Source: Rubrivivax sp. (GTDB lineage: Bacteria; Pseudomonadota; Gammaproteobacteria; Burkholderiales; Burkholderiaceae_C). From it: a stretch of 64,000 nt of DNA. The DNA is taken from NCBI GenBank assembly GCA_030653505.1, contig JAURZK010000089.1, forward strand, positions 1 through 64,000, given 5' to 3'. The notes beneath the pieces are model-generated. The model saw only the letters and a program-made list of their open reading frames with translations, was not told the DNA's origin and ran no database searches. The position numbers and the translations under genes were made by a program. Position 1 is the stretch's first letter. Each line of letters opens with the position of its first letter. This document shows positions 1 through 64,000 of the stretch, one piece after another.

Positions 1-219
1 GCTGGCCTGCAGGTGCTCTACGCCGGCGAAACCGGCCAGCCAGGTGGCCAGCGCGGCGAACCCGGCCGTGGCACCGAGGCCGCGGCCCGTGACGACGTAG
101 GTGGCCAGGAGCACCAAGCCGAGCAGGAAGCCGGCCAGATAGGGGTTCATGAACGGCTTCGCCGCCGTCTTGTCGGTGTCGGCTGCGGTGTGCAGGCGCC
201 CGTGGGTCAGGGTGGTCAT
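1..219 (-). CDS. YeeE/YedE-family sulfur transporter, N-terminal part (cut by window edge)
   Basis: The first 73 codons of a gene that runs off the left edge. It begins at an ATG whose complement is at 217-219. The peptide starts MTTLTHGRLHT. From about residue 24 it has MNPYLAGFLLGLVLLATY, a hydrophobic helix followed by a small-residue-rich second helix. This is the usual N-terminal pattern of YeeE/YedE (DUF395) inner-membrane proteins, some of which import thiosulfate or carry sulfur species. It lies downstream of the sulfur reductase and rhodanese genes on the same strand. A hairpin and an FNR-like dyad separate it from them, so it may have its own promoter. The family call rests on an incomplete sequence and genomic context. 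Confidence 0.6.
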   Translation of the reverse strand, partial: MTTLTHGRLHTAADTDKTAAKPFMNPYLAGFLLGLVLLATYVVTGRGLGATAGFAALATWLAGFAGVEHLQAS

Positions 220-331
220 ATCAGGTTTGCTCCTATACCCGTCATGGTATCCGCGGCGGCGCCAGTGAACAGCCCGGCAGCACACAGACGCACCCCGCCG
301 TAGCCAATGCGGGCCGCCACATCGCAAAACG

Positions 332-345
332 CTGACAAATGTCAA
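332..345 (-). promoter_or_regulatory. FNR/Anr-like dyad upstream of the YeeE/YedE gene
   Basis: On the minus strand this reads TTGACATTTGTCAG, a TTGAC-N4-GTCA dyad with one mismatch in the outer half-site. It lies about 110 bp upstream of the transporter start. Similar dyads precede eight other units in this window. A site for an FNR/Anr/Dnr-type regulator is inferred; no regulator gene is present here. Confidence 0.45.
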
Positions 346-347
346 GG

Positions 348-368
348 CCCCGGGGCGGCGCCCCGGGG
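348..368 (-). terminator. GC-rich hairpin after the rhodanese gene
   Basis: A perfect 9-bp stem (348-356 with 360-368) with a 3-base loop lies 11 bp past the rhodanese stop codon on the minus strand. There is no clear U-run, so it may be a factor-dependent terminator or an mRNA-stabilising hairpin at the end of the psr operon. Confidence 0.4.
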
Positions 369-378
369 GTGCACGCGC

Positions 379-1770
379 TCAACGCGGCGTGATCTTGAAG
401 CTGCCGTTCTTGGCGACCTCGATCTCGTTGTTCAGGAAGGCGGCGTTGTAGCCCGCTTCCTTGAGCTTGTGGTAGGCCATCTCGGCGCGGATGCCGGTCA
501 GGCAATGCGTGACGATGCGCTTGTCCTTGGGCAGTTCGGCGAGGCGCGCGGCGAGTTCTTCGTCGGGGATCAGCACGGCGCCCTTGATCATGCCCTGCTG
601 GGCTTCGTCGGGGTTGCGCACGTCGAGGATGAGCACGTCGGCCGGCGTGTTCTTCGCCAGCGTCGTGAACTCGGCCATCGGCAGCGAACCGGCGCGCGGC
701 TTGGGCGCGTAGGCGATCTGTTTCGGCGCCGGCACACCGGACTCGACGGCGTAGCCCGCGGCCAGCCAGTCGACCATGCCGCCCTTGAGCACCAGCACGT
801 TCTTCTGGCCGGCCTTGATCAGTGCCTGGGCCACGGCCACCGCCTGCTCACCCCCGCGGCCGTCGTAGACGATCAATGGCGCATTCAGCTTCGGCGCAGG
901 CAGCGACTTGCGCACCGCCGCCATCTGCCCCACGGGCACCGAGACAGCGCCCTTGATGTGGCCGCTGGTGGCGTCGTCGGCGCTGCGCGCGTCGATCAGC
1001 ACGTGGGGGATGTCGCGGTCGACGTAGGCCGCCTTCACGAAGGTGGGCGTCGTGACGAGGTAGTTGCGCGTCTTCCACTCGGGCTCGCCTTCGCGGTAGA
1101 CACGCAGGTTGGTGTAGCCCATCAGCTGCGCCTTCTTCAGCGAGTTCGGGCTCAGCGTGCAGGTGATGCCGCCGCAGTAGAAGACGATCAACTGCGCCTT
1201 GTCCTTCGGCAGGCGGTCGACGAACTTGTCGAAGCCGATGAAGGGCAGATGGATGGCGCCCGGAATGGCGCCTTCCTGGTAACGCAAGAGCGGGCGCGAG
1301 TCGATCAGCGTGAAGTTGCCCTTTGCCGGGCCCTCGCCCACCAGCTTGGCCACGCCGGCGTAGTCGATGACGTTCTTCGGGTCGATCTTGACCGGGCCCT
1401 TGAAGTTGATCTTCGTCGCCGTCTTCACGCCGTCCTTGTCGGCCCAGGTCACGATGACCTCGTGGCGCTTCTTGGCGTCCCTGAGGTACTCGGGCTTCAT
1501 GGCCTTGCCGTCGTCGACGACCTCCAGCCCCGTGGCGTCGAAGCGCAGGATCTGAGGCGCCTTGCCGCCGACGTCGATCTGCATCGACAGCGACTTGAAT
1601 GCCGCCGAGTCGAAGTAGCCGCCGATCTGGTTGGCCTCGAGCTTGTGGCACGCGGCGCACATGCCGGGCTGCGGCGGTTTGGCCTGCTCTGCCGGCGCCG
1701 CGGCGGGCGCCTGTGCGAAGGCCATCTGTGCGCCCAGGGCGAGCGCGCCTATCAGTGTCTTGCGGAACAT
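379..1770 (-). CDS. Exported triple-rhodanese protein with a CXXCH haem-binding motif
   Basis: A 463-residue protein with a Sec signal peptide (about residues 1-19, cleavage near AFAQ). A single CAACH motif at residues 38-42 could bind one c-type haem. Three rhodanese domains follow. The first has a cysteine in the active-site loop (FYCGGITC), the second has aspartate at that place (IVYDGRGGE) and so is probably inactive, and the third has THCLTGIR. Rhodaneses carry sulfane sulfur. A periplasmic location beside a sulfur reductase suggests that it delivers or accepts polysulfide or thiosulfate sulfur. It is the fourth gene of the psrABC-like operon, 115 bp after psrC, with an AAAGG ribosome site. 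The substrate is not known from sequence. Confidence 0.8.
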   Translation of the reverse strand: MFRKTLIGALALGAQMAFAQAPAAAPAEQAKPPQPGMCAACHKLEANQIGGYFDSAAFKSLSMQIDVGGKAPQILRFDATGLEVVDDGKAMKPEYLRDAKKRHEVIVTWADKDGVKTATKINFKGPVKIDPKNVIDYAGVAKLVGEGPAKGNFTLIDSRPLLRYQEGAIPGAIHLPFIGFDKFVDRLPKDKAQLIVFYCGGITCTLSPNSLKKAQLMGYTNLRVYREGEPEWKTRNYLVTTPTFVKAAYVDRDIPHVLIDARSADDATSGHIKGAVSVPVGQMAAVRKSLPAPKLNAPLIVYDGRGGEQAVAVAQALIKAGQKNVLVLKGGMVDWLAAGYAVESGVPAPKQIAYAPKPRAGSLPMAEFTTLAKNTPADVLILDVRNPDEAQQGMIKGAVLIPDEELAARLAELPKDKRIVTHCLTGIRAEMAYHKLKEAGYNAAFLNNEIEVAKNGSFKITPR

Positions 1771-1885
1771 GGTTGCCTTTCAGGGAAGAACAGGGCTTGG
1801 CGGCAGCGGCTTTGTGCGTGGGTGACCGGCACTTGCCGTTCGGGCGTACCGGGAATCGGTTCGGGGTGTTTCTTCGTTCGGGTGT

Positions 1886-2938
1886 TCACGGCGCCATCGA
1901 CAGCACGGGCACGATCTCGCTCATCTGGCCGGCGTTGACCATGATCCAGCGCAGCGTGAAGCCGCCCGCCAGCACCAGCACGGCGGGCGCCACGGTATGC
2001 CTGACCTTGTGCGAGAGCTCCAGCGCCTGCCAGACCAGCGGCAGCACCACGCCGGCGATCACGACGCCGCCCCAGAAGGCCAGCGCGTACGGGCCGGTGG
2101 TGATGAGCGAGGCCGCCACCGCGTGCGAAGCCGACGTGGTGTACAGGTTGATGAGCAGGAGGGCGATGAACACCAGTTCGGCAACCAGGAACATCTGGTC
2201 GTAGCGCACCAGCGAGTGCGCCGTGTCCCTGTCGGGGTGCTGCTGCCCCATCGGCTGCAACATCGCCGAGAAGGCGCCGCCGATCAGGCCCTGGGGCGCC
2301 TGGCGGCCCTGCAGCAGCGTCGCGGCGATGTGCATGACGGCCACACCTGCCGACAAGCCCGAGACCAGGAACAAGGGGCCGAGGATGGCGCTGTTCCACA
2401 GCGGCCGCGCCACCATGGTGTTGAGCAGGATGCCGGTGTAGATGCCCAGACCGATGCCGAGCACCAGGTTGGCCCAGCCCAGCACGGAGATCCACTGCGG
2501 CTTGCCGACGATGGCGTCTGAGAACTTGTGCAGCACGGGCACCGTGCGGCCCAGCCAGGGCCAGGCGTCGGGCAGGCGGATGAGCGCCGAGACCAGCAGC
2601 ACACCGTAGACGATGATCAGCAGCCACGAGCCCCAGGCCATCGGCGAAGCGACCTGGAAGGTGGTGAAGATGCGCCAGGCGTAGAGCCGGTGCGTCAGGT
2701 CGAGCATCAGCGCCAGCATGCCGACGTTCAGCAGCACGAAGGCCAGCAGCGGCGTCTGCATAGAGAAGAAGCGCCGGCTGTCCTCGCCCCTGGCCAGGCG
2801 CAGCAGCGCCAGGCCGGCGATGACCATCATGCCGGCGACGATGCCGCCGATGAAGAGGTAGAGCGGGATCTCCCAGCTCCACACCTTGAGGTAAGGGTCG
2901 ATGAGCGGGTTGTGCCGGGTGGAGGTGATTTCGAGCAT
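1886..2938 (-). CDS. psrC: NrfD/PsrC-type membrane quinone-interacting subunit
   Basis: 350 residues, almost entirely hydrophobic helices, starting MLEITSTRHNPLIDPYLKVW. The family (PF03916 NrfD/PsrC) anchors periplasmic molybdopterin enzymes to the membrane and exchanges electrons with quinones without its own haem. It follows the Fe-S subunit gene by 13 bp and has a clear GAAGGAG ribosome site before its ATG, so translation in a psrA-psrB-psrC operon is well supported. The length and helix pattern are normal for the family. Whether the complex reduces polysulfide, thiosulfate or tetrathionate cannot be decided from this subunit. Confidence 0.85.
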   Translation of the reverse strand: MLEITSTRHNPLIDPYLKVWSWEIPLYLFIGGIVAGMMVIAGLALLRLARGEDSRRFFSMQTPLLAFVLLNVGMLALMLDLTHRLYAWRIFTTFQVASPMAWGSWLLIIVYGVLLVSALIRLPDAWPWLGRTVPVLHKFSDAIVGKPQWISVLGWANLVLGIGLGIYTGILLNTMVARPLWNSAILGPLFLVSGLSAGVAVMHIAATLLQGRQAPQGLIGGAFSAMLQPMGQQHPDRDTAHSLVRYDQMFLVAELVFIALLLINLYTTSASHAVAASLITTGPYALAFWGGVVIAGVVLPLVWQALELSHKVRHTVAPAVLVLAGGFTLRWIMVNAGQMSEIVPVLSMAP

Positions 2939-2951
2939 GACGGCTGCTCCT

Positions 2952-3491
2952 TCAGGTCAGGTAGAAGATGCGCGGCCGGGTGCCGGCTTCAGGCAGCAGC
3001 GTGTGGTGCTTGCGCGTGGCGAGCAGGGTGCGAACCTCGCTCTTCGGGTCGTCCAGGTCACCGAAATACATGCAATGCGTGGGGCAGACCGAGACGCAGG
3101 CCGGGTCCTTGCCCTCCTTCACGCGGTGCAGGCAGAAGGTGCACTTGTCGACGTAGCCTTCCGGGTGCACGAAACGCGCGTCGTAGGGGCAGGCGGCGAT
3201 GCAGGCCTTGCAGCCGATGCACCTGTTGGCCGTCACCTGCACGGTGCGGCCGAAGTCCTCGACGTGGCTGGCGCCGGTGGGGCAGCAGCTCACGCAGGGA
3301 GGGTTGTCGCAGTGGTTGCAGCGTTCTGTGCGGATCTCCATCGTGAGTGATGGGAAGCTGCCGCGCACCTCGGTGGCGATCCAGTCGCGGCAGTACCCTT
3401 GCGGCACATCGTTTTCGACCTGGCAGGCGACGACGCAGTCCTGGCAGCCCACGCACTTGCGGGTGTCGATGACCATTCCCAAGCGGGCCAT
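2952..3491 (-). CDS. psrB: Four-cluster ferredoxin-like subunit (PsrB/PhsB type)
   Basis: 179 residues with sixteen cysteines arranged as four [4Fe-4S] sites. The motifs are CVGCQDCVVAC, CNHCDNPPCVSCCP, CIGCKACIAACP and CTFCLHRVKEGKDPACVSVC. This is the standard electron-transfer subunit of DMSO-reductase-family complexes, wiring the molybdenum subunit to the NrfD membrane subunit. It has no signal peptide, as expected if it is co-exported with the Tat-dependent large subunit. Only one base separates its start from the psrA stop, so the two are translationally linked. The gene name is by analogy. Confidence 0.88.
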   Translation of the reverse strand: MARLGMVIDTRKCVGCQDCVVACQVENDVPQGYCRDWIATEVRGSFPSLTMEIRTERCNHCDNPPCVSCCPTGASHVEDFGRTVQVTANRCIGCKACIAACPYDARFVHPEGYVDKCTFCLHRVKEGKDPACVSVCPTHCMYFGDLDDPKSEVRTLLATRKHHTLLPEAGTRPRIFYLT

Positions 3492-3492
3492 G

Positions 3493-5691
3493 TCAGGCCT
3501 CCTTCACGATGGCGACGAAGTTCGTGTGGATGCTGGTCGCACCCATGATCGGATCCGTCTTGTAGAGGCTGTTCAGTTGCCCGGCGCTGGCGCCCTTGAG
3601 GTAGGCCGTCTTCATCAGCTTGCTGGTGTGGCCGAAGCCATAGACCATGTAGACGCAGTCGCCGCGGATGCGCTGCGTGGCCTTCACGCGGATGCGGCTG
3701 CTGAGCACGCCGTCCTGGTTCCTCAGCTTCACGTACTCGCGGTTCTGGATACCCAGCTTGGCCGCGGTGGCGGTGTTGACCCAGACCTCGTTCTCGGGCA
3801 TCAGGTCGTGCAGCAGCGGGTTGGTCTGCGTGCGGCTGAAAGTGTGGCCCGGTGCGCGGCCGGTGATGAGGCGGAAGTGGTCCGCGGGCGCCTCGGGGTG
3901 CCTGGTGTACTTGGGCACCGCGTCGAAGCCCTTCTCGACCAGTTGGTCGGACCAGAATTCGACCTTGCCGCTGGGTGTGTCGAAGCTCAGTGCCAGGCCT
4001 TCTTCGACCGTGATCGGCGTGTGCTCGGCCATGATCACGCCTTCGGTCTTCAGCTTTTCCCAGCTGTGGCCCGACTTCTCGACGCGGACCTTGAGGTAGT
4101 CCTCCAGGTCCTTGAAGGGCATGCACTCGGGTATGCCCAGCTTGCCCGCCAGTTCCTTGGCGATCCACCAGGCCGGCTTCTGGTCGTGCGGCGCTGCTAC
4201 CACCGGCTGGCGCAGCGCAGCCCAGCCATTGCGGCCGAAGCCGGTCAGCAGTTCGTCGTGACGTTCCAGGAAGGTGGTGTCGGGCAGGATCACGTCGGCC
4301 CAGCCGGCTATCTCGCTGGGCATGGTCTCGCACACCACCAGCAGGTCCAGGTTCTGGATCGCCTTGATGGTCTCTGCCTCGCTGGGCAGGGCCTGCATCA
4401 GGTTGGTGGAGTAGACGAACCAGCCCTTGATCGGGTAGGGCTTGCCGCTGATCGTGGCATCGCGGATCGCGGTGGTGACGCCTTCGTCGGCGAAGGGGTA
4501 GATGTCGCCTGAAGCGCCGTCCAGCCGCGGCTTGTCGTGTTCGGGGTAGGTGTTCAGGCCGTAGGGCGCGATCTTGATGCCCTGCGACACGAACATGCCG
4601 CCCTTGCGCCCGTAGTTGCCCAGCAGCGCGTTCAGCAACGCGATGCCGCGGCTGCGCTGCGTGTCGTCGCCGTACCAGTTGACACGGCGCCCGGGGTGCA
4701 CGATGGCCGCCGGCCGGTGGCTGGCCATCTCGCGGCCCGCGGCACGGATGAGTTCAGGCGAGACGTCGCATTCCGTGGCCGCCCACTCCACCGTGTTGTC
4801 CTTGATGGCGTCGACGAACTTGTCGAAGCCGTGGCCGTGTTCCTTCACGAAGGCCTGGTCGTAGCGGCCTTCCTTCACCAGCAGGTGGCACCAGGCCAGG
4901 ATCAGCGCCAGGTCGGTGCCGGGTTTCACCGGCAGCCAGTACTTGGCCTTGCTGGCCGCCACCGAGTAGCGCGGGTCGGCCACGATCACCGTGGCCCGGC
5001 GCTCCACCGCCTGCGCAAATTCCTGCACCTGCGAGTTGTGCATGTTCTCGCCCAGGTGCGAGCCGATGAGCACCAGGCAATCGGTATTCTTGATGTCGGT
5101 GGGCTCGGGTGAACCGACGCCGGTGCCATAGGTGAGCAGGTAACCCACGTCGCGCGGGCCGCGGCATTGCGCATACGACGGGCCGGCGTAATTCACCACA
5201 CCCCAGGTCCTCAGCACGTGCTGGAAGAAGCGCTGGCCGAAACCGTGGTTGAACAGGGCCATCGACTCCGCGCCGTGCTCGGCCTTGATCTTGTTCATCT
5301 TCTCGGCGACGAAGCCCAGCGCCTCGTCCCAGCTGACGGCCTTCCACTGTTCCTTGCCGCGCTCACCCACGCGCATCAGCGGCTGGCGCAGGCGGTCGGG
5401 GTCGTAGTGCGCGCCGACGGCACCGGTGCCGCGCGGGCACAGGCGGCCGTTGCTCTGCGGGTCGCGCGGGTTGCCTTCGAACTTCCAGAGCTTGCCGTCG
5501 CGCAGGTGGGCGATGCCGCCGCAGCGCCAGAAGCACATCTCGCAGAAGGTGGGGATCTGTGTCACGGTGCCGGTGGCGGCTTGCGCCGCCTGCGCCGAAC
5601 CGGTCAGGGCCGACCACTGCGTCGCGACACCGGTGGCGCCCAGGGTGGCGGTCGAGATGGCGAGAAAGCGGCGGCGTGAAAGCTGTGTCAT
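3493..5691 (-). CDS. psrA: Molybdopterin sulfur-compound reductase, catalytic subunit (PsrA/PhsA-like)
   Basis: 732 residues. A Tat signal (SRRRFLAIS near residue 5) directs folded export. C50, C53, C57 and C85 (CEMCFWRCG, LCPRG) bind a [4Fe-4S] cluster. C176 in SYAQCRGPRD is placed where a Mo-ligating cysteine is expected in the polysulfide/thiosulfate reductase branch. Molybdopterin-binding domains fill the rest. Together with psrB, psrC, a rhodanese protein and a YeeE/YedE protein, the likely substrate is polysulfide, thiosulfate or tetrathionate in the periplasm. The ATG is preceded by a GAGGA ribosome site and an FNR-like dyad about 110 bp upstream. Other members of this superfamily (arsenate, selenate) are less likely given the sulfur neighbours but are not excluded. 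Confidence 0.8.
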   Translation of the reverse strand: MTQLSRRRFLAISTATLGATGVATQWSALTGSAQAAQAATGTVTQIPTFCEMCFWRCGGIAHLRDGKLWKFEGNPRDPQSNGRLCPRGTGAVGAHYDPDRLRQPLMRVGERGKEQWKAVSWDEALGFVAEKMNKIKAEHGAESMALFNHGFGQRFFQHVLRTWGVVNYAGPSYAQCRGPRDVGYLLTYGTGVGSPEPTDIKNTDCLVLIGSHLGENMHNSQVQEFAQAVERRATVIVADPRYSVAASKAKYWLPVKPGTDLALILAWCHLLVKEGRYDQAFVKEHGHGFDKFVDAIKDNTVEWAATECDVSPELIRAAGREMASHRPAAIVHPGRRVNWYGDDTQRSRGIALLNALLGNYGRKGGMFVSQGIKIAPYGLNTYPEHDKPRLDGASGDIYPFADEGVTTAIRDATISGKPYPIKGWFVYSTNLMQALPSEAETIKAIQNLDLLVVCETMPSEIAGWADVILPDTTFLERHDELLTGFGRNGWAALRQPVVAAPHDQKPAWWIAKELAGKLGIPECMPFKDLEDYLKVRVEKSGHSWEKLKTEGVIMAEHTPITVEEGLALSFDTPSGKVEFWSDQLVEKGFDAVPKYTRHPEAPADHFRLITGRAPGHTFSRTQTNPLLHDLMPENEVWVNTATAAKLGIQNREYVKLRNQDGVLSSRIRVKATQRIRGDCVYMVYGFGHTSKLMKTAYLKGASAGQLNSLYKTDPIMGATSIHTNFVAIVKEA

Positions 5692-5797
5692 GGAGGTCCT
5701 CGGTGCACGGGCGCTGTTCCGGGCCAGTCTCCAGACACGACCTGCCGGGTACCGCCCTCAGATGCCCCCTACGGTATCGATGCGGCGCGCTCGGGGC

Positions 5798-5811
5798 ATG
5801 ACGTAGGTCAA
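5798..5811 (-). promoter_or_regulatory. FNR/Anr-like dyad upstream of psrABC
   Basis: On the minus strand it reads TTGACCTACGTCAT, TTGAC-N4-GTCA with the last base changed. It sits 107 bp upstream of the psrA start in the 207-bp gap between psrA and the TPR gene. This suggests oxygen-responsive control of the sulfur reductase. Confidence 0.5.
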
Positions 5812-5898
5812 CGAAGATTCGGGTTTTCCCTTAGTTCGACAGGCGCATCGAATACGGGCCCGCCAGCCTCAGCCACCGCAGGCCCTGACTTGGGTGTG

Positions 5899-7590
5899 TC
5901 AGAAGCGCGAACCGGTGGGCCGGCGCTCCGCGCCCCTGAAGGCCGACCCGGCTGCAGCGGCCGCCTTCGCCGCAGCTTCGGGCTGCCGCAACTGCCGCAG
6001 CGCCAGCGCCAGGCCCCCCAGTGACCAGCCGTTGCCCGGGTAATGGCGCAGGTCCTCGCGGTAGACCTCGGCGGCCGCGCCGGCCTGCCCCGCGGCCAGC
6101 AGCGCCGCGCCCAGCGCGTGGCGGGTGGGCGCCAGCCACAGATGCGGTTCGTCGTAGGCCAGCGTGTCCTCGGTGGCGGTGGCTTCGCGCAGCAGCGCCA
6201 CGGCGGCCCCGGGCTCGGCCTGCGCCAGCGCCAGTTCGGCGCGCAGCGTCAGCGTGGCCATGCGCGCCAGCTGTGCGGTCGGGTTGATGTTCTTGATGCG
6301 GAAATCCTGCAGCGCCGGGTCGGCCGCGGCGGCCTGCAGCCGCGCCAGTTCCTGTCGTGCGGCCTGCACCTGCCCGGTGCGTGCCAGGGCCGTGCCGCGT
6401 GCGAAGTGCCAGATGGCCAGCGGGTAAGGCGCCGGCCCGTCGGGCGGCAGCGTGCCGCGCAGCAGCGTGTCCCATTGGCCGAATCGCACCAGCGTGAAGT
6501 AGGGCAGCACGCCGTACTGCTGCACGATGGCCGTGCCGGGGTCGCGCCGCGCCGGGCCGCAGGCGGCGGGCCAGGCGGCCTGTGCCGCTTCCAGCGCCAG
6601 CGCCTGGCGCCCCGCCATGCCGGCCGCGGCCCACAGGAAGTGGTGGTTGTGCGCGACATAGCCCACGCGGTAGGCGCCTTGCGCGTCGACCTGCGCCAGG
6701 TAACGTTCATCGGCAGCGATGGAACGCTGGTTGGCACGGATCGCCGCGTCGAAGCGGCCGGTGCGCATGTCGATGTGCGAAGGCATGTGCAGCAGGTGGC
6801 CCGAACCCGGGTGGGCGTGCTGCAGCAAGTCGGCACTGGCGCGTGCACGTGCGGGATGCGGCGACGATTCCTGCAGGTGGATCCAGTAGTGGTGCGCGCC
6901 GGGATGGCGCGGCTGCAGTGCCATGGCCCGCTGCAGCAGGCGCTCGATCGATGGCGTCCATGGCTGCGGACGACCGTCAGGCAACCACCAGTCGTAGGGG
7001 TGCAGGTTGAGCAGCGATTCGGCGGCCAGCATGGCGACGTCGGCATCACGCGGGTAGCGCCGGGCCAGCGCCTGCAAACCCTCGGCGTAGGTCTCTTCGT
7101 CGATCTCGCGACCGGGCGGATGGCGCAGCGACAGCGCCTCTATCAGTGCGCGCCGCAACGGCGTGGCGCGCGCGGCATGCGCGCGCGCCTGGCGCAAGGC
7201 CTCCTGCACACGCGGCAAGGCCTCGGCCGTCATGTCGCTGTTGATGTTCGGGCCCAGGGCCCAGGCCAGGGCCCACCAGGCGCTTGCGCAGGCCGGGTCC
7301 AGCGCCACCGCAGCCTGCAGCGAACGCGCCGCTTCCTCGGGGTTGAAGCCGTAGACCAGCAGCACGCCCTGGTCGGCGTAACGCTGCGCCAACGTGTCGC
7401 GCGTCTCGACCGGGAAGCGCCAGCCGTCCAGCCCCTGCAGCAGCGGCGCCCTGCCCCCGTTGCCGGCGTAGGTGGCCGCGTCCCGCTGCATGCCCGCACG
7501 CCCGGCGCGAACGCTGCACAGCCCGGCGGCCAGCAGCAGCGCCCTGCGATGTTGCAGCTGGGGCATCGGCAGCTTCGGGCGGTGCGTCAT
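5899..7590 (-). CDS. Exported TPR-repeat protein of unknown function
   Basis: 563 residues if translation starts at the ATG complementary to 7588-7590. The frame stays open upstream, but the extra residues are low-complexity alanine/proline. Residues 1-35 look like a signal peptide (LQHRRALLLAAGLC). The rest is alanine-rich helical repeats of tetratricopeptide type, for example in the segments around AARSLQAAVALDP, AAIRANQRS and AAEVYREDLRHYPGNGW. A histidine-rich patch (HHYWIHLQE, HMPSHIDMRTG, NHHFLW) in the middle is a recurrent feature of a group of uncharacterised TPR proteins. No enzymatic motif was seen. It is monocistronic, upstream of the psr promoter region on the same strand. Confidence 0.65.
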   Translation of the reverse strand: MTHRPKLPMPQLQHRRALLLAAGLCSVRAGRAGMQRDAATYAGNGGRAPLLQGLDGWRFPVETRDTLAQRYADQGVLLVYGFNPEEAARSLQAAVALDPACASAWWALAWALGPNINSDMTAEALPRVQEALRQARAHAARATPLRRALIEALSLRHPPGREIDEETYAEGLQALARRYPRDADVAMLAAESLLNLHPYDWWLPDGRPQPWTPSIERLLQRAMALQPRHPGAHHYWIHLQESSPHPARARASADLLQHAHPGSGHLLHMPSHIDMRTGRFDAAIRANQRSIAADERYLAQVDAQGAYRVGYVAHNHHFLWAAAGMAGRQALALEAAQAAWPAACGPARRDPGTAIVQQYGVLPYFTLVRFGQWDTLLRGTLPPDGPAPYPLAIWHFARGTALARTGQVQAARQELARLQAAAADPALQDFRIKNINPTAQLARMATLTLRAELALAQAEPGAAVALLREATATEDTLAYDEPHLWLAPTRHALGAALLAAGQAGAAAEVYREDLRHYPGNGWSLGGLALALRQLRQPEAAAKAAAAAGSAFRGAERRPTGSRF

Positions 7591-7779
7591 GCCGGCAGTG
7601 TAGACAGCGCGCGGCGCGGCCGCCGCGGGCAGCGGCAGTGGCGCTGCGGCAACGCTTCGCCAACAACCCGGCAGCGCCATTGAGCGTGCTCATCGGCAGG
7701 CGTGGGGCCGGTGCCGAGGATCGAGTGGCAGGTGAACTCGAACAAGCCCGCCTGCGACTCAACTCTCTTGGAGGATGTC

Positions 7780-8433
7780 ATGCGCAAATCGCTTCTTACC
7801 GTTGCCTTCGGGCTGGCCATGCTCTCGCTGACTGCGGCCCACGCCCAGGGCGCACAGGGCTATGTCGGCGGCGGCCTCGGCTGGGGCAACATCAGTGTCG
7901 ACTGCAGCGGCGTGTCCAACTGCGACAAATCCAACAGCGGCGGCAAGCTCTACGGCGGCTACCGGTTCGCGAGCCAGTTGGCCGTGGAAGCCGTCTACAT
8001 CAACTGGGGCAAGGTGAAGGCCCAATCGACAGAACTCGTCTCGCTGCCCAACAGCGGCCGGGCGGTGCCGCTCGACAGCACCGTACCGATCATGGTGACG
8101 GTCGACGGCCAGCTGAAGGCCAGTGGCCTGGGCATCGGCCTGGCCTACTTCATGCCGTTCACGAGCGACTGGAACGGCGTGGCGCGCCTGGGGGTCATGC
8201 GCACCGACGGCAAGATCACGGGCACCGGCTCGGCCAAGGGCCTCACCTACAGCGAGAGCACGTCGAGGAAGTCGACCCTGGCCTACTTCGGTATCGGCGT
8301 CGGCTACAACCTGACGCCCAGCGTGGCGCTCACCGGTGAGGCCGACTTCTCGCGCGTCAAGTACGGCCTGGAAGGCGAATACGAGACCGACAACGTGCGC
8401 CTGATCTCGCTGGGCGTGCGTTATTCGTTCTGA
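7780..8433 (+). CDS. Outer-membrane beta-barrel protein (OmpW/OmpA-barrel-like)
   Basis: 217 residues. The start ATG is preceded by GGAGG, and a clear signal peptide ends at AHAQ (about residue 23). The mature part has alternating amphipathic strands with aromatic girdles (YVGGGLGWGN, LYGGYRF, VEAVYINWG, FGIGVGYNL) and ends in VRYSF. A terminal aromatic residue like this is recognised by the barrel-assembly machinery. The size suggests an 8-stranded barrel. There is no operon partner. The function (porin, adhesin or structural) cannot be told from sequence. Confidence 0.7.
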   Translation: MRKSLLTVAFGLAMLSLTAAHAQGAQGYVGGGLGWGNISVDCSGVSNCDKSNSGGKLYGGYRFASQLAVEAVYINWGKVKAQSTELVSLPNSGRAVPLDSTVPIMVTVDGQLKASGLGIGLAYFMPFTSDWNGVARLGVMRTDGKITGTGSAKGLTYSESTSRKSTLAYFGIGVGYNLTPSVALTGEADFSRVKYGLEGEYETDNVRLISLGVRYSF

Positions 8434-8530
8434 AGCCCGTGGCGCGTGGCGGCGGCCGCGCGCCGATCTGGACGCACCGGTGCGCCTGAAAGGTGCCGGC
8501 GCGGCTGACGTGTACCGAAAGGCATGCGGC

Positions 8531-10579
8531 GTGAATGCACTGCGAAGGATGCTCGTCACGCTGGCCTGCGTGTTGCTGGCCGCCTGCGGCGGCAGCGACG
8601 GCGACGGCAAGCCGGATGCGATCGTCGTGAACAGCCTGGCCGACAGCGCCAGCCCGCCTGCGGGCACCGTGACCCTGCGCTCGGCACTGGCTGCCGCCGC
8701 GCCCGACCAGCCCATCCGCTTCGACCCGGCACTCGACGGCGGCAGCATCGCACTGTCGCTGGTGGCCGACGAACATACGCAGCTGAAAGGTGAGGTCATG
8801 GGCATGCGCCAGGAGCCCAGCGGCCTGGTGTCCTACCTCGTGGGCTATCTCGACCGCGATTACGGCCGCTCGGCACTGGTGGCGCGCAAGAACGTCGTCA
8901 TCGACGCCTCGGCGCTGCCCGCCGGCATCACGCTGGCCTGGGCCGGCGGCGACAGCCCCGGGGCACGCGTGCTGGCCGTCGAGGGCAATCTGACGCTGGT
9001 CAACGTGGCCATCCGCGGCGGGCGCAGCGTCGCCGCCGCGCTGACACCCGCAGGCACTTACCCGCAACCCTGGACGCTGGCCCGCGGCGGCGCCGTGGCG
9101 GTGTGGGGCGTGGCCCGCCTGGTCGACTGCCGCCTGTTCGACAACCGCGTACAGGGCGATTTCGACGCTTCGCGTGACCGCGGCGCCTTTGGCGGCGCGG
9201 TTTATGCCGACATCGTCGAAATGGAAGGCTGCAGTGTCAGCGGCAACGAGGTGCTCGGCGCCGGCGCGGCCGGCGGCGGGGTCTTCGTGGTGGGCGGTGC
9301 CGGCAGCAGCCGCACGGTGTCGACCATCACGCGTTCGGCCGTCACCGGCAACCGCATCCGCGGCCTGTACGCCTACGGCGGAGGTGTCTACACCGACGGC
9401 GGTGGCATCGGCAACGCCAAGACGCTGCGCATCGTCAACACCACGGTGGCACGCAACCTCGCGGCGCCGCCGCCGGGGCTGCCCGCGGCGCTGCTGCGCG
9501 CACAGGGCTACTGGCGGGGCGGCGGCATCTACATGTCCAACGGCAGGCTGGAGCTGATGTCCTGCACGGTGGCCGAGAACGAGACACGCGGCCAGGCGCG
9601 CACCGACAGCCGTGGCCGGCGCAACCTGGCCGGCGGCATCGCGGCCACGGTGGGCGACGCGCACGCGGTCGAGCAGATGAGCATCGGGCATTCGGTCATC
9701 GCCGGCAACGTGGTGCAGGAGATCGACGGTGCGCGCTATGCGCACGACATCTTCACCGGCTCGCTGGTGCACTTCCGCAGTGCCGGCCACAACCGCATCG
9801 GCGCACTCGACTTCAGCCAGATGCTGGTGCCCGTCGGCAGCTGGGATTGGCAGTCGCTGAGCCGTCGCCACTACCCGCAGGCCGGTGACCGCGCCGTGGC
9901 CGCTGTGGCCGAGGTGCTCGACCTGCAGACCGGCGTGCTGCACTCGGGCGTGGCGGTGTCTGCCGGTGTCGACGCGGGCAGCCCGGCACTGCTGCACTAC
10001 CTGCCGCAGGGCAGCGCGCTGGATCAGATTCCCGCCGCAGCCTACGAAGTGGCCGAGACCTGGGGCCAGTACCGCGTTGCCACGGGCGGCGGCGACAACT
10101 TCCTGGCCATCCTGCTGGCGCGCCTGGAAGGCCGCTACGGGCTGGCGGGTCTGGCGCAGGACTTCACGGCAGACTTCGAGACCTTTCTGCGCACCGTCGA
10201 CGCCGACGTTTCGACACCCGGCACGCAGCCCTACCCATCGCCCAGCGGCCAGCCCATCCTGACGCTGGCCGACACGCTGTTCTTCGGCCCTGCGCAGACC
10301 TGGCCGCGGGAACAGGCCAACCAGCCGTGGATCGAGTTCTGGCACCGGCTGGACGCCGAACTGGCCCTGCGCGCGCCAGCCGCCTTCGCCTTGCAGGGGC
10401 TGGGCGACAGCGCCTGGCAGACGCTGTTCACCTCGGGTGCGCTGGCCGAGAACCCGGACATCGCCGTCGCCTTCGACACCCGGCCGCGACTGACGGTGCA
10501 GCGCCAAGCCGTCGACCAACGCGGTGCACCGCGGTCCGCCGCTGGCGCCGCCGACATCGGCGCCATAGAACGGCCCTGA
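8531..10579 (+). CDS. Beta-helix lipoprotein (CSLREA/choice-of-anchor type), function unknown
   Basis: 682 residues from a GTG start chosen because AAAGG lies 8 bp upstream and because it gives a short basic n-region (VNALRRM) before a lipobox (LLAAC). A later ATG at 8549 is the alternative. After the lipidated cysteine, residues TVTLRSALAAAAPDQPIRFDP match the opening of proteins with right-handed parallel beta-helices. Asn/Gly-rich turns follow (GGGVYTDGGG, IVNTTVARN, CTVAENETRG). These are typically surface or periplasmic proteins of unknown substrate. The C-terminal part from about residue 480 has no recognisable domain and ends in a DIGAIERP motif common to this group. Confidence 0.65.
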   Translation: MNALRRMLVTLACVLLAACGGSDGDGKPDAIVVNSLADSASPPAGTVTLRSALAAAAPDQPIRFDPALDGGSIALSLVADEHTQLKGEVMGMRQEPSGLVSYLVGYLDRDYGRSALVARKNVVIDASALPAGITLAWAGGDSPGARVLAVEGNLTLVNVAIRGGRSVAAALTPAGTYPQPWTLARGGAVAVWGVARLVDCRLFDNRVQGDFDASRDRGAFGGAVYADIVEMEGCSVSGNEVLGAGAAGGGVFVVGGAGSSRTVSTITRSAVTGNRIRGLYAYGGGVYTDGGGIGNAKTLRIVNTTVARNLAAPPPGLPAALLRAQGYWRGGGIYMSNGRLELMSCTVAENETRGQARTDSRGRRNLAGGIAATVGDAHAVEQMSIGHSVIAGNVVQEIDGARYAHDIFTGSLVHFRSAGHNRIGALDFSQMLVPVGSWDWQSLSRRHYPQAGDRAVAAVAEVLDLQTGVLHSGVAVSAGVDAGSPALLHYLPQGSALDQIPAAAYEVAETWGQYRVATGGGDNFLAILLARLEGRYGLAGLAQDFTADFETFLRTVDADVSTPGTQPYPSPSGQPILTLADTLFFGPAQTWPREQANQPWIEFWHRLDAELALRAPAAFALQGLGDSAWQTLFTSGALAENPDIAVAFDTRPRLTVQRQAVDQRGAPRSAAGAADIGAIERP

Positions 10580-10726
10580 GCCCGCGACAGAGGTCGGCAG
10601 CGGGCCGCAGGCCAGGCGCTGCTTTACCTGGGCTTTACCGACCTCACCGGCCACCCCGGTCAACGTCACCCCCCAGGGACCGTTGAGAGCCCTGGCGGAG
10701 CCGTTTCCGCGACGATGGAGCAAGGC

Positions 10727-10912
10727 ATGTCTGTGATTCACCGTGTTCTGAAGCTCGGCGTGCTGGCCGTGCTGGCCGCCACCGTCACCGGTTGCATCGT
10801 GCTGCCCTACGGCTCGCGTGGCCGCCATGGCGGCTACCACGCGACACAGGCAGACGGCCCGGTCGTCGTGCAGCCCGCGCCCGAAGATCGCCGGCACCGG
10901 CGCAGTCGCTGA
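10727..10912 (+). CDS. Small lipoprotein
   Basis: 61 residues, starting MSVIHRVLKLGVLAVL. A lipoprotein signal ends in TVTGC, and a short basic Gly/His/Arg-rich tail follows. GGAG lies 6 bp before this ATG. An in-frame ATG 12 bp upstream is possible but less well placed. No known domain was recognised. It is a stand-alone gene between the beta-helix lipoprotein and the convergent Fe-S reductase. Confidence 0.5.
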   Translation: MSVIHRVLKLGVLAVLAATVTGCIVLPYGSRGRHGGYHATQADGPVVVQPAPEDRRHRRSR

Positions 10913-10931
10913 GGCGGGGAAAGCGCACGCA

Positions 10932-10947
10932 GCCGCCACGAGGCGGC
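10932..10947. terminator. Hairpin between convergent genes
   Basis: GCCGCC (10932-10937) and GGCGGC (10942-10947) form a 6-bp stem around ACGA in the 39-bp gap between the small lipoprotein and the convergent Fe-S reductase. It is short and lacks a T-run, so it is only a candidate bidirectional terminator. Confidence 0.3.
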
Positions 10948-10951
10948 GCCA

Positions 10952-12955
10952 TCAGGCGTCGACCAGGGCTTCGGCCACCAGCTCGGCGATGTCGCGCGAC
11001 GCGGCCGTCGCCCCGGCCACGGCACCCAGACCGTCGCCCACCATCACCGCGCAGTAGGGGCAGGCGGTGGCGATGGTCTGTGGCTGCACCTCGAGCGCCT
11101 GCTCGACACGCAGCACGTTGATGCGCTTGCCTATGGTCTCTTCCATCCACATGCGGCCGCCGCCGGCGCCGCAGCACATCGCCTTCTCGCGGCTCAACGC
11201 CATTTCCAGCGGGGTGTCGCTGCACAGCCGCGCGAGCACCGCACGCGGGGCCTCGAACTCGCCATTGTGGCGGCCCAGGTAACAGGGGTCGTGGAGGACC
11301 ACGCGCTGCAGCGCAGCCTTGACCTGGATGCGACCCTGCGCCAGCAACCCGTTGATGAACTGCGTGTGGTGCACGACGTCGTAGTGGCCACCGAACTCGG
11401 GGTACTCGTTGCGCAGGGTGTTCAGCGCGTGCGGGTCGCAGGTGACGATGCGCTTGACACCGCGTTCGTTCAACGTGCCCGCGAGCGAAGTCGCCAGCTG
11501 CTGGAACAGCATCTCGTTGCCGGTGCGGCGCACACATTCGCCGGTGCTGCCCTCGTCTTCGCCCAGGACGCCGAAGCGCACACCCGCACGTTGCAGGATG
11601 GTGACGAAGGCGCGCGCGATCTTCTGCCCGCGCGGGTCGTAGCTCATCGCGCTGCCGACGTAGAAGAGCACGTCCAGCGTCGCCATGTCGTCGGCGGTCC
11701 TGACCCGCGGCACGTTCAGGCCCTGCGCCCAGTCGCCGCGCTGGCCGGCGTCCAGGCCCCAGGGGTTGCCCTGGGATTCGTAGGCCTCGAAGACCTTCTT
11801 CAGCTCGTGCGGAAACTCCCCGGCGATCATCACCTGGTGCTGGCGCATGCGGAAGAAGCGGTCGAGGTGCTCGAGCTCGATCGGGCAAGCGTCCTCGCAG
11901 TAGCCGCAACTGGTGCAGGCCCACAAGGTGTCTTCGCTGATCACCGGCCCCAGCAGCGCCGGCAGCTCGGCCTTGGCGTCGCCGCCGACGAGCACCTGGC
12001 GCTGGTCCATCAGGTGGTGCTTGAGGCTGTCGTTGACCATCTTCATCGACAGCGGCTTGCCGGTGAGGTGTGTCGGGCAGGCGTCCTTGCAGCGGCCGCA
12101 CTCGGTGCAGGTGAAGACGTCGAAGGCGTCTATCCACTGCAGGTCGCGCGCGGTGGCCACGCCGGCCTTCATGTCGGCCTCGTCGGTGGCTTCCATCAGC
12201 TTGTCGATGTCGACCGATGGCACGCGGTTGGCGGGACGGCCGCGGCGGAAGAACAGCGCCGGCAGCGCGGTGACGATGTGAAAGTGCTCGCCCAGCGGCA
12301 GCAGCACCAGGAAGCTGAACACGACCAGCATCTGCGTCCAGTAGAAGAAAACATAACCGCCGTGCAGCGTGGAGGCAGGCAGGCCCTGCAGCGCGGTTGC
12401 GACGGCGCCGCCGGCGAAGGCCCAGTCGCGTTCGTGCGCGATGTCGGGGTAACGTTCGGCCAGCAGTGCGAAGCGGAAACCGTCGAAGGCGAAGTCCGTC
12501 AGCATGATCGCCAGGATCAGCGACAGCACCACCACCGCCTCGCGGTTGGGTTCCAGCCGCGCCGGCTTCAGCACGAAGCGGCGCCAGAAGCCGTAGAGCA
12601 CGGCCAGCGTCACCGCCACTTCCACGAAGTCCTTGAAGGCTGCGAAGGGACCGCCGAACCACGGCGTGAAGGCCGCGCCCTCGCTGTAGCCGATGGCGAT
12701 GAGCTGCAGCTTGCGCAGCAGCAGCGACATGAAGCCGAGGAAGATCACCGCGTGCATGACACCCGGCTTCCACTCGCGCTGCACCATGCGCTGCTGCAAC
12801 AGGCCGTTGACGAGCACGCTCTTCAGCCGCTGCCAGGGAGCGTCCCAGCGCACCACCGGCTGCAGCGCCATCACGATGGCGCCCTTGCGCCACACGCCCC
12901 AGCCGAAGCCCGCGAAGGCCAGCAGCATCAGCAGGCTGATGCCCAGCGGACTCAT
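10952..12955 (-). CDS. Membrane-bound HdrD/FadF-like iron-sulfur reductase
   Basis: 667 residues. The N-terminal third holds about six membrane helices resembling a NarI-like quinone-interacting domain. Two [4Fe-4S] motifs follow (CTECGRCKDACP and CTSCGYCEDACP). The C-terminal half has CCG-type domains, with HDPCYLGRHNGE and MCCGAGGGRMW as the clearest motif. This architecture is found in proteins that pass electrons between the quinone pool and flavoproteins such as ETF, or thiol/disulfide substrates. No etfAB or hdr partner genes are next to it, so the partner is unknown. It could connect acyl-CoA oxidation to the respiratory chain. The upstream gap on its strand holds a run of hairpins. 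Confidence 0.75.
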   Translation of the reverse strand: MSPLGISLLMLLAFAGFGWGVWRKGAIVMALQPVVRWDAPWQRLKSVLVNGLLQQRMVQREWKPGVMHAVIFLGFMSLLLRKLQLIAIGYSEGAAFTPWFGGPFAAFKDFVEVAVTLAVLYGFWRRFVLKPARLEPNREAVVVLSLILAIMLTDFAFDGFRFALLAERYPDIAHERDWAFAGGAVATALQGLPASTLHGGYVFFYWTQMLVVFSFLVLLPLGEHFHIVTALPALFFRRGRPANRVPSVDIDKLMEATDEADMKAGVATARDLQWIDAFDVFTCTECGRCKDACPTHLTGKPLSMKMVNDSLKHHLMDQRQVLVGGDAKAELPALLGPVISEDTLWACTSCGYCEDACPIELEHLDRFFRMRQHQVMIAGEFPHELKKVFEAYESQGNPWGLDAGQRGDWAQGLNVPRVRTADDMATLDVLFYVGSAMSYDPRGQKIARAFVTILQRAGVRFGVLGEDEGSTGECVRRTGNEMLFQQLATSLAGTLNERGVKRIVTCDPHALNTLRNEYPEFGGHYDVVHHTQFINGLLAQGRIQVKAALQRVVLHDPCYLGRHNGEFEAPRAVLARLCSDTPLEMALSREKAMCCGAGGGRMWMEETIGKRINVLRVEQALEVQPQTIATACPYCAVMVGDGLGAVAGATAASRDIAELVAEALVDA

Positions 12956-13024
12956 CGCAGCCGCACGGCGTCAGCGACCAAGCTTCCCGCCATGGAACCG
13001 GCTCTGCCGGGCCATAGGCGGACG

Positions 13025-13180
13025 GCCTGCGGCGAGGACGCCGCGGGCGCTCGCAGGCGCGAAACAGTCCGCAGGGACTGTTTCTCGTCCAGCTCGCCCC
13101 CCTCGGGGGGGCGCAGGCCGCGGCTCCAAGTCCGCCTGCGCGGACTTGGACGGCCAAGCAAGCAAGGCCTGCGGCCTTGC
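13025..13180. repeat. Five consecutive hairpins (intergenic repeat-like element)
   Basis: Five inverted repeats follow one another within 156 bp. They are 13025-13048 (10-bp stem, one mismatch), 13061-13084 (perfect 10-bp stem around GCAG), 13095-13113 (C/G-run stem of 8 bp), 13126-13149 (perfect 10-bp stem around CTGC) and 13162-13180 (perfect 8-bp stem around TGC). The 253-bp gap between the Fe-S reductase and the cNMP-binding gene holds no convincing gene. The arrangement resembles dispersed intergenic repeats of Burkholderiales (memory-based, not searched). It could also attenuate or stabilise the transcript. Confidence 0.6.
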
Positions 13181-13208
13181 GTGGAGCGTGAGCGAGCTTG
13201 GGGGCACG

Positions 13209-13700
13209 TCAATACCGCCCGTGCTGCTTGACGATGTAGTTCGTCAGCTCGGCGGCCTGCACCGCCATGCGCGTCTGCACGCTGTGCCCGGTGCGCAGGA
13301 TGGCGCGCATCACGGCGTAGAGGAGGCGCGGCTGGCTGTCGATCAGCGACTCGAGCCTCTCGCGTTCCAGCACCAGCACGTGCGCCGCGGTCGATGCACG
13401 CAGCGAGGCGTAACGTTCCCTGCTGTCGAGGAAACCCAGTTCGTGCACGAAGTCGCCGGCCTTCAGCGTGACCAGCGTCTCTTCCTCGGCCTGCCCGAGG
13501 TGCTTCACGATGGCCAGCGTGCCGTCGACGATGACGTAGAGGTGGTTGTCGACCGCGCCCTCGTGCGCCAGCACGTCGCCCGGCTGGCAGGCCTTCAGCT
13601 GCAGCACACCGGCCAGCACAGCCACCTGATCTTCGCTCAGGCCTTGGCCCAGGCGGCTGCTGCGGGTGGCCTGTAACAGGTCGGGGACAGGTGTGCTCAT
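13209..13700 (-). CDS. Orphan cyclic-nucleotide-binding domain protein, no DNA-binding domain
   Basis: 163 residues, one CAP_ED-type beta-roll from about residue 20 to 135. It shows the expected order of motifs, with GDVLAHEGAVDNHLYVIVDGTL in the N-terminal half and the phosphate-binding-cassette region at DFVHELGFLDSRERYASLRAS. The usual FGE is replaced by VHE. It ends with an amphipathic helix and has no helix-turn-helix, so it is not a Crp/FNR transcription factor by itself. Such stand-alone domains act as sensors or regulate partner proteins. It has its own FNR-like dyad about 75 bp upstream. Confidence 0.7.
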   Translation of the reverse strand: MSTPVPDLLQATRSSRLGQGLSEDQVAVLAGVLQLKACQPGDVLAHEGAVDNHLYVIVDGTLAIVKHLGQAEEETLVTLKAGDFVHELGFLDSRERYASLRASTAAHVLVLERERLESLIDSQPRLLYAVMRAILRTGHSVQTRMAVQAAELTNYIVKQHGRY

Positions 13701-13772
13701 GCGTCTCTCGCAGGTTTGCGCGGCCGTGGCGGCCGCGACGGTTGAACGATAGGGGCCACGCCGCCGGGGTGC

Positions 13773-13786
13773 TTGATTCAGGTCAA
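13773..13786 (-). promoter_or_regulatory. FNR/Anr-like dyad upstream of the cNMP-binding gene
   Basis: It reads TTGATTCAGGTCAA on the plus strand, so both half-sites match TTGAY/RTCAA fully. It lies about 73 bp before the start of the cNMP-binding gene on the minus strand and overlaps the stop codon of the preceding gene. With a site centred near -41.5 the transcript would begin roughly 40 bp before the ATG. Confidence 0.55.
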
Positions 13787-15301
13787 CGGCAGCGCCCCGG
13801 GGGCGCCTTCCAGGGCCTCGGCGCGGCGCGCGATGGCTGCCGTCATGCCCTTGAACAGGAAGAGGTGCGCCGGCACCAGCACGTACCAGTACATCAGCCC
13901 CCACACACCCTGCGGGTGCCAGTAGGCGGTGACGGCCACACGTGTGCGGCCCCCGGGCAAGGCTTCGATGTCGAACTCGATGACACCCGAGCCCGGTGCG
14001 CGCATGCCGAAGTTGAGCGTCAGCCGGTGCGGCTGCTCGACGCCGAGCACCGTCCAGTAGTCGATGCGGTCGCCCAGGCGCAGCTCGGTGGGGTGGCGGC
14101 GGCCCTTGGTGAGACCGGGGCCGCCGACGAGCCAGTCCAGGAAACCGCGCACCCACCACAGGAAGCCGGCGTAGAAGTAGCCGTTGTGGCCGCCCAGCGT
14201 GCTGACCACGCGCCACACCGCTTCGGGCGCGGCGGTGGTCTCGGCGCTGCCGCCTGCGCGCTTGGCGTAGAAGGCGTTGTCGATGGAGAAGCCGCGGAAC
14301 ATCAACAGCCCTTCGGTCCAGCGCGCCGCCACCTGGTGCTGGCGTTCGGCCTGCAGCGCCGCCTCGACCGACTCCTGGAAGCTCAGCATGCGCTGCGGCA
14401 CCAGGCGCTGCAGCGGCGCGTTGTCGGCCGGCAGGTCGTGCTTGAGGCCGCCGATCAATGCGCGCGCAATGCTGGCCGGCACCGAGGTCACCAGGCCCAG
14501 CCAGTACGACGACATCGTCGGCGTCAGGAAGGGCACGCTGACGATGATCGGCTTCTTGCCGACGATGCGGCCGTAGGTCAGCATGACCTCGCGGTAGCTG
14601 ATGTAGTCGGGGCCTGCGGCGTCGAGCACGAGACCTGCCGCCTCTTCGATGTGCGGGATGCGTACCAGGTACTCGATCAGGTTGGTCAGCGCGATGGGCG
14701 CCGACTTCGAATCCACCCAGCGCGGCGTGACCATCAAGGGCAGGTGGTTGACGAGGTCGCGGATGACCTCGTAGGCCGCCGAGCCCGGGCCGACGATGAT
14801 GCCGGCGCGGATCTCCGTCACCGGCACCCGACCCTGGCGCAGGCACACCCCGGTGTCGCGGCGCGAGACCAGGTGTTCGGACGTCGGTTGGGCCGGGATC
14901 AGCCCGCCCAGGTAGACGATGCGCCGCACGCCGGCGGCGGCCGCGGCGGCCGCGAAGTTCTGCGCCGCCTCCACGTCCAGCGCGCCGAAGTGGCTGCCCG
15001 CCGCCATCGAGTGCACGAGGTAGTAGGCAGTGTCCACGCCCTGCAATGCGGGGCCCAGCGTGGCCGGCTGCAGGGCGTCGGCCTCCACCAGTTCGGCGCC
15101 GTGCCAGCCACGCGCTTCCAGCGTCCTGCGGTTGCGGCCGCTGGCGCGCACCGTGCAGCCCTCGCGCAACAGGCGCGGCACGAGGTGGCTGCCGATGTAG
15201 CCGGTGGCGCCGAAGACCAGCATGCAGGGACGCAGTGCGAGTGCGGTCGTGGCAGCAGCAGGTGCTTCGCCTGCGCGTGCGGGGGTGCCGTCGGGCTCCA
15301 T
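13778..15301 (-). CDS. NAD(P)-binding Rossmann protein with C-terminal DUF2867-like domain
   Basis: 507 residues from the ATG complementary to 15299-15301. An upstream in-frame GTG at 15367 would add 22 poorly conserved residues. The dinucleotide-binding motif VFGATGYIGSH lies near residue 30. An atypical short-chain dehydrogenase (NmrA/YbjT-like) fold follows to about residue 310. The rest resembles the DUF2867/SRPBCC-like domain found fused to it in many proteobacteria. The function is unproven. It is divergent from ubiE across a 134-bp gap, and its stop codon overlaps an FNR-like dyad. Confidence 0.7.
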   Translation of the reverse strand: MEPDGTPARAGEAPAAATTALALRPCMLVFGATGYIGSHLVPRLLREGCTVRASGRNRRTLEARGWHGAELVEADALQPATLGPALQGVDTAYYLVHSMAAGSHFGALDVEAAQNFAAAAAAAGVRRIVYLGGLIPAQPTSEHLVSRRDTGVCLRQGRVPVTEIRAGIIVGPGSAAYEVIRDLVNHLPLMVTPRWVDSKSAPIALTNLIEYLVRIPHIEEAAGLVLDAAGPDYISYREVMLTYGRIVGKKPIIVSVPFLTPTMSSYWLGLVTSVPASIARALIGGLKHDLPADNAPLQRLVPQRMLSFQESVEAALQAERQHQVAARWTEGLLMFRGFSIDNAFYAKRAGGSAETTAAPEAVWRVVSTLGGHNGYFYAGFLWWVRGFLDWLVGGPGLTKGRRHPTELRLGDRIDYWTVLGVEQPHRLTLNFGMRAPGSGVIEFDIEALPGGRTRVAVTAYWHPQGVWGLMYWYVLVPAHLFLFKGMTAAIARRAEALEGAPGALPLT

Positions 15302-15435
15302 GTCTTGCGGTACTTCCCTGCTGCTATCGTTGGCCGGCGCGCCGCCCCGCGTGTCGTTCCGGGGCACGTCTGTCTGTCCGAGCGAGTATCCCCGATGACC
15401 ACCCCCCTGCCCTTGCGCCCCGGCGCCCTGCCCTC

Positions 15436-16158
15436 ATGAGCGAGCTGTCCAAGACCTTCGGCAAGCACAGCGTCGACGAGGTCGAGCGCGAGCAGCGCAT
15501 CCGCCGCGTCTTCGAGGCGGTGGCCGCACGCTACGACCTCATGAACGACCTCATGAGCATGGGCATCCACCGGCTGTGGAAGCGCACGCTCGTCAGGATG
15601 GCGGCACCGCGCGACGGCCAGTTCATCGTCGACCTGGCCGGCGGCACCGGCGACGTGGCGGCACTGATGGCAGGCCCCGGCCGCCGTGTCACCGTCTGTG
15701 ACCCCAGCCTGCCGATGATGCAGGTGGGCCAGGCACGCGGCCACGTCGGCGTCGAATGGCTCGAAGGCACGGGCGAGGCCATCCCGCTGCCCAGCGCGTC
15801 GGTCGACACCGTCACCATCGCCTTCGGCATCCGCAACGTCACGCGCATCGACGACGCGCTGCGCGAGATCCACCGCGTGCTCAAGCCCGGCGGGCGCTTC
15901 CTGTGCCTGGAGTTCTCGACACCCTACGCACCGGTGCGGCCCTTCTACAACCTCTTCTCGTTCACCGTCATTCCGCGGCTCGGGGCATGGATCGCGAATT
16001 CCCCCGAGGCCTACACTTATCTCGTCGAGTCCATCCGCCGCTTCCCCGACCAGCGCAGCTTCCAGCAGCTGATCGAGCAGGCCGGTTTCGCGAATGTCAG
16101 CTACCGCAACCTCAGCTTCGGCATCGCGTGCGTGCACGTCGGCACGCGCCCCGCGTGA
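15436..16158 (+). CDS. ubiE: Ubiquinone/menaquinone C-methyltransferase UbiE
   Basis: 240 residues. UbiE/MenG methylates the quinone ring in both ubiquinone and menaquinone synthesis using S-adenosylmethionine. The SAM-binding motif DLAGGTGD is near residue 70. The family blocks FGIRNVT, ALREIHRVLKPGG and SFTVIPRLG are present in order. The start MSELSKTFGKHSVDE is typical. It is followed 114 bp later by menA on the same strand, which fits a role in menaquinone synthesis as well as ubiquinone. Confidence 0.93.
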   Translation: MSELSKTFGKHSVDEVEREQRIRRVFEAVAARYDLMNDLMSMGIHRLWKRTLVRMAAPRDGQFIVDLAGGTGDVAALMAGPGRRVTVCDPSLPMMQVGQARGHVGVEWLEGTGEAIPLPSASVDTVTIAFGIRNVTRIDDALREIHRVLKPGGRFLCLEFSTPYAPVRPFYNLFSFTVIPRLGAWIANSPEAYTYLVESIRRFPDQRSFQQLIEQAGFANVSYRNLSFGIACVHVGTRPA

Positions 16159-16272
16159 CATGCGGTCCCCCGGCGCGGTGTGGCGATTGACATCGCGCAA
16201 GCCCCTGGCCGCCCCGCCTGGCGAAAATGCGGGACATCGGCGGCAGTACGAAGGGTGCGGAGTGGGTCAGTC

Positions 16273-17214
16273 ATGAGCGTCAACCGCCGGTCCATGTCCG
16301 AAGCCAGCCCGGTGCGCTCGGGCTCGTTCGCGGCCTGGATGGTGGCCGTGCGCCCGCACAGCCTGCTGGTGGCCTTCAGCCCGGTGCTGGTGGGCGGCAC
16401 GCTGGGCTTTGCCCGTACCGGCAGCATCGACATGGTGGCGGCGCTGTTGGCGCTGGGCGCCGCGCTGCTGGTGCAGGCCATCTCGAACATGCAGAACGAC
16501 GTCGGCTACACCGCACGCGGGGCCGAGTCCATAGGCACGCGCACCGGCCTGCCGCGCGCCACTGCCAACGGCTGGCTCAGCGCACGCGACGTTCGCCTGG
16601 GCATCGTGCTGGCGGCCATCGTGGCCACTGTGCTGGGCCTGTTGCTGGTGGCCCACCGCGGCTGGCCGGTACTGGTCATCGGCGTGACTTCGCTGGTGGC
16701 CGCGCTGGCCTACATGGGTGGCCCGCGGCCCATCGCCTACACACCCTTCGGTGAACTCACCGTCTTCGTCTTCTTCGGCCTGGTGGCGGTGATGGGCACC
16801 GACTGGGTGCTGACGGGCGAAGTGGGCACGGTGACCGTGCTCGCCTCGGTGGCCATCGGCGCGCTGGCCGCGGCCGCGCTGGCCATCAACAACCACCGCG
16901 ACATCGCCCACGACCGGCTCGTGGGCCGCAGGACCTTCGGCGTGGTCTTCGGCGCACGCGCCTCGCTGGGCCTGTTCACGGTGCTGCTGCTCGGGCCGTT
17001 CCTGCTCGTGCCCGTGATGGCCGGGCTGGCCGGCAGTCCGGCGCTGCTGCTGCCGTTGCTGCTGGTCCCCGCGGCCTGGCAGTTGCGGCGCGACTTCGGC
17101 CGTTGCGCGCCGGGCCTGGGCTTCAACGAGATCCTCTTCCGCTGCTTCAGGCTCGAACTGTGGTTCGCTGCACTGCTGTCGGCCTCGGCCCTGGCCGGCC
17201 GTTTGCTGGCTTGA
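16273..17214 (+). CDS. menA: 1,4-dihydroxy-2-naphthoate polyprenyltransferase MenA (UbiA superfamily)
   Basis: 313 residues with about eight membrane helices. The two aspartate-rich prenyltransferase motifs are NMQNDVGYTARG, where the first Mg-diphosphate site is expected, and NNHRDIAHDRLVG for the second. MenA joins a polyprenyl chain to DHNA, making demethylmenaquinone. UbiE, encoded just upstream, would methylate that product. This implies that the cell makes menaquinone, the low-potential quinone that suits fumarate, sulfur and extracellular electron-acceptor respiration encoded elsewhere in the window. The start MSVNRRSMSEAS was chosen over an upstream in-frame ATG because the added residues are not family-like. 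Confidence 0.85.
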   Translation: MSVNRRSMSEASPVRSGSFAAWMVAVRPHSLLVAFSPVLVGGTLGFARTGSIDMVAALLALGAALLVQAISNMQNDVGYTARGAESIGTRTGLPRATANGWLSARDVRLGIVLAAIVATVLGLLLVAHRGWPVLVIGVTSLVAALAYMGGPRPIAYTPFGELTVFVFFGLVAVMGTDWVLTGEVGTVTVLASVAIGALAAAALAINNHRDIAHDRLVGRRTFGVVFGARASLGLFTVLLLGPFLLVPVMAGLAGSPALLLPLLLVPAAWQLRRDFGRCAPGLGFNEILFRCFRLELWFAALLSASALAGRLLA

Positions 17215-17305
17215 GCCACACCGGCCCGGGCTGCGGGTCCCAGGTCGAACCGGCCCGCATCGCAGGCTGTCGGCCGGCCCCGCCCTCCGCCACGGCAAAC
17301 GCACC

Positions 17306-17986
17306 ATGATCGTCCGCCGCACCGCCCTGTTGCCACTGCCGGCCGAGCATCTCTACGACATCATCGAGGCGGCCGAGAACTACCCGCGCTTCCTGCCCTG
17401 GTGCGCCGGTGCGCACATCGTCTTCCGCGACGACAGCATGGTCTCGGCCGACCTGCGCGTGAAGTGGGGCGGCATGAACTTCGAGATGCGCACGCGCAAC
17501 CCGAAACGGCGGCCCGGGTACATGGCCATCCACCTCGAACGCGGGCCCTTCAAGCGCTTCGAAGGCGAGTGGCTGCTGACGGCGCTTTCACCCGAGGCCT
17601 GCAAGGTCGCCTTCAACCTCGACTACGAGTTCGACAGCGGTCTCATGACGCGTGTGGCGGGGCCGGTGTTCAAGCGGCTCACTGACACCATGGTCGAGGC
17701 CTTCATCCAGCATGCACTGGCAACGCCGGTGGCCGCCGCGCCAGTGATGGTGTCCGCACCCGCGGACGCCGCGCCGGTGCTGCCCGTGCCGATCGAGGTA
17801 CGCCCCATCGACACGGCCGAAGCGCCCGCGCCGCTGCCCCCGGCGGAAGCTGCCGCCGAGGTGCTGCCCGTCGATGGCGGCGAGACCAAGGCGGACGAAG
17901 CCCCCGTCGTACCCGTGCCCGCCGCCGCCCCGCCCCAGACCGACCCGCCCGAAGCTGCACCGACGCCGGCCCCGCCACCGGCCTGA
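17306..17986 (+). CDS. COQ10/RatA-like START-fold protein with a proline/alanine tail
   Basis: 226 residues. Residues 1-145 match the polyketide-cyclase/START family that includes COQ10 and RatA (AAENYPRFLPWCAGAH, VKWGGMNFEMRTRN, YEFDSGLMTRVAGPVF). COQ10 binds quinones; RatA was described as inhibiting ribosome subunit joining. Residues 146-226 are a low-complexity Ala/Pro/Val tail not found in typical members of about 145 residues. A position just after ubiE and menA favours a quinone-binding role, but this is inference. Confidence 0.75.
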   Translation: MIVRRTALLPLPAEHLYDIIEAAENYPRFLPWCAGAHIVFRDDSMVSADLRVKWGGMNFEMRTRNPKRRPGYMAIHLERGPFKRFEGEWLLTALSPEACKVAFNLDYEFDSGLMTRVAGPVFKRLTDTMVEAFIQHALATPVAAAPVMVSAPADAAPVLPVPIEVRPIDTAEAPAPLPPAEAAAEVLPVDGGETKADEAPVVPVPAAAPPQTDPPEAAPTPAPPPA

Positions 17987-18012
17987 GGCCGCCACGGCGC
18001 ACCCCGCAGCGC

Positions 18013-19362
18013 TCAGGCCACGCGGCCCGTCGCGCGGCCGCGGCTGATGGCCGACAGGGGCACCCCTGCCACGTCGTGCTCTTCCTCGTTCCAGGACTCC
18101 AGTTCCTGGCGCACGTGTTCGCGCATGCGCTCGCGCACGTCGTTCACGGCGTTGAAGAACTCGGCCATCATCAGCATCCAGCAGTACATGCCGCGTCGCG
18201 TCAGCCGAATCGCATCGGCGTCGTGGCGGGTCGCGCCGAGCAGGCGCATGGCCAGCAGTTCGGGGGCCATGCGCAGCACGAAGGCCTTGCCCCAGCGGCG
18301 TTCGATGTAGTCGCGGGCCAGCACACCACCGAAGAGCCGCACCAGGAAGTCGTAGCGCATGCGCTCCTTCAGCGACAGGCTGCGGCGCTGCGTGACGCCG
18401 TTGTGACCGCTCTCGATGCGGCGACAGTAGTGCTGCAGCGAGAAGGTCGTCGAGGTCATCGCGCCGCCGACGTAGCTGAAGGCGCCGCTGCCCACGCCCA
18501 CGTAGTCGTCCTGCTCGATGATGTACTCGTCGAACATGCCTTCGTTGCGCGAGAAGCACCAGGCCGACGCCGCACGGTAGGTGGGCAGCATGCGGCCCAG
18601 GATGCACTCGTACATCGGATGGCGCAGGCGCGGGTCGGCCAGGCCCATGCTCTTCTGCATGGCATGGCGCGCGCTGGGTGCGGTCATCAGCGGGTAGAAG
18701 GACACCTGGTCGACACCCAGCGCCAGCACCTCGTCCAGGTCGTGCTCGAGCATGGCCATCGTCTGGCGCGGCAGGTTGAAGATCATGTCGACGTTGAGCG
18801 TCGGGAAGATGCCCTGCGCCGCGGCCAGGCGCTGGCGGATCTGTGCCGCGTTGCCGTACTTCTCGAGCCTGTCCATGCCGGACAGCAGCCCGTCGTCGAA
18901 GCTCTGCACGCCCACGGACAGGCGCGTCACGCCCGCGTCGCGCAGGCGCTGCATCAGTTCGGGCTGGAGGTGGTTGGGGTTGGTCTCGACCGAGATCGAC
19001 CGCACCGGCGAGCGCGCACGCACGGCCGCCAGGGTCTCGATGAGCTGGTCAACATCGACGGTGGGCGTGCCGCCGCCGACGTAGACGTCGTGGAAGCGGA
19101 AACCGGCGTCGTGGTAGACGTTGATCTCGCGGCGCAGCGCATCGAAGTAGCGCTGCGTCTTCGCGGCATTGAAGCGCACACGGTGGAACGAGCAGAAGGG
19201 GCACAGCACCTCGCAGAAGGGCACGTGCACGTAGAGCTGGCAGGGCGCAGCCGGCGGCGCGGGCATGAGCTCCGACGCGTCGTCCTCGGCAAAGCGCATC
19301 GCCGCGGCGTATTCGTGCCTGACGACGGTCAGCAAGGGGCGCTCGAACCACGGCATGGCCAC
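18013..19362 (-). CDS. HemN-like radical SAM protein
   Basis: 449 residues. The radical SAM cluster motif CEVLCPFC is at C50, C54 and C57. The VYVGGGTPT and [12 protein letters not shown] blocks place it in the coproporphyrinogen III oxidase-like group. True HemN makes protoporphyrinogen without oxygen. This divergent member could instead be a haem-handling or methyltransferase-like relative (ChuW/HutW type). Its C-terminal HemN-like domain is present. A gene for anaerobic haem chemistry fits next to this many cytochromes. It is divergent from the hydrogenase operon, sharing a 194-bp promoter gap. A second ATG two codons in is equally possible. Confidence 0.75.
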
Positions 19363-19443
19363 AGTCTAGAGGCGCAGGCCCGTGCTGTCCTGCGCCAGCG
19401 CAAGGCGGGGTGCCCCCCGACGTGCACGGAGGCCGCATCGCGT

Positions 19444-19457
19444 TTGACGTGGATCAG
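19444..19457 (+). promoter_or_regulatory. FNR/Anr-like dyad upstream of the hydrogenase operon
   Basis: TTGACGTGGATCAG, a TTGAC-N4-RTCA dyad with one end mismatch. It lies 100 bp before hoxK in the gap shared with the divergent HemN-like gene. The hoxA/hoxBCJ regulators of Ralstonia are not in this window, so control by oxygen may replace or supplement H2 sensing. Confidence 0.5.
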
Positions 19458-19556
19458 AAGTTTCGGGAGCCAGAAGCAGAGACTCGCGGTCGGGTCGCCT
19501 ACGTGCCGTCCATCCGGTATGCGCAGGGCCACCCGAGACAAACCGAGGACGTCCAA

Positions 19557-20648
19557 ATGACCGAGACCTTCTACGAAGTCATGCGCCGGCAGGGCATCAC
19601 CCGCCGCAGCTACCTCAAGTTCTGCAGCCTCACGGCGGCGTCGCTCGGTCTCGCACCGGCCTTCGCACCGCGCATCGCGCATGCTCTCGAGACCAAGCCG
19701 CGCACCCCGGTGCTGTGGCTGCACGGCCTGGAGTGCACCTGCTGCACTGAAGCCTTCATCCGCAGCGCGCACCCGCTGGCCAAGGACGTCATCCTGTCGA
19801 TGATCTCGCTCGACTACGACGACACCATCATGGCCGCCGCCGGCCACCAGGCCGAGGCCGCGCTCGAACAGGTGATGAAGGAATACAAGGGCAACTACAT
19901 CCTGGCCGTGGAAGGCAACCCGCCGCTGGGTGAAGACGGCATGTACTGCATGCCCGGCGGCCGCCCCTTCGCTGAAAAACTCAAGCACGTGGCCAAGGAC
20001 GCGATGGCCGTCATCGCCTGGGGTTCGTGCGCCAGCTGGGGCTGCGTGCAGGCCGCTAAGCCCAACCCGACGACCGCGGTGCCGATCAACAAGGTCATCA
20101 CCGACAAGCCCATCGTCAAGGTGCCGGGCTGCCCGCCCATCCCCGAGGTGATGACGGCCGTCGTCACCTACATCGCGACGTTCGGCCGGATCCCCGAGCT
20201 CGACCGCCAGGGCCGGCCGAAGATGTTCTACAGCCAGCGCATCCACGACAAGTGCTACCGCCGGCCGCACTTCGACGCCGGCCAGTTCGTCGAGCAGTGG
20301 GACGATCAGGGCGCCAAGGAAGGCTACTGCCTCTACAAGATGGGCTGCAAGGGCCCGACCACCTACAACGCCTGCAGCACCACGCGCTGGAACGAGGGCG
20401 TGAGCTTCCCGATCGCCAGCGGCCACGGCTGCATAGGCTGCAGCGAAGACGGCTTCTGGGACAAGGGCTCGTTCTACGACCGGCTCACCAACATCACGCA
20501 GTTCGGCATCGAGTCCAACGCCGACAAGGTCGGGCTCGTGGCCGCCGGGGTCACCGGCGCCGCGCTGGTGGCGCACGCCGCGGTCAGCGCCATCCAGCGC
20601 GCGTCCCACCGCAGCAGGACCCAGGCCGACAACAAGATGGAGAGCTGA
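19557..20648 (+). CDS. hoxK: O2-tolerant membrane-bound [NiFe]-hydrogenase, small subunit
   Basis: 363 residues. A Tat signal (ITRRSYLKF, residues 14-22) ends near AHA-LETKP around residue 44. The protein carries three Fe-S clusters that pass electrons from the NiFe site. The proximal cluster region reads LECTCCTE (C60, C62, C63), and GSCASWGC (C158, C163) follows. The two extra cysteines, C62 and C163, are the hallmark of the [4Fe-3S] cluster that gives group 1d hydrogenases O2 tolerance. A C-terminal helix near 330-350 anchors it to the membrane and HoxZ. The start ATG was chosen because it begins just ahead of the Tat motif; the frame is open upstream. Confidence 0.97.
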
Positions 20649-20651
20649 ATC

Positions 20652-22445
20652 ATGTCCGTCATCGAAACCCAAGGCTTCAGCCTCGACAACAGCGGCAAGC
20701 GTGTCATCGTCGACCCCATCACCCGCATCGAAGGCCATCTGCGTGTCGAGGTCAACCTCGACGACAAGAACGTCATCCGCAACGCCATCAGCACCGGCAC
20801 GATGTGGCGCGGGCTGGAAGTGATCCTCAAGGGCCGTGATCCGCGCGACGCCTGGGCCTTCGTCGAACGCATCTGCGGCGTCTGCACCGGCGTGCACGCA
20901 CTCGTTTCGGTGCGGGCGGTCGAAGACGCGCTGAAGATCAAGATCCCCGACAACGCCAACATCATCCGCAACCTGATGCATGCCACGCTGTATGCGCAGG
21001 ACCACCTGGTGCACTTCTACCACCTGCACGCGCTGGACTGGGTCGACGTCGTCAGCGCACTGAGTGCCGACCCGAAGAAGACGAGCGAACTGGCGCAGAG
21101 CATCAGCAACTGGCCGATGTCGTCGCCAGGTTACTTCCGCGACCTGCAGAACCGCCTGAAGAAGTTCGTCGACAGCGGCCAGCTCGGGCCCTTCCGCAAC
21201 GGCTACTGGGGCCACCCGGCCTACAAGCTGCCGGCCGAGGCCAACCTGATGGCGGTGGCGCACTACCTCGAAGCGCTCGACTTCCAGAAGGAGATCGTGA
21301 AGATCCAGACCATCTTCGGCGGCAAGAACCCGCACCCGAACTGGCTGGTGGGCGGCGTGCCCTGCTCGATCAACCTCGAAGGCGTGGGCGCCGTCGGCGC
21401 CATCAACATGGAACGCCTGAACATGGTGTCGAAGATCATCGACGACACCATCAACTTCATCGACAACGTCTACATCCCCGACCTGCTGGCCATCGCCTCG
21501 TTTTACAAGGACTGGGGCGCCATCGGCGGCGGCATCTCGAGCCAGAACCTGCTGTGCTACGGCGAGTTCCCCGACATCGCCAACGACGACAGCAACAACA
21601 GCCTGCTGATGCCGCGCGGCGCCATCATCAACGGCAAGCTCGGCGAGATCCAGCCCGTCGACCTGAAGGACCCCGAGCAGATCCAGGAATTCGTCGACCA
21701 CAGCTGGTACAAGTACGCCGACGGCACCAAGGGCCTGCACCCCTTCGACGGCGTCACCGACCCGAGCTTCGTGCTCGGCGCCGGCACCAAGGGCACCAAG
21801 ACCGCCATCGACCAGATCGACGAGAGCGCCAAGTACTCCTGGGTGAAGTCGCCGCGCTGGCGCGGCCACCCGATGGAAACCGGCCCGCTGGCGCGTTACG
21901 TGCTGGGCTATGCGATGGGCAAGCCCGAGTTCAAGGAGCCGGTGGACATGGTGCTGAAGAAGCTCGACGTGCCGCTGGAAGCCCTGTTCAGCACCCTGGG
22001 CCGCACCGCGGCCCGCGGCCTGGAATGTTCGTGGGCGGCGCACAAGATGCGCTACTTCTTCGACAAGCTGATGGCCAACCTGAAGAACGGCAACTTCGCC
22101 ACCGCCAACATCGACAGCTGGGAACCGCGCACCTGGCCGGCCACCGCGCAAGGCGCCGGTTACTGCGAGGCGCCGCGCGGCGCCCTGGGCCACTGGATCA
22201 AGATCAAGGACACCAAGATCGACAACTACCAGTGCGTGGTGCCCACGACCTGGAACGCCAGCCCGCGCGACAGCAAGAACCAGATCGGCGCCTACGAGGC
22301 CGCGTTGATGAACACCCAGATGGCCAAGCCCGACGAGCCGCTGGAGATCCTGCGCACCATCCACAGCTTCGACCCCTGCCTGGCCTGCGCCACGCACGTG
22401 ATGTCGCCTGAAGGTGAAGAGATCACGCGCGTCACGGTGCGCTGA
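20652..22445 (+). CDS. hoxG: Membrane-bound [NiFe]-hydrogenase, large subunit
   Basis: 597 residues. It holds the NiFe(CN)2CO active site. The nickel ligands are in RICGVCTG (C75, C78) and [10 protein letters not shown] (C576, C579). The residues after H582 form a 15-residue tail that a dedicated protease (HoxM, two genes on) removes after nickel insertion. It has no signal peptide and is exported with HoxK. It begins three bases after the hoxK stop. The length is normal for group 1d enzymes. Confidence 0.97.
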
Positions 22446-22461
22446 ACCCCGGGAGATCCTC

Positions 22462-23145
22462 ATGGGCAACCACAGCAAGTTCATTCCGGTCTACGTCTGG
22501 GAAGCGCCGGTGCGCATCTGGCACTGGGTCATGGTGCTGGCCATGGTGGCGCTGTGCGTCACCGGCTACCTGATCGGCGCGCCACTGGCGTCGGTGGGTG
22601 GCGAAACCAGCGACCGAGGCCTGTTCGGCGACATCCGCTTCGTGCACTTCGCAGCGGGCTACCTGTTCGCAGTGATGTTCCTCATGCGTGTGATCTGGGC
22701 CTTCATCGGCAACCGGTTCGCGCGCGAGATCTTCACGATGCCGGTCAGGATGTTCAGCCGGCCGTTCTGGTCGGCGCTCGGCGATCAGGGCAAGTACTAC
22801 CTGTTCATGCGCCGCGAGTCGGTGCCCTACCAGGGGCACAACCCGCTGGCCATGACGGCGATGTTCTTCATGTACGTGCTGGGCACGGTGTTCATGATCA
22901 TCACCGGCTTCGCGCTCTACGGCGAAGGCACGGGCATGGGCAGCTGGTCCTACACGCTGTTCTCGTCGTGGGCGCTGCCCCTGCTGGGCTACAGCCAGAA
23001 CGTGCACACCCTGCACCACCTGGGGATGTGGTACCTGATCATCTTCGCCATCGTGCACATGTACATGGCCGTGCGGGAAGACATCTTCACCGACGAAACG
23101 GTGGTCAGCACCATGATCAACGGCTGGCGGGTGGCCAAGAAGTGA
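22462..23145 (+). CDS. hoxZ: Hydrogenase cytochrome b subunit
   Basis: 227 residues, four membrane helices. Histidines suited to two b-type haems are in VRIWHWVMV, VHFAAGYL, HTLHHLGMW and IVHMYMAV. It anchors HoxKG at the periplasmic face and passes electrons from H2 to the quinone pool. The ATG follows GGGAGA by a few bases. It starts 17 bp after hoxG, and its stop codon overlaps the GTG of hoxM. Confidence 0.95.
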   Translation: MGNHSKFIPVYVWEAPVRIWHWVMVLAMVALCVTGYLIGAPLASVGGETSDRGLFGDIRFVHFAAGYLFAVMFLMRVIWAFIGNRFAREIFTMPVRMFSRPFWSALGDQGKYYLFMRRESVPYQGHNPLAMTAMFFMYVLGTVFMIITGFALYGEGTGMGSWSYTLFSSWALPLLGYSQNVHTLHHLGMWYLIIFAIVHMYMAVREDIFTDETVVSTMINGWRVAKK

Positions 23146-23765
23146 CGCAACCCGCCGTGCTGGTGCTGGGCATCGGCAACCTGCTCTGGGCCGACGAGGG
23201 CTTTGGCGTGCGCTGCGTCGAGGCGCTGCACCAGCGTTTCGAGTTCCCCGCGCACGTGCAACTCGTCGACGGCGGCACGCAGGGCATGTACCTGCTTGAC
23301 TTCGTCTGCTCGTCGCCGCGCGTACTGGTGCTCGACGCCATCGACTTCAAGCTCGCGCCCGGCACGCTGAAGGTCTACCGCGACGCCGAGGTGCCGGTGT
23401 GGTCGGACACCATGATGAGCCTGCACCAGGCGACCTTCCAGGAACTGCTGTCGCTGGCGCGGCTGCGCGACCGTTTCCCCGAGAAGATCACGCTCATCGG
23501 CGTGCAGCCCGACGTGCTCGACGACCTGGGCGGCAGCCTGAGCCCGCGCGTGAAGGCCCGCGTCGACGAGGCCGTGGCGCTGGCGGTGGCCGAGCTCGCG
23601 GCCTGGGGCATTCCGGCGCAGCCGCGTGAACGCGCCCCCGAGGCACTGAGCCCTGGCGCGCTGGCCCTGCAGGCCTATGAAAGCGAGCGCCCGTCGGCCG
23701 ACGCGGCCTGCCGCATCGGCGACGCGCGCTTCCTCAATCCGGCCCAGACCGCAGGCGCCACCTGA
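23142..23765 (+). CDS. hoxM: Hydrogenase maturation endopeptidase
   Basis: 207 residues from a GTG that overlaps the hoxZ stop (GTGA). HoxM/HupD proteases cut the C-terminal tail of the large subunit after nickel is inserted. GIGNLLWADEGFGVRCVEAL has the conserved Glu/Asp nickel-sensing residues, and VLVLDAIDF and SLHQATFQELL follow. The C-terminal 40 residues are a variable extension. The overlap with both neighbours indicates translational coupling. Confidence 0.93.
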   Translation: MTQPAVLVLGIGNLLWADEGFGVRCVEALHQRFEFPAHVQLVDGGTQGMYLLDFVCSSPRVLVLDAIDFKLAPGTLKVYRDAEVPVWSDTMMSLHQATFQELLSLARLRDRFPEKITLIGVQPDVLDDLGGSLSPRVKARVDEAVALAVAELAAWGIPAQPRERAPEALSPGALALQAYESERPSADAACRIGDARFLNPAQTAGAT

Positions 23766-24085
23766 TGTGCATCGGCATGCCGCTGCAGGTGGTGGCGCTC
23801 GAGGAGCATCACGCCTGGTGCGAGGCCGACGGCCAGCGTGAGCGCCTGGACATGGCGCTGGTGGGCGCGCAGCCCATCGGCACCTGGGTGCTGGCCTTCC
23901 TGGGCAGCGCCCGCCAGGTGATGGGCGCCGAAGAGGCCACGCAGGCCCGCGCCGGGCGCGCCGCGCTGGGTGCCGTGCTGGACGGTGGCAGCGACGTCGA
24001 CGCCTTCTTTGCCGATCTCGTCGGGCGCACCCCGGAACTGCCCGAACACCTGCGGCCCACCACGTCGGGGAAGATCGCGCAATGA
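23765..24085 (+). CDS. hoxL: HypC-like hydrogenase chaperone HoxL/HupF
   Basis: 106 residues. It starts MCIGMPLQVV, and the essential Cys2 is present. HoxL is a HypC paralogue specific to the O2-tolerant membrane hydrogenase and protects or delivers the Fe(CN)2CO unit to HoxG. It is longer than HypC (82 residues, encoded at 31204). Its ATG shares a base with the hoxM stop codon. Confidence 0.92.
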   Translation: MCIGMPLQVVALEEHHAWCEADGQRERLDMALVGAQPIGTWVLAFLGSARQVMGAEEATQARAGRAALGAVLDGGSDVDAFFADLVGRTPELPEHLRPTTSGKIAQ

Positions 24086-24561
24086 ACGAGACACCGGTTC
24101 ATCCGCCCGCCCCCGATCTGCACCCCCTCGTGGCGCGGCTGGTGCGCGAGACGGGCGCGGCCGTGCTGACGGCCGAGAGCTTCGACGCGTGGGCGCAGCA
24201 GCCCGGCCCGGCGATGGTGGTCTTTGCCGAGGACCCCGAGCGCTACAAGGAAACGCTGGACCTGGCCGTCATCGTGCCCGAACTGCACGCCACGGGCGGC
24301 CGGCGCTTCCGCGTCGGCCTGCTGCCACCAGCAGCTTCGCGCGCCATCGCGCCGCGCTACGGTTTTGCACGCTGGCCGGCCTTCGTGATGCTGCGCGATG
24401 GGCAGTACCTGGGGGCCGTCGACGGCATCCGCGACTGGGACGTCTACACCGCCGAGCTGCTGCGCCTGCTGGCCGCCGCGCCCACGCGCCCGCCCACCGT
24501 GGGCATACCGGTGAAGGCCGCCGACGCACCCGATGGGTCCGGCGCAGCGGCCTGCCACTGA
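24082..24561 (+). CDS. hoxO: HoxO/HupG/HyaE thioredoxin-fold assembly protein
   Basis: 159 residues with a thioredoxin-like fold but without the CXXC active site (YGFARWPAFVMLRDGQYLG takes the later strand-turn). HyaE/HoxO proteins bind the Tat-signal-bearing small subunit and are needed in aerobic H2 oxidisers. The start overlaps the end of hoxL by four bases. The C-terminal 35 residues are low-complexity. Confidence 0.88.
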   Translation: MNETPVHPPAPDLHPLVARLVRETGAAVLTAESFDAWAQQPGPAMVVFAEDPERYKETLDLAVIVPELHATGGRRFRVGLLPPAASRAIAPRYGFARWPAFVMLRDGQYLGAVDGIRDWDVYTAELLRLLAAAPTRPPTVGIPVKAADAPDGSGAAACH

Positions 24562-24585
24562 GCCCTCCCGCCCTGGAGCCCGCCC

Positions 24586-25455
24586 ATGCAGCCCTTCCCC
24601 ATCCCCGTGCGCAGCCTGATGCCCGAACCCACGGACGCCGTGGCCTACATGCCCATGCCGCGCGAGATGAATACCTTCGAGATGCCGCGTCTGCCCGAAC
24701 CCGGGCCCGACACCGACGCCAATGACGTGCTGGGTGCACGCGACGTGCTCGACGCCTTCCTCGGCCACATGCAGACCTGGCTTGACGCCGGCGGTGAACT
24801 GCCCGCGCTCGATCTCGCCAGCCTGCCCGCCGGCGTGCTGCGCGTGCTGAACGAGACCCTGGGCGAAGGCGAGGTCAGCGCCATCGTCGAGGCCGGGCAC
24901 GAGATCCGCGTCCAGGAGACGGTGTTCTCCGGTGTCTGGCGCCAGCAGCACATCCAGGGCACGCAGCTGATGCACGACTTCCTGCTCGCCGCGCCGATAC
25001 CGCCGGTGGTGGGTGCGCTGGCGGCCGAGCGCGCGGCGCCGCAGTTGCGCAGCCTGCCGCTGCCGCCGGGCGCGATGAACGTGCCCGCGCTCGTCAACGA
25101 ACTGCAGGAGGCGATGGACCGCAGCGGCCCCGAGACGCCGGCGCACGTCATCAACCTGACGCTGCTGCCGCTGTCACCCGAGGACGCGGCGCACCTCGAC
25201 GCCCTGCTCGACGGCGGCTCGGTGGTGGTGCTGTCGCGCGGCTTCGGCAATTGCCGCATCAGCAGCACGGCGGCGCGCAACGTCTGGCGCGTGCAGTACT
25301 TCAACAACATGCAGACGCTGATCCTCAACACCATCGAGGTCGCCACGATGCCCGCGGTGGCGCTGGCCGCACGCGAGGACCTGCTGGAGACCCACGGCCG
25401 CCTGGCCGACCTGGTGCAGTGGATGGGCGACTCGGTCAGCCCCGCGGCCGCCTGA
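24586..25455 (+). CDS. hoxQ: HoxQ/HupH/HyaF hydrogenase assembly protein
   Basis: 289 residues. Its order in the operon and the blocks VLRVLNETLGEGEVS and GNCRISSTAARNVWRVQYFNN identify it as HyaF/HupH. It helps to assemble the Fe-S clusters of the small subunit and is found with O2-tolerant hydrogenases. A GGAG ribosome site precedes the ATG. It starts 24 bp after hoxO and lies 6 bp before the rubredoxin gene. Confidence 0.9.
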   Translation: MQPFPIPVRSLMPEPTDAVAYMPMPREMNTFEMPRLPEPGPDTDANDVLGARDVLDAFLGHMQTWLDAGGELPALDLASLPAGVLRVLNETLGEGEVSAIVEAGHEIRVQETVFSGVWRQQHIQGTQLMHDFLLAAPIPPVVGALAAERAAPQLRSLPLPPGAMNVPALVNELQEAMDRSGPETPAHVINLTLLPLSPEDAAHLDALLDGGSVVVLSRGFGNCRISSTAARNVWRVQYFNNMQTLILNTIEVATMPAVALAAREDLLETHGRLADLVQWMGDSVSPAAA

Positions 25456-25461
25456 GCGCCC

Positions 25462-25671
25462 ATGACCGCGCCCGACCCCGCGAGCAGGCTGTCGACGATA
25501 GGGCCCCACACGCGGCTCGAGTGCAAGATCTGCTGGACGGTCTACGACCCGGCGCTGGGCGACGATGTCTGGCAGATCCCGCCCGGCACGCCCTTCAGCG
25601 AACTGCCGCCGCACTGGACCTGCCCGAACTGCTCTTGCGAGAAGCAGCACTTCCTTGTCCTCGATGAATGA
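25462..25671 (+). CDS. hoxR: Rubredoxin of the hydrogenase operon
   Basis: 69 residues. The rubredoxin knuckles CKICWTVYDP and CPNCSC supply four cysteines for one iron. HoxR/HupI is needed for correct small-subunit cluster assembly under oxygen, possibly as an electron donor. Its last codons overlap hoxT. The length is typical, with a short N-terminal extension. Confidence 0.95.
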   Translation: MTAPDPASRLSTIGPHTRLECKICWTVYDPALGDDVWQIPPGTPFSELPPHWTCPNCSCEKQHFLVLDE

Positions 25672-26200
25672 GGCAGCGGTCCCGTCACGCCCTCCGCTGC
25701 CCTCACCCGCATCGGCGCTGCAGACGCGTTTCGAGCACATCCGCCAGCATCAGATGGCCGGTGTGCCCATGCTCAACCCGGCGCTGCGTGTGCAGGCCCT
25801 GGGCTTCCGCCCCTGGTCCGAACACTGGCTGGGCGTGCTCGTCACGCCCTGGTTCATGAATCTGGTGCTGTTTCCGCGGATGCACGAGCATTGGCAGCGC
25901 GTCGGCGAACGCGAGAGCCGGCATTACGTCTTCCCGGCCGGTGTGTTCGAGTTCATCGGCAGCCACGACGCCGAGCTGGGCGACTACCAGGCCTGCTCGC
26001 TGTTTTCGCCGATGTTCGAGTTCGCCGACCACGCCGCCGCGCACGACACCGCCGTCGCTGCGCTGGCGGCACTGTTCGATGCCGCGCACCGGCCCGGCAG
26101 CGACGCGCCGCCGCAGGATCCACCTGCACCCGCCAAGCCGGCCCTCAGCAAACGCGACTTCCTCTTCGGCGGCGCCGCGCGGGGCCCGCGTGAGCCTTGA
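25664..26200 (+). CDS. hoxT: HoxT/HupJ/HybE-type assembly chaperone
   Basis: 178 residues from an ATG eight bases inside hoxR. The [NiFe]-hydrogenase chaperone HybE family is recognised by MAGVPMLNPALRVQALGF, WSEHWLGVLVTPWFMNL and FPAGVFEFIG. It binds hydrogenase precursors before export. The C-terminus has the conserved SKRDFLFGG motif. It overlaps hoxV by 11 bases. Confidence 0.9.
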   Translation: MNEAAVPSRPPLPSPASALQTRFEHIRQHQMAGVPMLNPALRVQALGFRPWSEHWLGVLVTPWFMNLVLFPRMHEHWQRVGERESRHYVFPAGVFEFIGSHDAELGDYQACSLFSPMFEFADHAAAHDTAVAALAALFDAAHRPGSDAPPQDPPAPAKPALSKRDFLFGGAARGPREP

Positions 26201-27305
26201 AGGCGAACTGCAGGTCGCGCTGCACCTGCGCGCCGGTCGCGTCGCCGCCGTCGACATCACGTCGACGCGGCCTGACGTCGCATCGCGACTGCTGCAGGGC
26301 CGGCGCAGTGCCGAGGTGCAGGCGGCCGTGCCGCTGCTGTTCTCGGTCTGCGCGGGCTCGCAGGCGACGGCCAGCCGCCTGGCCTGCGCCGCGGCGGCCG
26401 GCGTGACACCCGACGCCGCGGCACTGGCAAGGGCCCGCGCGGCACTGGCCGAAGAGACGGTGCGTGAGACCACATGGCAAGTCCTGCTGCACCAGCCGCG
26501 CTGGCTGGACGAAGCGCCGTCGCCCGCGGCCACGACGGCGGCACGCGCCGCGCAACGCTGGCGCTGGACTGGCGCCGCCACCGCAGACCGCAGCTGCGAA
26601 CCCGCCCGGACCATCGCGCACGCCGTCTTCGGCTGCAGCGCGCAGGACTGGTTGCGGTTGACCACCTGGCCGGCGGTCGCCGCATGGGCCGCTGCCGTAG
26701 CCGCGCCCGCCGCGCGCTACCTGCACGGGTTGGCCGCGTCCGCGGTGGACGTCGCGGCGGGCGCGCACCCCAGCCCGGCCCCGCCATTGCTTCCGACCCC
26801 CACCCCCGGCTGGCTGGCCTCGGTGGCCGCAGCGGCTGCGGCCGAACCGGCCTACACGCGCCGCCCGCACTGGCAGGGCCATCCCGCCGAAACCGGCGCT
26901 CTGGCGCGCCTGCAGGGCGACCCGCTGCTCGGCAGCGCCGCACTGCCCGCCCCGTCGCGCGCGCTGGCACGCCACGTGGCCCGACTGCGCGAACTGGCGC
27001 TCTTGCTGGAAGGACGGCTGCAGCCCGGTGTGGGCGCGCTGAGCCTGGCGCCGGGCAGCGGCGTAGGCTGGGCCGACAACGCGCGTGGCCTGCTGGTGCA
27101 CCACGTGCAGCTCGACGGTGACCGTGTGCGCCTGTACCGCATCGTCGCGCCCACCGAGTGGAACTTTCACCCGCAGGGTACGCTGGCTGCCGCCCTCGTC
27201 GGCGCCCCCGCCGCCGACACCCATGCCGCTCGGCAGCTGGCCCAGCGCCTGATAAATTCGCTCGACCCTTGCGTGAGCTGCCGTGTCGAAGTGACCCATG
27301 CATGA
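26190..27305 (+). CDS. hoxV: HoxV/HupK scaffold protein
   Basis: 371 residues from a GTG overlapping hoxT. HoxV is a distant paralogue of the hydrogenase large subunit. It ends in [15 protein letters not shown], which copies the second nickel-ligand motif of HoxG, and it is thought to hold the Fe(CN)2CO unit during assembly. The N-terminal region keeps the SVCAGSQ block in place of the first motif. It overlaps hypA by 8 bases. Confidence 0.88.
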   Translation: MSLEGELQVALHLRAGRVAAVDITSTRPDVASRLLQGRRSAEVQAAVPLLFSVCAGSQATASRLACAAAAGVTPDAAALARARAALAEETVRETTWQVLLHQPRWLDEAPSPAATTAARAAQRWRWTGAATADRSCEPARTIAHAVFGCSAQDWLRLTTWPAVAAWAAAVAAPAARYLHGLAASAVDVAAGAHPSPAPPLLPTPTPGWLASVAAAAAAEPAYTRRPHWQGHPAETGALARLQGDPLLGSAALPAPSRALARHVARLRELALLLEGRLQPGVGALSLAPGSGVGWADNARGLLVHHVQLDGDRVRLYRIVAPTEWNFHPQGTLAAALVGAPAADTHAARQLAQRLINSLDPCVSCRVEVTHA

Positions 27306-27639
27306 AATGTCCCTGGCCGAAAGCGTGCGCGAGATCGTGGAGGAGACGGCGCGCGCCAACGGCGCACGCCAGGTGAGCGTGGTGCGGCTGGAGATCGGCC
27401 GCCTCTCGCAGGTGGAGGTCGACGCGATGCGATTTGCCTTCGAGGTGGTGCAGCGCGGAACGGTGGCCGAAGGCGCACGGCTGGAGATCGTCGAGACCGA
27501 CGGCACGGCCTGGTGCATGCTGTGCTCTGCACCCGTCGTCATGCAGCGGCGTGGCGATCCGTGCCCCGTCTGCCAGAGCTTTCAGTTGCAGGTCACCGGC
27601 GGCGACCGCATGCGCGTGATGGACATCGAGATCGAATGA
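27298..27639 (+). CDS. hypA: Nickel insertion protein HypA
   Basis: 113 residues. The N-terminal MHEMSLAE motif gives the nickel-binding His2. The zinc site is formed by CMLC and CPVC. HypA works with HypB to deliver nickel to the large subunit. The ATG lies inside the last codons of hoxV, joining the hox and hyp parts of one operon. Confidence 0.95.
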
Positions 27640-27664
27640 CCCCCCGGACCCACTGGAGAACCCC

Positions 27665-28795
<1,131 letters not shown>

Positions 28796-28806
28796 GCGGC
28801 GACCCG

Positions 28807-31200
28807 ATGCGGGCGCCGACGTTCGCGCCGCCGCAGCGCCACGCCATCCGCGTGCGCGGCGCGGTGCAGGGCGTGGGCTTCCGGCCCTTCGTCTACCGCA
28901 TCGCGCTGGAAGAAGGCCTGCAGGGCTGGGTGCTCAACGACGCCGAAGGTGTGCTGACCGAGGTGCAGGGCCCCGCGGACGCACTGGCCCGCTTTGCGCA
29001 GCGCCTGCGCATCGACGCACCACCGCTGGCGCGTGTCGAGTCAGTGCAGGTCGACGTGCAGACCACGCTCGACATGGCTGGCGATGCCGCAGGCTTCCAC
29101 ATCCTGGCCAGCCCCGGCGGCAGCGCGCCCGTCACCACCAGCATCCCGCCCGACACCGCCACCTGCAACGACTGCCTGGCCGAGCTCTTCGAGCCTGCCG
29201 ACCGGCGCCACCGCTACGCCTTCATCAACTGCACACAATGCGGCCCGCGCTACACGTTGACGCGCCGACTGCCCTATGACCGCGCGATGACGAGCATGGC
29301 GGTGTTTGCGCTGTGCCCAGCCTGCGAGCGCGAGTACACGTCGCCCGCCGACCGGCGCTTCCACGCCGAGCCCAATGCCTGCCCCGTGTGCGGCCCCCGG
29401 CTGTCGCTGGTCGACGCGCAGGGCGAGCCGCTGACCGCTGCGGATGCCGACCCGATCGCCGTCACCTTGACCTTGCTGCGCGCAGGGCGCGTCGTCGCCA
29501 TCAAGGGCTTGGGCGGCTTCCACCTCGCCTGCGACGCGCGCAACGCAGACACAGTGGCGCTGCTGCGTGAACGCAAGCACCGCGAAGCCAAGCCCTTTGC
29601 CGTGATGGCCGCGAACGCTGCGTCGGCGCGTGCGTGGGTCGTGATGGACGACGGCGAAGAAGCGCTGCTGCGTGCCCCAGAGCGCCCCATCGTGCTGCTG
29701 CGCCGACCTGAAGGCGGCAACGACACACTGCCCGGCATCGCCCCCGGTCTGCACACCCTGGGCGTCATGCTGCCCTGCACGCCCATCCAGTTCCTGCTCT
29801 TCCACGAAGCGGCAGGCCGCCCGGCCGGCACGGCATGGCTGGACGCAGCGCAGGACCTGCTGCTGGTGATGACGAGCGCCAACCCCGGCGGCGAGCCGCT
29901 GGTGAAGGACAACGCCGAGGCACTGGCGCGGCTGCAGGGCATGGCCGACGCCTGGCTGCTGCACGACCGCGACATCGTCGCGCGTTGCGACGACAGCCTG
30001 CTGCGTGCCACCGCCGGCGGCAGCCCGCAGTTCGTCCGCCGCGCCCGCGGCTGGACGCCGCGCCCCATCAGGCTGGCGCAGGGCGGGCCCAGCGTGCTGG
30101 CCACCGGCGGCTGGCTGAAGAACACGGTGTGCATCACTCGCGGCGACGAGGCCTTCCTGTCGCCGCACATCGGCAGCCTGGACAACGCCGCCACCTGCGC
30201 GGCGCTGGTCGAGATGACCGAGCACCTGTGCGGCGTGCTCGACGTGCAGCCGCAGGCCGTCGCCCACGACCTGCACCCCGACTTCTTCAGTACCCGCCAC
30301 GCGCTGGCCCTGGCCGCCGCGCGCGGCCTGCCGGCCTTTGCGGTGCAGCACCACCACGCGCACATCGCTGCCGTGGCCGCGGAACACGGCGTGACCGGCG
30401 CGCTGCTGGGCCTGGCGCTCGACGGCGTGGGCCTGGGCAGCGACGACGGCGCCTGGGGCGGCGAGCTGCTGCGGGTCGACGCGGCCGGTTTCGAACGCCT
30501 GGGCCACCTCGCGCCCCTGCTGCTGCCCGGGGGTGATGCCGCGGCACGTGAACCCTGGCGTGTCGCGGCCGCGCTGTTGCACCGCCTGGGGCGCGGCGAC
30601 GAGATCGAGCGGCGCTATGGCCACCGCCCCGCCGCCGCGGCGGTGCGTCAGATGCTGGACCGCGGCCTGCGCTGCCCGCCCACCACCAGCGCCGGCCGCT
30701 GGTTCGACGCCGCTGCGGCGCTGCTGGGCGTGGCCGAGACCAGCCAGTTCGAGGGCCAGGCACCGATGCGGCTGGAGGCCCTGGCCAGCCGTACGACGCT
30801 GCCCGCGGGCGCCGGCGACGGGCTGGTGCTGCTGGCGGGCGATGGCGTGCTGGACCCCACCCCGCTGCTCGAACGCCTGGCCGACGAAGCGCATGCAGCG
30901 AGCGGTGCCGCGCTCTTCCACCACGCCCTGGCCGACGGCCTGGCGCGCTGGGCGGGTCAGGCCGCCGAGCGCACGGGGCTGCGACGCATCGCCCTGGGCG
31001 GCGGCTGTTTCCTCAACGCGCTGCTCGCCGAACTGCTGGTGCCGCGTCTTGCGGCCGTCGGCCTTGACGTGTTGCAGGCACGGCAGGCACCGCCGAACGA
31101 CGGTGGCCTTGCCTTGGGACAAGCCTGGGTGGCGCTGCAGCAGCTACAAACGCTGCAACTTCGGCTACAACTTCAGCAGACGACGAACCCGGGAGCGTGA
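28807..31200 (+). CDS. hypF: Carbamoyltransferase HypF
   Basis: 797 residues. HypF makes the thiocarboxamide on HypE that becomes the cyanide ligands. The domain order is normal. The acylphosphatase motif VQGVGFRPF is at about 20-28. Zinc fingers follow with CNDC, CTQC, CPAC and CPVC at about 117-195. A YrdC-like domain follows, then a Kae1-like domain with HHHAHIAAVAAEH. The ATG 11 bp after hypB was preferred to earlier in-frame starts because the next residues lead directly into the acylphosphatase domain. Confidence 0.95.
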   Translation: MRAPTFAPPQRHAIRVRGAVQGVGFRPFVYRIALEEGLQGWVLNDAEGVLTEVQGPADALARFAQRLRIDAPPLARVESVQVDVQTTLDMAGDAAGFHILASPGGSAPVTTSIPPDTATCNDCLAELFEPADRRHRYAFINCTQCGPRYTLTRRLPYDRAMTSMAVFALCPACEREYTSPADRRFHAEPNACPVCGPRLSLVDAQGEPLTAADADPIAVTLTLLRAGRVVAIKGLGGFHLACDARNADTVALLRERKHREAKPFAVMAANAASARAWVVMDDGEEALLRAPERPIVLLRRPEGGNDTLPGIAPGLHTLGVMLPCTPIQFLLFHEAAGRPAGTAWLDAAQDLLLVMTSANPGGEPLVKDNAEALARLQGMADAWLLHDRDIVARCDDSLLRATAGGSPQFVRRARGWTPRPIRLAQGGPSVLATGGWLKNTVCITRGDEAFLSPHIGSLDNAATCAALVEMTEHLCGVLDVQPQAVAHDLHPDFFSTRHALALAAARGLPAFAVQHHHAHIAAVAAEHGVTGALLGLALDGVGLGSDDGAWGGELLRVDAAGFERLGHLAPLLLPGGDAAAREPWRVAAALLHRLGRGDEIERRYGHRPAAAAVRQMLDRGLRCPPTTSAGRWFDAAAALLGVAETSQFEGQAPMRLEALASRTTLPAGAGDGLVLLAGDGVLDPTPLLERLADEAHAASGAALFHHALADGLARWAGQAAERTGLRRIALGGGCFLNALLAELLVPRLAAVGLDVLQARQAPPNDGGLALGQAWVALQQLQTLQLRLQLQQTTNPGA

Positions 31201-31203
31201 ACG

Positions 31204-31452
31204 ATGTGCCTGGCCTTGCCCGTGCGGGTGGTGGAACTGGTGGGTGAATGCGACGCCATCGTCGACCTGGGCGGCATCCGCAAGCAGATCTCGCTGGCGC
31301 TGCTCGACGGCGTGGTGCCAGGCGACTACGTCATCCTGCACGTCGGTTATGCGCTGTCGCGCCTCGACCCCATCGAGGCTGCGCGCACGCTGGCACTGTT
31401 TGCCTCGGCCGGCGAGCCCACCGCGCCTGCCGCCACCGAGCCTGCCGCGTGA
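31204..31452 (+). CDS. hypC: Hydrogenase maturation chaperone HypC
   Basis: 82 residues, starting [12 protein letters not shown] with the conserved Cys2 that holds iron during Fe(CN)2CO assembly with Hyp[17 protein letters not shown] is the family C-terminal block. It starts three bases after hypF and overlaps the GTG of hypD. Confidence 0.96.
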
Positions 31453-32615
31453 AATACATCGACGAATTCCGCGACGGCGCGCTGGCGCAGCGCATCGCCA
31501 CGCAGATCGGCGCCGAGACGGCCGGCACCGGCCGCAGCTACAACCTGATGGAATTCTGCGGCGGCCACACGCACGCCATCTCGCGCTACGGCATCGGCGA
31601 CCTGCTGCCGCCGGCGGTGCGCATGATCCATGGCCCCGGCTGCCCGGTGTGCGTGCTGCCCATAGGCCGTGTCGACCTCGCCATCCGCCTGGCGCTGGAC
31701 CGCGGCGTCATCCTCTGCACCTACGGCGACTGCCTGCGTGTGCCGGCGTCGAACAACCTGTCGCTGCTGAAGGCCAAGGCCCATGGCGGCGACGTGCGCA
31801 TGGTCTATTCGCCGGCCGACGCACTGAAGATCGCAGCCGAGAACCCGTCGCGCGAGGTCGTCTTCTTCGCCATCGGCTTCGAGACCACGACGCCGCCCAC
31901 GGCGCTGGTCATCAAGGCCGCGGCAAGCCAGGGCCTGACGAACTTCAGCGTGCTGTGCAACCACGTGCTCACGCCTGCGGCCATCACCAACATCCTCGAA
32001 TCACCCGAGGTGCGGCAGCTCGGCACGCTGCCGCTGGACGGCTTCATCGGGCCGGCGCATGTCTCCACCGTCATCGGCAGCCAGCCCTACGAGTTCTTTG
32101 CCGAGGAATACCGGAAGCCGGTGGTCATCGCCGGCTTCGAGCCGCTGGACGTGATGCAGGCGATATTGATGCTGGTGCGCCAGCTCAACGAAGGCCGCGC
32201 CGAGGTCGAGAACGAGTTCAGCCGCGCCGTCACGCGCGAAGGCAACGGCAAGGCGCAGGCGCTGGTGAGCGAGGTCTTCGAACTGCGCCGCAGCTTCGAG
32301 TGGCGCGGCCTGGGCGAGGTGCCCTACAGCGCGCTGCGCATCCGCGAGGCCTATGCCAACTTCGACGCCGAGCGTCGCTACGGGCTGAAGACCGCAACGG
32401 TCGCCGACAACAAGGCCTGCGAATGCGGCGCCATCCTGCGCGGCGTGAAACATCCGCGCGACTGCAAGGTCTTCGGCACCGTCTGCACGCCCGAGAACCC
32501 CATCGGCAGCTGCATGGTGTCGTCCGAAGGCGCCTGCGCCGCGTACTACAGCTACGGCCGCTTCAAGGACATCGCCGTCGTCGGCGCGCCCTCCACCGCC
32601 ACCGCCTCGCCATGA
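31449..32615 (+). CDS. hypD: Fe(CN)2CO assembly protein HypD
   Basis: 388 residues from a GTG overlapping the hypC stop (GTGA). HypD carries a [4Fe-4S] cluster and is the platform on which the iron receives its cyanide ligands. [21 protein letters not shown] and FETTTPP are present, and the C-terminal cluster cysteines run from CECGAILRG to EGACAAYY. The ATG of hypE overlaps its stop. Confidence 0.96.
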
Positions 32616-33658
32616 GCATCCGCGCCGACTACGTCCGCCCCATCGACGTCAAGCATGGCCGTGTCGACCTCTCGCACGGCGGCGGCGGCCGCGCCATGGC
32701 GCAGCTGGTCGAGCAGCTCTTCCAGCGTGCTTTCGACAACGAGTGGCTGGCTCAGCGCAACGACCAGGCGCTGCTGCCGCAGCCCGCGGGGCGCATCGTG
32801 ATGTCGACCGACTGCCACGTCGTCAGCCCGCTGTTCTTCCCCGGCGGCGACATCGGCTGCCTGTCGGTGCACGGCACACTCAACGACGTCGCCATGTCGG
32901 GCGCCGTGCCGCTGTATCTCGCCGCCGGTTTCATCCTCGAGGAAGGTTTCCCGCTGGCCGACCTGCAACGCATCGTGCTGAGCATGGCCGCGGCGGCACG
33001 CCAGGCCGGTGTGCCCATCGTCACCGGCGACACCAAGGTGGTGGAACAGGGCAAGGGCGACGGCGTCTTCATCACCACCACCGGCGTCGGCGTGGTGCCG
33101 CCTGGGCTGCACATCTCGGGCGACCAGGCGCGGCCGGGCGACCGCATCATCGTCAGCGGCAGCATCGGCGACCACGGCATGGCGGTGATGTCGCTGCGCG
33201 AGAACCTCAGCTTCGGCACCGACCTCGTCAGCGACACGGCGGCCCTGCACGGCCTGGTGGCCGTGATGGTCGCCGCCGTGCCGGAAGTGCGTGTGCTGCG
33301 CGACCCCACACGCGGCGGCCTGGCCACCACGCTCAACGAGATCGCCACGCAGTCGGGCGTGGGCATGCTGCTCGACGAAGCCGCGATACCCGTGCTGCCG
33401 CAGGTCGAGGCGGCCTGCGAGTTCCTCGGCCTCGACCCGCTCTACGTGGCCAACGAAGGCAAGCTCGTCGCCATCGTGCCCGCGGAGCAGGCGCAAACGC
33501 TGCTGGCCACGATGCGGGCGCATCCGCTGGGCAGCCAGGCATCGCTGATCGGCGAGGTCATCGAAGACACGCACCACTTCGTGCAGATGCGCACCCGCTT
33601 CGGCGGACGCCGCATCGTCGACTGGCTCGCCGGCGACCAGTTGCCTCGCATCTGCTGA
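32612..33658 (+). CDS. hypE: Cyanide-forming dehydratase HypE
   Basis: 348 residues. HypE dehydrates the thiocarboxamide made by HypF on its own C-terminal cysteine to give thiocyanate. The protein ends in PRIC with that cysteine as the last residue. The ATP-binding PurM-like motifs (LSHGGGGRAM, GTLNDVAMSGA, VTGDTKVV, RDPTRGGLA) are in order. It is the last gene of the hox-hyp run. A 212-bp gap follows. Confidence 0.96.
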   Translation: MSIRADYVRPIDVKHGRVDLSHGGGGRAMAQLVEQLFQRAFDNEWLAQRNDQALLPQPAGRIVMSTDCHVVSPLFFPGGDIGCLSVHGTLNDVAMSGAVPLYLAAGFILEEGFPLADLQRIVLSMAAAARQAGVPIVTGDTKVVEQGKGDGVFITTTGVGVVPPGLHISGDQARPGDRIIVSGSIGDHGMAVMSLRENLSFGTDLVSDTAALHGLVAVMVAAVPEVRVLRDPTRGGLATTLNEIATQSGVGMLLDEAAIPVLPQVEAACEFLGLDPLYVANEGKLVAIVPAEQAQTLLATMRAHPLGSQASLIGEVIEDTHHFVQMRTRFGGRRIVDWLAGDQLPRIC

Positions 33659-33756
33659 GCCGACGCTTCGGCCACGGCGGCGGCCTTGTGCCGGCAAGCG
33701 TTCGTGCGCACGGTGCCGCAAACCCCGCGTCTCCGTGGGCACCCGATCGTGCAACC

Positions 33757-33770
33757 TTGTCCGATGTCAA
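33757..33770 (+). promoter_or_regulatory. FNR/Anr-like dyad upstream of the cytochrome module
   Basis: TTGTCCGATGTCAA in the 212-bp gap after hypE, 101 bp before the next start. The right half-site is perfect and the left has one change. It suggests that the cytochrome genes have their own promoter and are not just read through from hyp. Confidence 0.4.
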
Positions 33771-33870
33771 TTCGTGCGCGAGGCGCTCGGACAGAATCGG
33801 CGCGCAGCAGCAACCTGCTCTTCGCGCGCGAGGGTGCGCCGGCAGTCTGTGTGAGCTGTGGAGAACAGCC

Positions 33871-35940
33871 ATGAGGGCCATGCAAACAAATGGGATCGGC
33901 GCGCGGACCATCGCCATCGCACGGCAGGTGCTGCTGGGGCTGGGCCTGGCGCTACTGACCAGCCTGCCCGGCGCTGCCTGGGCGCAGGACGGCAAGCCTG
34001 AAGTCGCCAAGCCCGCCACCAAGGCGGCCTGCCTGAAGTGCCACGACGACCCCAAGCTCAAGACCGAAGCCGGCAAGACGCTGGAGGCACTGGGCGACGA
34101 GTTCCAGCGCTCTGCCCACCGCAAGCTCGACTGCGCCGAGTGCCATACCAGCGCACTCACCGTCAAGCACACGCCCGAGCCCTTGGGCCCGGTGTCGCCC
34201 CAGGTCTGCCAGGACTGCCACGCCGACGCGTTCAAGGAGATCGCGGCCAGCATCCACGGTCGGCGCGCCCAGGGCGAAAGGGCCATCAAGGACTGCATGG
34301 GCTGCCACGACAGCCTGCACAAGGTGCGCAAGGAAGGTGACCCGGCGTCGAACCTGTCGCCGATCAACCAGATCAAGACCTGCGGCGGCTGCCACGAAGA
34401 CATGATGGTCAACTACGAGGGCAGCGTGCACGCGCGCGCTTTGCTCAAGGCCGGCCTGACAGCGGCTGCACCTTCCTGCTCCAGCTGCCACGGCAAGCAC
34501 GACATCCGCGAGAAGGCCGAAGCCAAGGCCAAGACCAGCCGCGCCAACATCCCCGACACCTGCGGCAGCTGCCACACCGCCATCCTGGCCGAGTGGAAGG
34601 ACAGCGCACACGGCACCGCCCTGGCCGGCGACAAGAAGGGGCCGGTGTGTTCGACCTGCCACGAGTCGCACGCCGTCAAGCGGCCCGACACCGCAGACAG
34701 CCGGCACGCGATGTCCGACGGCTGCGGCAACTGCCACGAGAAGATCACTGCCACCTTCAGGGACGGCTTCCACGGCAAGGCGACGTCATTGGGGCACAGC
34801 AAGGCAGCGGCCTGCGCCGCCTGCCACACGCCGCACGCCAACCTGCCCAAGTCCGATCCGCGCTCCAGCATCCACCCCGACAACCTGGCCAAGACCTGCG
34901 GCGCCTGCCACCAGGGTGTCAATGCGTCCTTCCTGACCTACGACCCGCACGCCAACCCGTCCGACCCCAGCCGCAATCTCTACCTGCACTGGCTGTACCT
35001 CGCCATGACAGGCCTGCTCATCGGTGTGTTCGGCTTCTTCGGTCTGCATGGCCTGCTGTGGATGCAGCGCGCCCTGGTGGGCAAGCTGCGCGGCGAGTTC
35101 AAGTTCGGCCACCACAGCGACGGCCCCTACGTGCGCCGCTTCAGCAGCATGCAGATGGGCGTGCACATCACCATCGTGCTGAGCTTCCTGGTGCTGGCCG
35201 CCACCGGCCTGCCGCTGCACTTCGCCCACACGACCTGGTCACCGACCCTGATGGCCCTGCTGGGTGGGCCGGAAGTGGCCGGCTACCTGCACCGCGTGGC
35301 AGGCGCCGTCACCTTCGGCTACTTCATCTGGCACCTGGGCATGCTGGTGCACGGCATGTTCTTCAAGAACGAGCGTGGCTACTTCTGGGGCCCGCGTTCG
35401 ATGGTGCCGCAGCCCAAGGACCTGTTCGACTTCATCGGCATGATGAAGTACTTCTTCTACCTGGGGCCGCGGCCGAAGTTCGACCGCTTCACCTACTGGG
35501 AGAAGTTCGACTACCTGGCGGTCTTCTGGGGCGTGGCCATCATCGGCATCTCGGGCCTGGTGCTCTGGTTCCCGACGCAGGCGACCATGATCCTGCCGGG
35601 CTGGGGGCTCAACGCGGCCTACGTGATCCACGGCGACGAAGCGCTGCTGGCCACGGGCTTCATCTTTCTGTTCCACTTCTTCCACACGCACCTGCGGCCC
35701 GAGGCCTTCCCGCTCGACCCGGTGATCTTCGTCGGCTGCATGCCGCTGGAACGCTTCAAGGACGAACGGCCGCTGGAATACGAACGCCTGGTGGCGGAGG
35801 GCAAGCTCGACAAGTATCTGGTGCCCCCGCCCACGGTCCAAGCCCTGCGGCGCGCCTATGTCTTCGGCTTCATTGCCGTGGCTCTCGGCGTCGCGCTCGC
35901 GTTGTTCATCTTCGCCAGTCTGCTGGGCAGCCTGCACTGA
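33871..35940 (+). CDS. Eleven-haem cytochrome c fused to a membrane cytochrome b (CbcL-like quinol oxidoreductase)
   Basis: 689 residues. A signal peptide ends near AAWAQ (residue 39). Residues 54-348 hold eleven CXXCH motifs (CLKCH, CAECH, CQDCH, CMGCH, CGGCH, CSSCH, CGSCH, CSTCH, CGNCH, CAACH, CGACH). From about 370 to the end there is a cytochrome b domain with membrane helices and paired histidines ([35 protein letters not shown]). The same plan is known in Geobacter CbcL, an inner-membrane quinol oxidase for extracellular electron transfer. The likely job is to exchange electrons between (mena)quinone and periplasmic cytochromes. GGAG precedes the ATG by 7 bp. Confidence 0.85.
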
Positions 35941-35995
35941 TGCGACACTTGACCAATCTCACGTCGGGCTGCGGCCCAGGAATGGAGCCTTAAAG

Positions 35996-37411
35996 ATGGT
36001 TCGTCACTTCGTCTCGGCCATCATGGGCCACTGGCTCAGCCTCATGGGCGTCATCATCGCCCTGTCTTGCCTGGTCATGATCGGTTTGCTGATCGGCCTG
36101 CAGATGACGGGTTTCGAAGGCGGCGCCTACCTCGGCATCCTGACCTTCATGCTGCTGCCGATGGGCTTCGCGCTCGGCCTGGTGCTGATCCCCATCGGCG
36201 CCTGGCTCAAGCGCAAGCAGCATGCAAAGGCGATGGCCCAGCATGGCCCCGAAGGCCCTCCGCTGCCCATCATCGACCTGAACAACGACCGCACGCGCGG
36301 CATCGTGCTGACCAGCATCGTCGTCGGCCTGATCAGCTTCGTGCTGCTGGCCGGCGCCACCTACAAGGGCGTGCACGAGATGGAAACCGTGGCCTTCTGC
36401 GGCACGGTGTGCCACACGGTGATGGAACCCGAACACACCGCTTTCCTGCGTTCGCCCCACAGCAGGCTGACCTGCGCCGACTGCCACATCGGCGCCGGTG
36501 CCGACTGGTTCGTGAAGTCGAAGATCTCGGGTTCGTGGCAGATGGTCTCGGTGGCCTTCAACCTCTACCCCACGCCCATCGCCTCGCCGGTGCACAGCCT
36601 GCGGCCGGCGCGCGAAACCTGCGAGCAGTGCCACTGGCCGACCAAGCACGTGGGCGACAAGCTGAAGGTCGAGACGCGTTATGCCGAGGACGAAACCAAT
36701 TCCGAGACCAAGACGGTGCTGCTCATGAAGGTCGGCGGCCAGCAGGGCGTCACGTCCACCGGCATCCACTGGCACGTCGACCGCGGCGTGAAGATCCGCT
36801 ACCTCAGCGACCCCAAGCGCGAGAACATCTACGACATCGAATCGACCACGCCCGACGGCAAGGTCAAGCTCTACAAGACCGACGCCAAGCCCGAAGGCCC
36901 GGTGGAATGGCGCACGATGGACTGCGTCGACTGCCATAACCGGCCTTCGCACACCTTCCAGCCGGCGCACAAGGAAATCAACAGCGCGATGGAAGATGGC
37001 CGCATCGACAAGACACTGCCCTTCATCAAGCGTGAAGGCATGCGTGTGCTGAAGGAAGGCCAGTACGCGTCGAAGGAAGAGGCCCGCGAGGGCATCGCAC
37101 GCCAGATCGACGGCTTCTACAAGACCACGTACGCCGAACTGGCCGCCAGCAAGGCGGTCGAGATCAAGGCCGCCGCCGCGGCACTCGGCGACATCTACTC
37201 GTGGAACGTGTTCCCGAAGATGAAGGTCACCTGGGGCACCTACACCAACCACCTGGGCCACACCGACGACTCGCCGGGCTGCCTGCGCTGCCACGACAAG
37301 AAGCACAAGGCCGAGGACGGCACACGCGTGGGCGGCGGCTGCAAGAGCTGCCACGCCGTGCTGGCGGACGACGAGCCCGACCCGGAGATCCTGGGTACGC
37401 TGAAACCCTGA
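35996..37411 (+). CDS. NapC/NirT-type membrane-anchored multihaem cytochrome c
   Basis: 471 residues with membrane helices at about 11-38, 44-70 and 103-124, then a periplasmic part. The haem motifs are CGTVCH (C135 to H140, an unusual CX3CH), CADCH, CEQCH, CVDCH, CLRCH and CKSCH, so up to six haems. NapC/NirT proteins oxidise quinol and feed periplasmic partners. The CX3CH first site resembles one seen in some metal-reducer homologues (memory-based). The ATG at 35996 is preceded by GGAG. It lies 55 bp after the CbcL-like gene and 17 bp before hypX, so the three are probably one transcript. Confidence 0.82.
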   Translation: MVRHFVSAIMGHWLSLMGVIIALSCLVMIGLLIGLQMTGFEGGAYLGILTFMLLPMGFALGLVLIPIGAWLKRKQHAKAMAQHGPEGPPLPIIDLNNDRTRGIVLTSIVVGLISFVLLAGATYKGVHEMETVAFCGTVCHTVMEPEHTAFLRSPHSRLTCADCHIGAGADWFVKSKISGSWQMVSVAFNLYPTPIASPVHSLRPARETCEQCHWPTKHVGDKLKVETRYAEDETNSETKTVLLMKVGGQQGVTSTGIHWHVDRGVKIRYLSDPKRENIYDIESTTPDGKVKLYKTDAKPEGPVEWRTMDCVDCHNRPSHTFQPAHKEINSAMEDGRIDKTLPFIKREGMRVLKEGQYASKEEAREGIARQIDGFYKTTYAELAASKAVEIKAAAAALGDIYSWNVFPKMKVTWGTYTNHLGHTDDSPGCLRCHDKKHKAEDGTRVGGGCKSCHAVLADDEPDPEILGTLKP

Positions 37412-37428
37412 CGGCGCCCGGGCGCCCC

Positions 37429-39123
37429 GTGCGCATCCTCTTCCTGACGCGCAGCTTCAACGGTCTGGCGCAGCGGCTCTACCTCGAGCTGACCGCGCTG
37501 GGCCACGAGGTCGCCGTCGAGTTCGACATCTCGGATGCGGTAAGCCTCGAGGCCGTTGCGCTGTGGCAGCCGACCTTGGTGGTCGCGCCCTACCTGACGC
37601 GCGCCATCCCGCAAGCCCTGTGGCGCCACACCCCGTGCCTCGTGGTGCACCCCGGCATCGTCGGCGACCGGGGCCCCTCGGCGCTGGACTGGGCCGTGGC
37701 CGAGGCCGCGCCCGAGTGGGGCGTCACCGTGCTGCAGGCCGAAGCCGAGATGGACGCCGGCCCGGTGTGGGCCGGCGAAACCTTCCCCATGCGCGAGGCC
37801 AGCAAGTCCAGCCTCTACCGCCACGAGGTCACCGCGGCCGCCGCGCGCGCCGTCGTGCGGGCCGTGCAGCACTTCACCGCCACCGGTGCGCCCCCTGCGC
37901 AGGCTGCCGCTGCAGGCGTGGCACGCGGCCGCTGGCGGCCGCTGATGACGCAGGCCGACCGTGCCATCGACTGGCAGCACGACGACACGGCCACGGTGCT
38001 GCGCAAGATCCGCGCGGCCGACGGTGCGCCCGGCGTCAGCGACGCACTCTTCGGCCAGCCTTGCCAGCTCTTCGATGCACGCTCGGCGCCACGGCCTGCC
38101 AGCGCGAGCTACACACCGGGACAGGTCGTCGGCCGCCGCCACGAGGCGGTGCTGCGTGCGACCACCGACGGCCTCGTCGCCCTGGGCCACGTGCGGCGCC
38201 CCGACGGCCCCCACCCCTTCAAGCTGCCCACGACCCTGGCCTTCCCGGCCGAGATCGCCGCGCTGCCCGCGTGGCCGGGCGCGCTCGACGACGGGTCCGA
38301 CCCCGACATCCGCTACGAGACCCCGTGCGACGGCGTCGGCGCGCTGCACTTCGACTTCTACAACGGCGCGGTCAGCACGGCGCAGTGCATGCGCCTGCGC
38401 GAGGCGCTGTGCCGGGTGCTGACGCGGCCGCCGCGCGTGCTGGTGCTCTTCGGCGGCACCGACTTCTGGTGCAACGGCATCCACCTCAACGTCATCGAGG
38501 CCGCGGACAGCCCGGCCGACGAGTCGTGGCGCAACATCAACGCCATCGACGACGTCACGCAGACGCTCATCGAGGCCACCGGCTGCCTCGTCATCGCGGC
38601 CATGCAGGGCAGCGCGGGCGCCGGCGGCGTCTTCATGGCGCTGGCGGCCGACAGGGTGTGGGCCCGGCCCGGCGTGGTGCTCAACCCGCACTACAAGAAC
38701 ATGGGCAACCTCTACGGCTCGGAGTACTGGACCTACCTGCTGCCGCGCCGCCCCGGCCCGCCGAGCGCGGCTGACGTGATGGGCCGCCGCTTGCCCTTGT
38801 CGGCGCGCCAGGCGCGTGCGCTGGGGCTGCTGGACGACGTCTTCGGCGACAGTGCGCCCGCTTTCCGGGCCCAGGTGCTTTTGCGTGCCGCGTCGCTGGC
38901 CGCCAGCGCCGACCTGCCGGGGAGCCTGCAGGCCAAGCACGCCCGGCGCCTGCACGACGAGGCCGTCAAGCCGCTGGCCACCTACCGCGAAGAGGAACTG
39001 GCCCGCATGCGGCGCAACTTCTACGGCTTCGATCCCAGCTACCACGTCGCACGCTCGAACTTCGTGCGCCGGGTGGCCCCTTCGTGGACGCCGCGGCACC
39101 TGGCCATACACCGCCGCATTTGA
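37429..39123 (+). CDS. hypX: Hydrogenase maturation factor HypX/HoxX (makes the CO ligand in air)
   Basis: 564 residues from a GTG (VRILFLTRSF). The N-terminal half is a formyltransferase-like domain (HPGIVGDRGPSALDWA near residue 74). The C-terminal half is a crotonase fold (FGGTDFWCNGIHLN, GSAGAGGVFMALAADRV). HypX turns a formyl group into the CO ligand of the NiFe site and is needed for aerobic maturation. It matches the O2-tolerant HoxK. In Ralstonia it follows hypE directly; here two cytochrome genes intervene. The last bases (TTTGA) overlap the next FNR-like dyad. Confidence 0.92.
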   Translation: MRILFLTRSFNGLAQRLYLELTALGHEVAVEFDISDAVSLEAVALWQPTLVVAPYLTRAIPQALWRHTPCLVVHPGIVGDRGPSALDWAVAEAAPEWGVTVLQAEAEMDAGPVWAGETFPMREASKSSLYRHEVTAAAARAVVRAVQHFTATGAPPAQAAAAGVARGRWRPLMTQADRAIDWQHDDTATVLRKIRAADGAPGVSDALFGQPCQLFDARSAPRPASASYTPGQVVGRRHEAVLRATTDGLVALGHVRRPDGPHPFKLPTTLAFPAEIAALPAWPGALDDGSDPDIRYETPCDGVGALHFDFYNGAVSTAQCMRLREALCRVLTRPPRVLVLFGGTDFWCNGIHLNVIEAADSPADESWRNINAIDDVTQTLIEATGCLVIAAMQGSAGAGGVFMALAADRVWARPGVVLNPHYKNMGNLYGSEYWTYLLPRRPGPPSAADVMGRRLPLSARQARALGLLDDVFGDSAPAFRAQVLLRAASLAASADLPGSLQAKHARRLHDEAVKPLATYREEELARMRRNFYGFDPSYHVARSNFVRRVAPSWTPRHLAIHRRI

Positions 39124-39132
39124 CCGAAGTCA
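39119..39132 (+). promoter_or_regulatory. Perfect FNR/Anr-like dyad before the monohaem cytochromes
   Basis: TTGACCGAAGTCAA, a perfect TTGAC-N4-GTCAA dyad that overlaps the hypX stop codon. It is 143 bp before the first cytochrome gene. No other protein gene fits in the 151-bp gap. Confidence 0.55.
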
Positions 39133-39274
39133 AAGTTCAGGTCGGGCCCGAGCAAAAGCGCCCTGCCGGCCGGCAGAATCCGGCCTGTGCTGGGCCCCTA
39201 CGGTCAACCGAGTCGATAGGGAAACAGTTCATAGAGGTACGGACCTTTCCGCCAGACGCACATGGAGCACCTGA

Positions 39275-39586
39275 ATGAAACTGACCCTTGCCATCGCCGC
39301 CGCCTTTGCCACCGTTGCCCTTGCCGGCCCTGCGATCGCCGGCCCCGGTGAAGACTTGGCCGCCAAGGAGAAGTGCAACAAGTGCCATACCGACAAGGAC
39401 ACGAAGAAGGGCCCGGCCTGGAAGACCATCGCCACCAAGTACCAGGGCAAGGCCGACGCAGCCGACAAGCTCTTCAAGGAACTGAAGAACGGCGGCAAGG
39501 TCGGTGACGAGGAAGATCACAAGAAGGTCGTCGCCAGCGACGCCGACATCAAGGCACTCGTCCAGGTCGTGCTGACTTCCAAGTAA
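39275..39586 (+). CDS. Periplasmic monohaem cytochrome c, possible bis-histidine type (copy 1)
   Basis: 103 residues. A signal peptide ends near AIAG. The single haem motif is CNKCH (34-38). Class I cytochromes of this size have a methionine axial ligand near the C-terminus. Here the mature protein has no methionine at all, and His82 sits in the corresponding region (GDEEDHKKV). A bis-His, low-potential haem is therefore likely. It should shuttle electrons in the periplasm between the inner-membrane cytochromes and the MtrA-like protein. GGAG precedes the ATG by 8 bp. It is paralogous to the next gene. Confidence 0.78.
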   Translation: MKLTLAIAAAFATVALAGPAIAGPGEDLAAKEKCNKCHTDKDTKKGPAWKTIATKYQGKADAADKLFKELKNGGKVGDEEDHKKVVASDADIKALVQVVLTSK

Positions 39587-39635
39587 TCCCGGTGCCGGCG
39601 CAACGGCACCCCAACATCGTCATGGAGAGTTGAAG

Positions 39636-39935
39636 ATGAGAATGAGCGTCTCTATCCTGGCCTCTGCCGCCGTGTTTGCCCTTGGCGGCGCCGCCTATGC
39701 GGGCCCGGCAGAGGACTACATCAAGGCCAACAAGTGCAGCAAGTGCCACACGGAAAAGACGACCAAGAAGGGCCCGTCCTTCGCGTCGCTGGCCGAGAAG
39801 TACAAGGGTGATGCCAAGGGCGCGGCGACGATGCTCAACACCCTGAAGACGGGCGGCAAGGAAGACCACGAGAAAGCGCCCGGCACCGATGCCGAGTTGC
39901 AGGCCGTGATCGCCTTCATCCTCGCCTCCAAGTAA
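39636..39935 (+). CDS. Periplasmic monohaem cytochrome c, possible bis-histidine type (copy 2)
   Basis: 99 residues from the ATG preceded by GGAG; a TTG two codons earlier is less likely. A signal peptide ends near AYAG. The haem motif CSKCH is at 34-38, and His78 in GGKEDHEKAPG stands where the methionine loop of class I cytochromes would be. It shares KCHT(D/E)K-TKKGP and EDHxK with its upstream paralogue, which points to tandem duplication. A small hairpin at 39591-39610 separates the two. Confidence 0.78.
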   Translation: MRMSVSILASAAVFALGGAAYAGPAEDYIKANKCSKCHTEKTTKKGPSFASLAEKYKGDAKGAATMLNTLKTGGKEDHEKAPGTDAELQAVIAFILASK

Positions 39936-39970
39936 GAGTTCGAAGCCCCGGCCCTGCTCGGGGGCCCTGC

Positions 39971-40014
39971 GCGCCCGGTGTCCGCTCCAAGAGGCGACCA
40001 CCGGGCGCATTTCA
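39971..40014 (+). terminator. Terminator-like hairpin after the monohaem cytochromes
   Basis: GCGCCCGGTG (39971-39980) pairs with CACCGGGCGC (39999-40008), followed by ATTTCATT. A perfect 10-bp stem with a partly T-rich trailer, 36 bp after the stop codon. Confidence 0.55.
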
Positions 40015-40129
40015 TTGCGCGCACTGCTCCCTAGGCTGCAACTGTCTGTTCGGCGGCGCACATAGCTGCGGCGAAGTTGCCACACCCCTGAACCCCAGCG
40101 TTGCAGTTCAACGGTGAGCCGCCTTAAGC

Positions 40130-40143
40130 CTGACTTAAGTCAA
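40130..40143 (+). promoter_or_regulatory. FNR/Anr-like dyad upstream of the decahaem gene
   Basis: CTGACTTAAGTCAA, a TGAC-TTAA-GTCA palindrome with a perfect right half-site. It is 178 bp before the start of the outer-membrane cytochrome, leaving a long leader. Confidence 0.5.
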
Positions 40144-40179
40144 GTTTTCGCGGGGTTGCACTCCTAAACTCGTTCGCAC

Positions 40180-40320
40180 GTTGGCGGCTGTGACTCCCGG
40201 GGAACTGGTGACTGCATCCGCCCAACGGTCGATTTCGACGTACCGGGGCCTGGCGCCAATCAACAAGACGCCCCACCTCGATGCTGGAATCACTGGGCAC
40301 TTTCCCCGAGGAGGCTATTG
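40180..40320 (+). other. Structured leader of the decahaem cytochrome gene
   Basis: The leader can fold into a long stem (40180-40187 with 40218-40226, one bulge), a small hairpin GTCGA-TT-TCGAC (40228-40239) and a GGGGC/GCCCC pairing (40245-40249 with 40270-40274). It ends in a strong GAGGAGG ribosome site at 40309. No known riboswitch consensus was recognised. No gene is visible in the 40015-40320 gap beyond this leader and the dyad. Confidence 0.3.
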
Positions 40321-43071
40321 ATGGGCATCACCAAGAATCGCAGCTGGCTCGCGCTGGCTGCTGCCGGCCTTCTGGCCGTAACACTGTCCGGCTGCGGAGA
40401 TGGCGACACCGGCCCCGCCGGACCCGCCGGAACCCCCGGCACAGCAGGGCCTGCCGGCCCTGCCGGTCCAGCAGGTCCTGCGGGCCCCGCAGGCACCGCC
40501 ACATCGGCGGTCAATCTGGCCACCATCACACCCGAAGCGTGGGAGGCGGCCAACTTCAAGGCCGCGGTCACCAAGGTCACCCTGGCCAGCCCGACGGTGG
40601 TCGAGTTCACCATGACCGACGCACTCGGCAACCCGGTGCTCGGCGTCGAGGGGCTGAAGTCGTCGGGCCAGTACCGCAACTTCGCGTTCTCCGTCGCCAA
40701 GCTGATGCCGCGCACCGATGCCAAGCCCAGCCACTGGGTGAGCTACATGGTGACGAACGCCGGCATGACAGCGGCAAGCACGCCAGGTACCGACAACACC
40801 GGTACGCTGGAAGCCATCGCCGGTACGCCCGGCGCCTACAAGTACACCTTCCAGCGTGACATCCCGGCTGTACAGGCCAAGGTCGACAGCTTCACCTACA
40901 CCGGGAACAACCGCAAGGCAGACCTGGGTGACGTCAGCTTCGCCCCGACCCTGCCGCATCGCCTGGTGATCCAGATCGCGGGTGCCGCTCCCGGCACGGG
41001 CACCAACACACCGACAGGCGCCACGCTCACCCCGGCCGTGAACCTGGTCAACCCGGTGAACGTGACCTACGACTTCACTCCGTCCACGGGTGCGGCCATC
41101 CCGGCGTCCGCCCTGACGCGTGAAGACGTCGACATCTCCACCTGCAACGTCTGCCACGAGAAGCTCGCCTTCCACGGCGGCGGTGCACGCGTCGAGGTGA
41201 AGTACTGCGTCACCTGCCACACCGACCAGCGCGCCTTCGGTCGCGCCCAGGCGGTGTCGGTCGCGGGTGCCTTCCCGGCGCTGACGGAGACCAAGACCGT
41301 CAATGCCGCCACCGGCATCACCAGCTACAGCTATTCGCCGCAGACCTATGTGGCCGACGGCGAGGTGTCGGGCAACTTCACCACGCTGATCCACAAGATC
41401 CACAACGGCACGGCGCTGGTCAAGGACAACTACCACTACGCCGGCATCGCGTTCAACAACAAGGGCTTCTCGAAGCTGGGCGGCGGTCAGCGCATGTGCA
41501 CGACCTGCCACGCCGGCGCCGCGGCGACCAACGCCACCAACCACATCAACCTGCCCAGCCGCCAGGCTTGCGGCGCCTGCCACGACGGCATCGACTGGGA
41601 AACCGGCGGTGGCTCGACGCTGGCCGACAAGGCCGCGGCAACGGCCGTGGGTTCCGTGGTGGCGACGACCGGCCACATCGGCCGCGCCCAGTCCGACGAC
41701 TCGCGCTGCGTGCTCTGCCATACGCCCGAGTACAACAAGATCGACCACCAGATGGAGAACATCACGCCCAACAATCCGGTCATCGCGGACGGTCTGGCGA
41801 CGTTCACCTACGACATCAAGACGGCCACGGTCAACGCGAGCAACGACCTGATCATCGAGTTCGGCATCAAGAAGCGTGTCTACCCCTCGACCACGGATGA
41901 ACTGGTCACGTTGGCAGCCGCGGCTCCGAGCGTGACGGCGCCGCTGGCCGGCTTCACGGGCAGCCCGAGCTTCCTGCTGGCCTACGCCCTGCCCCAGGAC
42001 GGCATTGCCGCCCCGGTGGACTACAACAACCTCGGTCGTCCGTCTGCACAACCGCGTAGCGTCTCTATCGCGCAGTTGCTGAGCACCAACAACGCTGCCA
42101 ACGGCACACTCGCCGCGTCCAGCACCGCGGGCTACTACATCGCCACCGTCAAGGGTGCCGGTGCATGGACCTTCCCGGTCGGCGCCAAGCTGCGTGCCGT
42201 GGCACTGCAGGGCTACTTCACCCAGATCACCGCCCCGGCCACGCCGACGGCAGCGATCGCCCGGCATGCCATCTCGGTGGTCAAGTCGGTGACCGGTGAC
42301 GTGGTCCGCCGCACGGTGGTCGACGACGAGAAGTGCGCGAACTGCCACGAGTGGTTCGAAGGTCACGGCGGCAACCGCGTCAAGGAAACCCAGGTCTGCG
42401 TGGTCTGCCACGTGCCTGGCCTGGCCACCAGCGGCCGTGGTATCCCGGACAGCCTGCTGAACACCTGGACCTTCGACAAGGCAGCCACGAAGATCATCAC
42501 CGACTGGGGCTTCGACAAGACGCTGCCCAACGCCGCACTGAAGTTCCCGGTGACGACGAACAACTTCAAGGAAATGATCCACGGCATCCACGCCGGCCGC
42601 GACCGCGTCACACCGTTCCAGGACGCACGTGACCGTTCCAGCAGTGGCGTCATCCAGTTGCTCGACTTCCGCCGCATGGACTTCCCGGGCAAGCTGAACA
42701 ACTGCGAGACCTGCCACGTGACGGCGGCCACTGCGGAGCAGAAGACCTACAACTACGTGCCGGCCAACACGCTCGCGACAACGTTCGAGTCGATCGATGC
42801 CGCCTACGCTGCCGGTATTGCAGGTGGTACGGCAACGCCGGCGATGGCCAAGGCTTCGTTGAACAGTGCCAGCCCGACCGACACCGTGACGACGCCGCTT
42901 GCCGGCGCCTGCGCCAGCTGCCACGACAACACTGCGGCCAAGGCGCACATCACGCTGAACGGTGGCGTGGTGCTGGGAACACGGGCTGCGGCACAGGCCA
43001 GCGGTGGCGAGGCCTGCGCTGTCTGCCACGGTCCGGGCCGCGACTTCGATACGGCCAAGGTCCACAAGTAG
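40321..43071 (+). CDS. OmcA/MtrC-family decahaem outer-membrane lipoprotein cytochrome
   Basis: 916 residues. The lipoprotein signal ends in TLSGC (Cys25). Residues 31-59 are a collagen-like Gly-Pro-Ala repeat. Ten CXXCH motifs are split into two groups of five (first at about 275-463, second at about 672-899), as in the two pentahaem domains of MtrC/OmcA. CNVCHEKLAFHGG followed by YCVTCHTDQR is a family signature. These proteins sit on the outer surface and pass electrons to minerals, electrodes or shuttles. The ATG 6 bp after GAGGAGG is preferred to the TTG before it. A strong terminator follows. Confidence 0.9.
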   Translation: MGITKNRSWLALAAAGLLAVTLSGCGDGDTGPAGPAGTPGTAGPAGPAGPAGPAGPAGTATSAVNLATITPEAWEAANFKAAVTKVTLASPTVVEFTMTDALGNPVLGVEGLKSSGQYRNFAFSVAKLMPRTDAKPSHWVSYMVTNAGMTAASTPGTDNTGTLEAIAGTPGAYKYTFQRDIPAVQAKVDSFTYTGNNRKADLGDVSFAPTLPHRLVIQIAGAAPGTGTNTPTGATLTPAVNLVNPVNVTYDFTPSTGAAIPASALTREDVDISTCNVCHEKLAFHGGGARVEVKYCVTCHTDQRAFGRAQAVSVAGAFPALTETKTVNAATGITSYSYSPQTYVADGEVSGNFTTLIHKIHNGTALVKDNYHYAGIAFNNKGFSKLGGGQRMCTTCHAGAAATNATNHINLPSRQACGACHDGIDWETGGGSTLADKAAATAVGSVVATTGHIGRAQSDDSRCVLCHTPEYNKIDHQMENITPNNPVIADGLATFTYDIKTATVNASNDLIIEFGIKKRVYPSTTDELVTLAAAAPSVTAPLAGFTGSPSFLLAYALPQDGIAAPVDYNNLGRPSAQPRSVSIAQLLSTNNAANGTLAASSTAGYYIATVKGAGAWTFPVGAKLRAVALQGYFTQITAPATPTAAIARHAISVVKSVTGDVVRRTVVDDEKCANCHEWFEGHGGNRVKETQVCVVCHVPGLATSGRGIPDSLLNTWTFDKAATKIITDWGFDKTLPNAALKFPVTTNNFKEMIHGIHAGRDRVTPFQDARDRSSSGVIQLLDFRRMDFPGKLNNCETCHVTAATAEQKTYNYVPANTLATTFESIDAAYAAGIAGGTATPAMAKASLNSASPTDTVTTPLAGACASCHDNTAAKAHITLNGGVVLGTRAAAQASGGEACAVCHGPGRDFDTAKVHK

Positions 43072-43128
43072 GCGAGTGGTTCCAGGGGGCAAGGTGAAGA
43101 ACCGGCCTTGCCTCTACCCACAATACAA

Positions 43129-43154
43129 CCCGGGGGCTCGGCCCCCGGGTTTTT
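43129..43154 (+). terminator. Rho-independent terminator after the decahaem gene
   Basis: A perfect 9-bp stem CCCGGGGGC/GCCCCCGGG with a TCG loop is followed by TTTTT. It lies 58 bp after the stop codon and 24 bp before the next start. The downstream genes must be expressed by read-through or from another promoter. Confidence 0.85.
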
Positions 43155-43177
43155 CATTCCAGGAAGGTCAGCACCGC

Positions 43178-43555
43178 ATGTCCAGCCATCGTCTTCCCCT
43201 CGCACTGATCATCACCGTGCTGTTGCTGGGCGGCAGCCCCTGCGCTGTCGCCCAGCAACCGCAAGGCGCCAACAAGACCCCGGCCAAGGCCACGCCGGCG
43301 GCGAAGCTCAAGCTGGTCGACATCAACAGCGCCAGCCGCGCCGAACTCAAGACCTTGCCCGGCATCGGCGACGCCGAGGCCGAGCGCATCATTGCGGCGC
43401 GCCCCTACCCCAGCAAGGCCAAGCTGGCCGCCGACAAGGTGCTGTCCCTGGAGGCCTATGCGGCACTCAAGGGGCGCATCGTCGCGGTGCAGAAGGCACA
43501 GCCCAAGACCAAGGCGAAACCCAGGCCAGAGACACCGCCCGCCGGCAAGTCCTGA
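43178..43555 (+). CDS. Exported helix-hairpin-helix protein inside the electron-transfer cluster
   Basis: 125 residues. A signal peptide ends near AVAQQ. The core LVDINSASRAELKTLPGIGDAEAERIIAA is the HhH motif of the ComEA/PsbU-like group, and a Lys/Pro-rich tail follows. ComEA binds incoming DNA, but no competence genes are nearby. The protein lies between the decahaem gene and the MtrA-like gene, 41 bp ahead of the latter. A protein-protein or scaffold role in the cytochrome conduit is possible but not shown. AGGAAGG precedes the ATG. Confidence 0.75.
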   Translation: MSSHRLPLALIITVLLLGGSPCAVAQQPQGANKTPAKATPAAKLKLVDINSASRAELKTLPGIGDAEAERIIAARPYPSKAKLAADKVLSLEAYAALKGRIVAVQKAQPKTKAKPRPETPPAGKS

Positions 43556-43595
43556 CCCGCATCCAGCGCACAGACCGACTTACAGGCCCAAACCG

Positions 43596-44546
43596 ATGAA
43601 GATCACCCGCCCCCTCCTGCTCGTGCTGCTGTTGCTCACCGGGTTGTCATGGCAACTCACGGCATCGGCACAAGGCAAGCCGCTGCCCGCGGCGACCGAA
43701 TACAGCGAAGAAGGTGCCGACACCTGCCTGGGCTGCCACGACGAGGATGAAGGCAAGTACAAGGCCAAGGCGCTGTTCAAGACCAAGCACGCGCACCGCG
43801 GCGACAAGCGCGCGCCCTTCGGTGACGGCGGCCTGCAGTGCGAGGCCTGCCACGGCCCCGGTGCGCTGCACGCACGCAACAAGAAGGGCGCGGCCATCAA
43901 CAACTTCAAGGCCGACGGCAAGAACAACCTGGAAGAGCGCAACCAGGTCTGCCTGACCTGCCACGAAGGCACGACGCGCACCGCCTGGCACGCCAGCGCC
44001 CACGAGCGTGCCAACCTGGCCTGCACCGACTGCCACCAGATCCACCAGGAAGCCGACCGTGTGCTGGCCAAGGCCACCGAAGCGCTGGTCTGCCAGAGCT
44101 GCCACAAGCGAACGTTGGCCGACTTCCAGAAGGCCTCTTCCCACCCCGTGCGCCAGGGCAAGATGGCCTGCAGCGACTGCCATGCACCCCACGGTTCCAG
44201 CGCACCGGCGATGCTCGTGAAGGCCACGCTCAACCAGACTTGCTACAGCTGCCACGCCGAAAAGCGCGGGCCGCTGCTGTGGGAACACGCGCCGGTGGCC
44301 GAAGACTGCGCTTCCTGCCACACGCCGCACGGCTCTGTGCGCGCGGCCCTGCTGACGAAGAGCCCGCCGCTGCTGTGCCAGCAGTGCCACACCACGGCCG
44401 GCCACCCGTCGGTGGCGCGCACGGGTGCGGCGCTGCCCGGCGGCACGGACGGCGGCACCGGCTTCCTGATCGCCGGCAGTTGCACCAATTGCCACGTGCA
44501 GGTGCACGGCTCCAACCATCCCGCGGGCGCCAAGCTGATGCGCTGA
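43596..44546 (+). CDS. mtrA: MtrA/DmsE-family periplasmic decahaem cytochrome c
   Basis: 316 residues. A signal peptide ends near ASAQ. Ten CXXCH motifs are evenly spaced (CLGCH, CEACH, CLTCH, CTDCH, CQSCH, CSDCH, CYSCH, CASCH, CQQCH, CTNCH). MtrA is a haem wire threaded into the MtrB barrel, taking electrons across the outer membrane. The length and haem count match Shewanella MtrA (about 330 residues). It is followed 61 bp later by mtrB, as in known conduits. Confidence 0.9.
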   Translation: MKITRPLLLVLLLLTGLSWQLTASAQGKPLPAATEYSEEGADTCLGCHDEDEGKYKAKALFKTKHAHRGDKRAPFGDGGLQCEACHGPGALHARNKKGAAINNFKADGKNNLEERNQVCLTCHEGTTRTAWHASAHERANLACTDCHQIHQEADRVLAKATEALVCQSCHKRTLADFQKASSHPVRQGKMACSDCHAPHGSSAPAMLVKATLNQTCYSCHAEKRGPLLWEHAPVAEDCASCHTPHGSVRAALLTKSPPLLCQQCHTTAGHPSVARTGAALPGGTDGGTGFLIAGSCTNCHVQVHGSNHPAGAKLMR

Positions 44547-44607
44547 CCGGCCCGGCCCGCCGCGTGGCGGGCCCGCCCGGCAACCCCACCGAAACACGGA
44601 ACCCATC

Positions 44608-46698
44608 ATGAAAACACCCAAGCCCCTGCTCATCTTCAGCGCGCTCGGTGCACTGGCCACGGCGTCGGCCAGCCTGGCGGCCGCGGTCGACACCTCGGCC
44701 TGGAAGTGCAGTGCCTGCCCCTTCGAAAAGGGCAGCAGCGGCAGCGTCGATGCAGGCGTCGGCACGGTTTCCGACCGGTCTGCCAAGTTCACCGACATGA
44801 GCGGCCTGGACAAGGGCGGCTACCTGGTGCTGGGCGGCAGCGCGCGCTTCCGCGACGAGGGCGGCTTGTGGGGCAAGCTGACGGCCAGCGAGCTCGGCCT
44901 GGACACCCGTTCGCTGACGGGCCAGATCGGCCGCGAGGGTCTGTTTACCGCCAGCCTGGCCTACGACAACCTGCCGCGCCACTTCGCCGACGGCGCAGCC
45001 ACGCCCTACCTGGGCAACGGCGGCGGCGTGCTGACGCTGCCCGCGGGCTACCCGCAGGACACCACGGCGGCCATGCCGCTGGCCGGCACGCTGCAGCCGC
45101 TGAAGCTGGGCTACGACCGTTCACGCCTGCAAGGCGGCCTGAGCTGGATCGGCAGCGAGCGCTGGACCGTGCGCGTCAACGCCCGCCGCGACGAGCGCGA
45201 CGGCACGCGCCCCGGCGCCGGCGCCTTCTTTGCCACCACGGCGCAGTTGGCGGTGCCGGTGGACCACGTCACCAACCAGCTCGAGGTCTCCGCGTCCTAT
45301 GTCGGCCGGCCCGTACAGGCCACGCTGAGCTACCACCTGTCGAGCTTCAGCAACGGCCAGGCGGCGCTGCGCTTTGCCAACCCCTTCGTCCCGGTGGTGG
45401 CCGGTGCCAGCACGGGCCAGCTTGCGGGCGCCCCCGACAACGAGTTCCACCAGGTCGCCGCGTCACTGGGCTACCAGCTGAACCCGGCCTTCCGCGCCAG
45501 CGCCGACTTCGCCGTCGGCCGCATGACGCAGAACGCCGCCTACCTGCCGCTGACGCTGACGCCCGGCCTGGCCGCCAGCCTGCCGGCGCTGCCAGCGGCG
45601 TCGCTGGACGGCCGTGCCGACACGTTCAACGGCGCCGTGCGCCTGAGCTACGTGACCCCGATCGCAGGCCTGCGCCTGAACGCCAGCTACGCGCGTGACG
45701 TGCGTGACAGCGACAACGTCACCCAGACCTTCCCGTCGGTGGCCACCGACATGTTCGTCGGCCTGCAGCCCGTGACCAACACGCCCCTGAGTTTCTTCCA
45801 GGACCGCGTCAAGGTCATCGCCGACTACCGTGCCAGCAGCAGCCTGAAGGCCAGCGCCGGCGTCGAATACGACACACGCGAACGTTCTTACAGCGAGGTC
45901 GTCACCACGCGCGAGACCACGGTGTGGGGACGGGTCGCGGGGCAGGCGCGCGACGACCTCTCGCTGTCGCTGAAGTTGTCAAGGTCCAACCGCGGCCGCA
46001 CCGACTACGGCGTGAGCACCTGGAACAGCGCGCCGCAGAACCCGCTGCTGCGCAAGTTCAACCTGGCCAAGCGCGACCGCGTCGCAGGCGCCGCACGGGC
46101 CGACTGGACGGCCAGCGAAACGCTGAGCATCGGCGTCGGCATCGAAGGCTCGCAGGACGACTACACCGATTCCGTCATCGGCCTGACCGACGGCCGCAGC
46201 CTCAGCCTGGCCGCCGACGTCGCTTACGCCTTCAGCGAAGCCACCCAGCTGCGCGCCTACGGGCAGGCCGAAGCCGTGCAGACGCACCAGGTCGGCAGCC
46301 AGCTTTACGGCAGCCCCGACTGGACGGGGCGCGTGCGCGACCGCTACACCGTCTTCGGTGTCGGTGCCCGGCACATGGCGATGGACGACAAGCTCGAACT
46401 CGGCGCCGACCTCACCGTGTCACGCTCGCGCAGCCGCACGCTGGTGGACACCGGGGCCGCCACACCACCTTTCCCGGCTGCCACCACGTCGCTCGACCGG
46501 CTGAAGCTGAGCGCGACCTACCAGCTCAAGGACAACCTCTCGCTGATGGGTAGCTTCTGGCACGAACGCTACGACGCGGCCGACTGGCAGCTCGACGGCG
46601 TACAGCCCGACACCGTGCCTTACGTGCTGGCTTTCGGCCAGCAGGCACCGAAGTACCGCGTCAACGTGCTCCAGGTTTCGGTGCGATACAGCTACTGA
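44608..46698 (+). CDS. mtrB: MtrB/PioB-family decahaem-associated outer-membrane barrel
   Basis: 696 residues. A signal peptide ends near ASLAAA. C34 and C37 in WKCSACPF are the CXXC pair seen near the N-terminus of MtrB proteins that support extracellular electron transfer. The rest has alternating strands (LGGSARFRDEGG, GFTASLAYDNL-like turns) of a large barrel of about 26 strands and ends in SVRYSY with a terminal aromatic. It forms the sheath around MtrA. The 3' end overlaps the convergent tlpA-like gene by 7 bp. Confidence 0.9.
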   Translation: MKTPKPLLIFSALGALATASASLAAAVDTSAWKCSACPFEKGSSGSVDAGVGTVSDRSAKFTDMSGLDKGGYLVLGGSARFRDEGGLWGKLTASELGLDTRSLTGQIGREGLFTASLAYDNLPRHFADGAATPYLGNGGGVLTLPAGYPQDTTAAMPLAGTLQPLKLGYDRSRLQGGLSWIGSERWTVRVNARRDERDGTRPGAGAFFATTAQLAVPVDHVTNQLEVSASYVGRPVQATLSYHLSSFSNGQAALRFANPFVPVVAGASTGQLAGAPDNEFHQVAASLGYQLNPAFRASADFAVGRMTQNAAYLPLTLTPGLAASLPALPAASLDGRADTFNGAVRLSYVTPIAGLRLNASYARDVRDSDNVTQTFPSVATDMFVGLQPVTNTPLSFFQDRVKVIADYRASSSLKASAGVEYDTRERSYSEVVTTRETTVWGRVAGQARDDLSLSLKLSRSNRGRTDYGVSTWNSAPQNPLLRKFNLAKRDRVAGAARADWTASETLSIGVGIEGSQDDYTDSVIGLTDGRSLSLAADVAYAFSEATQLRAYGQAEAVQTHQVGSQLYGSPDWTGRVRDRYTVFGVGARHMAMDDKLELGADLTVSRSRSRTLVDTGAATPPFPAATTSLDRLKLSATYQLKDNLSLMGSFWHERYDAADWQLDGVQPDTVPYVLAFGQQAPKYRVNVLQVSVRYSY

Positions 46699-47285
46699 GG
46701 AGCGCCGGCCGGCCTCGGCCGGCGGGCCGGCGGCGGGAAGTGGCGCTCGACGAGGCGCCGCGCCTCGGGGCCGTCCCACTCGCGCGCGCCGGCCTCCTTG
46801 TGCAGCACGCGGCCCGACGCGTCCACCAGCACCGTCAGCGGCAGGTGCGAGGCACCGAGCATGTGCTCGAGCTCGAGCTTGTGGTCGATGTAGTGGTTGA
46901 TGGTCGCGTTGCTGCGCCGCAGCCAGGCCTGGGCACGTTCGATGTAGTCGTCCGTTGAGATGCCGATGACCGTGAAGCGGTCGGCCAGATCACCCCAGGC
47001 CAGACGTTCCAGCGACGCCATCTCGGCACGGCAGGGCGCGCACCAGCTGGCCCAGACGTTGATGAGCAGCGGCCGGCCGCGGAACGAAGACAGCTGCCGC
47101 GTGGGCCCGTTCAGGCCGCGCAGGGTGGCGTCGCGCAGCACCTGCCCCACACGCACCTCGCCGGGCGTGCCGGCCCCTGCGACCAGCCGTGGCAGGCCGA
47201 GCAGCGGCGCAAACCCCAACGTGACGGCCAGGCGCCTTCGGGCGGGCGACGGAACGCTCGTCAACGGGCGCCCGCCGCGCGTCAA
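46692..47285 (-). CDS. TlpA/ResA-like thioredoxin-fold protein
   Basis: 197 residues. The N-terminal RRRLAVTLGFAPLLGLPRL is a probable signal or anchor. The active site is WASWCAPCRAE. Such proteins reduce disulfides in the periplasm, often the CXXCH cysteines of apocytochromes. The start proposed is a TTG whose bases overlap the stop codon of the upstream stress-protein gene; there is no ATG in a good place, so the start is uncertain. A role in maturing the neighbouring multihaem proteins is an inference. Confidence 0.75.
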   Translation of the reverse strand: MTRGGRPLTSVPSPARRRLAVTLGFAPLLGLPRLVAGAGTPGEVRVGQVLRDATLRGLNGPTRQLSSFRGRPLLINVWASWCAPCRAEMASLERLAWGDLADRFTVIGISTDDYIERAQAWLRRSNATINHYIDHKLELEHMLGASHLPLTVLVDASGRVLHKEAGAREWDGPEARRLVERHFPPPARRPRPAGAPQ

Positions 47286-47725
47286 TGCAGCACCAGCAGC
47301 GGCAGCTTGCTGCCCGCCAGCACCGCCTTGGTCTGCGACCCGAAGAGGAATTCGCCGAAGGCGCCGCGCCCGTGGGTAACCATCAGGATCATGTCGCAGC
47401 CGCGCGACTCGGCGGCCTCGATGATGGCGCGGTCGACCCGGGGCACCTGGTCGTGGTAGCCCTCGAACTCGACCCCGGCTTCGCGGGCACAGGCCTCGAA
47501 ACGGCTGAGCACATCCTTCGCGTGGGCCTCGGTGACTGCGTCATGTTCCTGTGCCTCCTCTTCGACCCAGGCACGCGAACGCGGGCCTGGCCGAACCGGC
47601 AGCAGGGGCTCGGCGACGAAGCCGGTGATGGCCGCCCCCAACTGTTTGGCCAGCTCGACGCTGGCCTGTATGGCTCGGTCTGACAGTTCGCTGCCGTCGA
47701 CGGGCACAAGTATGCGCTTGTACAT
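47282..47725 (-). CDS. Universal stress protein (UspA family)
   Basis: 147 residues starting MYKRILVPVDGSELSDRA, with the ATP-binding block VTHGRGAFGEFLFGSQT near the C-terminus. The ATG is preceded by GAGGAGG; an earlier in-frame start 24 bp upstream is unlikely. UspA proteins of proteobacteria are often induced in anoxia or stationary phase. An FNR-like dyad lies 36 bp upstream. Its stop codon overlaps the start of the thioredoxin gene, so they form a two-gene unit. Confidence 0.88.
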   Translation of the reverse strand: MYKRILVPVDGSELSDRAIQASVELAKQLGAAITGFVAEPLLPVRPGPRSRAWVEEEAQEHDAVTEAHAKDVLSRFEACAREAGVEFEGYHDQVPRVDRAIIEAAESRGCDMILMVTHGRGAFGEFLFGSQTKAVLAGSKLPLLVLH

Positions 47726-47760
47726 CTGGGAACCTCCTCTGGCCCGCAACTCGCGGAGCC

Positions 47761-47774
47761 ACGATTCAGGTCAA
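47761..47774 (-). promoter_or_regulatory. FNR/Anr-like dyad upstream of the stress protein
   Basis: On the minus strand TTGACCTGAATCGT, with a perfect left half-site and two changes on the right. It lies 36 bp before the ATG. The 47775-47925 gap upstream of it holds no gene that I can support. Confidence 0.45.
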
Positions 47775-47925
47775 TGTAAGCACCGTGAGGGCGTGCCACT
47801 TTGCGCTGGTTCAAGGTCGCTGCGATTGGGCGCACGACGGCCGCGGGCCCGAGCGCGCCCCTGCGTCCGGCGCGGGCCCCTTCAGACCGCGTGCAAAGCG
47901 GGGAGTCACGCCCACCCGCGCTGCA

Positions 47926-50900
47926 TCAAGCCCGCCCGCCCTTGCGCCGGCGCAGCAGCGCATAGGCTGCCGGCACCACCAGCAGGCTGAGCAGCGGCGC
48001 CGTGACCATGCCGCCCAGCATGGGTGCGGCAATGCGGCTCATCACCTCGGCGCCCGTGCCGCCGCCGAAGACGATGGGCACCAGGCCCACCAGCAACGTG
48101 GCCACCGTCATCGCCTTCGGCCGCACGCGCATCACCGCACCTTCGCGGATGGCGTCGTCCACCACCTCGGGTGTGATGCCCAGGCCGCGATCGATGCGGT
48201 CCTGCAGCGCGTTCTTCAGGTAGATCAGCATGACCACGCCGAACTCGGCCGAAAGCCCCAGCAGCGCGATGAAGCCCACGCCGCTGGCGATCGACAGGTT
48301 GTAGCCCATGGCGTACATGAACCACACGCCGCCGGTCAGCGCCAGAGGCAGCGTGGCCATGATCATCACCGCTTCGTCGAGGCGGCGGAAGGTCAGGTAG
48401 AGCAGCACGAAGACGATGAGCAGCGTGGCCGGCACCACCACCTGCAGCCGGGCGTTGGCGCGCGCCATGTATTCGAACTGGCCCGAGTAGGCGATGCTGA
48501 CCCCGGGCTCCAGCGCCACGCCGCGCGCCACGGCCTGTTGAAGGTCGGCCACCACCGAAGCGAGGTCGCGCCCGCGCACGTCGATGTAGACCCAGCTCGA
48601 CAGGCGCGCGTTTTCGCTCTTCAGCATCGGCGGGCCTTCGGTGAGTTCGATGCGCGCCACCGTGCCCAGCGTGATCTGCGCGCCGCCCGGCGTGACGAAG
48701 GGCAGTTCGCGCAGCTTCTGCGGCGTGTCGCGCAGTTCACGCGGGTAGCGCAGGTTGATCGGGAAACGTGCCAGCCCTTCCACCGTCTCGCCGGCCATCG
48801 CGCCGCCCACGGCACCGGCGACGATGGCCTGCACGTCGTTGATGTTCAGGCCGTGGCGCGCCGCGGCGGCGCGGTCGATCTGCACGTCGACGTAGCGTCC
48901 GCCGGTCAGCCTTTCGGCAAGTGACGAGCTGACGCCCGGGACGCCACGCGCCACCTTCTCCACCTCGATGGCGATGCGGTCGATGGCCTGCAGGTCGGTA
49001 CCCGAGACCTTCACGCCGATGGGGCTCTTGATGCCGGTGGCCAGCATGTCGATGCGGTTGCGGATGGGCGGGATCCATATGTTGGCCAGCCCCGGCACCT
49101 TCACCGCGGCGTCGAGTTCCTCGACCAGCTTCTCGGGTGTCATGCCCGGCCGCCACTGCTCGCGGGGCTTGAGCTGTATCGTCGTCTCGAACATCTCCAT
49201 CGGCGCCGGGTCGGTGGCCGTCTCGGCACGGCCGGCCTTGCCGAAGACACGCGCCACCTCGGGCACGGTCTTGATCATGCGGTCGGTCTGCTGCAGCAGT
49301 TCACCGGCCTTGGCGGCACTCAGGCCCGGCAGCGCGGTGGGCATGTAGAGCAGGTCGCCTTCGTCCAGCGGCGGCAGGAACTCGCCGCCCAGCCGCATCG
49401 CCGGCCACAGCGTGGTGGCGAAGGCCAGCACGGCCAGCAACAGCGTCGTGCGCGGGAAACGCAGCACACGTTCGAGCAGCGGGCGGTAGGCGGCGATCAT
49501 CCCGCGCACCAGCGGGTTGCGCCTCTCGTCCGGGATGCGACCGCGTATCCAGTAGCCCATCAGCACCGGTACCAGCGTCACCGAGATGCCGGCCGCCGCT
49601 GCCATCGCATAGGTCTTGGTGTAGGCCAATGGGCCGAAGAGCCGCCCTTCCTGCGCTTCCAGCGTGAACACCGGGATGAAGCTGAGCGTGATGATGACCA
49701 GGCTGAAAAAAAGTGCCGGGCCGACCTCGCAGGCGGCGTCGGTCACCACCTTCCAGTGCGCGTCGCCTTCGAGCTTCTCGTCGGGGTGCGCGTGCTGCCA
49801 GGCTTCCATCTTCTTGTGTGCGTTCTCGATCATCACCAGCGCCGCGTCGACCATGGTGCCGATGGCGATCGCGATGCCGCCCAGGCTCATGATGTTGGCG
49901 TTGATGCCCTGGTAGCGCATCACGATGAAGGCCACCAGGATACCCAGCGGCAGCGAGATGATGGCCACCAGCGACGAGCGCAGGTGCCACAGGAAGACGG
50001 CGCAGGTCAGCGCCACGACGATGAACTCCTCGACCAGCTTCTCCGTCAGGTTGTCGATCGCACGTTCGATGAGCAGGCTGCGGTCGTAGGTGGTGACGAT
50101 CTCGACACCTGCGGGCAGGCCGGGTTTCAACGACTCGAGCTTGGCCTTCACCGCGGCGATGGTGGTCATCGCGTTCTTGCCCGAACGCAGCAGCACGATG
50201 CCGCCGGTGACCTCGCCTTCGCCGTCCAGTTCGGCGATGCCGCGGCGCATCTCGGGGCCGAGCTGCACCGTGGCCACGTCGCCCAGGCGCACCGGCACAC
50301 CGCCGGCCAGCATCAGCGGCACGGCGCGGAAGTCGTCCAGCGTCTTCAGGTAGCCGCTGGCGCGCACCATGTACTCGGTCTCGGCCAGTTCCAGCACCGA
50401 GCCGCCCGTTTCCTGGTTGGCGTTCATCAGCGCCATGCGCACCATCTCGAAGGTGATGCCGTAGGCCGCCAGCTTGTGCGGGTCGACCACCACCTGGTAC
50501 TGCCGCACCATGCCGCCCACGCTGGCCACCTCGGCCACGTCGGGCAGGCTCTTCAGCTCGTACTTCAGGAACCAGTCCTGCAGCGCACGCAGTTCGGCCA
50601 GGTCGTGTTTGCCACTGCGGTCGACCAGCGCATACTGAAAGATCCAGCCCACGCCGGTGGCGTCCGGCCCGAGCGAGGTCTTGGCGGTCGCCGGCAGGCG
50701 GCCCTGCACCTGGTTGAGGTACTCCAGCACGCGTGAACGCGCCCAGTAGAGGTCGGTGCCGTCGTCGAAGAGCACGTAGACGAAGCTGTCGCCGAAGAAG
50801 GAGTAACCGCGCACGGTCTTCGCGCCGGGCACCGAGAGCATGGTGGTGGCCAGCGGGTAGGTGACCTGGTTCTCGACGATCTGCGGCGCCTGGCCCGGGT

Positions 50901-51057
50901 AGCTGGTGCGGATGATGACCTGCACGTCGGACAGGTCGGGCAGCGCGTCGATGGGCGTGTGGCGCACCGACCAGATGCCCCAGGCCGTGACGAAGACCGT
51001 CAGCAGCAGCACCAGGAAGCGGTTGACGACAGACCAGCGGATGAGTGCGGCAATCAC
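47926..51057 (-). CDS. cusA: CusA-type heavy-metal RND efflux pump
   Basis: 1043 residues, the full RND transporter with two sets of six membrane helices and large periplasmic loops. The N-terminus ([16 protein letters not shown]) and the segments [17 protein letters not shown] and [16 protein letters not shown] are characteristic of the CusA/SilA copper and silver branch of the CzcA family. It works with CusB and CusC to expel Cu(I)/Ag(I) across both membranes. The ATG overlaps the cusB stop by four bases. Confidence 0.92.
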
Positions 51058-52604
51058 GGCTTCTTCCCTTGCGGCGCGGCGGCGGCAGGCAGGCGATCGA
51101 TCTGGTGCACCACCGGGCCCGAGCCCTCGGCGCTGAAGCGCAGGCGTACCTTGTCACCCGCCTTCAGGCCCTGGCCCAGCGCCGGTGACTTCAGCGCGAA
51201 CGGCATGCTCATCGCCGGCCACTTCAGCGCCGGCACGGGTTCGTGTTCGACCGAGATCTCGGCGCCTTCGACCGACTCGACCACCGCGTTCACGTCGTGC
51301 AGCACCAGCCCGGCCGCAGCCGCCGGCGTGCTGCCGGCCGCGCGGGCCGAAGTCGGCGCAGCCGCCGTGCGGCTCACGGCGCCCGACAGGCTGGCCTCGG
51401 AATCGACCAGGAACTGGCCCGAGGCCACCACCTGCTGGCCTTCGTTCAGGCCCTTCAGCACGACCAGCCGGCTGCCCACTTCGCGGCCCAGTTCCACGTC
51501 CACCGGGGTGTAGCGGCCGGGCTCATCACCGGCGACGAAGACCATCGCGCGCTGCCCGGTGCGGATGACGGCCTCGCTGGGCACCACCAGCGCGGTCTCG
51601 GCCGCGCCGGCCAGCGTGGCCTGCGCGTACATGCCCGCGCGCAGCTTGCCGCCCTTGTTCGGCAGCTCGATGCGCACACGCAGCGTGCGTGTCTCGCGGT
51701 TGGCCTCGGGCAGCACGGCGGCGATGCGGCCGCTGAAGACCTCGCCCGGGTACGCGGCGAAGCGCACCTGCACCGGCCGGCCCACCGCCAGCAGGGCCGC
51801 GTGCACCTCGGGCACCGCCGCTTCCAGCCACAGCGTGCCCAGGCCGTTGATGCGCGCCAGCGTCATCATCGGCGCCAGCGCCATGCCCTGGCGCACCATC
51901 AGCTCGGTGATGACGCCGGCGATGGGGCTTCTCAGCGTCATCAGCGGGCGCGGCTCGCCCGTGCGTTCCACCTCGGCCACCAGCGCTTCGCCCATGCCCA
52001 GCAACAGCAGGCGCTGGCGTGCCGCGGCTGTCAGCGCACTTTCGCCGGTAGCTCGCACGGCCAGGAATTCACGTTGCGCGCCGGCCCACTCGGGCACCAG
52101 CACATCGACCAGCGGCGCGCCGGCAGCCACCACGTCGCCGGGGGCGCGGGCGTAGACCTTCTCGACGAAGCCAGCCGTGCGTGTCTGCAGGACGGCCACG
52201 TCGCGGTCGTTGAAGCCCAGCGTGCCCACGGCTTCGACACCGCTGGCGATGGGCTCACGCGTCACCGTGGCCAGACGCATGCCCAGGCTCTGCGTCAGCC
52301 GCGGGTTGATCTGCACGCCGCCGGCCGCGCCGCCCTCGTCGGCGTAACGCGGCACGAGGTCCATGTCCATGAAGGGCGAACGGCCGGGTTTGTCGAAGCG
52401 CGCGTCGGGCTTCATCGGGTCGTACCAGTACAGCACCGCGCGGGCGCTGGCGGTACCGGCGGCGGGCATCGCCGCGCCGGCCGTCGCGTTCGGACCGGCC
52501 CCACCATGCTGGCGCCAGGTGGCGACACCGTAGCCGCCGGCGGCGGCCAGCAGGCCGACCACGGCGGCCACGGCCACCGTGCGGGAAGTTGTGTTCGTGT
52601 TCAT
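51054..52604 (-). CDS. cusB: CusB-type adaptor with fused CusF-like copper-binding domain
   Basis: 516 residues. An N-terminal anchor is followed by the heavy-metal-binding motif YWYDPM (residues 59-64, part of a domain to about 90). A membrane-fusion protein core with hairpin and barrel comes next. The C-terminal 75 residues (from about 430) match CusF, including the conserved WPAMSMPF metal site. In E. coli CusF is a separate protein, so this is a CusB-CusF fusion. The ATG overlaps the cusC stop. Confidence 0.9.
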
Positions 52605-53899
52605 CAGCGTTGCTCCGCAATCAGGTAGTTCAGGCGTGCGCGCAGCGCTTGCTGGCGCGCGTCGAGTTCCAGCGCTCGCAAGCCGAGCTCGGCGCGCTCA
52701 CGCCGCGCCGCCAGCACGCCGGCCAGATCGCCGCGGTTGCCTTCGTAGGCGGCCAATGCCAGCGCCACCCGTTCGGTGGCCAGCGGCACCGCGGCTTCGC
52801 GCAGGCGCGCGGCCTTGCGCATCAGTTCGTCGAGTTCGGCCAGTTGCATGTCGAGCTCTTCGCGGCGGCGGCGCACCATGTCCTCGCGCTCGGCCTCGAT
52901 GCGTTCGGCCTCGTTGCGCTTGGCGGCAATCTGCGGGTCCTGTCGCTGGGCGGACCACAGCGGCAGCTCGAAGGTGAACTGGAACGACACCATGTCGCCG
53001 AAGCTGCTGCCACGACGCGAATACATCACCTGCCAGGCCCAGTCGCCGCGCTTCATCGACTCGGCCTCGGCCACCTCGGCCTGTGTCATGCGCTGCATCG
53101 GTTCGAAGGCACGCAGGTCGGCGTGGCGGTCGATGCCGGCAAACAAGGCGGCGCGTTCGGCTGCCAGCGCCGGCGGCGGCCCGGCCAGCGGCAGCGACGC
53201 ATCGTCGCCCAGCCAGCGCCGCAGCGCCGCCTGGGCCTGCGCCTGCTCGCGCACCAGCTCGTCGCGGCGGTCGGCCAGCATCAGCGCTTCCTGGCGCGCC
53301 ATGGTGGCGTCGGCGGGCATCGCACTGCCGGCCGCGACACGGGCATCGAGGGTCTGGCGCAGCAGCCGGTTCTCTTCCTCCAGGCCGGTGAAGAGCGCCA
53401 GCCGCTGTTCGGCATACCAGCGTGCCAGCCAGGCGCCGGCGGTCTCGCGCTGCACGGACAGCTGCTCCATCGTCAGCAGCGCCTGTTCGCGTTCCGTGCG
53501 CGCCTCGGCGCCCTGGCGGCGCGCGGCACGCTTGGCAGCGTTGGGCACGTCCTGCATCCACGCGAAGCTGCGCTGCGTCATCGGCTCGGCGGCGATCTGC
53601 CAACGCATCGGCCCGCTGATGGGCAGGCCGTCGACGCCGGCCGAGACCTTGGGGTCGGGCAGTTCGCCCGCGCTGATGCGAAGCTGACTCGCGGCGTCGA
53701 CGGCAGCGCGGCGCGCCGCCAGCATGGGGGCACGCAGCAGCGCCAGCTGCTGCGCGCGGGCGAAGTCCAGGCCGGTTGTCGGCTGGCCGGCCGCAGGCAG
53801 GGCGGCCCAGGCGAGGGCCGCTGCGCCAACGGCCGACAGGGCGCGGCGCAAAGGCGCGCGCAAAGGGACGGCGCACGGCCGCACGAGAGGAACAGGCAT
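52604..53899 (-). CDS. cusC: CusC/TolC-type outer-membrane efflux protein
   Basis: 431 residues with a signal peptide ending near PAAGQ. Two repeats of long helices rich in Ala, Arg and Glu are typical of the TolC family. It forms the outer-membrane channel of the CusCBA pump. It is the first gene of the cusCBA operon on the minus strand. No strong promoter motif was recognised in the 121 bp ahead of it. Confidence 0.85.
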   Translation of the reverse strand: MPVPLVRPCAVPLRAPLRRALSAVGAAALAWAALPAAGQPTTGLDFARAQQLALLRAPMLAARRAAVDAASQLRISAGELPDPKVSAGVDGLPISGPMRWQIAAEPMTQRSFAWMQDVPNAAKRAARRQGAEARTEREQALLTMEQLSVQRETAGAWLARWYAEQRLALFTGLEEENRLLRQTLDARVAAGSAMPADATMARQEALMLADRRDELVREQAQAQAALRRWLGDDASLPLAGPPPALAAERAALFAGIDRHADLRAFEPMQRMTQAEVAEAESMKRGDWAWQVMYSRRGSSFGDMVSFQFTFELPLWSAQRQDPQIAAKRNEAERIEAEREDMVRRRREELDMQLAELDELMRKAARLREAAVPLATERVALALAAYEGNRGDLAGVLAARRERAELGLRALELDARQQALRARLNYLIAEQR

Positions 53900-54020
53900 G
53901 GTGGGTACTCCGCAGGATCTGCACGAAGACCGGGCAACCGGTCAAGGGGCACAGGCGGCGCACATCGATGCGCCCGGCCCGTGCCACGCGCGGCGCGCAA
54001 GCGCCGTCGCAGCCCGTGCG

Positions 54021-54446
54021 CTAGTTGCGCAGCACCCGGTGGGTGAGGAAGAGCGGCGGCCAGCCGGGTGGCGCACCGACCAGCGGCGCGCCTGACGCGA
54101 CCGCGGCGTCGTCGTCCGGCAGCCATGTCAGCGGCGCCGCGACGAGGCACCAGCCCAGGCTGGGCAACGGCGCGTCTGCCGTGGCAGTCGCGCCGGGCAG
54201 CTGGGCGTTGGCGCTGCAGTGGGCCTTGCACAGGTTGGGCAGGCCGACATCATGCTCGGTGCCATCGGCCTCATGGCAAGGTGGCAGATCGACCGCCATG
54301 GCAAGCACGGTGCCAGGTGCGCCGGCAGCCCCGCCCACGGGGGCGCAGGCATAGGCCGCCACCATCCACTGCGTGAGCAGCAGCACCCCCACCAGCCAGG
54401 TGGCGAGGTGTCGGCGGGTGCGGAGGGGGTGGCGCGGCAGGCTCAT
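54021..54446 (-). CDS. Small exported Cys/His protein beside the copper operon
   Basis: 141 residues from the ATG complementary to 54444-54446. A signal or anchor helix lies at about 13-32. Cys and His residues occur in PPCHEADGTEH (57-65) and CKAHC (73-77), which could bind copper. It lies upstream of cusCBA on the same strand. Small secreted proteins of this shape often accompany copper-resistance genes, but the family was not identified. The frame is open further upstream; the chosen start gives the best signal peptide. Confidence 0.5.
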   Translation of the reverse strand: MSLPRHPLRTRRHLATWLVGVLLLTQWMVAAYACAPVGGAAGAPGTVLAMAVDLPPCHEADGTEHDVGLPNLCKAHCSANAQLPGATATADAPLPSLGWCLVAAPLTWLPDDDAAVASGAPLVGAPPGWPPLFLTHRVLRN

Positions 54447-54524
54447 GGGGCAGGACGGCGCGCTGACGCACCGTGCAGGCGCCAACGATAAGGGCGGCCC
54501 ACCGCGCCGCCTTGACAATTCGCA

Positions 54525-54563
54525 AGGCCGCGCCGGGTCGGCCTACCCGGCCCGGCGCGGCCT
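54525..54563 (-). terminator. Long GC hairpin after the TRAP operon
   Basis: A 13-bp stem (54525-54537 with 54551-54563) begins 7 bp past the dctM stop codon on the minus strand. There is only a weak T-rich trailer. It probably ends the frd-dct transcript. Confidence 0.5.
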
Positions 54564-54570
54564 GCCCCGT

Positions 54571-55854
54571 CTACATCATGCCCAGCACCCGCGGCAGCCA
54601 CAGCGTCAGCGGCGGGTAGTAGGTGATGATCATCAGGAAGATCAGCATCGTCAGCAGCCAGGGCCAGACCGCCACCGTCATCTCGCTCAAGCCCAGCTTG
54701 CTGATGCCACTGGCCACGTAGAGGTTCAGGCCCACGGGCGGCGTGATCATGCCGATCTCCATGTTCACGGTGATCATCACGCCGAAGTGGATCGGGTTGA
54801 TGCCCAGTGTCATCGCGATCGGGAACAGGATGGGCGCCGTGATCAGGATGATCGACGACGGCTCCATGAAGTTGCCCATCACCAGCAGCAGGATGTTCAC
54901 CGCCAGCAGGAAGCCGATGACACCCAGGCCGTTGGACAGCAGCCATTCCGAGATGGCCTGCGGCACGTTCTCGTGCGTGAGCAGGAAGGAGAACAGGATC
55001 GCGTTGGTGATGATGTACAGCAGCATCGCGCTCATGTTGGCCGAGGCCAGCAGCGTCTTGGGCACGTCCTTGAGCCTGAGGTCCTTGTAGACGAAGACCG
55101 CGATGACGAAGGCATAGACCGCGCTCATCGCGGCCGCCTCGGTGGGCGTGAAGATGCCCGAGTAGATGCCGCCCATCACGACGATGATGAGCAACAGGCC
55201 CCAGATCGATTCGCGGAAGGCCTGCCAGCGTTCTGCCCACGGCGCGCGCCGTTCCCTTGGATAGCCACCCCGGTGTGCACGCCACCAGGTCGTGAACATC
55301 AGCATGGCCGCCAGCACCAACCCGGGGATGACGCCTGCCATGAAGAGGGCGCCGATCGAGCTGTTGGTCGACACCGCGTACATGACCATCACGATCGAAG
55401 GCGGAATGAGGATACCCAGGCCGCCGGACGCGGCGACGACGCCGGCGCCGAAGCGCACCGGGTAGCCCGACTTGACCATCGCCGGGATCAGGATCGAGCC
55501 CACCGCCACCACGGTGGCCGGGCTCGACCCCGAGATCGCCGCGAACAGCGCGCAGGCCACCACCGCGCCCAGCCCGAGGCCCCCGGCCCAGTGGCCGACC
55601 AGCGAGGTGGCGAAACGGATCATGCGTTTGGCCACACCGCCATGGGTGAGGAAGTTGCCCGCGAGGATGAAGAACGGGATCGCCATGATCTCGAACTTCT
55701 CGATGCCGGTGAACAGCTTCAGTGCCACCGACTCGATGGGCACCTGGGTGAAGAAGAACAGGAAGGACAGCACCGTCAGGCCGAGCGAGATCGACACCGG
55801 CATGCCGGTGATCATCAGCCCGGCGAGCAGCAGGAAGATGATGGCGGCGTTCAT
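54571..55854 (-). CDS. dctM: TRAP transporter large permease subunit
   Basis: 427 residues with about 12 membrane helices. It has the family blocks FFILAGNFLTHGGVAKR, AISGSSPATVVAVGSI and PPVGLNLYVASGI. DctM uses a sodium gradient to import organic acids delivered by DctP. It overlaps dctQ by four bases. The C4-dicarboxylate specificity is inferred from the adjacent fumarate reductase and malic enzyme. Confidence 0.92.
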   Translation of the reverse strand: MNAAIIFLLLAGLMITGMPVSISLGLTVLSFLFFFTQVPIESVALKLFTGIEKFEIMAIPFFILAGNFLTHGGVAKRMIRFATSLVGHWAGGLGLGAVVACALFAAISGSSPATVVAVGSILIPAMVKSGYPVRFGAGVVAASGGLGILIPPSIVMVMYAVSTNSSIGALFMAGVIPGLVLAAMLMFTTWWRAHRGGYPRERRAPWAERWQAFRESIWGLLLIIVVMGGIYSGIFTPTEAAAMSAVYAFVIAVFVYKDLRLKDVPKTLLASANMSAMLLYIITNAILFSFLLTHENVPQAISEWLLSNGLGVIGFLLAVNILLLVMGNFMEPSSIILITAPILFPIAMTLGINPIHFGVMITVNMEIGMITPPVGLNLYVASGISKLGLSEMTVAVWPWLLTMLIFLMIITYYPPLTLWLPRVLGMM

Positions 55855-56564
55855 GCGCGGCCTCCCTTGTCGCTGTCTGCGGCACGCTTTGCGGCAGAGT
55901 CTTCATCCACCCGCGGGTGCAGGTCGTCGTCCATGCGGAAGACCTTGTCCTCGTTGCCCGCGGCCGTCAGTGGCTCGGCCTCGATGCCTTCGACATGGCC
56001 GTGGTCGTGGTGCGGCAGCTCGCCCGTGCGCACGAAGCCCACGCACACCTGCAGGAAGCGGAAGCACATCAGCGCCGAACCCAGCGGCACCGCGCTGTAG
56101 ACCATCCAGGTCGGCATCTCGAGGTCGGGCGTGGTCGGGCCTTCGTACAGGCTGCCCATCGGCAGGCCCAGCGCCTTGTAGAAAAAGTAGTGCGCGCCGT
56201 TCTCCCAGACGAAGTAGGCGCCCAGCGAACCCACGATGCCGGTGAACAGCGCACCGGCCAGCAGGCCGAAGATGATGAACTTGGCCCGCAGGCCGTCGTT
56301 GAGGCGGTTGATGAGCACGTCCACGCCGACGTGGATGCCGGTGCGCACGCCGTAGGCAGCGCCGAACTTGGCCATCCAGACGAACATGATGATGCACAGT
56401 TCCTGCGCCCAGCCGAAGTTCAGCGTCAGCAGCCAGTCCTGCAACCCGGGGATCGGCAAGCCCGAGGCGTAACGGTGCGCAACGGCGGCGAAGATGATGA
56501 GCGTCGCCGCGCCGATGAGGAAGGTGACCAGCCATTCCTCGAGGTGGTCCAGGGCCCTGAGCAT
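55851..56564 (-). CDS. dctQ: TRAP transporter small permease subunit
   Basis: 237 residues with four membrane helices (EEWLVTFLIGAATLIIFAAV onward). It has a longer cytoplasmic C-terminal tail than usual, of about 50 charged residues. The small subunit stabilises DctM. The start is 90 bp after dctP and the stop overlaps the dctM start. Confidence 0.88.
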   Translation of the reverse strand: MLRALDHLEEWLVTFLIGAATLIIFAAVAHRYASGLPIPGLQDWLLTLNFGWAQELCIIMFVWMAKFGAAYGVRTGIHVGVDVLINRLNDGLRAKFIIFGLLAGALFTGIVGSLGAYFVWENGAHYFFYKALGLPMGSLYEGPTTPDLEMPTWMVYSAVPLGSALMCFRFLQVCVGFVRTGELPHHDHGHVEGIEAEPLTAAGNEDKVFRMDDDLHPRVDEDSAAKRAADSDKGGRA

Positions 56565-56654
56565 CGAGTTGTCTCCTCCGCGCTGGGGGCCGCCTCGGTG
56601 CGCCCGCGCCGTGCCTTTTGCCGAACGGGCCGCACCAGGCGGCCCGCCAGGACA

Positions 56655-57689
56655 TCAGAGCTTCGTGGGGTCGAAGCCCGTCGCCTTGTAGACGGCGTCG
56701 ATGACATCCTTGCCGATGCGCGACTCCATCTCCGTGTGCACCTTCACCATGGCCTTCTTCAGCGCCAGGCGCTCGGCCGGCGTAGGCACGTAGACCTGGG
56801 TCTTGCCGGACGCCTTCACCTTGGCCAGCGAACCTTCGTTCTCTTCCAGGGCAATCTTGTTGGCATAGACCGTGGCCTCGGCCATCGCCTTCTCGAGCTG
56901 GCCGCGCAGGTCAGCGGGCAGCCCGTCCCAGAACTTCTTGTTCGTGATGACCGCATAGCCGAGGTAGCCGTGGTCGGACACGGTCATGTGCTTCTGCACC
57001 TCGTGCATCTTCTGCGTGTAGAGGTTGCTGTGCGGGTTCTCGGTGCCGTCGACCACGCCGGTCTGCAAGGCCTGGTAGACCTCGCTGAAGGCCATCACCT
57101 GTGGCAGCGCGCCCACGGCACGCATCTGCGACTCGAGCACCTTGCTCGACTGGATGCGCATCTTCAGGCCCTTGAAATCGTCGGGTGTCTTCAACGGCTT
57201 GTTGGCGCTGAAGGACTTGAAGCCGTTGTCCCAGTAGGCCAGGCCCGTGATGCCCCGGGTCTCGAGCTTGGCAAACAGCTGCTTGCCCACGGCCCCCGTA
57301 GTGACCTTGTGCAGATCGTCGGCGTTGGCGAAGATGAAGGGCAGGTCGAAGACCTCGAACTCGCGCGCGCCCAGCGGCCCGAACTTGGCCAGCGAAGGCG
57401 CCAGCATCTGCACGGCGCCGATCTGCAGCGCCTCCATCTCTTCCTTGTCCTTGTACAGCGTGCTGTTCGCGTAGACCTCGACCTTGACCTTGCCCCCGGT
57501 CAGTTCACCCGCGCGCTTGGCGAAGAACTCGCTGGCCTTGCCCTTGGGCGTGTCGTTGGCCACCACGTGGCTGAACTTGATGACCAGCGGCGTCTGCGCC
57601 AGCGCGGCACCCGCACCCGTCAGCCCGGCCACGGCCAGCGCCGCAGCAACCACCGTCATGCGGCGGCCTTGAGAGAAAAACGTCTTCAT
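56655..57689 (-). CDS. dctP: TRAP transporter solute-binding protein (C4-dicarboxylate type)
   Basis: 344 residues. A signal peptide ends near AALAQ. The mature part begins PLVIKFSHVVANDTPKGK, and the DctP blocks RIQSSKVLESQ and GVVDGTENPHSNLY supply the carboxylate-binding arginine and nearby residues. It captures succinate, fumarate or malate in the periplasm. GGAG precedes the ATG. It follows frdB by 79 bp on the same strand, so import and reduction of fumarate may be co-expressed. Confidence 0.92.
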   Translation of the reverse strand: MKTFFSQGRRMTVVAAALAVAGLTGAGAALAQTPLVIKFSHVVANDTPKGKASEFFAKRAGELTGGKVKVEVYANSTLYKDKEEMEALQIGAVQMLAPSLAKFGPLGAREFEVFDLPFIFANADDLHKVTTGAVGKQLFAKLETRGITGLAYWDNGFKSFSANKPLKTPDDFKGLKMRIQSSKVLESQMRAVGALPQVMAFSEVYQALQTGVVDGTENPHSNLYTQKMHEVQKHMTVSDHGYLGYAVITNKKFWDGLPADLRGQLEKAMAEATVYANKIALEENEGSLAKVKASGKTQVYVPTPAERLALKKAMVKVHTEMESRIGKDVIDAVYKATGFDPTKL

Positions 57690-57768
57690 GCTGTCGTCTC
57701 CTTGGTGAAACCTGGTTCGTTGACCGTGCCCGCTTCGTTGGCGGGAAACCTGCGACCGATGCCCTGCC

Positions 57769-58572
57769 CTACTTCCAGCCCATCGCCACCATCTTCCTGC
57801 GCACGAAGGCGAGCTGCGTCTGCAGCGGCAGCTGCTTGGGGCACACGTCGTGGCAGCCCAGCAGTGACATGCAGCCGAAGACGCCGTCGTCGTCACCGAC
57901 GAGTTCGTAGTAGTCGTCGTCGGTGCGGGTGTCACGCGGGTCGAGGCGGAAGCGCGCGATCTTGTTCAGGCCGACGGCCCCGACGAAGTCCTCGCGCATG
58001 CGCGCCGTGCCGCAGGCCGACACGCAGCAGCCGCATTCGATGCAGCGGTCGAGTTCGTAGATCTGCTCGGCCAGTTCGGGCTCCATGCGCGCTTCCAGTC
58101 GCGTCAGGTCGGGGCTGGTCTCCTGCTGGTGCACCCAGGCCTGCAGGCGCTCGCTCATGCCGCGCATCCACTTGCCGGTGTTGACCGAGAGGTCGCCGAT
58201 GAGTTCGAACACCGGCAGCGGCGCCAGCGTGAAGGTATCGGCCAGGTTCTTCGTCAGCATGCGGCAGGCCAGCGCCGGGCGGCCGTCGACGAGCATCGCG
58301 CAGCTGCCGCAGATGCCCGCGCGGCAGACGAAGTCGAACTGCAGCGAGGGGTCGAGGCGCTCGCGGATCTCGCTCAGCGCGATGAAGAGTGTCATGCCCG
58401 GCGCGTCGTCGAGCACGTAGGTCTGCCAGTGCGGCGCCACCTCGGGGCGCTGCGGGTCGTAGCGCATCACCTGGATGTTGAGCTTGCGGTGCACGTTGCC
58501 GGCGGCGGCCACCGCCGCAGCGTCAGGCTGCAGGCACGAACGCAGCGGAAGGATGGGTATGGTGGTCGTCAT
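57769..58572 (-). CDS. frdB: Fumarate reductase/succinate dehydrogenase iron-sulfur subunit
   Basis: 267 residues. The [2Fe-2S] site is [11 protein letters not shown]. The [4Fe-4S] and [3Fe-4S] sites use [12 protein letters not shown] and [12 protein letters not shown]. The start ATG overlaps the frdA stop (ATGA). The frdCAB gene order and the single large cytochrome b indicate a Wolinella-type quinol:fumarate reductase. The same complex can run as a succinate dehydrogenase, so direction is not proven. Confidence 0.88.
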
Positions 58573-60548
58573 GCCAGCGGCTCGTCGATGCGTTCGTTCG
58601 GCCCGCGCAGCGGCGGGGGCAGCAACTCTTCGAAGGGCATCAGCGCCTTCTGCACCTCGAGGCGCGGCGCGTCCTTCAACCGTTCGCGCAGCGCCGCCAC
58701 CTCGGCGGCGCGGGCGGCGGTGTCGGGGTGGTCGACGTAGTCCTTGGCGCCGTAGCCGCGCCAGCCCGGGGGCAGTTCCATGGTCTTCACGTCCACCGCC
58801 TCGTAGGCCAGCGTCGGCCGCATGTCGCCTTCCTTCCAGGTGGCCAGCGTGCGCTTGAGCCAGTTGGCATCGTCGCGGTGCGGGTGGTCCTCGCGGAAGT
58901 GCGCACCGCGGCTTTCGGTGCGCTGCAGCGCGCCGTCGGCCACGCACAACGCCAGCTTCAGCATCTTCTGCGTGCGGTAGGCGGTGGCCAGTTCGGGGTT
59001 GGCGCCCGCGGCCTTGTGGCGCAGCCCGATGTGGCGGCTGCGGTCGAGCAACACCTGCAGCTCGTCGACGGCCTTGGTGAGTTCCTCGCCGGTGCGGAAG
59101 ATGCCCACCTTGTCGGTCATGATGTGCTGCATGGCCAGCTTCAGCACCGAGGCGTCCTCGGTGCCGGGGCCTTTCACCAGGGCGTCGAGCTTGGCCTGTT
59201 CGGCGGCCACCAGCTCGCGCACCAGCCCGGTGGGGACGCGCATCTCGTTTTCGCTCTTGTCGCAGAAATCGGCGACGAACTCGCCGACGATCATGCCGGC
59301 CACCACCGTTTCGGCCACCGAGTTGCCGCCCAGGCGGTTGAAACCGTGCATGTCCCAGCAGGCGGCCTCGCCGGCCGAGAACAGGCCCTTCAGCGTCGGG
59401 CTCTCGCCGGTGTGGTTGGTGCGCACGCCGCCCATCGTGTAGTGCTGCGCCGGACGCACGGCAATCATGTCGACCACCGGGTCGATGCCTAGGAAACTCT
59501 CGCAGATCTCCTTCACCTCACGCAGGTTCTTCTCGATGTGTGCCTTGCCCAGCTGCGTGATGTCGAGCCAGAGGTGTTCCCCGAAACGCGAGGGCACGCC
59601 CTTGCCCTTGCGGATGTGCGTTTCCATGCGCCGCGAGACGACGTCGCGCGACGCGAGCTCCTTCTTCTCGGGCTCGTAGTCGGGCATGAAGCGGTGGCCG
59701 TCGACGTCCTTGAGCAGCCCGCCGTCGCCGCGGCAGCCTTCGGTCACCAGGATGCTGGCCGGGAAGATGCCGGTGGGGTGGAACTGCACCGCTTCCATGT
59801 TGCCGAGTGCCGCCTGCCCCGTTTCCAGCGCGATGGCCATGCCTATGCCTTCGCAGATGACGGCATTCGTGGTCACCTTGAAGAGCCTGCCGGCGCCGCC
59901 GGTGGCAATCACCGTGGCCTTGGCCACGTAGGCACTCAGTTCGCCCGTTATCAGGTCACGCACGATGGCACCCTGGCAACGGCTGCCGTCGACGATGAGG
60001 GCAATGGCCTCGGCACGTTCGACGACCGGAATGCTCTCGGCGATGGCGCGGTCGCTCACCGCGAACAGCATGGCGTGGCCTGTGCCGTCGCTGACGTAAC
60101 AGGTGCGCCACTTCTTGGTGCCGCCGAAGTCGCGCTGCGCGACCAGGCCGTGGGCCTCGTCGCGTTCGGTCAGCGTGATCTTCTGGCCGTTGATGATGAC
60201 CTGGCGGTCGCCGCGGCTCACGCGGCTCCAGGGCACACCCCAGGCGGCGAGCTCACGCACGGCCTTGGGCGCCGTGTTGACGAACATGCGCACCACGCGC
60301 TGGTCGGCGCCCCAGTCGCTGCCGCGTACGGTGTCCTCGAAGTGCACGTCCTCGTTGTCGCCCTGCCCCTTGATGACGTTGGCCAGCGAGGCCTGCATGC
60401 CGCCCTGCGCTGCCGCCGAGTGGCTGCGCTTGGGTGGCACCAGCGAGAGGATGACGGCGTCGTGGCCGCGGCGCTTGGCGCCGATGGCGGCACGCAGGCC
60501 GGTGAGGCCGCCGCCGATGACGAGCACGTCGGTGTAGTTGATCTTCAT
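58569..60548 (-). CDS. frdA: Fumarate reductase/succinate dehydrogenase flavoprotein subunit
   Basis: 659 residues, close to the length of Wolinella FrdA. The FAD-binding motif is [13 protein letters not shown]. The covalent-FAD region is [14 protein letters not shown]. Substrate-site segments are [29 protein letters not shown] and [13 protein letters not shown]. The segment [15 protein letters not shown] is like that of epsilonproteobacterial FrdA. The chosen ATG gives [14 protein letters not shown]; longer in-frame starts are not family-like. It follows frdC by 19 bp. Confidence 0.9.
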
Positions 60549-60567
60549 GACTGTTTCGGAGTCCGGC

Positions 60568-61350
60568 TCACTTCGGCACCGCCGGTGCACCCGCAGGCTG
60601 CACCCAGGCCGGTGTGTAGATTTCACCGGCTCGCGGCGCGTGCTCGATGCCGATCTTGATGTAGGCCGCCAGCGTGGCCAGGCCCAGCACGAGGAAGAAG
60701 ACCGTCAGCACCCACTTGAAGGTCTTGAGCTTCTTGCGCATGGCGTCGGGGTTGGCGCCGCCGAACCAGTTCCACTTCACGGCCAGGCGGTACAGGCCGA
60801 TGCCGCCGTGCATCTCCACCGCGAACAGCAGCACCAGATAGAGCACCCAGTAATGGTCGGACCAGACGCGGTCTGCGCTCTCGTAGGGGCCGATCAGGTC
60901 GGGCCGCGAGAGCATCACGAAGAGGTGCATCGACGCCAGGAAGAAGAGCGCAAACCCCGTCACCACCTGCCACCACCACAGCGTGGTGTCTTCGTGCTTC
61001 ATGTCCTTCGCGTGGTCGCGGTAGGCACGGTACTGGCGGTAGTTGATGGGGAACTTGCGCACCGCCAGCATGGCGTGCGTGACGAAGAGCAGCAACACCA
61101 CCGCCACCACCACCGACACCAGCCAGGGCAGCGAACGGCCGAAGATGAAGTAACCCTCGAAGGCCTTGGTCACCGTCCACATCGCGTCCTTGCCGAGCAG
61201 GATGGACGAGACGAAGAACATGTGCCCCCACATGAAAAGCGCCAGGACGAGACCGCTGGCGCTCTGCACCCAGTCGAGCCGCGCCGGCCATCGGCTCTTG
61301 CGTGAGCGCGGCACGCCCGGGACGGACACGGCCTGCGTGCGGCTGTTCAT
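60568..61350 (-). CDS. frdC: Di-haem cytochrome b subunit of fumarate reductase (type B)
   Basis: 260 residues in a single chain with five membrane helices. Histidines for two b haems include [29 protein letters not shown] and [10 protein letters not shown]. Such type B subunits replace the separate SdhC and SdhD and are typical of menaquinol-linked fumarate reductases. The ATG is preceded by GGAGGAG. It is the first gene of the frdCAB unit, divergent from the malic enzyme. Confidence 0.88.
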
Positions 61351-61431
61351 GGGGTGCGTCTCCTCCGTCGGTGGGGGTTCCACTGCGTTTCACCGACCGG
61401 CGCATCTTCGGCCCATCACCGTCACGCATGC

Positions 61432-61445
61432 TTGACGCACATCAA
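61432..61445. promoter_or_regulatory. FNR/Anr-like dyad between frdC and the malic enzyme
   Basis: TTGACGCACATCAA, both half-sites complete, placed 82 bp from each of the two divergent starts. It could control fumarate reductase and malic enzyme together. The 176-bp gap has no other gene. Confidence 0.6.
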
Positions 61446-61526
61446 CCAGACGGGCGCGGCAAGGGCTAGCTTCACGGCCTCGCCGAGCGGGCCCCTCGAC
61501 CCGCGGGCAAGTCATGGAGACCGAGC

Positions 61527-63194
61527 ATGTCGATCGATACTTCTCCCCCGCGGCGCGCCGCGCTGTCGTCCTGGTTTCCGCGCGGCGTGACGCTGCTGCA
61601 GGAACCGTCGCTGAACAAGGGCACGGCCTTCACCGAACACGAGCGCGAGTTGCTCGGTCTGCGCGGACTGCTGCCGCCGCACGTGTGCACGCAGACCGAG
61701 CAGGTGGCGCGTGTGCTGAAGAACTTCCGCCGACTGCCCAGCACGCTGGACAAGTACATCTTCATGACGGCGCTGCACGACCGCAACGAGGCGTTGTTCT
61801 TCCGCGTCGTGATCGAGAACACCGACGAGATGATGCCCATCATCTACACGCCCACGGTGGGCCTGGGCTGCCAGCAGTTCGGCCACATCTACCAGCGGCC
61901 GCGCGGCGTCTTCGTCACCGCACACGACCGCGGGCAGGTCAAGACCCTGCTGCGCAACTGGCCGCACCACGACGTGGCGATGATCGTCGTCACCGACGGC
62001 GAACGTATCCTGGGCCTGGGCGACCTGGGCAGCAACGGCATGGGCATCCCGGTCGGCAAGCTGGCCCTCTACACCGCATGCGCCGGCGTGCCGCCGACAC
62101 AGTGCCTGCCCGTGATGCTGGACGTCGGCACCAACAACGCCGCGCTGCGCGACGACCCGCTCTACCTGGGCCTGGCGCAGCCGCGGCTGACGGGCGCGGC
62201 CTACGACGATCTGGTGGACGAGTTCATCACCGCCGCGCGCGAAGTCTTCCCCGGCGTGGTGATCCAGTTCGAGGACTTCGCCAACCACAACGCCTTCCGC
62301 CTGCTGGCGAAGTACCGCGACCGCATCTGCACCTTCAACGACGACATCCAGGGCACGGCGGCGGTGGCGGTGGCCGGCCTGTTCAGCGCGCTGCGGGTCA
62401 CCCGGGGCACGCTGGCGGAGCAGCGCCTGCTCTTCCTGGGTGCCGGCGAGGCGGCCACCGGCATCGCCGAACTGACGGTGGCCGCCATGGTGGCCGAGGG
62501 CGCCGAGCCCGCCGCGGCGCACCGCGCCTGCTGGCTCTTCGACAGCAAGGGCCTGGTGGTGGCCGGCCGCGGCGAACTGGCCGCACACAAGCAGCCGTTC
62601 GCCCATGCCCACGCCACGCAGACCGACTTTCTGGCCGCCGTGCGCGAGCTGAAGCCCACCGCCATCATCGGCGTGGCGGCGATGGCCGGTGGTTTCACGA
62701 AGGACGTCATCGAGGAGATGACACGCCTGAACGAACACCCCGTCGTCTTTGCGCTGTCGAACCCGACCTCGAAGTCGGAATGCAGCGCCGAACAGGCCTA
62801 CGCCTGGAGCGGCGGTCGCGCGCTCTTCGCCTCGGGCAGCCCCTTCGACACCGTCACCTTGGACGGGAAGACCTTCGTGCCGCGGCAGGGCAACAACTCC
62901 TACATCTTCCCGGGCGTGGGGCTGGGCACGATCGCCGTGCAGGCGCACCGGGTCACCGACGAGATGTTCCTGGCCTCGGCGCGGGCGCTGGCGCAACAGG
63001 TGACGCCGCAGGACCTGGCGCAGGGCAGCCTCTACCCGCCCCTGCAGAGCGTGCGCGAGGTCTCTGTGCACATCGCCGCCGCGGTGGCCGAGGTGGCCTA
63101 TGCGCAAGGCCACGCCGGCATCGAACGCCCGGCCGACCTGGCCGCGCACATGCGTGCGGCGATGTACGAACCGACCTACCCGGTCTACGCCTGA
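61527..63194 (+). CDS. maeA: NAD-dependent malic enzyme
   Basis: 555 residues. It converts malate to pyruvate and CO2 with NAD. The blocks PIIYTPTVGLGCQQFG, DGERILGLGDLGSNGMGI, LDVGTNN, FEDFANHNAF, FLGAGEAATGIAE and FALSNPTSK are all present in order. With the dicarboxylate importer and fumarate reductase it completes a C4-acid dismutation or feed-in path. It is transcribed away from frdC with an FNR-like dyad between. Confidence 0.93.
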   Translation: MSIDTSPPRRAALSSWFPRGVTLLQEPSLNKGTAFTEHERELLGLRGLLPPHVCTQTEQVARVLKNFRRLPSTLDKYIFMTALHDRNEALFFRVVIENTDEMMPIIYTPTVGLGCQQFGHIYQRPRGVFVTAHDRGQVKTLLRNWPHHDVAMIVVTDGERILGLGDLGSNGMGIPVGKLALYTACAGVPPTQCLPVMLDVGTNNAALRDDPLYLGLAQPRLTGAAYDDLVDEFITAAREVFPGVVIQFEDFANHNAFRLLAKYRDRICTFNDDIQGTAAVAVAGLFSALRVTRGTLAEQRLLFLGAGEAATGIAELTVAAMVAEGAEPAAAHRACWLFDSKGLVVAGRGELAAHKQPFAHAHATQTDFLAAVRELKPTAIIGVAAMAGGFTKDVIEEMTRLNEHPVVFALSNPTSKSECSAEQAYAWSGGRALFASGSPFDTVTLDGKTFVPRQGNNSYIFPGVGLGTIAVQAHRVTDEMFLASARALAQQVTPQDLAQGSLYPPLQSVREVSVHIAAAVAEVAYAQGHAGIERPADLAAHMRAAMYEPTYPVYA

Positions 63195-63197
63195 ACC

Positions 63198-63221
63198 CGC
63201 GGCGGCGACAGCGCCGCCGCG
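63198..63221. terminator. Hairpin between malic enzyme and the convergent gene
   Basis: A perfect 10-bp stem (63198-63207 with 63212-63221) around ACAG lies 4 bp past the malic enzyme stop and 13 bp from the convergent stop. No T-run; probably a bidirectional terminator. Confidence 0.5.
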
Positions 63222-63233
63222 TGACGGCTGCGC

Positions 63234-64000
63234 TCAGTCGATGCGGCGGGAGCCCGGCGCGAGCAGGTTGGCGGCCTTCAACAACTTCGGGTCCCCTGCG
63301 GCGCCGACGCGCAGCATGGCCGTGCTTTTCGCCGGTGCCTGGTTGACGATGAAGGAGAAGCGGAACATCGTGCCCCAGTTCAGCGCGCTGGCGGCGTTCG
63401 GCGCCGTCCAGGTGACGCCGCTGCGGCCGACGCTGGCGACCCAGTCGTTCTGGCTGTCGAGGTCGCCGTCACTGAAGGCCAGGTCGGTGATGGTCGCCGA
63501 GCCGGCAGGCACCGTGAAGCTGTCGAAGCCGATGCTGCTGAGCACACGCAGATTCGGCTCGGTGCCCGAGGTCTGCGCACGCGCGAAGTCCAGGTTCATC
63601 ACTGCGTAGTCGTAGCGCCAGCGGCCGCTGCCCAGGTCGGTGGCCTTCACGGCCACCTTCACCTGGCCCTCGGGCGTGCTGACCGCCGTCGTGCGGGCGT
63701 TGGTGCCGGGTGCGGCCGGGTTCACCCAGCGGTCGATGGCCGGGCCGAGCTTGTACTGGTCGTTGCCGCCGACCACCCAGACCGAGCCGCTGCGCGTGAA
63801 GGTCGCGCGCGTGGTGCCCATCGAGTTGAAGATGTTGATGTCCTCGCGCGCCAGGTACCACGACTCGAAGAGGTAGGTGGCGCCCGTCTGCGTTGCGCCG
63901 CTGAATTGCGACTCGCGCACCAACAGGCGCTGGTCGTAGACGCCGAAAGGCGACGCGTTGGCCACGCCGTCGCAGTTGGTGTCGTAGACCGAGCCGCAGC
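63234..64000 (-). CDS. Exported or surface protein, C-terminal part (cut by window edge)
   Basis: The last 255 codons of a gene that begins beyond the right edge. Near the edge it reads CGSVYDTNCDGV, a Cys-bounded Asp-rich segment like a calcium-binding loop. Beta-rich sequence follows (ATYLFESWYLARED, VWVVGGNDQYKLGP, WRYDYAVMNLDFAR). No family was identified. It ends with GSRRID. An in-frame GTG at 63965 is not believed to be the start because the open frame continues. Confidence 0.5.
   Translation of the reverse strand, partial: CGSVYDTNCDGVANASPFGVYDQRLLVRESQFSGATQTGATYLFESWYLAREDINIFNSMGTTRATFTRSGSVWVVGGNDQYKLGPAIDRWVNPAAPGTNARTTAVSTPEGQVKVAVKATDLGSGRWRYDYAVMNLDFARAQTSGTEPNLRVLSSIGFDSFTVPAGSATITDLAFSDGDLDSQNDWVASVGRSGVTWTAPNAASALNWGTMFRFSFIVNQAPAKSTAMLRVGAAGDPKLLKAANLLAPGSRRID

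What the first reader, a model, noticed from the sequence alone, without database searches (positions are those of the whole stretch)
19557..46698. An O2-tolerant [NiFe]-hydrogenase island joined to a complete extracellular electron-transfer conduit
Seen: hoxKGZMLOQRTV-hypABFCDE is followed on the same strand by a CbcL-like 11-haem/cytochrome b fusion, a NapC/NirT-like protein, hypX, two monohaem cytochromes, a decahaem OmcA/MtrC-like lipoprotein, an HhH protein, MtrA-like and MtrB-like. These genes carry 38 CXXCH motifs and one CX3CH motif. Known: the hydrogenase reduces quinone through HoxZ, and CbcL, NapC and MtrCAB families move electrons from quinol to outside the cell. Inference: the cluster is a unit for H2-driven reduction of minerals, electrodes or shuttles, or for the reverse reaction, electron uptake. 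I do not know of a described locus that encodes both halves contiguously in this way.
Basis: partly seen in the sequence, partly recalled or inferred. Interest (0 to 1): 0.88.

Follow-up and report, generated by a model that had tools for sequence, protein, structure and literature searches.

The report
Hydrogen-powered metal-breathing gene island
This stretch of a bacterial genome keeps in one neighbourhood the genes to burn hydrogen, to make a membrane carrier for its electrons and to pass those electrons out of the cell, apparently to minerals; the combination recurs in related bacteria and I found no description of it in the papers searched.

Summary
In detail: an intact O2-tolerant-type [NiFe]-hydrogenase operon runs on one strand into CbcL-like, NapC-like, two monohaem cytochromes and MtrC-HhH-MtrA-MtrB, with exactly 38 CXXCH and one CX3CH. 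The adjacency is not accidental. In 12 of 14 Burkholderiales loci with the 11-haem CbcL, hydrogenase genes lie within 3 kb of it, in 9 of them with cbcL set inside the hyp operon (hypD|cbcL|hypE or hypE|cbcL-napC|hypX). Loci of the 8-9-haem CbcL have none (0 of 17). An FNR/FixK-type box sits upstream of hoxK (10 of 10 island-type hydrogenases), cbcL (13 of 13), cyc1 (7 of 9) and mtrC (5 of 5). The island also reaches upstream: menaquinone genes menG and menA, and a HemN-like radical SAM gene, possibly a menaquinone C8-methyltransferase, found in 3 of 399 family genomes, all three carrying mtrB. Best reading: an anaerobically induced respiratory unit, H2 -> HoxKGZ -> low-potential quinone -> CbcL/NapC -> cytochromes -> MtrCAB -> external acceptor. 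Flow, outward direction and quinone methylation are inferred. Each half also occurs without the other. The parts are known kinds; their union is a new variant.

The parts
10952..12955 (-). membrane cytochrome-b-like N-terminus fused to HdrD-like Fe-S protein (CCG domain); recurrent island member
   Evidence: PF02754 E 4.7e-22; homologue beside napC/cyc or mtrB in L011, L013, L019, L026, L074; the N-terminal membrane part is read by eye from the sequence
15466..16158 (+). menG/ubiE-type methyltransferase (start approximate)
   Evidence: TIGR01934 257.6 over cut-off 158.35 for 15046-16155
16180..17214 (+). menA, 1,4-dihydroxy-2-naphthoate octaprenyltransferase
   Evidence: TIGR00751 127.8 over cut-off 102.15
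17306..17986 (+). START/Coq10-like (polyketide cyclase family) protein
   Evidence: PF03364 E 1.1e-31; found near menA or hox genes in several relatives
18013..19362 (-). HemN-like radical SAM protein, candidate menaquinone C8-methyltransferase (MenK/MqnK type)
   Evidence: NF006385 436.4 over cut-off 355; HemN, HemW, HutW far below theirs; 4 of 6 published MKMT motifs exact, one with 1 mismatch, one not found
19444..19457 (.). FNR/FixK-type box in the HemN-like/hoxK divergent promoter region
19557..20648 (+). hoxK, hydrogenase small subunit with Tat signal and six-Cys signature
   Evidence: TIGR00391, TIGR01409, cysteines
20652..22445 (+). hoxG, hydrogenase large subunit
   Evidence: PF00374 E 2.7e-235; closest solved: Salmonella Hyd-5, E. 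coli Hyd-1 (species of 4c3o recalled)
22462..23145 (+). hoxZ, b-type cytochrome
   Evidence: TIGR02125 209.6 over 121.5
23145..27305 (+). hoxM, hoxL, hoxO, hoxQ, hoxR, hoxT, hoxV maturation genes
   Evidence: hoxQ had no NCBIfam match; same order as named Rhizobium hup record minus hupE
27298..33658 (+). hypA, hypB, hypF, hypC, hypD, hypE
   Evidence: HypF scored, the others by order and tblastn matches in relatives
33757..33770 (.). FNR-type box upstream of cbcL
33871..35940 (+). cbcL-like: 11 haem c motifs fused to cytochrome b561-like membrane domain
   Evidence: start 33871 or 33880
35996..37411 (+). NapC/NirT-like cytochrome, 5 CXXCH + 1 CX3CH
   Evidence: PF03264
37429..39123 (+). hypX
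   Evidence: formyl-transferase plus enoyl-CoA hydratase domains; gene in the same place in Rhizobium is annotated hydrogenase maturation protein
39120..39133 (.). FNR-type box upstream of cyc1 (exact palindrome)
39275..39935 (+). two monohaem class I cytochromes c (39275-39586, 39630-39935), MtoD-like position
   Evidence: PF00034
40130..40143 (.). FNR-type box upstream of mtrC
40318..43071 (+). MtrC/OmcA-type decahaem lipoprotein with a collagen-like GXY stretch after the lipobox
   Evidence: TIGR03507 380.8 over 209.3
43127..43151 (+). terminator-like hairpin between mtrC and the HhH gene
43178..43555 (+). ComEA-like helix-hairpin-helix protein with an apparent signal peptide
   Evidence: PF12836 E 1.1e-9; same place in relatives; signal peptide read by eye
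43596..44546 (+). mtrA-like decahaem cytochrome
   Evidence: TIGR03508 292.2 over 192.2
44608..46698 (+). mtrB/pioB-type outer-membrane barrel
   Evidence: PF11854 E 1.1e-150

Best explanation
An FNR-type-controlled respiratory island for H2 oxidation with an extracellular electron acceptor. The O2-tolerant-type hydrogenase HoxKG oxidises H2 on the periplasmic side and passes electrons through HoxZ to a low-potential naphthoquinone made with the island's MenG and MenA, possibly methylated at C8 by the HemN-like protein. The 11-haem CbcL-like and the NapC-like protein oxidise the quinol, the two monohaem cytochromes carry electrons across the periplasm, and MtrA inside MtrB hands them to MtrC on the surface, which reduces Fe(III)/Mn(IV) minerals, humics or an electrode. 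Shown by computation: all parts, their conserved linkage and interleaving, FNR-type boxes upstream of both halves, menB elsewhere in the genome. Inferred: binding of the boxes by an FNR-type regulator, actual electron flow and its outward direction, use of menaquinone by HoxZ and CbcL, methylation of the quinone, identity of the acceptor.
For: Parts. Linkage: hydrogenase genes within 3 kb of the 11-haem cbcL in 12 of 14 Burkholderiales loci, the misses being one genome in which no hoxG was found (L011) and one 5 kb contig (L028); a 15th copy (G281) lies on a 7 kb contig without hydrogenase genes. Interleaving: cbcL lies between hypD and hypE in 7 of the 12, between hypE and hypX in 2, and next to hoxQ-hoxR in 3. 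In the named Rhizobium hup operon hypE and hypX are 9 nt apart. Negative control: 0 of 17 loci (16 genomes) of the 8-9-haem CbcL have a hox/hyp match. Regulation: FNR-type box upstream of hoxK 8 of 8 (10 of 10 island-type, against 2 of 8 other hydrogenases), cbcL 13 of 13, cyc1 7 of 9, mtrC 5 of 5; shuffle expectation 0.03-0.13 per set; 0 of 5 to 0 of 11 upstream of hoxG, hypB, hypF, hypD, hypE, napC, hypX, mtrA, mtrB, menA, menG. A second, distant case: L021 (Steroidobacteraceae) has a hydrogenase of another lineage about 12 kb from mtrB, with the HemN-like gene, cbcL, mtrC and mtrA between them. HemN-like gene in 3 of 399 family genomes, all among the 37 with mtrB (P 7e-4). menB present over cut-off. 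hoxG in 20 of 37 mtrB genomes against 53 of 362 others; by genus 14 of 22 against 22 of 119.
Against: No expression or activity data. Hydrogenases of this type are described as poor at low driving force and suited to microoxic life (recalled), and hypX, hoxO, hoxQ and hoxR point to maturation in air (recalled), so H2 electrons may also go to O2. Neither half needs the other: G059 has the same hydrogenase with menaquinone genes but no mtrB or cbcL match, G329 has it with hypD-hypE-hypX uninterrupted, and G406/L011 has the conduit without a hoxG match. The boxes do not depend on the linkage either: they stand before hoxK in G059 and G329 and before cbcL in L011. 4 of 17 loci of the 8-9-haem cbcL also have a box, and tiled background 30 of 928. 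The cbcL boxes are mostly one base off the consensus in the left half. On the HoxG tree the EET-linked rows are not one clade and are not clearly clustered (7 changes, 100 of 500 shuffles as low). The loci are related, so the counts are not independent. Most genomes are metagenome-assembled. CbcL relatives also occur in Fe(II) oxidisers (PMC6295460, passages).
Confidence: 0.7

Rival explanations
1. Electron uptake: MtrCAB draws electrons from Fe(II), Mn(II) or a cathode, CbcL/NapC feed them into the quinone pool, and the hydrogenase is a second lithotrophic donor or vents electrons; the island is a lithotrophy toolkit for CO2 fixation.
For: A RuBisCO large-chain family match (PF00016) in the genome (true RuBisCO and RuBisCO-like not told apart); CbcL relatives MtoC/MtrH occur in Fe(II) oxidisers and Ramlibacter lithotrophicus is implicated in oxidative transfer (PMC6295460 and PMC8805035, passages).
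Against: Menaquinone genes in the island suit a potential near -80 mV or lower (PMC11707229, passage), too low to accept electrons from Fe(II) at neutral pH without energy input (inference); the surface MtrC is usual in reducers, though some Fe(II)-oxidiser genomes have it too (PMC10734462, passage); FNR-type boxes on both halves suggest induction when O2 is absent; an FrdA/SdhA-like gene lies in the same window.
Confidence: 0.15
2. Shared regulation without a shared electron path: the genes are all members of an anaerobic, menaquinone-linked island (FNR-type regulon) and lie together for that reason, with H2 electrons normally going to fumarate, sulfur compounds or O2 and the conduit serving organic donors.
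For: Menaquinone genes are linked to the hydrogenase without EET (G059: L052, L131) and to EET without hydrogenase (L011; L069 from a 61% complete genome); boxes occur on either half alone; Psr/Phs-type reductase and FrdA/SdhA-like genes lie in the same window.
Against: Insertion of cbcL among hyp and hox genes in three arrangements is closer than shared regulation needs; all would share one quinone pool, so electrons can mix in any case (inference).
Confidence: 0.12
3. Direct periplasmic wiring: HoxK or HoxZ hands electrons straight to the CbcL/cytochrome chain without a quinone, which would explain why cbcL sits inside the hyp operon.
For: CbcL's membrane part weakly resembles the HoxZ family (PF01292, below cut-off); cbcL lies beside hyp or hox genes in 12 loci.
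Against: hoxZ follows hoxG in the island loci in which that stretch is held (none was matched in the distant L021), and quinone genes are part of the island; no structural evidence was obtained.
Confidence: 0.06
4. Accidental neighbourhood of two unrelated operons.
For: In 19 of the 20 family genomes with both genes, hoxG and mtrB are on different contigs or over 500 kb apart.
Against: Conserved interleaving in 12 of 14 loci, 0 of 17 in the control loci, boxes on both halves.
Confidence: 0.02

Closest known systems
hup/hyp operon of Rhizobium leguminosarum UPM791 (record NZ_CP025505.1)
   Same: same gene order: hydrogenase subunits, b-type cytochrome, protease, then hupFGHIJK-type genes, hypABFCDE, hypX; HoxG 72% identical (hup letter names partly recalled)
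   Different: the hupE nickel permease is absent here; cbcL and napC inserted between hypE and hypX; FNR-type box upstream of hoxK here, best match 4 mismatches in 300 nt in the Rhizobium record
Betaproteobacterial MtrCAB clusters with mtoC/mtrH (CbcL family), cymA, mtoD and HhH gene (Baker et al. 2022, PMC8805035; PMC6295460)
   Same: mtrC-HhH-mtrA-mtrB, CbcL-family quinone oxidoreductase, NapC/CymA-type protein, monohaem cytochrome; fumarate reductase genes reported nearby in that group
   Different: CbcL-like has 11 haem motifs and is only 33-41% identical to the 8-9-haem form of the family; hydrogenase and menaquinone genes are part of the locus, neither reported as a passenger in the section and passages read ('hydrogenase' and 'hydrogen' occur 0 times in the main text; supplements not seen)
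E. coli Hyd-1 / Salmonella Hyd-5 / C. necator MBH (O2-tolerant group 1 [NiFe]-hydrogenases)
   Same: best matches among solved structures; six-Cys small subunit
   Different: genomic partner is an extracellular conduit; island HoxG fall in two supported clades distinct from the group that holds the Rhizobium row
MenK/MqnK menaquinone C8-methyltransferases
   Same: HemN-like radical SAM protein; 4 of 6 published motifs exact (motif list from PMC10320005, passage)
   Different: one motif with one mismatch, one not found; a C. jejuni protein of that clade is reported as a haem chaperone (PMC10320005, passages)

Membership tests
O2-tolerant group 1d-type [NiFe]-hydrogenase | large and small subunit of the Hyd-1/MBH type | tested here: met
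   (4c3o 1042.7 bits, 3uqy 936.6, 3rgw 877.5); TIGR00391
O2-tolerant group 1d-type [NiFe]-hydrogenase | two extra cysteines at the proximal cluster (six in all) | tested here: met
   C60, C62, C63, C158, C163, C192; signature recalled
O2-tolerant group 1d-type [NiFe]-hydrogenase | activity in the presence of O2 | not testable with these tools
   needs enzyme assay
MtrCAB outer-membrane conduit | MtrB barrel, MtrA decahaem, MtrC surface decahaem encoded together | tested here: met
   TIGR03509, TIGR03508, TIGR03507 all over cut-off; 10 haem motifs each in MtrA and MtrC
MtrCAB outer-membrane conduit | moves electrons across the outer membrane | not testable with these tools
   needs electrochemistry or a deletion
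CbcL/MtoC/MtrH | multihaem c domain fused to a diheme cytochrome b membrane domain | tested here: inconclusive
   11 haem motifs; PF01292 below its cut-off (27.2 of 30.1); 8-9-haem relatives 33-41% identical; b-haem ligands not examined
MenK/MqnK menaquinone methyltransferase | six MKMT sequence motifs | tested here: inconclusive
   four exact, QxTxYPLx with one mismatch, NxFxxxxY not found
MenK/MqnK menaquinone methyltransferase | not HemN, HemW or HutW | tested here: met
   scores below those cut-offs; HemN and HemW motifs absent
MenK/MqnK menaquinone methyltransferase | makes 8-methylmenaquinone | not testable with these tools
   needs quinone analysis
FNR/FixK regulon | TTGAT-N4-ATCAA-type palindrome upstream of the transcribed units | tested here: met
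   at one mismatch or fewer to TTGAYN4RTCAA; consensus recalled
FNR/FixK regulon | bound and regulated by an FNR-family protein | not tested
   no regulator was looked for in the genome; binding needs experiment

The most novel reading that the evidence does not exclude
A self-contained, modular H2-to-mineral respiration island that brings its own dedicated low-potential quinone (menaquinone made by MenG/MenA and methylated by a MenK-type enzyme), assembled at least twice (Burkholderiales with a Hyd-1/hup-type hydrogenase; Steroidobacteraceae with another hydrogenase), run as one FNR-type regulon, and ending in surface cytochromes held on collagen-like stalks.
Probability: 0.35. Interest if true: 0.85.

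Novelty: new variant of a known kind. Interest (0 to 1): 0.68.

Why it matters
H2-driven reduction of minerals is usually pieced together from scattered genes (recalled). Here a recognisable locus ties hydrogen oxidation, quinone choice and outward electron transfer together, so the capacity can be looked for in genomes and tested with single deletions. It also suggests that an O2-tolerant, air-matured hydrogenase can serve anaerobic mineral respiration, which would matter at redox boundaries in sediments, aquifers and H2 storage sites, and it offers a natural module for H2-fed bioelectrochemistry.

Tried and rejected
Accidental adjacency was tested with the 8-9-haem CbcL loci and rejected. 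A sigma-54 (-24/-12) pattern was tried as a shared promoter signal and is not enriched (33 found, 41 expected). A sigma-70 consensus scan of 33500-46900 found no site. The futalosine menaquinone route was looked for in the genome by MqnA/MqnD family and not found. cbb3 oxidase CcoN was not found over its cut-off in this 93% complete genome. The 11-haem CbcL was not found on plasmids at E 1e-20. I considered that the HemN-like gene is a coproporphyrinogen oxidase: its HemN motifs are missing, although no canonical HemN passes its cut-off elsewhere in the genome either. The HoxG tree does not give one clade for EET-linked rows, so a single origin is not shown; L090 and L109 were labelled unlinked there although their genomes have hyp-cbcL linkage on another contig (L010, L008). 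The first box count (300 nt) held repeated loci and one wrongly placed hoxK start (L082); the counts reported are. A genus-level Fisher test used a faulty table (13 of 22, 23 of 119) and is replaced. No structure prediction was run, and no species-tree correction was made.
Full report
What is there. From 19557 to 46698 all genes lie on the + strand: hoxK, hoxG, hoxZ, hoxM, hoxL, hoxO, hoxQ, hoxR, hoxT, hoxV, hypA, hypB, hypF, hypC, hypD, hypE, a CbcL-like gene, a NapC-like gene, hypX, two monohaem cytochromes, an MtrC/OmcA-type lipoprotein, a helix-hairpin-helix protein, mtrA and mtrB. Family scores bear out the names of the cytochromes, conduit and most hydrogenase genes; hypA, hypB, hypC, hypD and hypE rest on order and tblastn matches. 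HoxG is closest among solved proteins to Hyd-5 and E. coli-type Hyd-1 entries, then the HoxG of the membrane-bound hydrogenase, and HoxK has six cysteines at the proximal cluster positions.

The island is larger than the finding. Upstream lie menG (TIGR01934 over cut-off), menA (TIGR00751 over cut-off), a Coq10/START-like gene and, divergent from hoxK, a HemN-like radical SAM gene. The genome also has menB over cut-off and no MqnA/D family match, so menaquinone by the classical route is plausible. The HemN-like protein scores 436 against NF006385 (cut-off 355) and far below the cut-offs of HemN, HemW and HutW. Of six motifs published for menaquinone methyltransferases (list from PMC10320005, passage), four match exactly, one has one mismatch and one is not found. 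The same paper reports a C. jejuni protein of that clade as a haem chaperone, so the assignment stays open. Homologues lie near cbcL in L013, L016, L020 and L021 and near hoxZ in L061, L071, L082 and L087. In 399 genomes of the family this gene type reaches E 1e-80 in only three (two over the cut-off), and all three are among the 37 genomes with mtrB (P 7e-4). Methylmenaquinone is so far reported in Pseudomonadota only from a few Shewanellaceae, Ferrimonadaceae and Sutterellaceae (PMC11707229, passage).

Linkage in relatives. A pattern-based scan of the species-genome collection with the CbcL-like protein gave 26 loci. With the window, 14 Burkholderiales loci carry the close (67% or more) 11-haem form; L028 is only a fragment of it. 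In 12 of them hox or hyp genes lie within 3 kb. The two misses are L011, in whose genome no hoxG was found, and L028, a 5 kb contig. A further copy in G281 lies on a 7 kb contig without hydrogenase genes; counting it gives 12 of 15. The arrangement differs: cbcL lies between hypD and hypE in seven (L005-L010 and L012, with cytochrome genes between hypD and cbcL in L009 and L012), between hypE and hypX in two (window, L004), and next to hoxQ-hoxR in three (L013, L019, L026). The named Rhizobium leguminosarum record has the same hup/hyp order with hypE and hypX 9 nt apart, so cytochrome genes have been set into that operon. hoxG and mtrB lie within 30 kb on one contig in the window, Rubrivivax sp. 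A210 (G401), G407 and G408, and also in the distant G416; in G399 and G204/G404 they are on two contigs that both end inside hypE and hypX respectively. In G400, G414, G421 and G417 they are about 44-68 kb apart on one contig, in G417 without cbcL on that contig. The 12 gammaproteobacterial and other loci with more distant CbcL (59% or less) mostly lack hydrogenase genes nearby; L021 is the exception.

Controls. The 8-9-haem CbcL loci of the same family (17 stretches from 16 genomes, 12-20 kb each) have no hox or hyp match. Fisher 12 of 14 against 0 of 17 gives P 6e-7, but the loci are related and the figure is only a guide. In the sample of 399 genomes, hoxG occurs in 20 of 37 with mtrB and in 53 of 362 without (P 2e-7); by genus 14 of 22 against 22 of 119 (P 4e-5). 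This too is not corrected for the species tree. G059 (99% complete) has the same hydrogenase with hypE-hypX uninterrupted and menG-menA downstream, and no mtrB or cbcL match. G329 likewise has hypD-hypE-hypX uninterrupted, with a different mtrB elsewhere. L011 has menaquinone genes and conduit without hydrogenase. So menaquinone genes join both halves, and neither half needs the other.

Regulation. The palindrome TTGAYN4RTCAA (FNR/FixK type, consensus recalled) with at most one mismatch occurs within 250 nt upstream of hoxK in 8 of 8 loci, cbcL in 13 of 13, cyc1 in 7 of 9 and mtrC in 5 of 5, where shuffled sequences predict 0.03 to 0.13 per set. Upstream of hoxG, hypF, hypB, napC, hypX, mtrA, mtrB, menA, menG, hypE and hypD it occurs in none of 5 to 11 each; hypA 1 of 9, hdrD-like 4 of 8, hoxQ 2 of 11, these two (L079, L087) being among the three loci where hoxQ heads the cbcL group. 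The 8-9-haem cbcL loci have it in 4 of 17, and tiled background in 30 of 928. For hoxK a second test gave 10 of 10 island-type hydrogenases at -106 to -124 against 2 of 8 others; two further loci could not be scored. The ten include G059 and G329, which lack the linked conduit, and the cbcL set includes L011, which lacks the hydrogenase: each half bears the box in its own right, which makes joint control likely but does not prove that the halves serve each other. The letters of the boxes differ between loci while the two halves stay matched. In cbcL the left half is mostly TTGYY.

Phylogeny. In a tree of 39 HoxG rows the island hydrogenases form two supported clades (8 and 6 rows, both 100/99), apart from the 17-row group that holds the Rhizobium row and the 62-66% rows of the family; a single origin of the linkage is neither shown nor excluded. 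L021 has a hydrogenase of another lineage close to HemN-like, cbcL, mtrC, mtrA and mtrB, which points to a second assembly of the same combination.

How it most likely works. H2 electrons enter the quinone pool through HoxZ and leave by CbcL and the NapC-like protein to periplasmic cytochromes and MtrCAB. The island helps make a low-potential quinone (menaquinone near -80 mV, methylmenaquinone near -150 mV; PMC11707229, passage), which fits reduction of external acceptors better than uptake from Fe(II). FNR-type boxes fit use without O2, while hypX and the Hyd-1-like enzyme fit life at a fluctuating redox boundary. Everything about flow and direction is inference.

What is known. Betaproteobacterial MtrCAB clusters with CbcL-family, CymA, monohaem cytochrome and HhH genes are described (PMC8805035: first part of section 8 and passages; PMC6295460: passages). 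The former found MtrCAB in 148 species, does not contain the word hydrogenase in its main text, and remarks that a recipient must already have menaquinone genes. Searches for a joint locus (listings with abstract starts; passages of PMC10734462, and PMC8516407) turned up no description. The library lacks most subscription journals, so this is absence in the searched set only. After checking, the confidence was lowered slightly (0.72 to 0.70) and the second rival raised (0.10 to 0.12), because the boxes also stand on halves that occur alone.

Noticed in passing
window 40318-43071, just after the lipobox; also L006/L076, L007, L012/L077 (two in L077), L016 (one of two), L021, L054, L084, L088: The surface decahaem lipoprotein begins with a collagen-like Gly-X-Y run that recurs in these MtrC-type proteins (not matched in L056 (two), L068, the second of L016, or the truncated L011, L019, L060); it might trimerise them or act as a stalk.
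   Followed up: partly
window 379-5691 (-): Triple-rhodanese protein with one CXXCH, NrfD-type membrane protein, 4Fe-4S protein and PhsA-like molybdoenzyme: looks like a Psr/Phs-type sulfur-compound reductase; the molybdoenzyme is 82% identical in L074 of the same island type.
   Followed up: partly
window 58569-61383 (-), 54571-57935 (-), 61527-63194 (+): FrdA/SdhA-like flavoprotein, a membrane protein without a Pfam match (FrdC-like by eye), C4-dicarboxylate TRAP transporter and malic enzyme, with an FNR-type box at 61432; fumarate reductase beside mtrCAB is noted in PMC8805035.
   Followed up: no
L005:12216-15303, L004:3136-4119: In some relatives a 6-haem cytochrome (L004, L005) and an NrfD-type membrane protein (L005) lie between cbcL and napC, resembling a further quinol-cytochrome c oxidoreductase.
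   Followed up: partly
window 46692-53899 (-): TlpA-like, universal stress and Cus-like metal efflux genes behind the island; tlpA and usp follow mtrB also in the Leptothrix relative L084, where cus matches are only fragments.
   Followed up: no
window 40318-43071 against L076, L084, L080, L088: MtrC is 78% identical in the nearest relative (L084) but 32% in Rubrivivax A210 (L076), while two clade-B genomes (G414, G408) have 60-64%: the surface cytochrome seems to be exchanged independently of the rest.
   Followed up: no
G000:C30 against the cbb3 and HemN families: No CcoN and no canonical HemN pass their cut-offs in this 93% complete genome.
   Followed up: no
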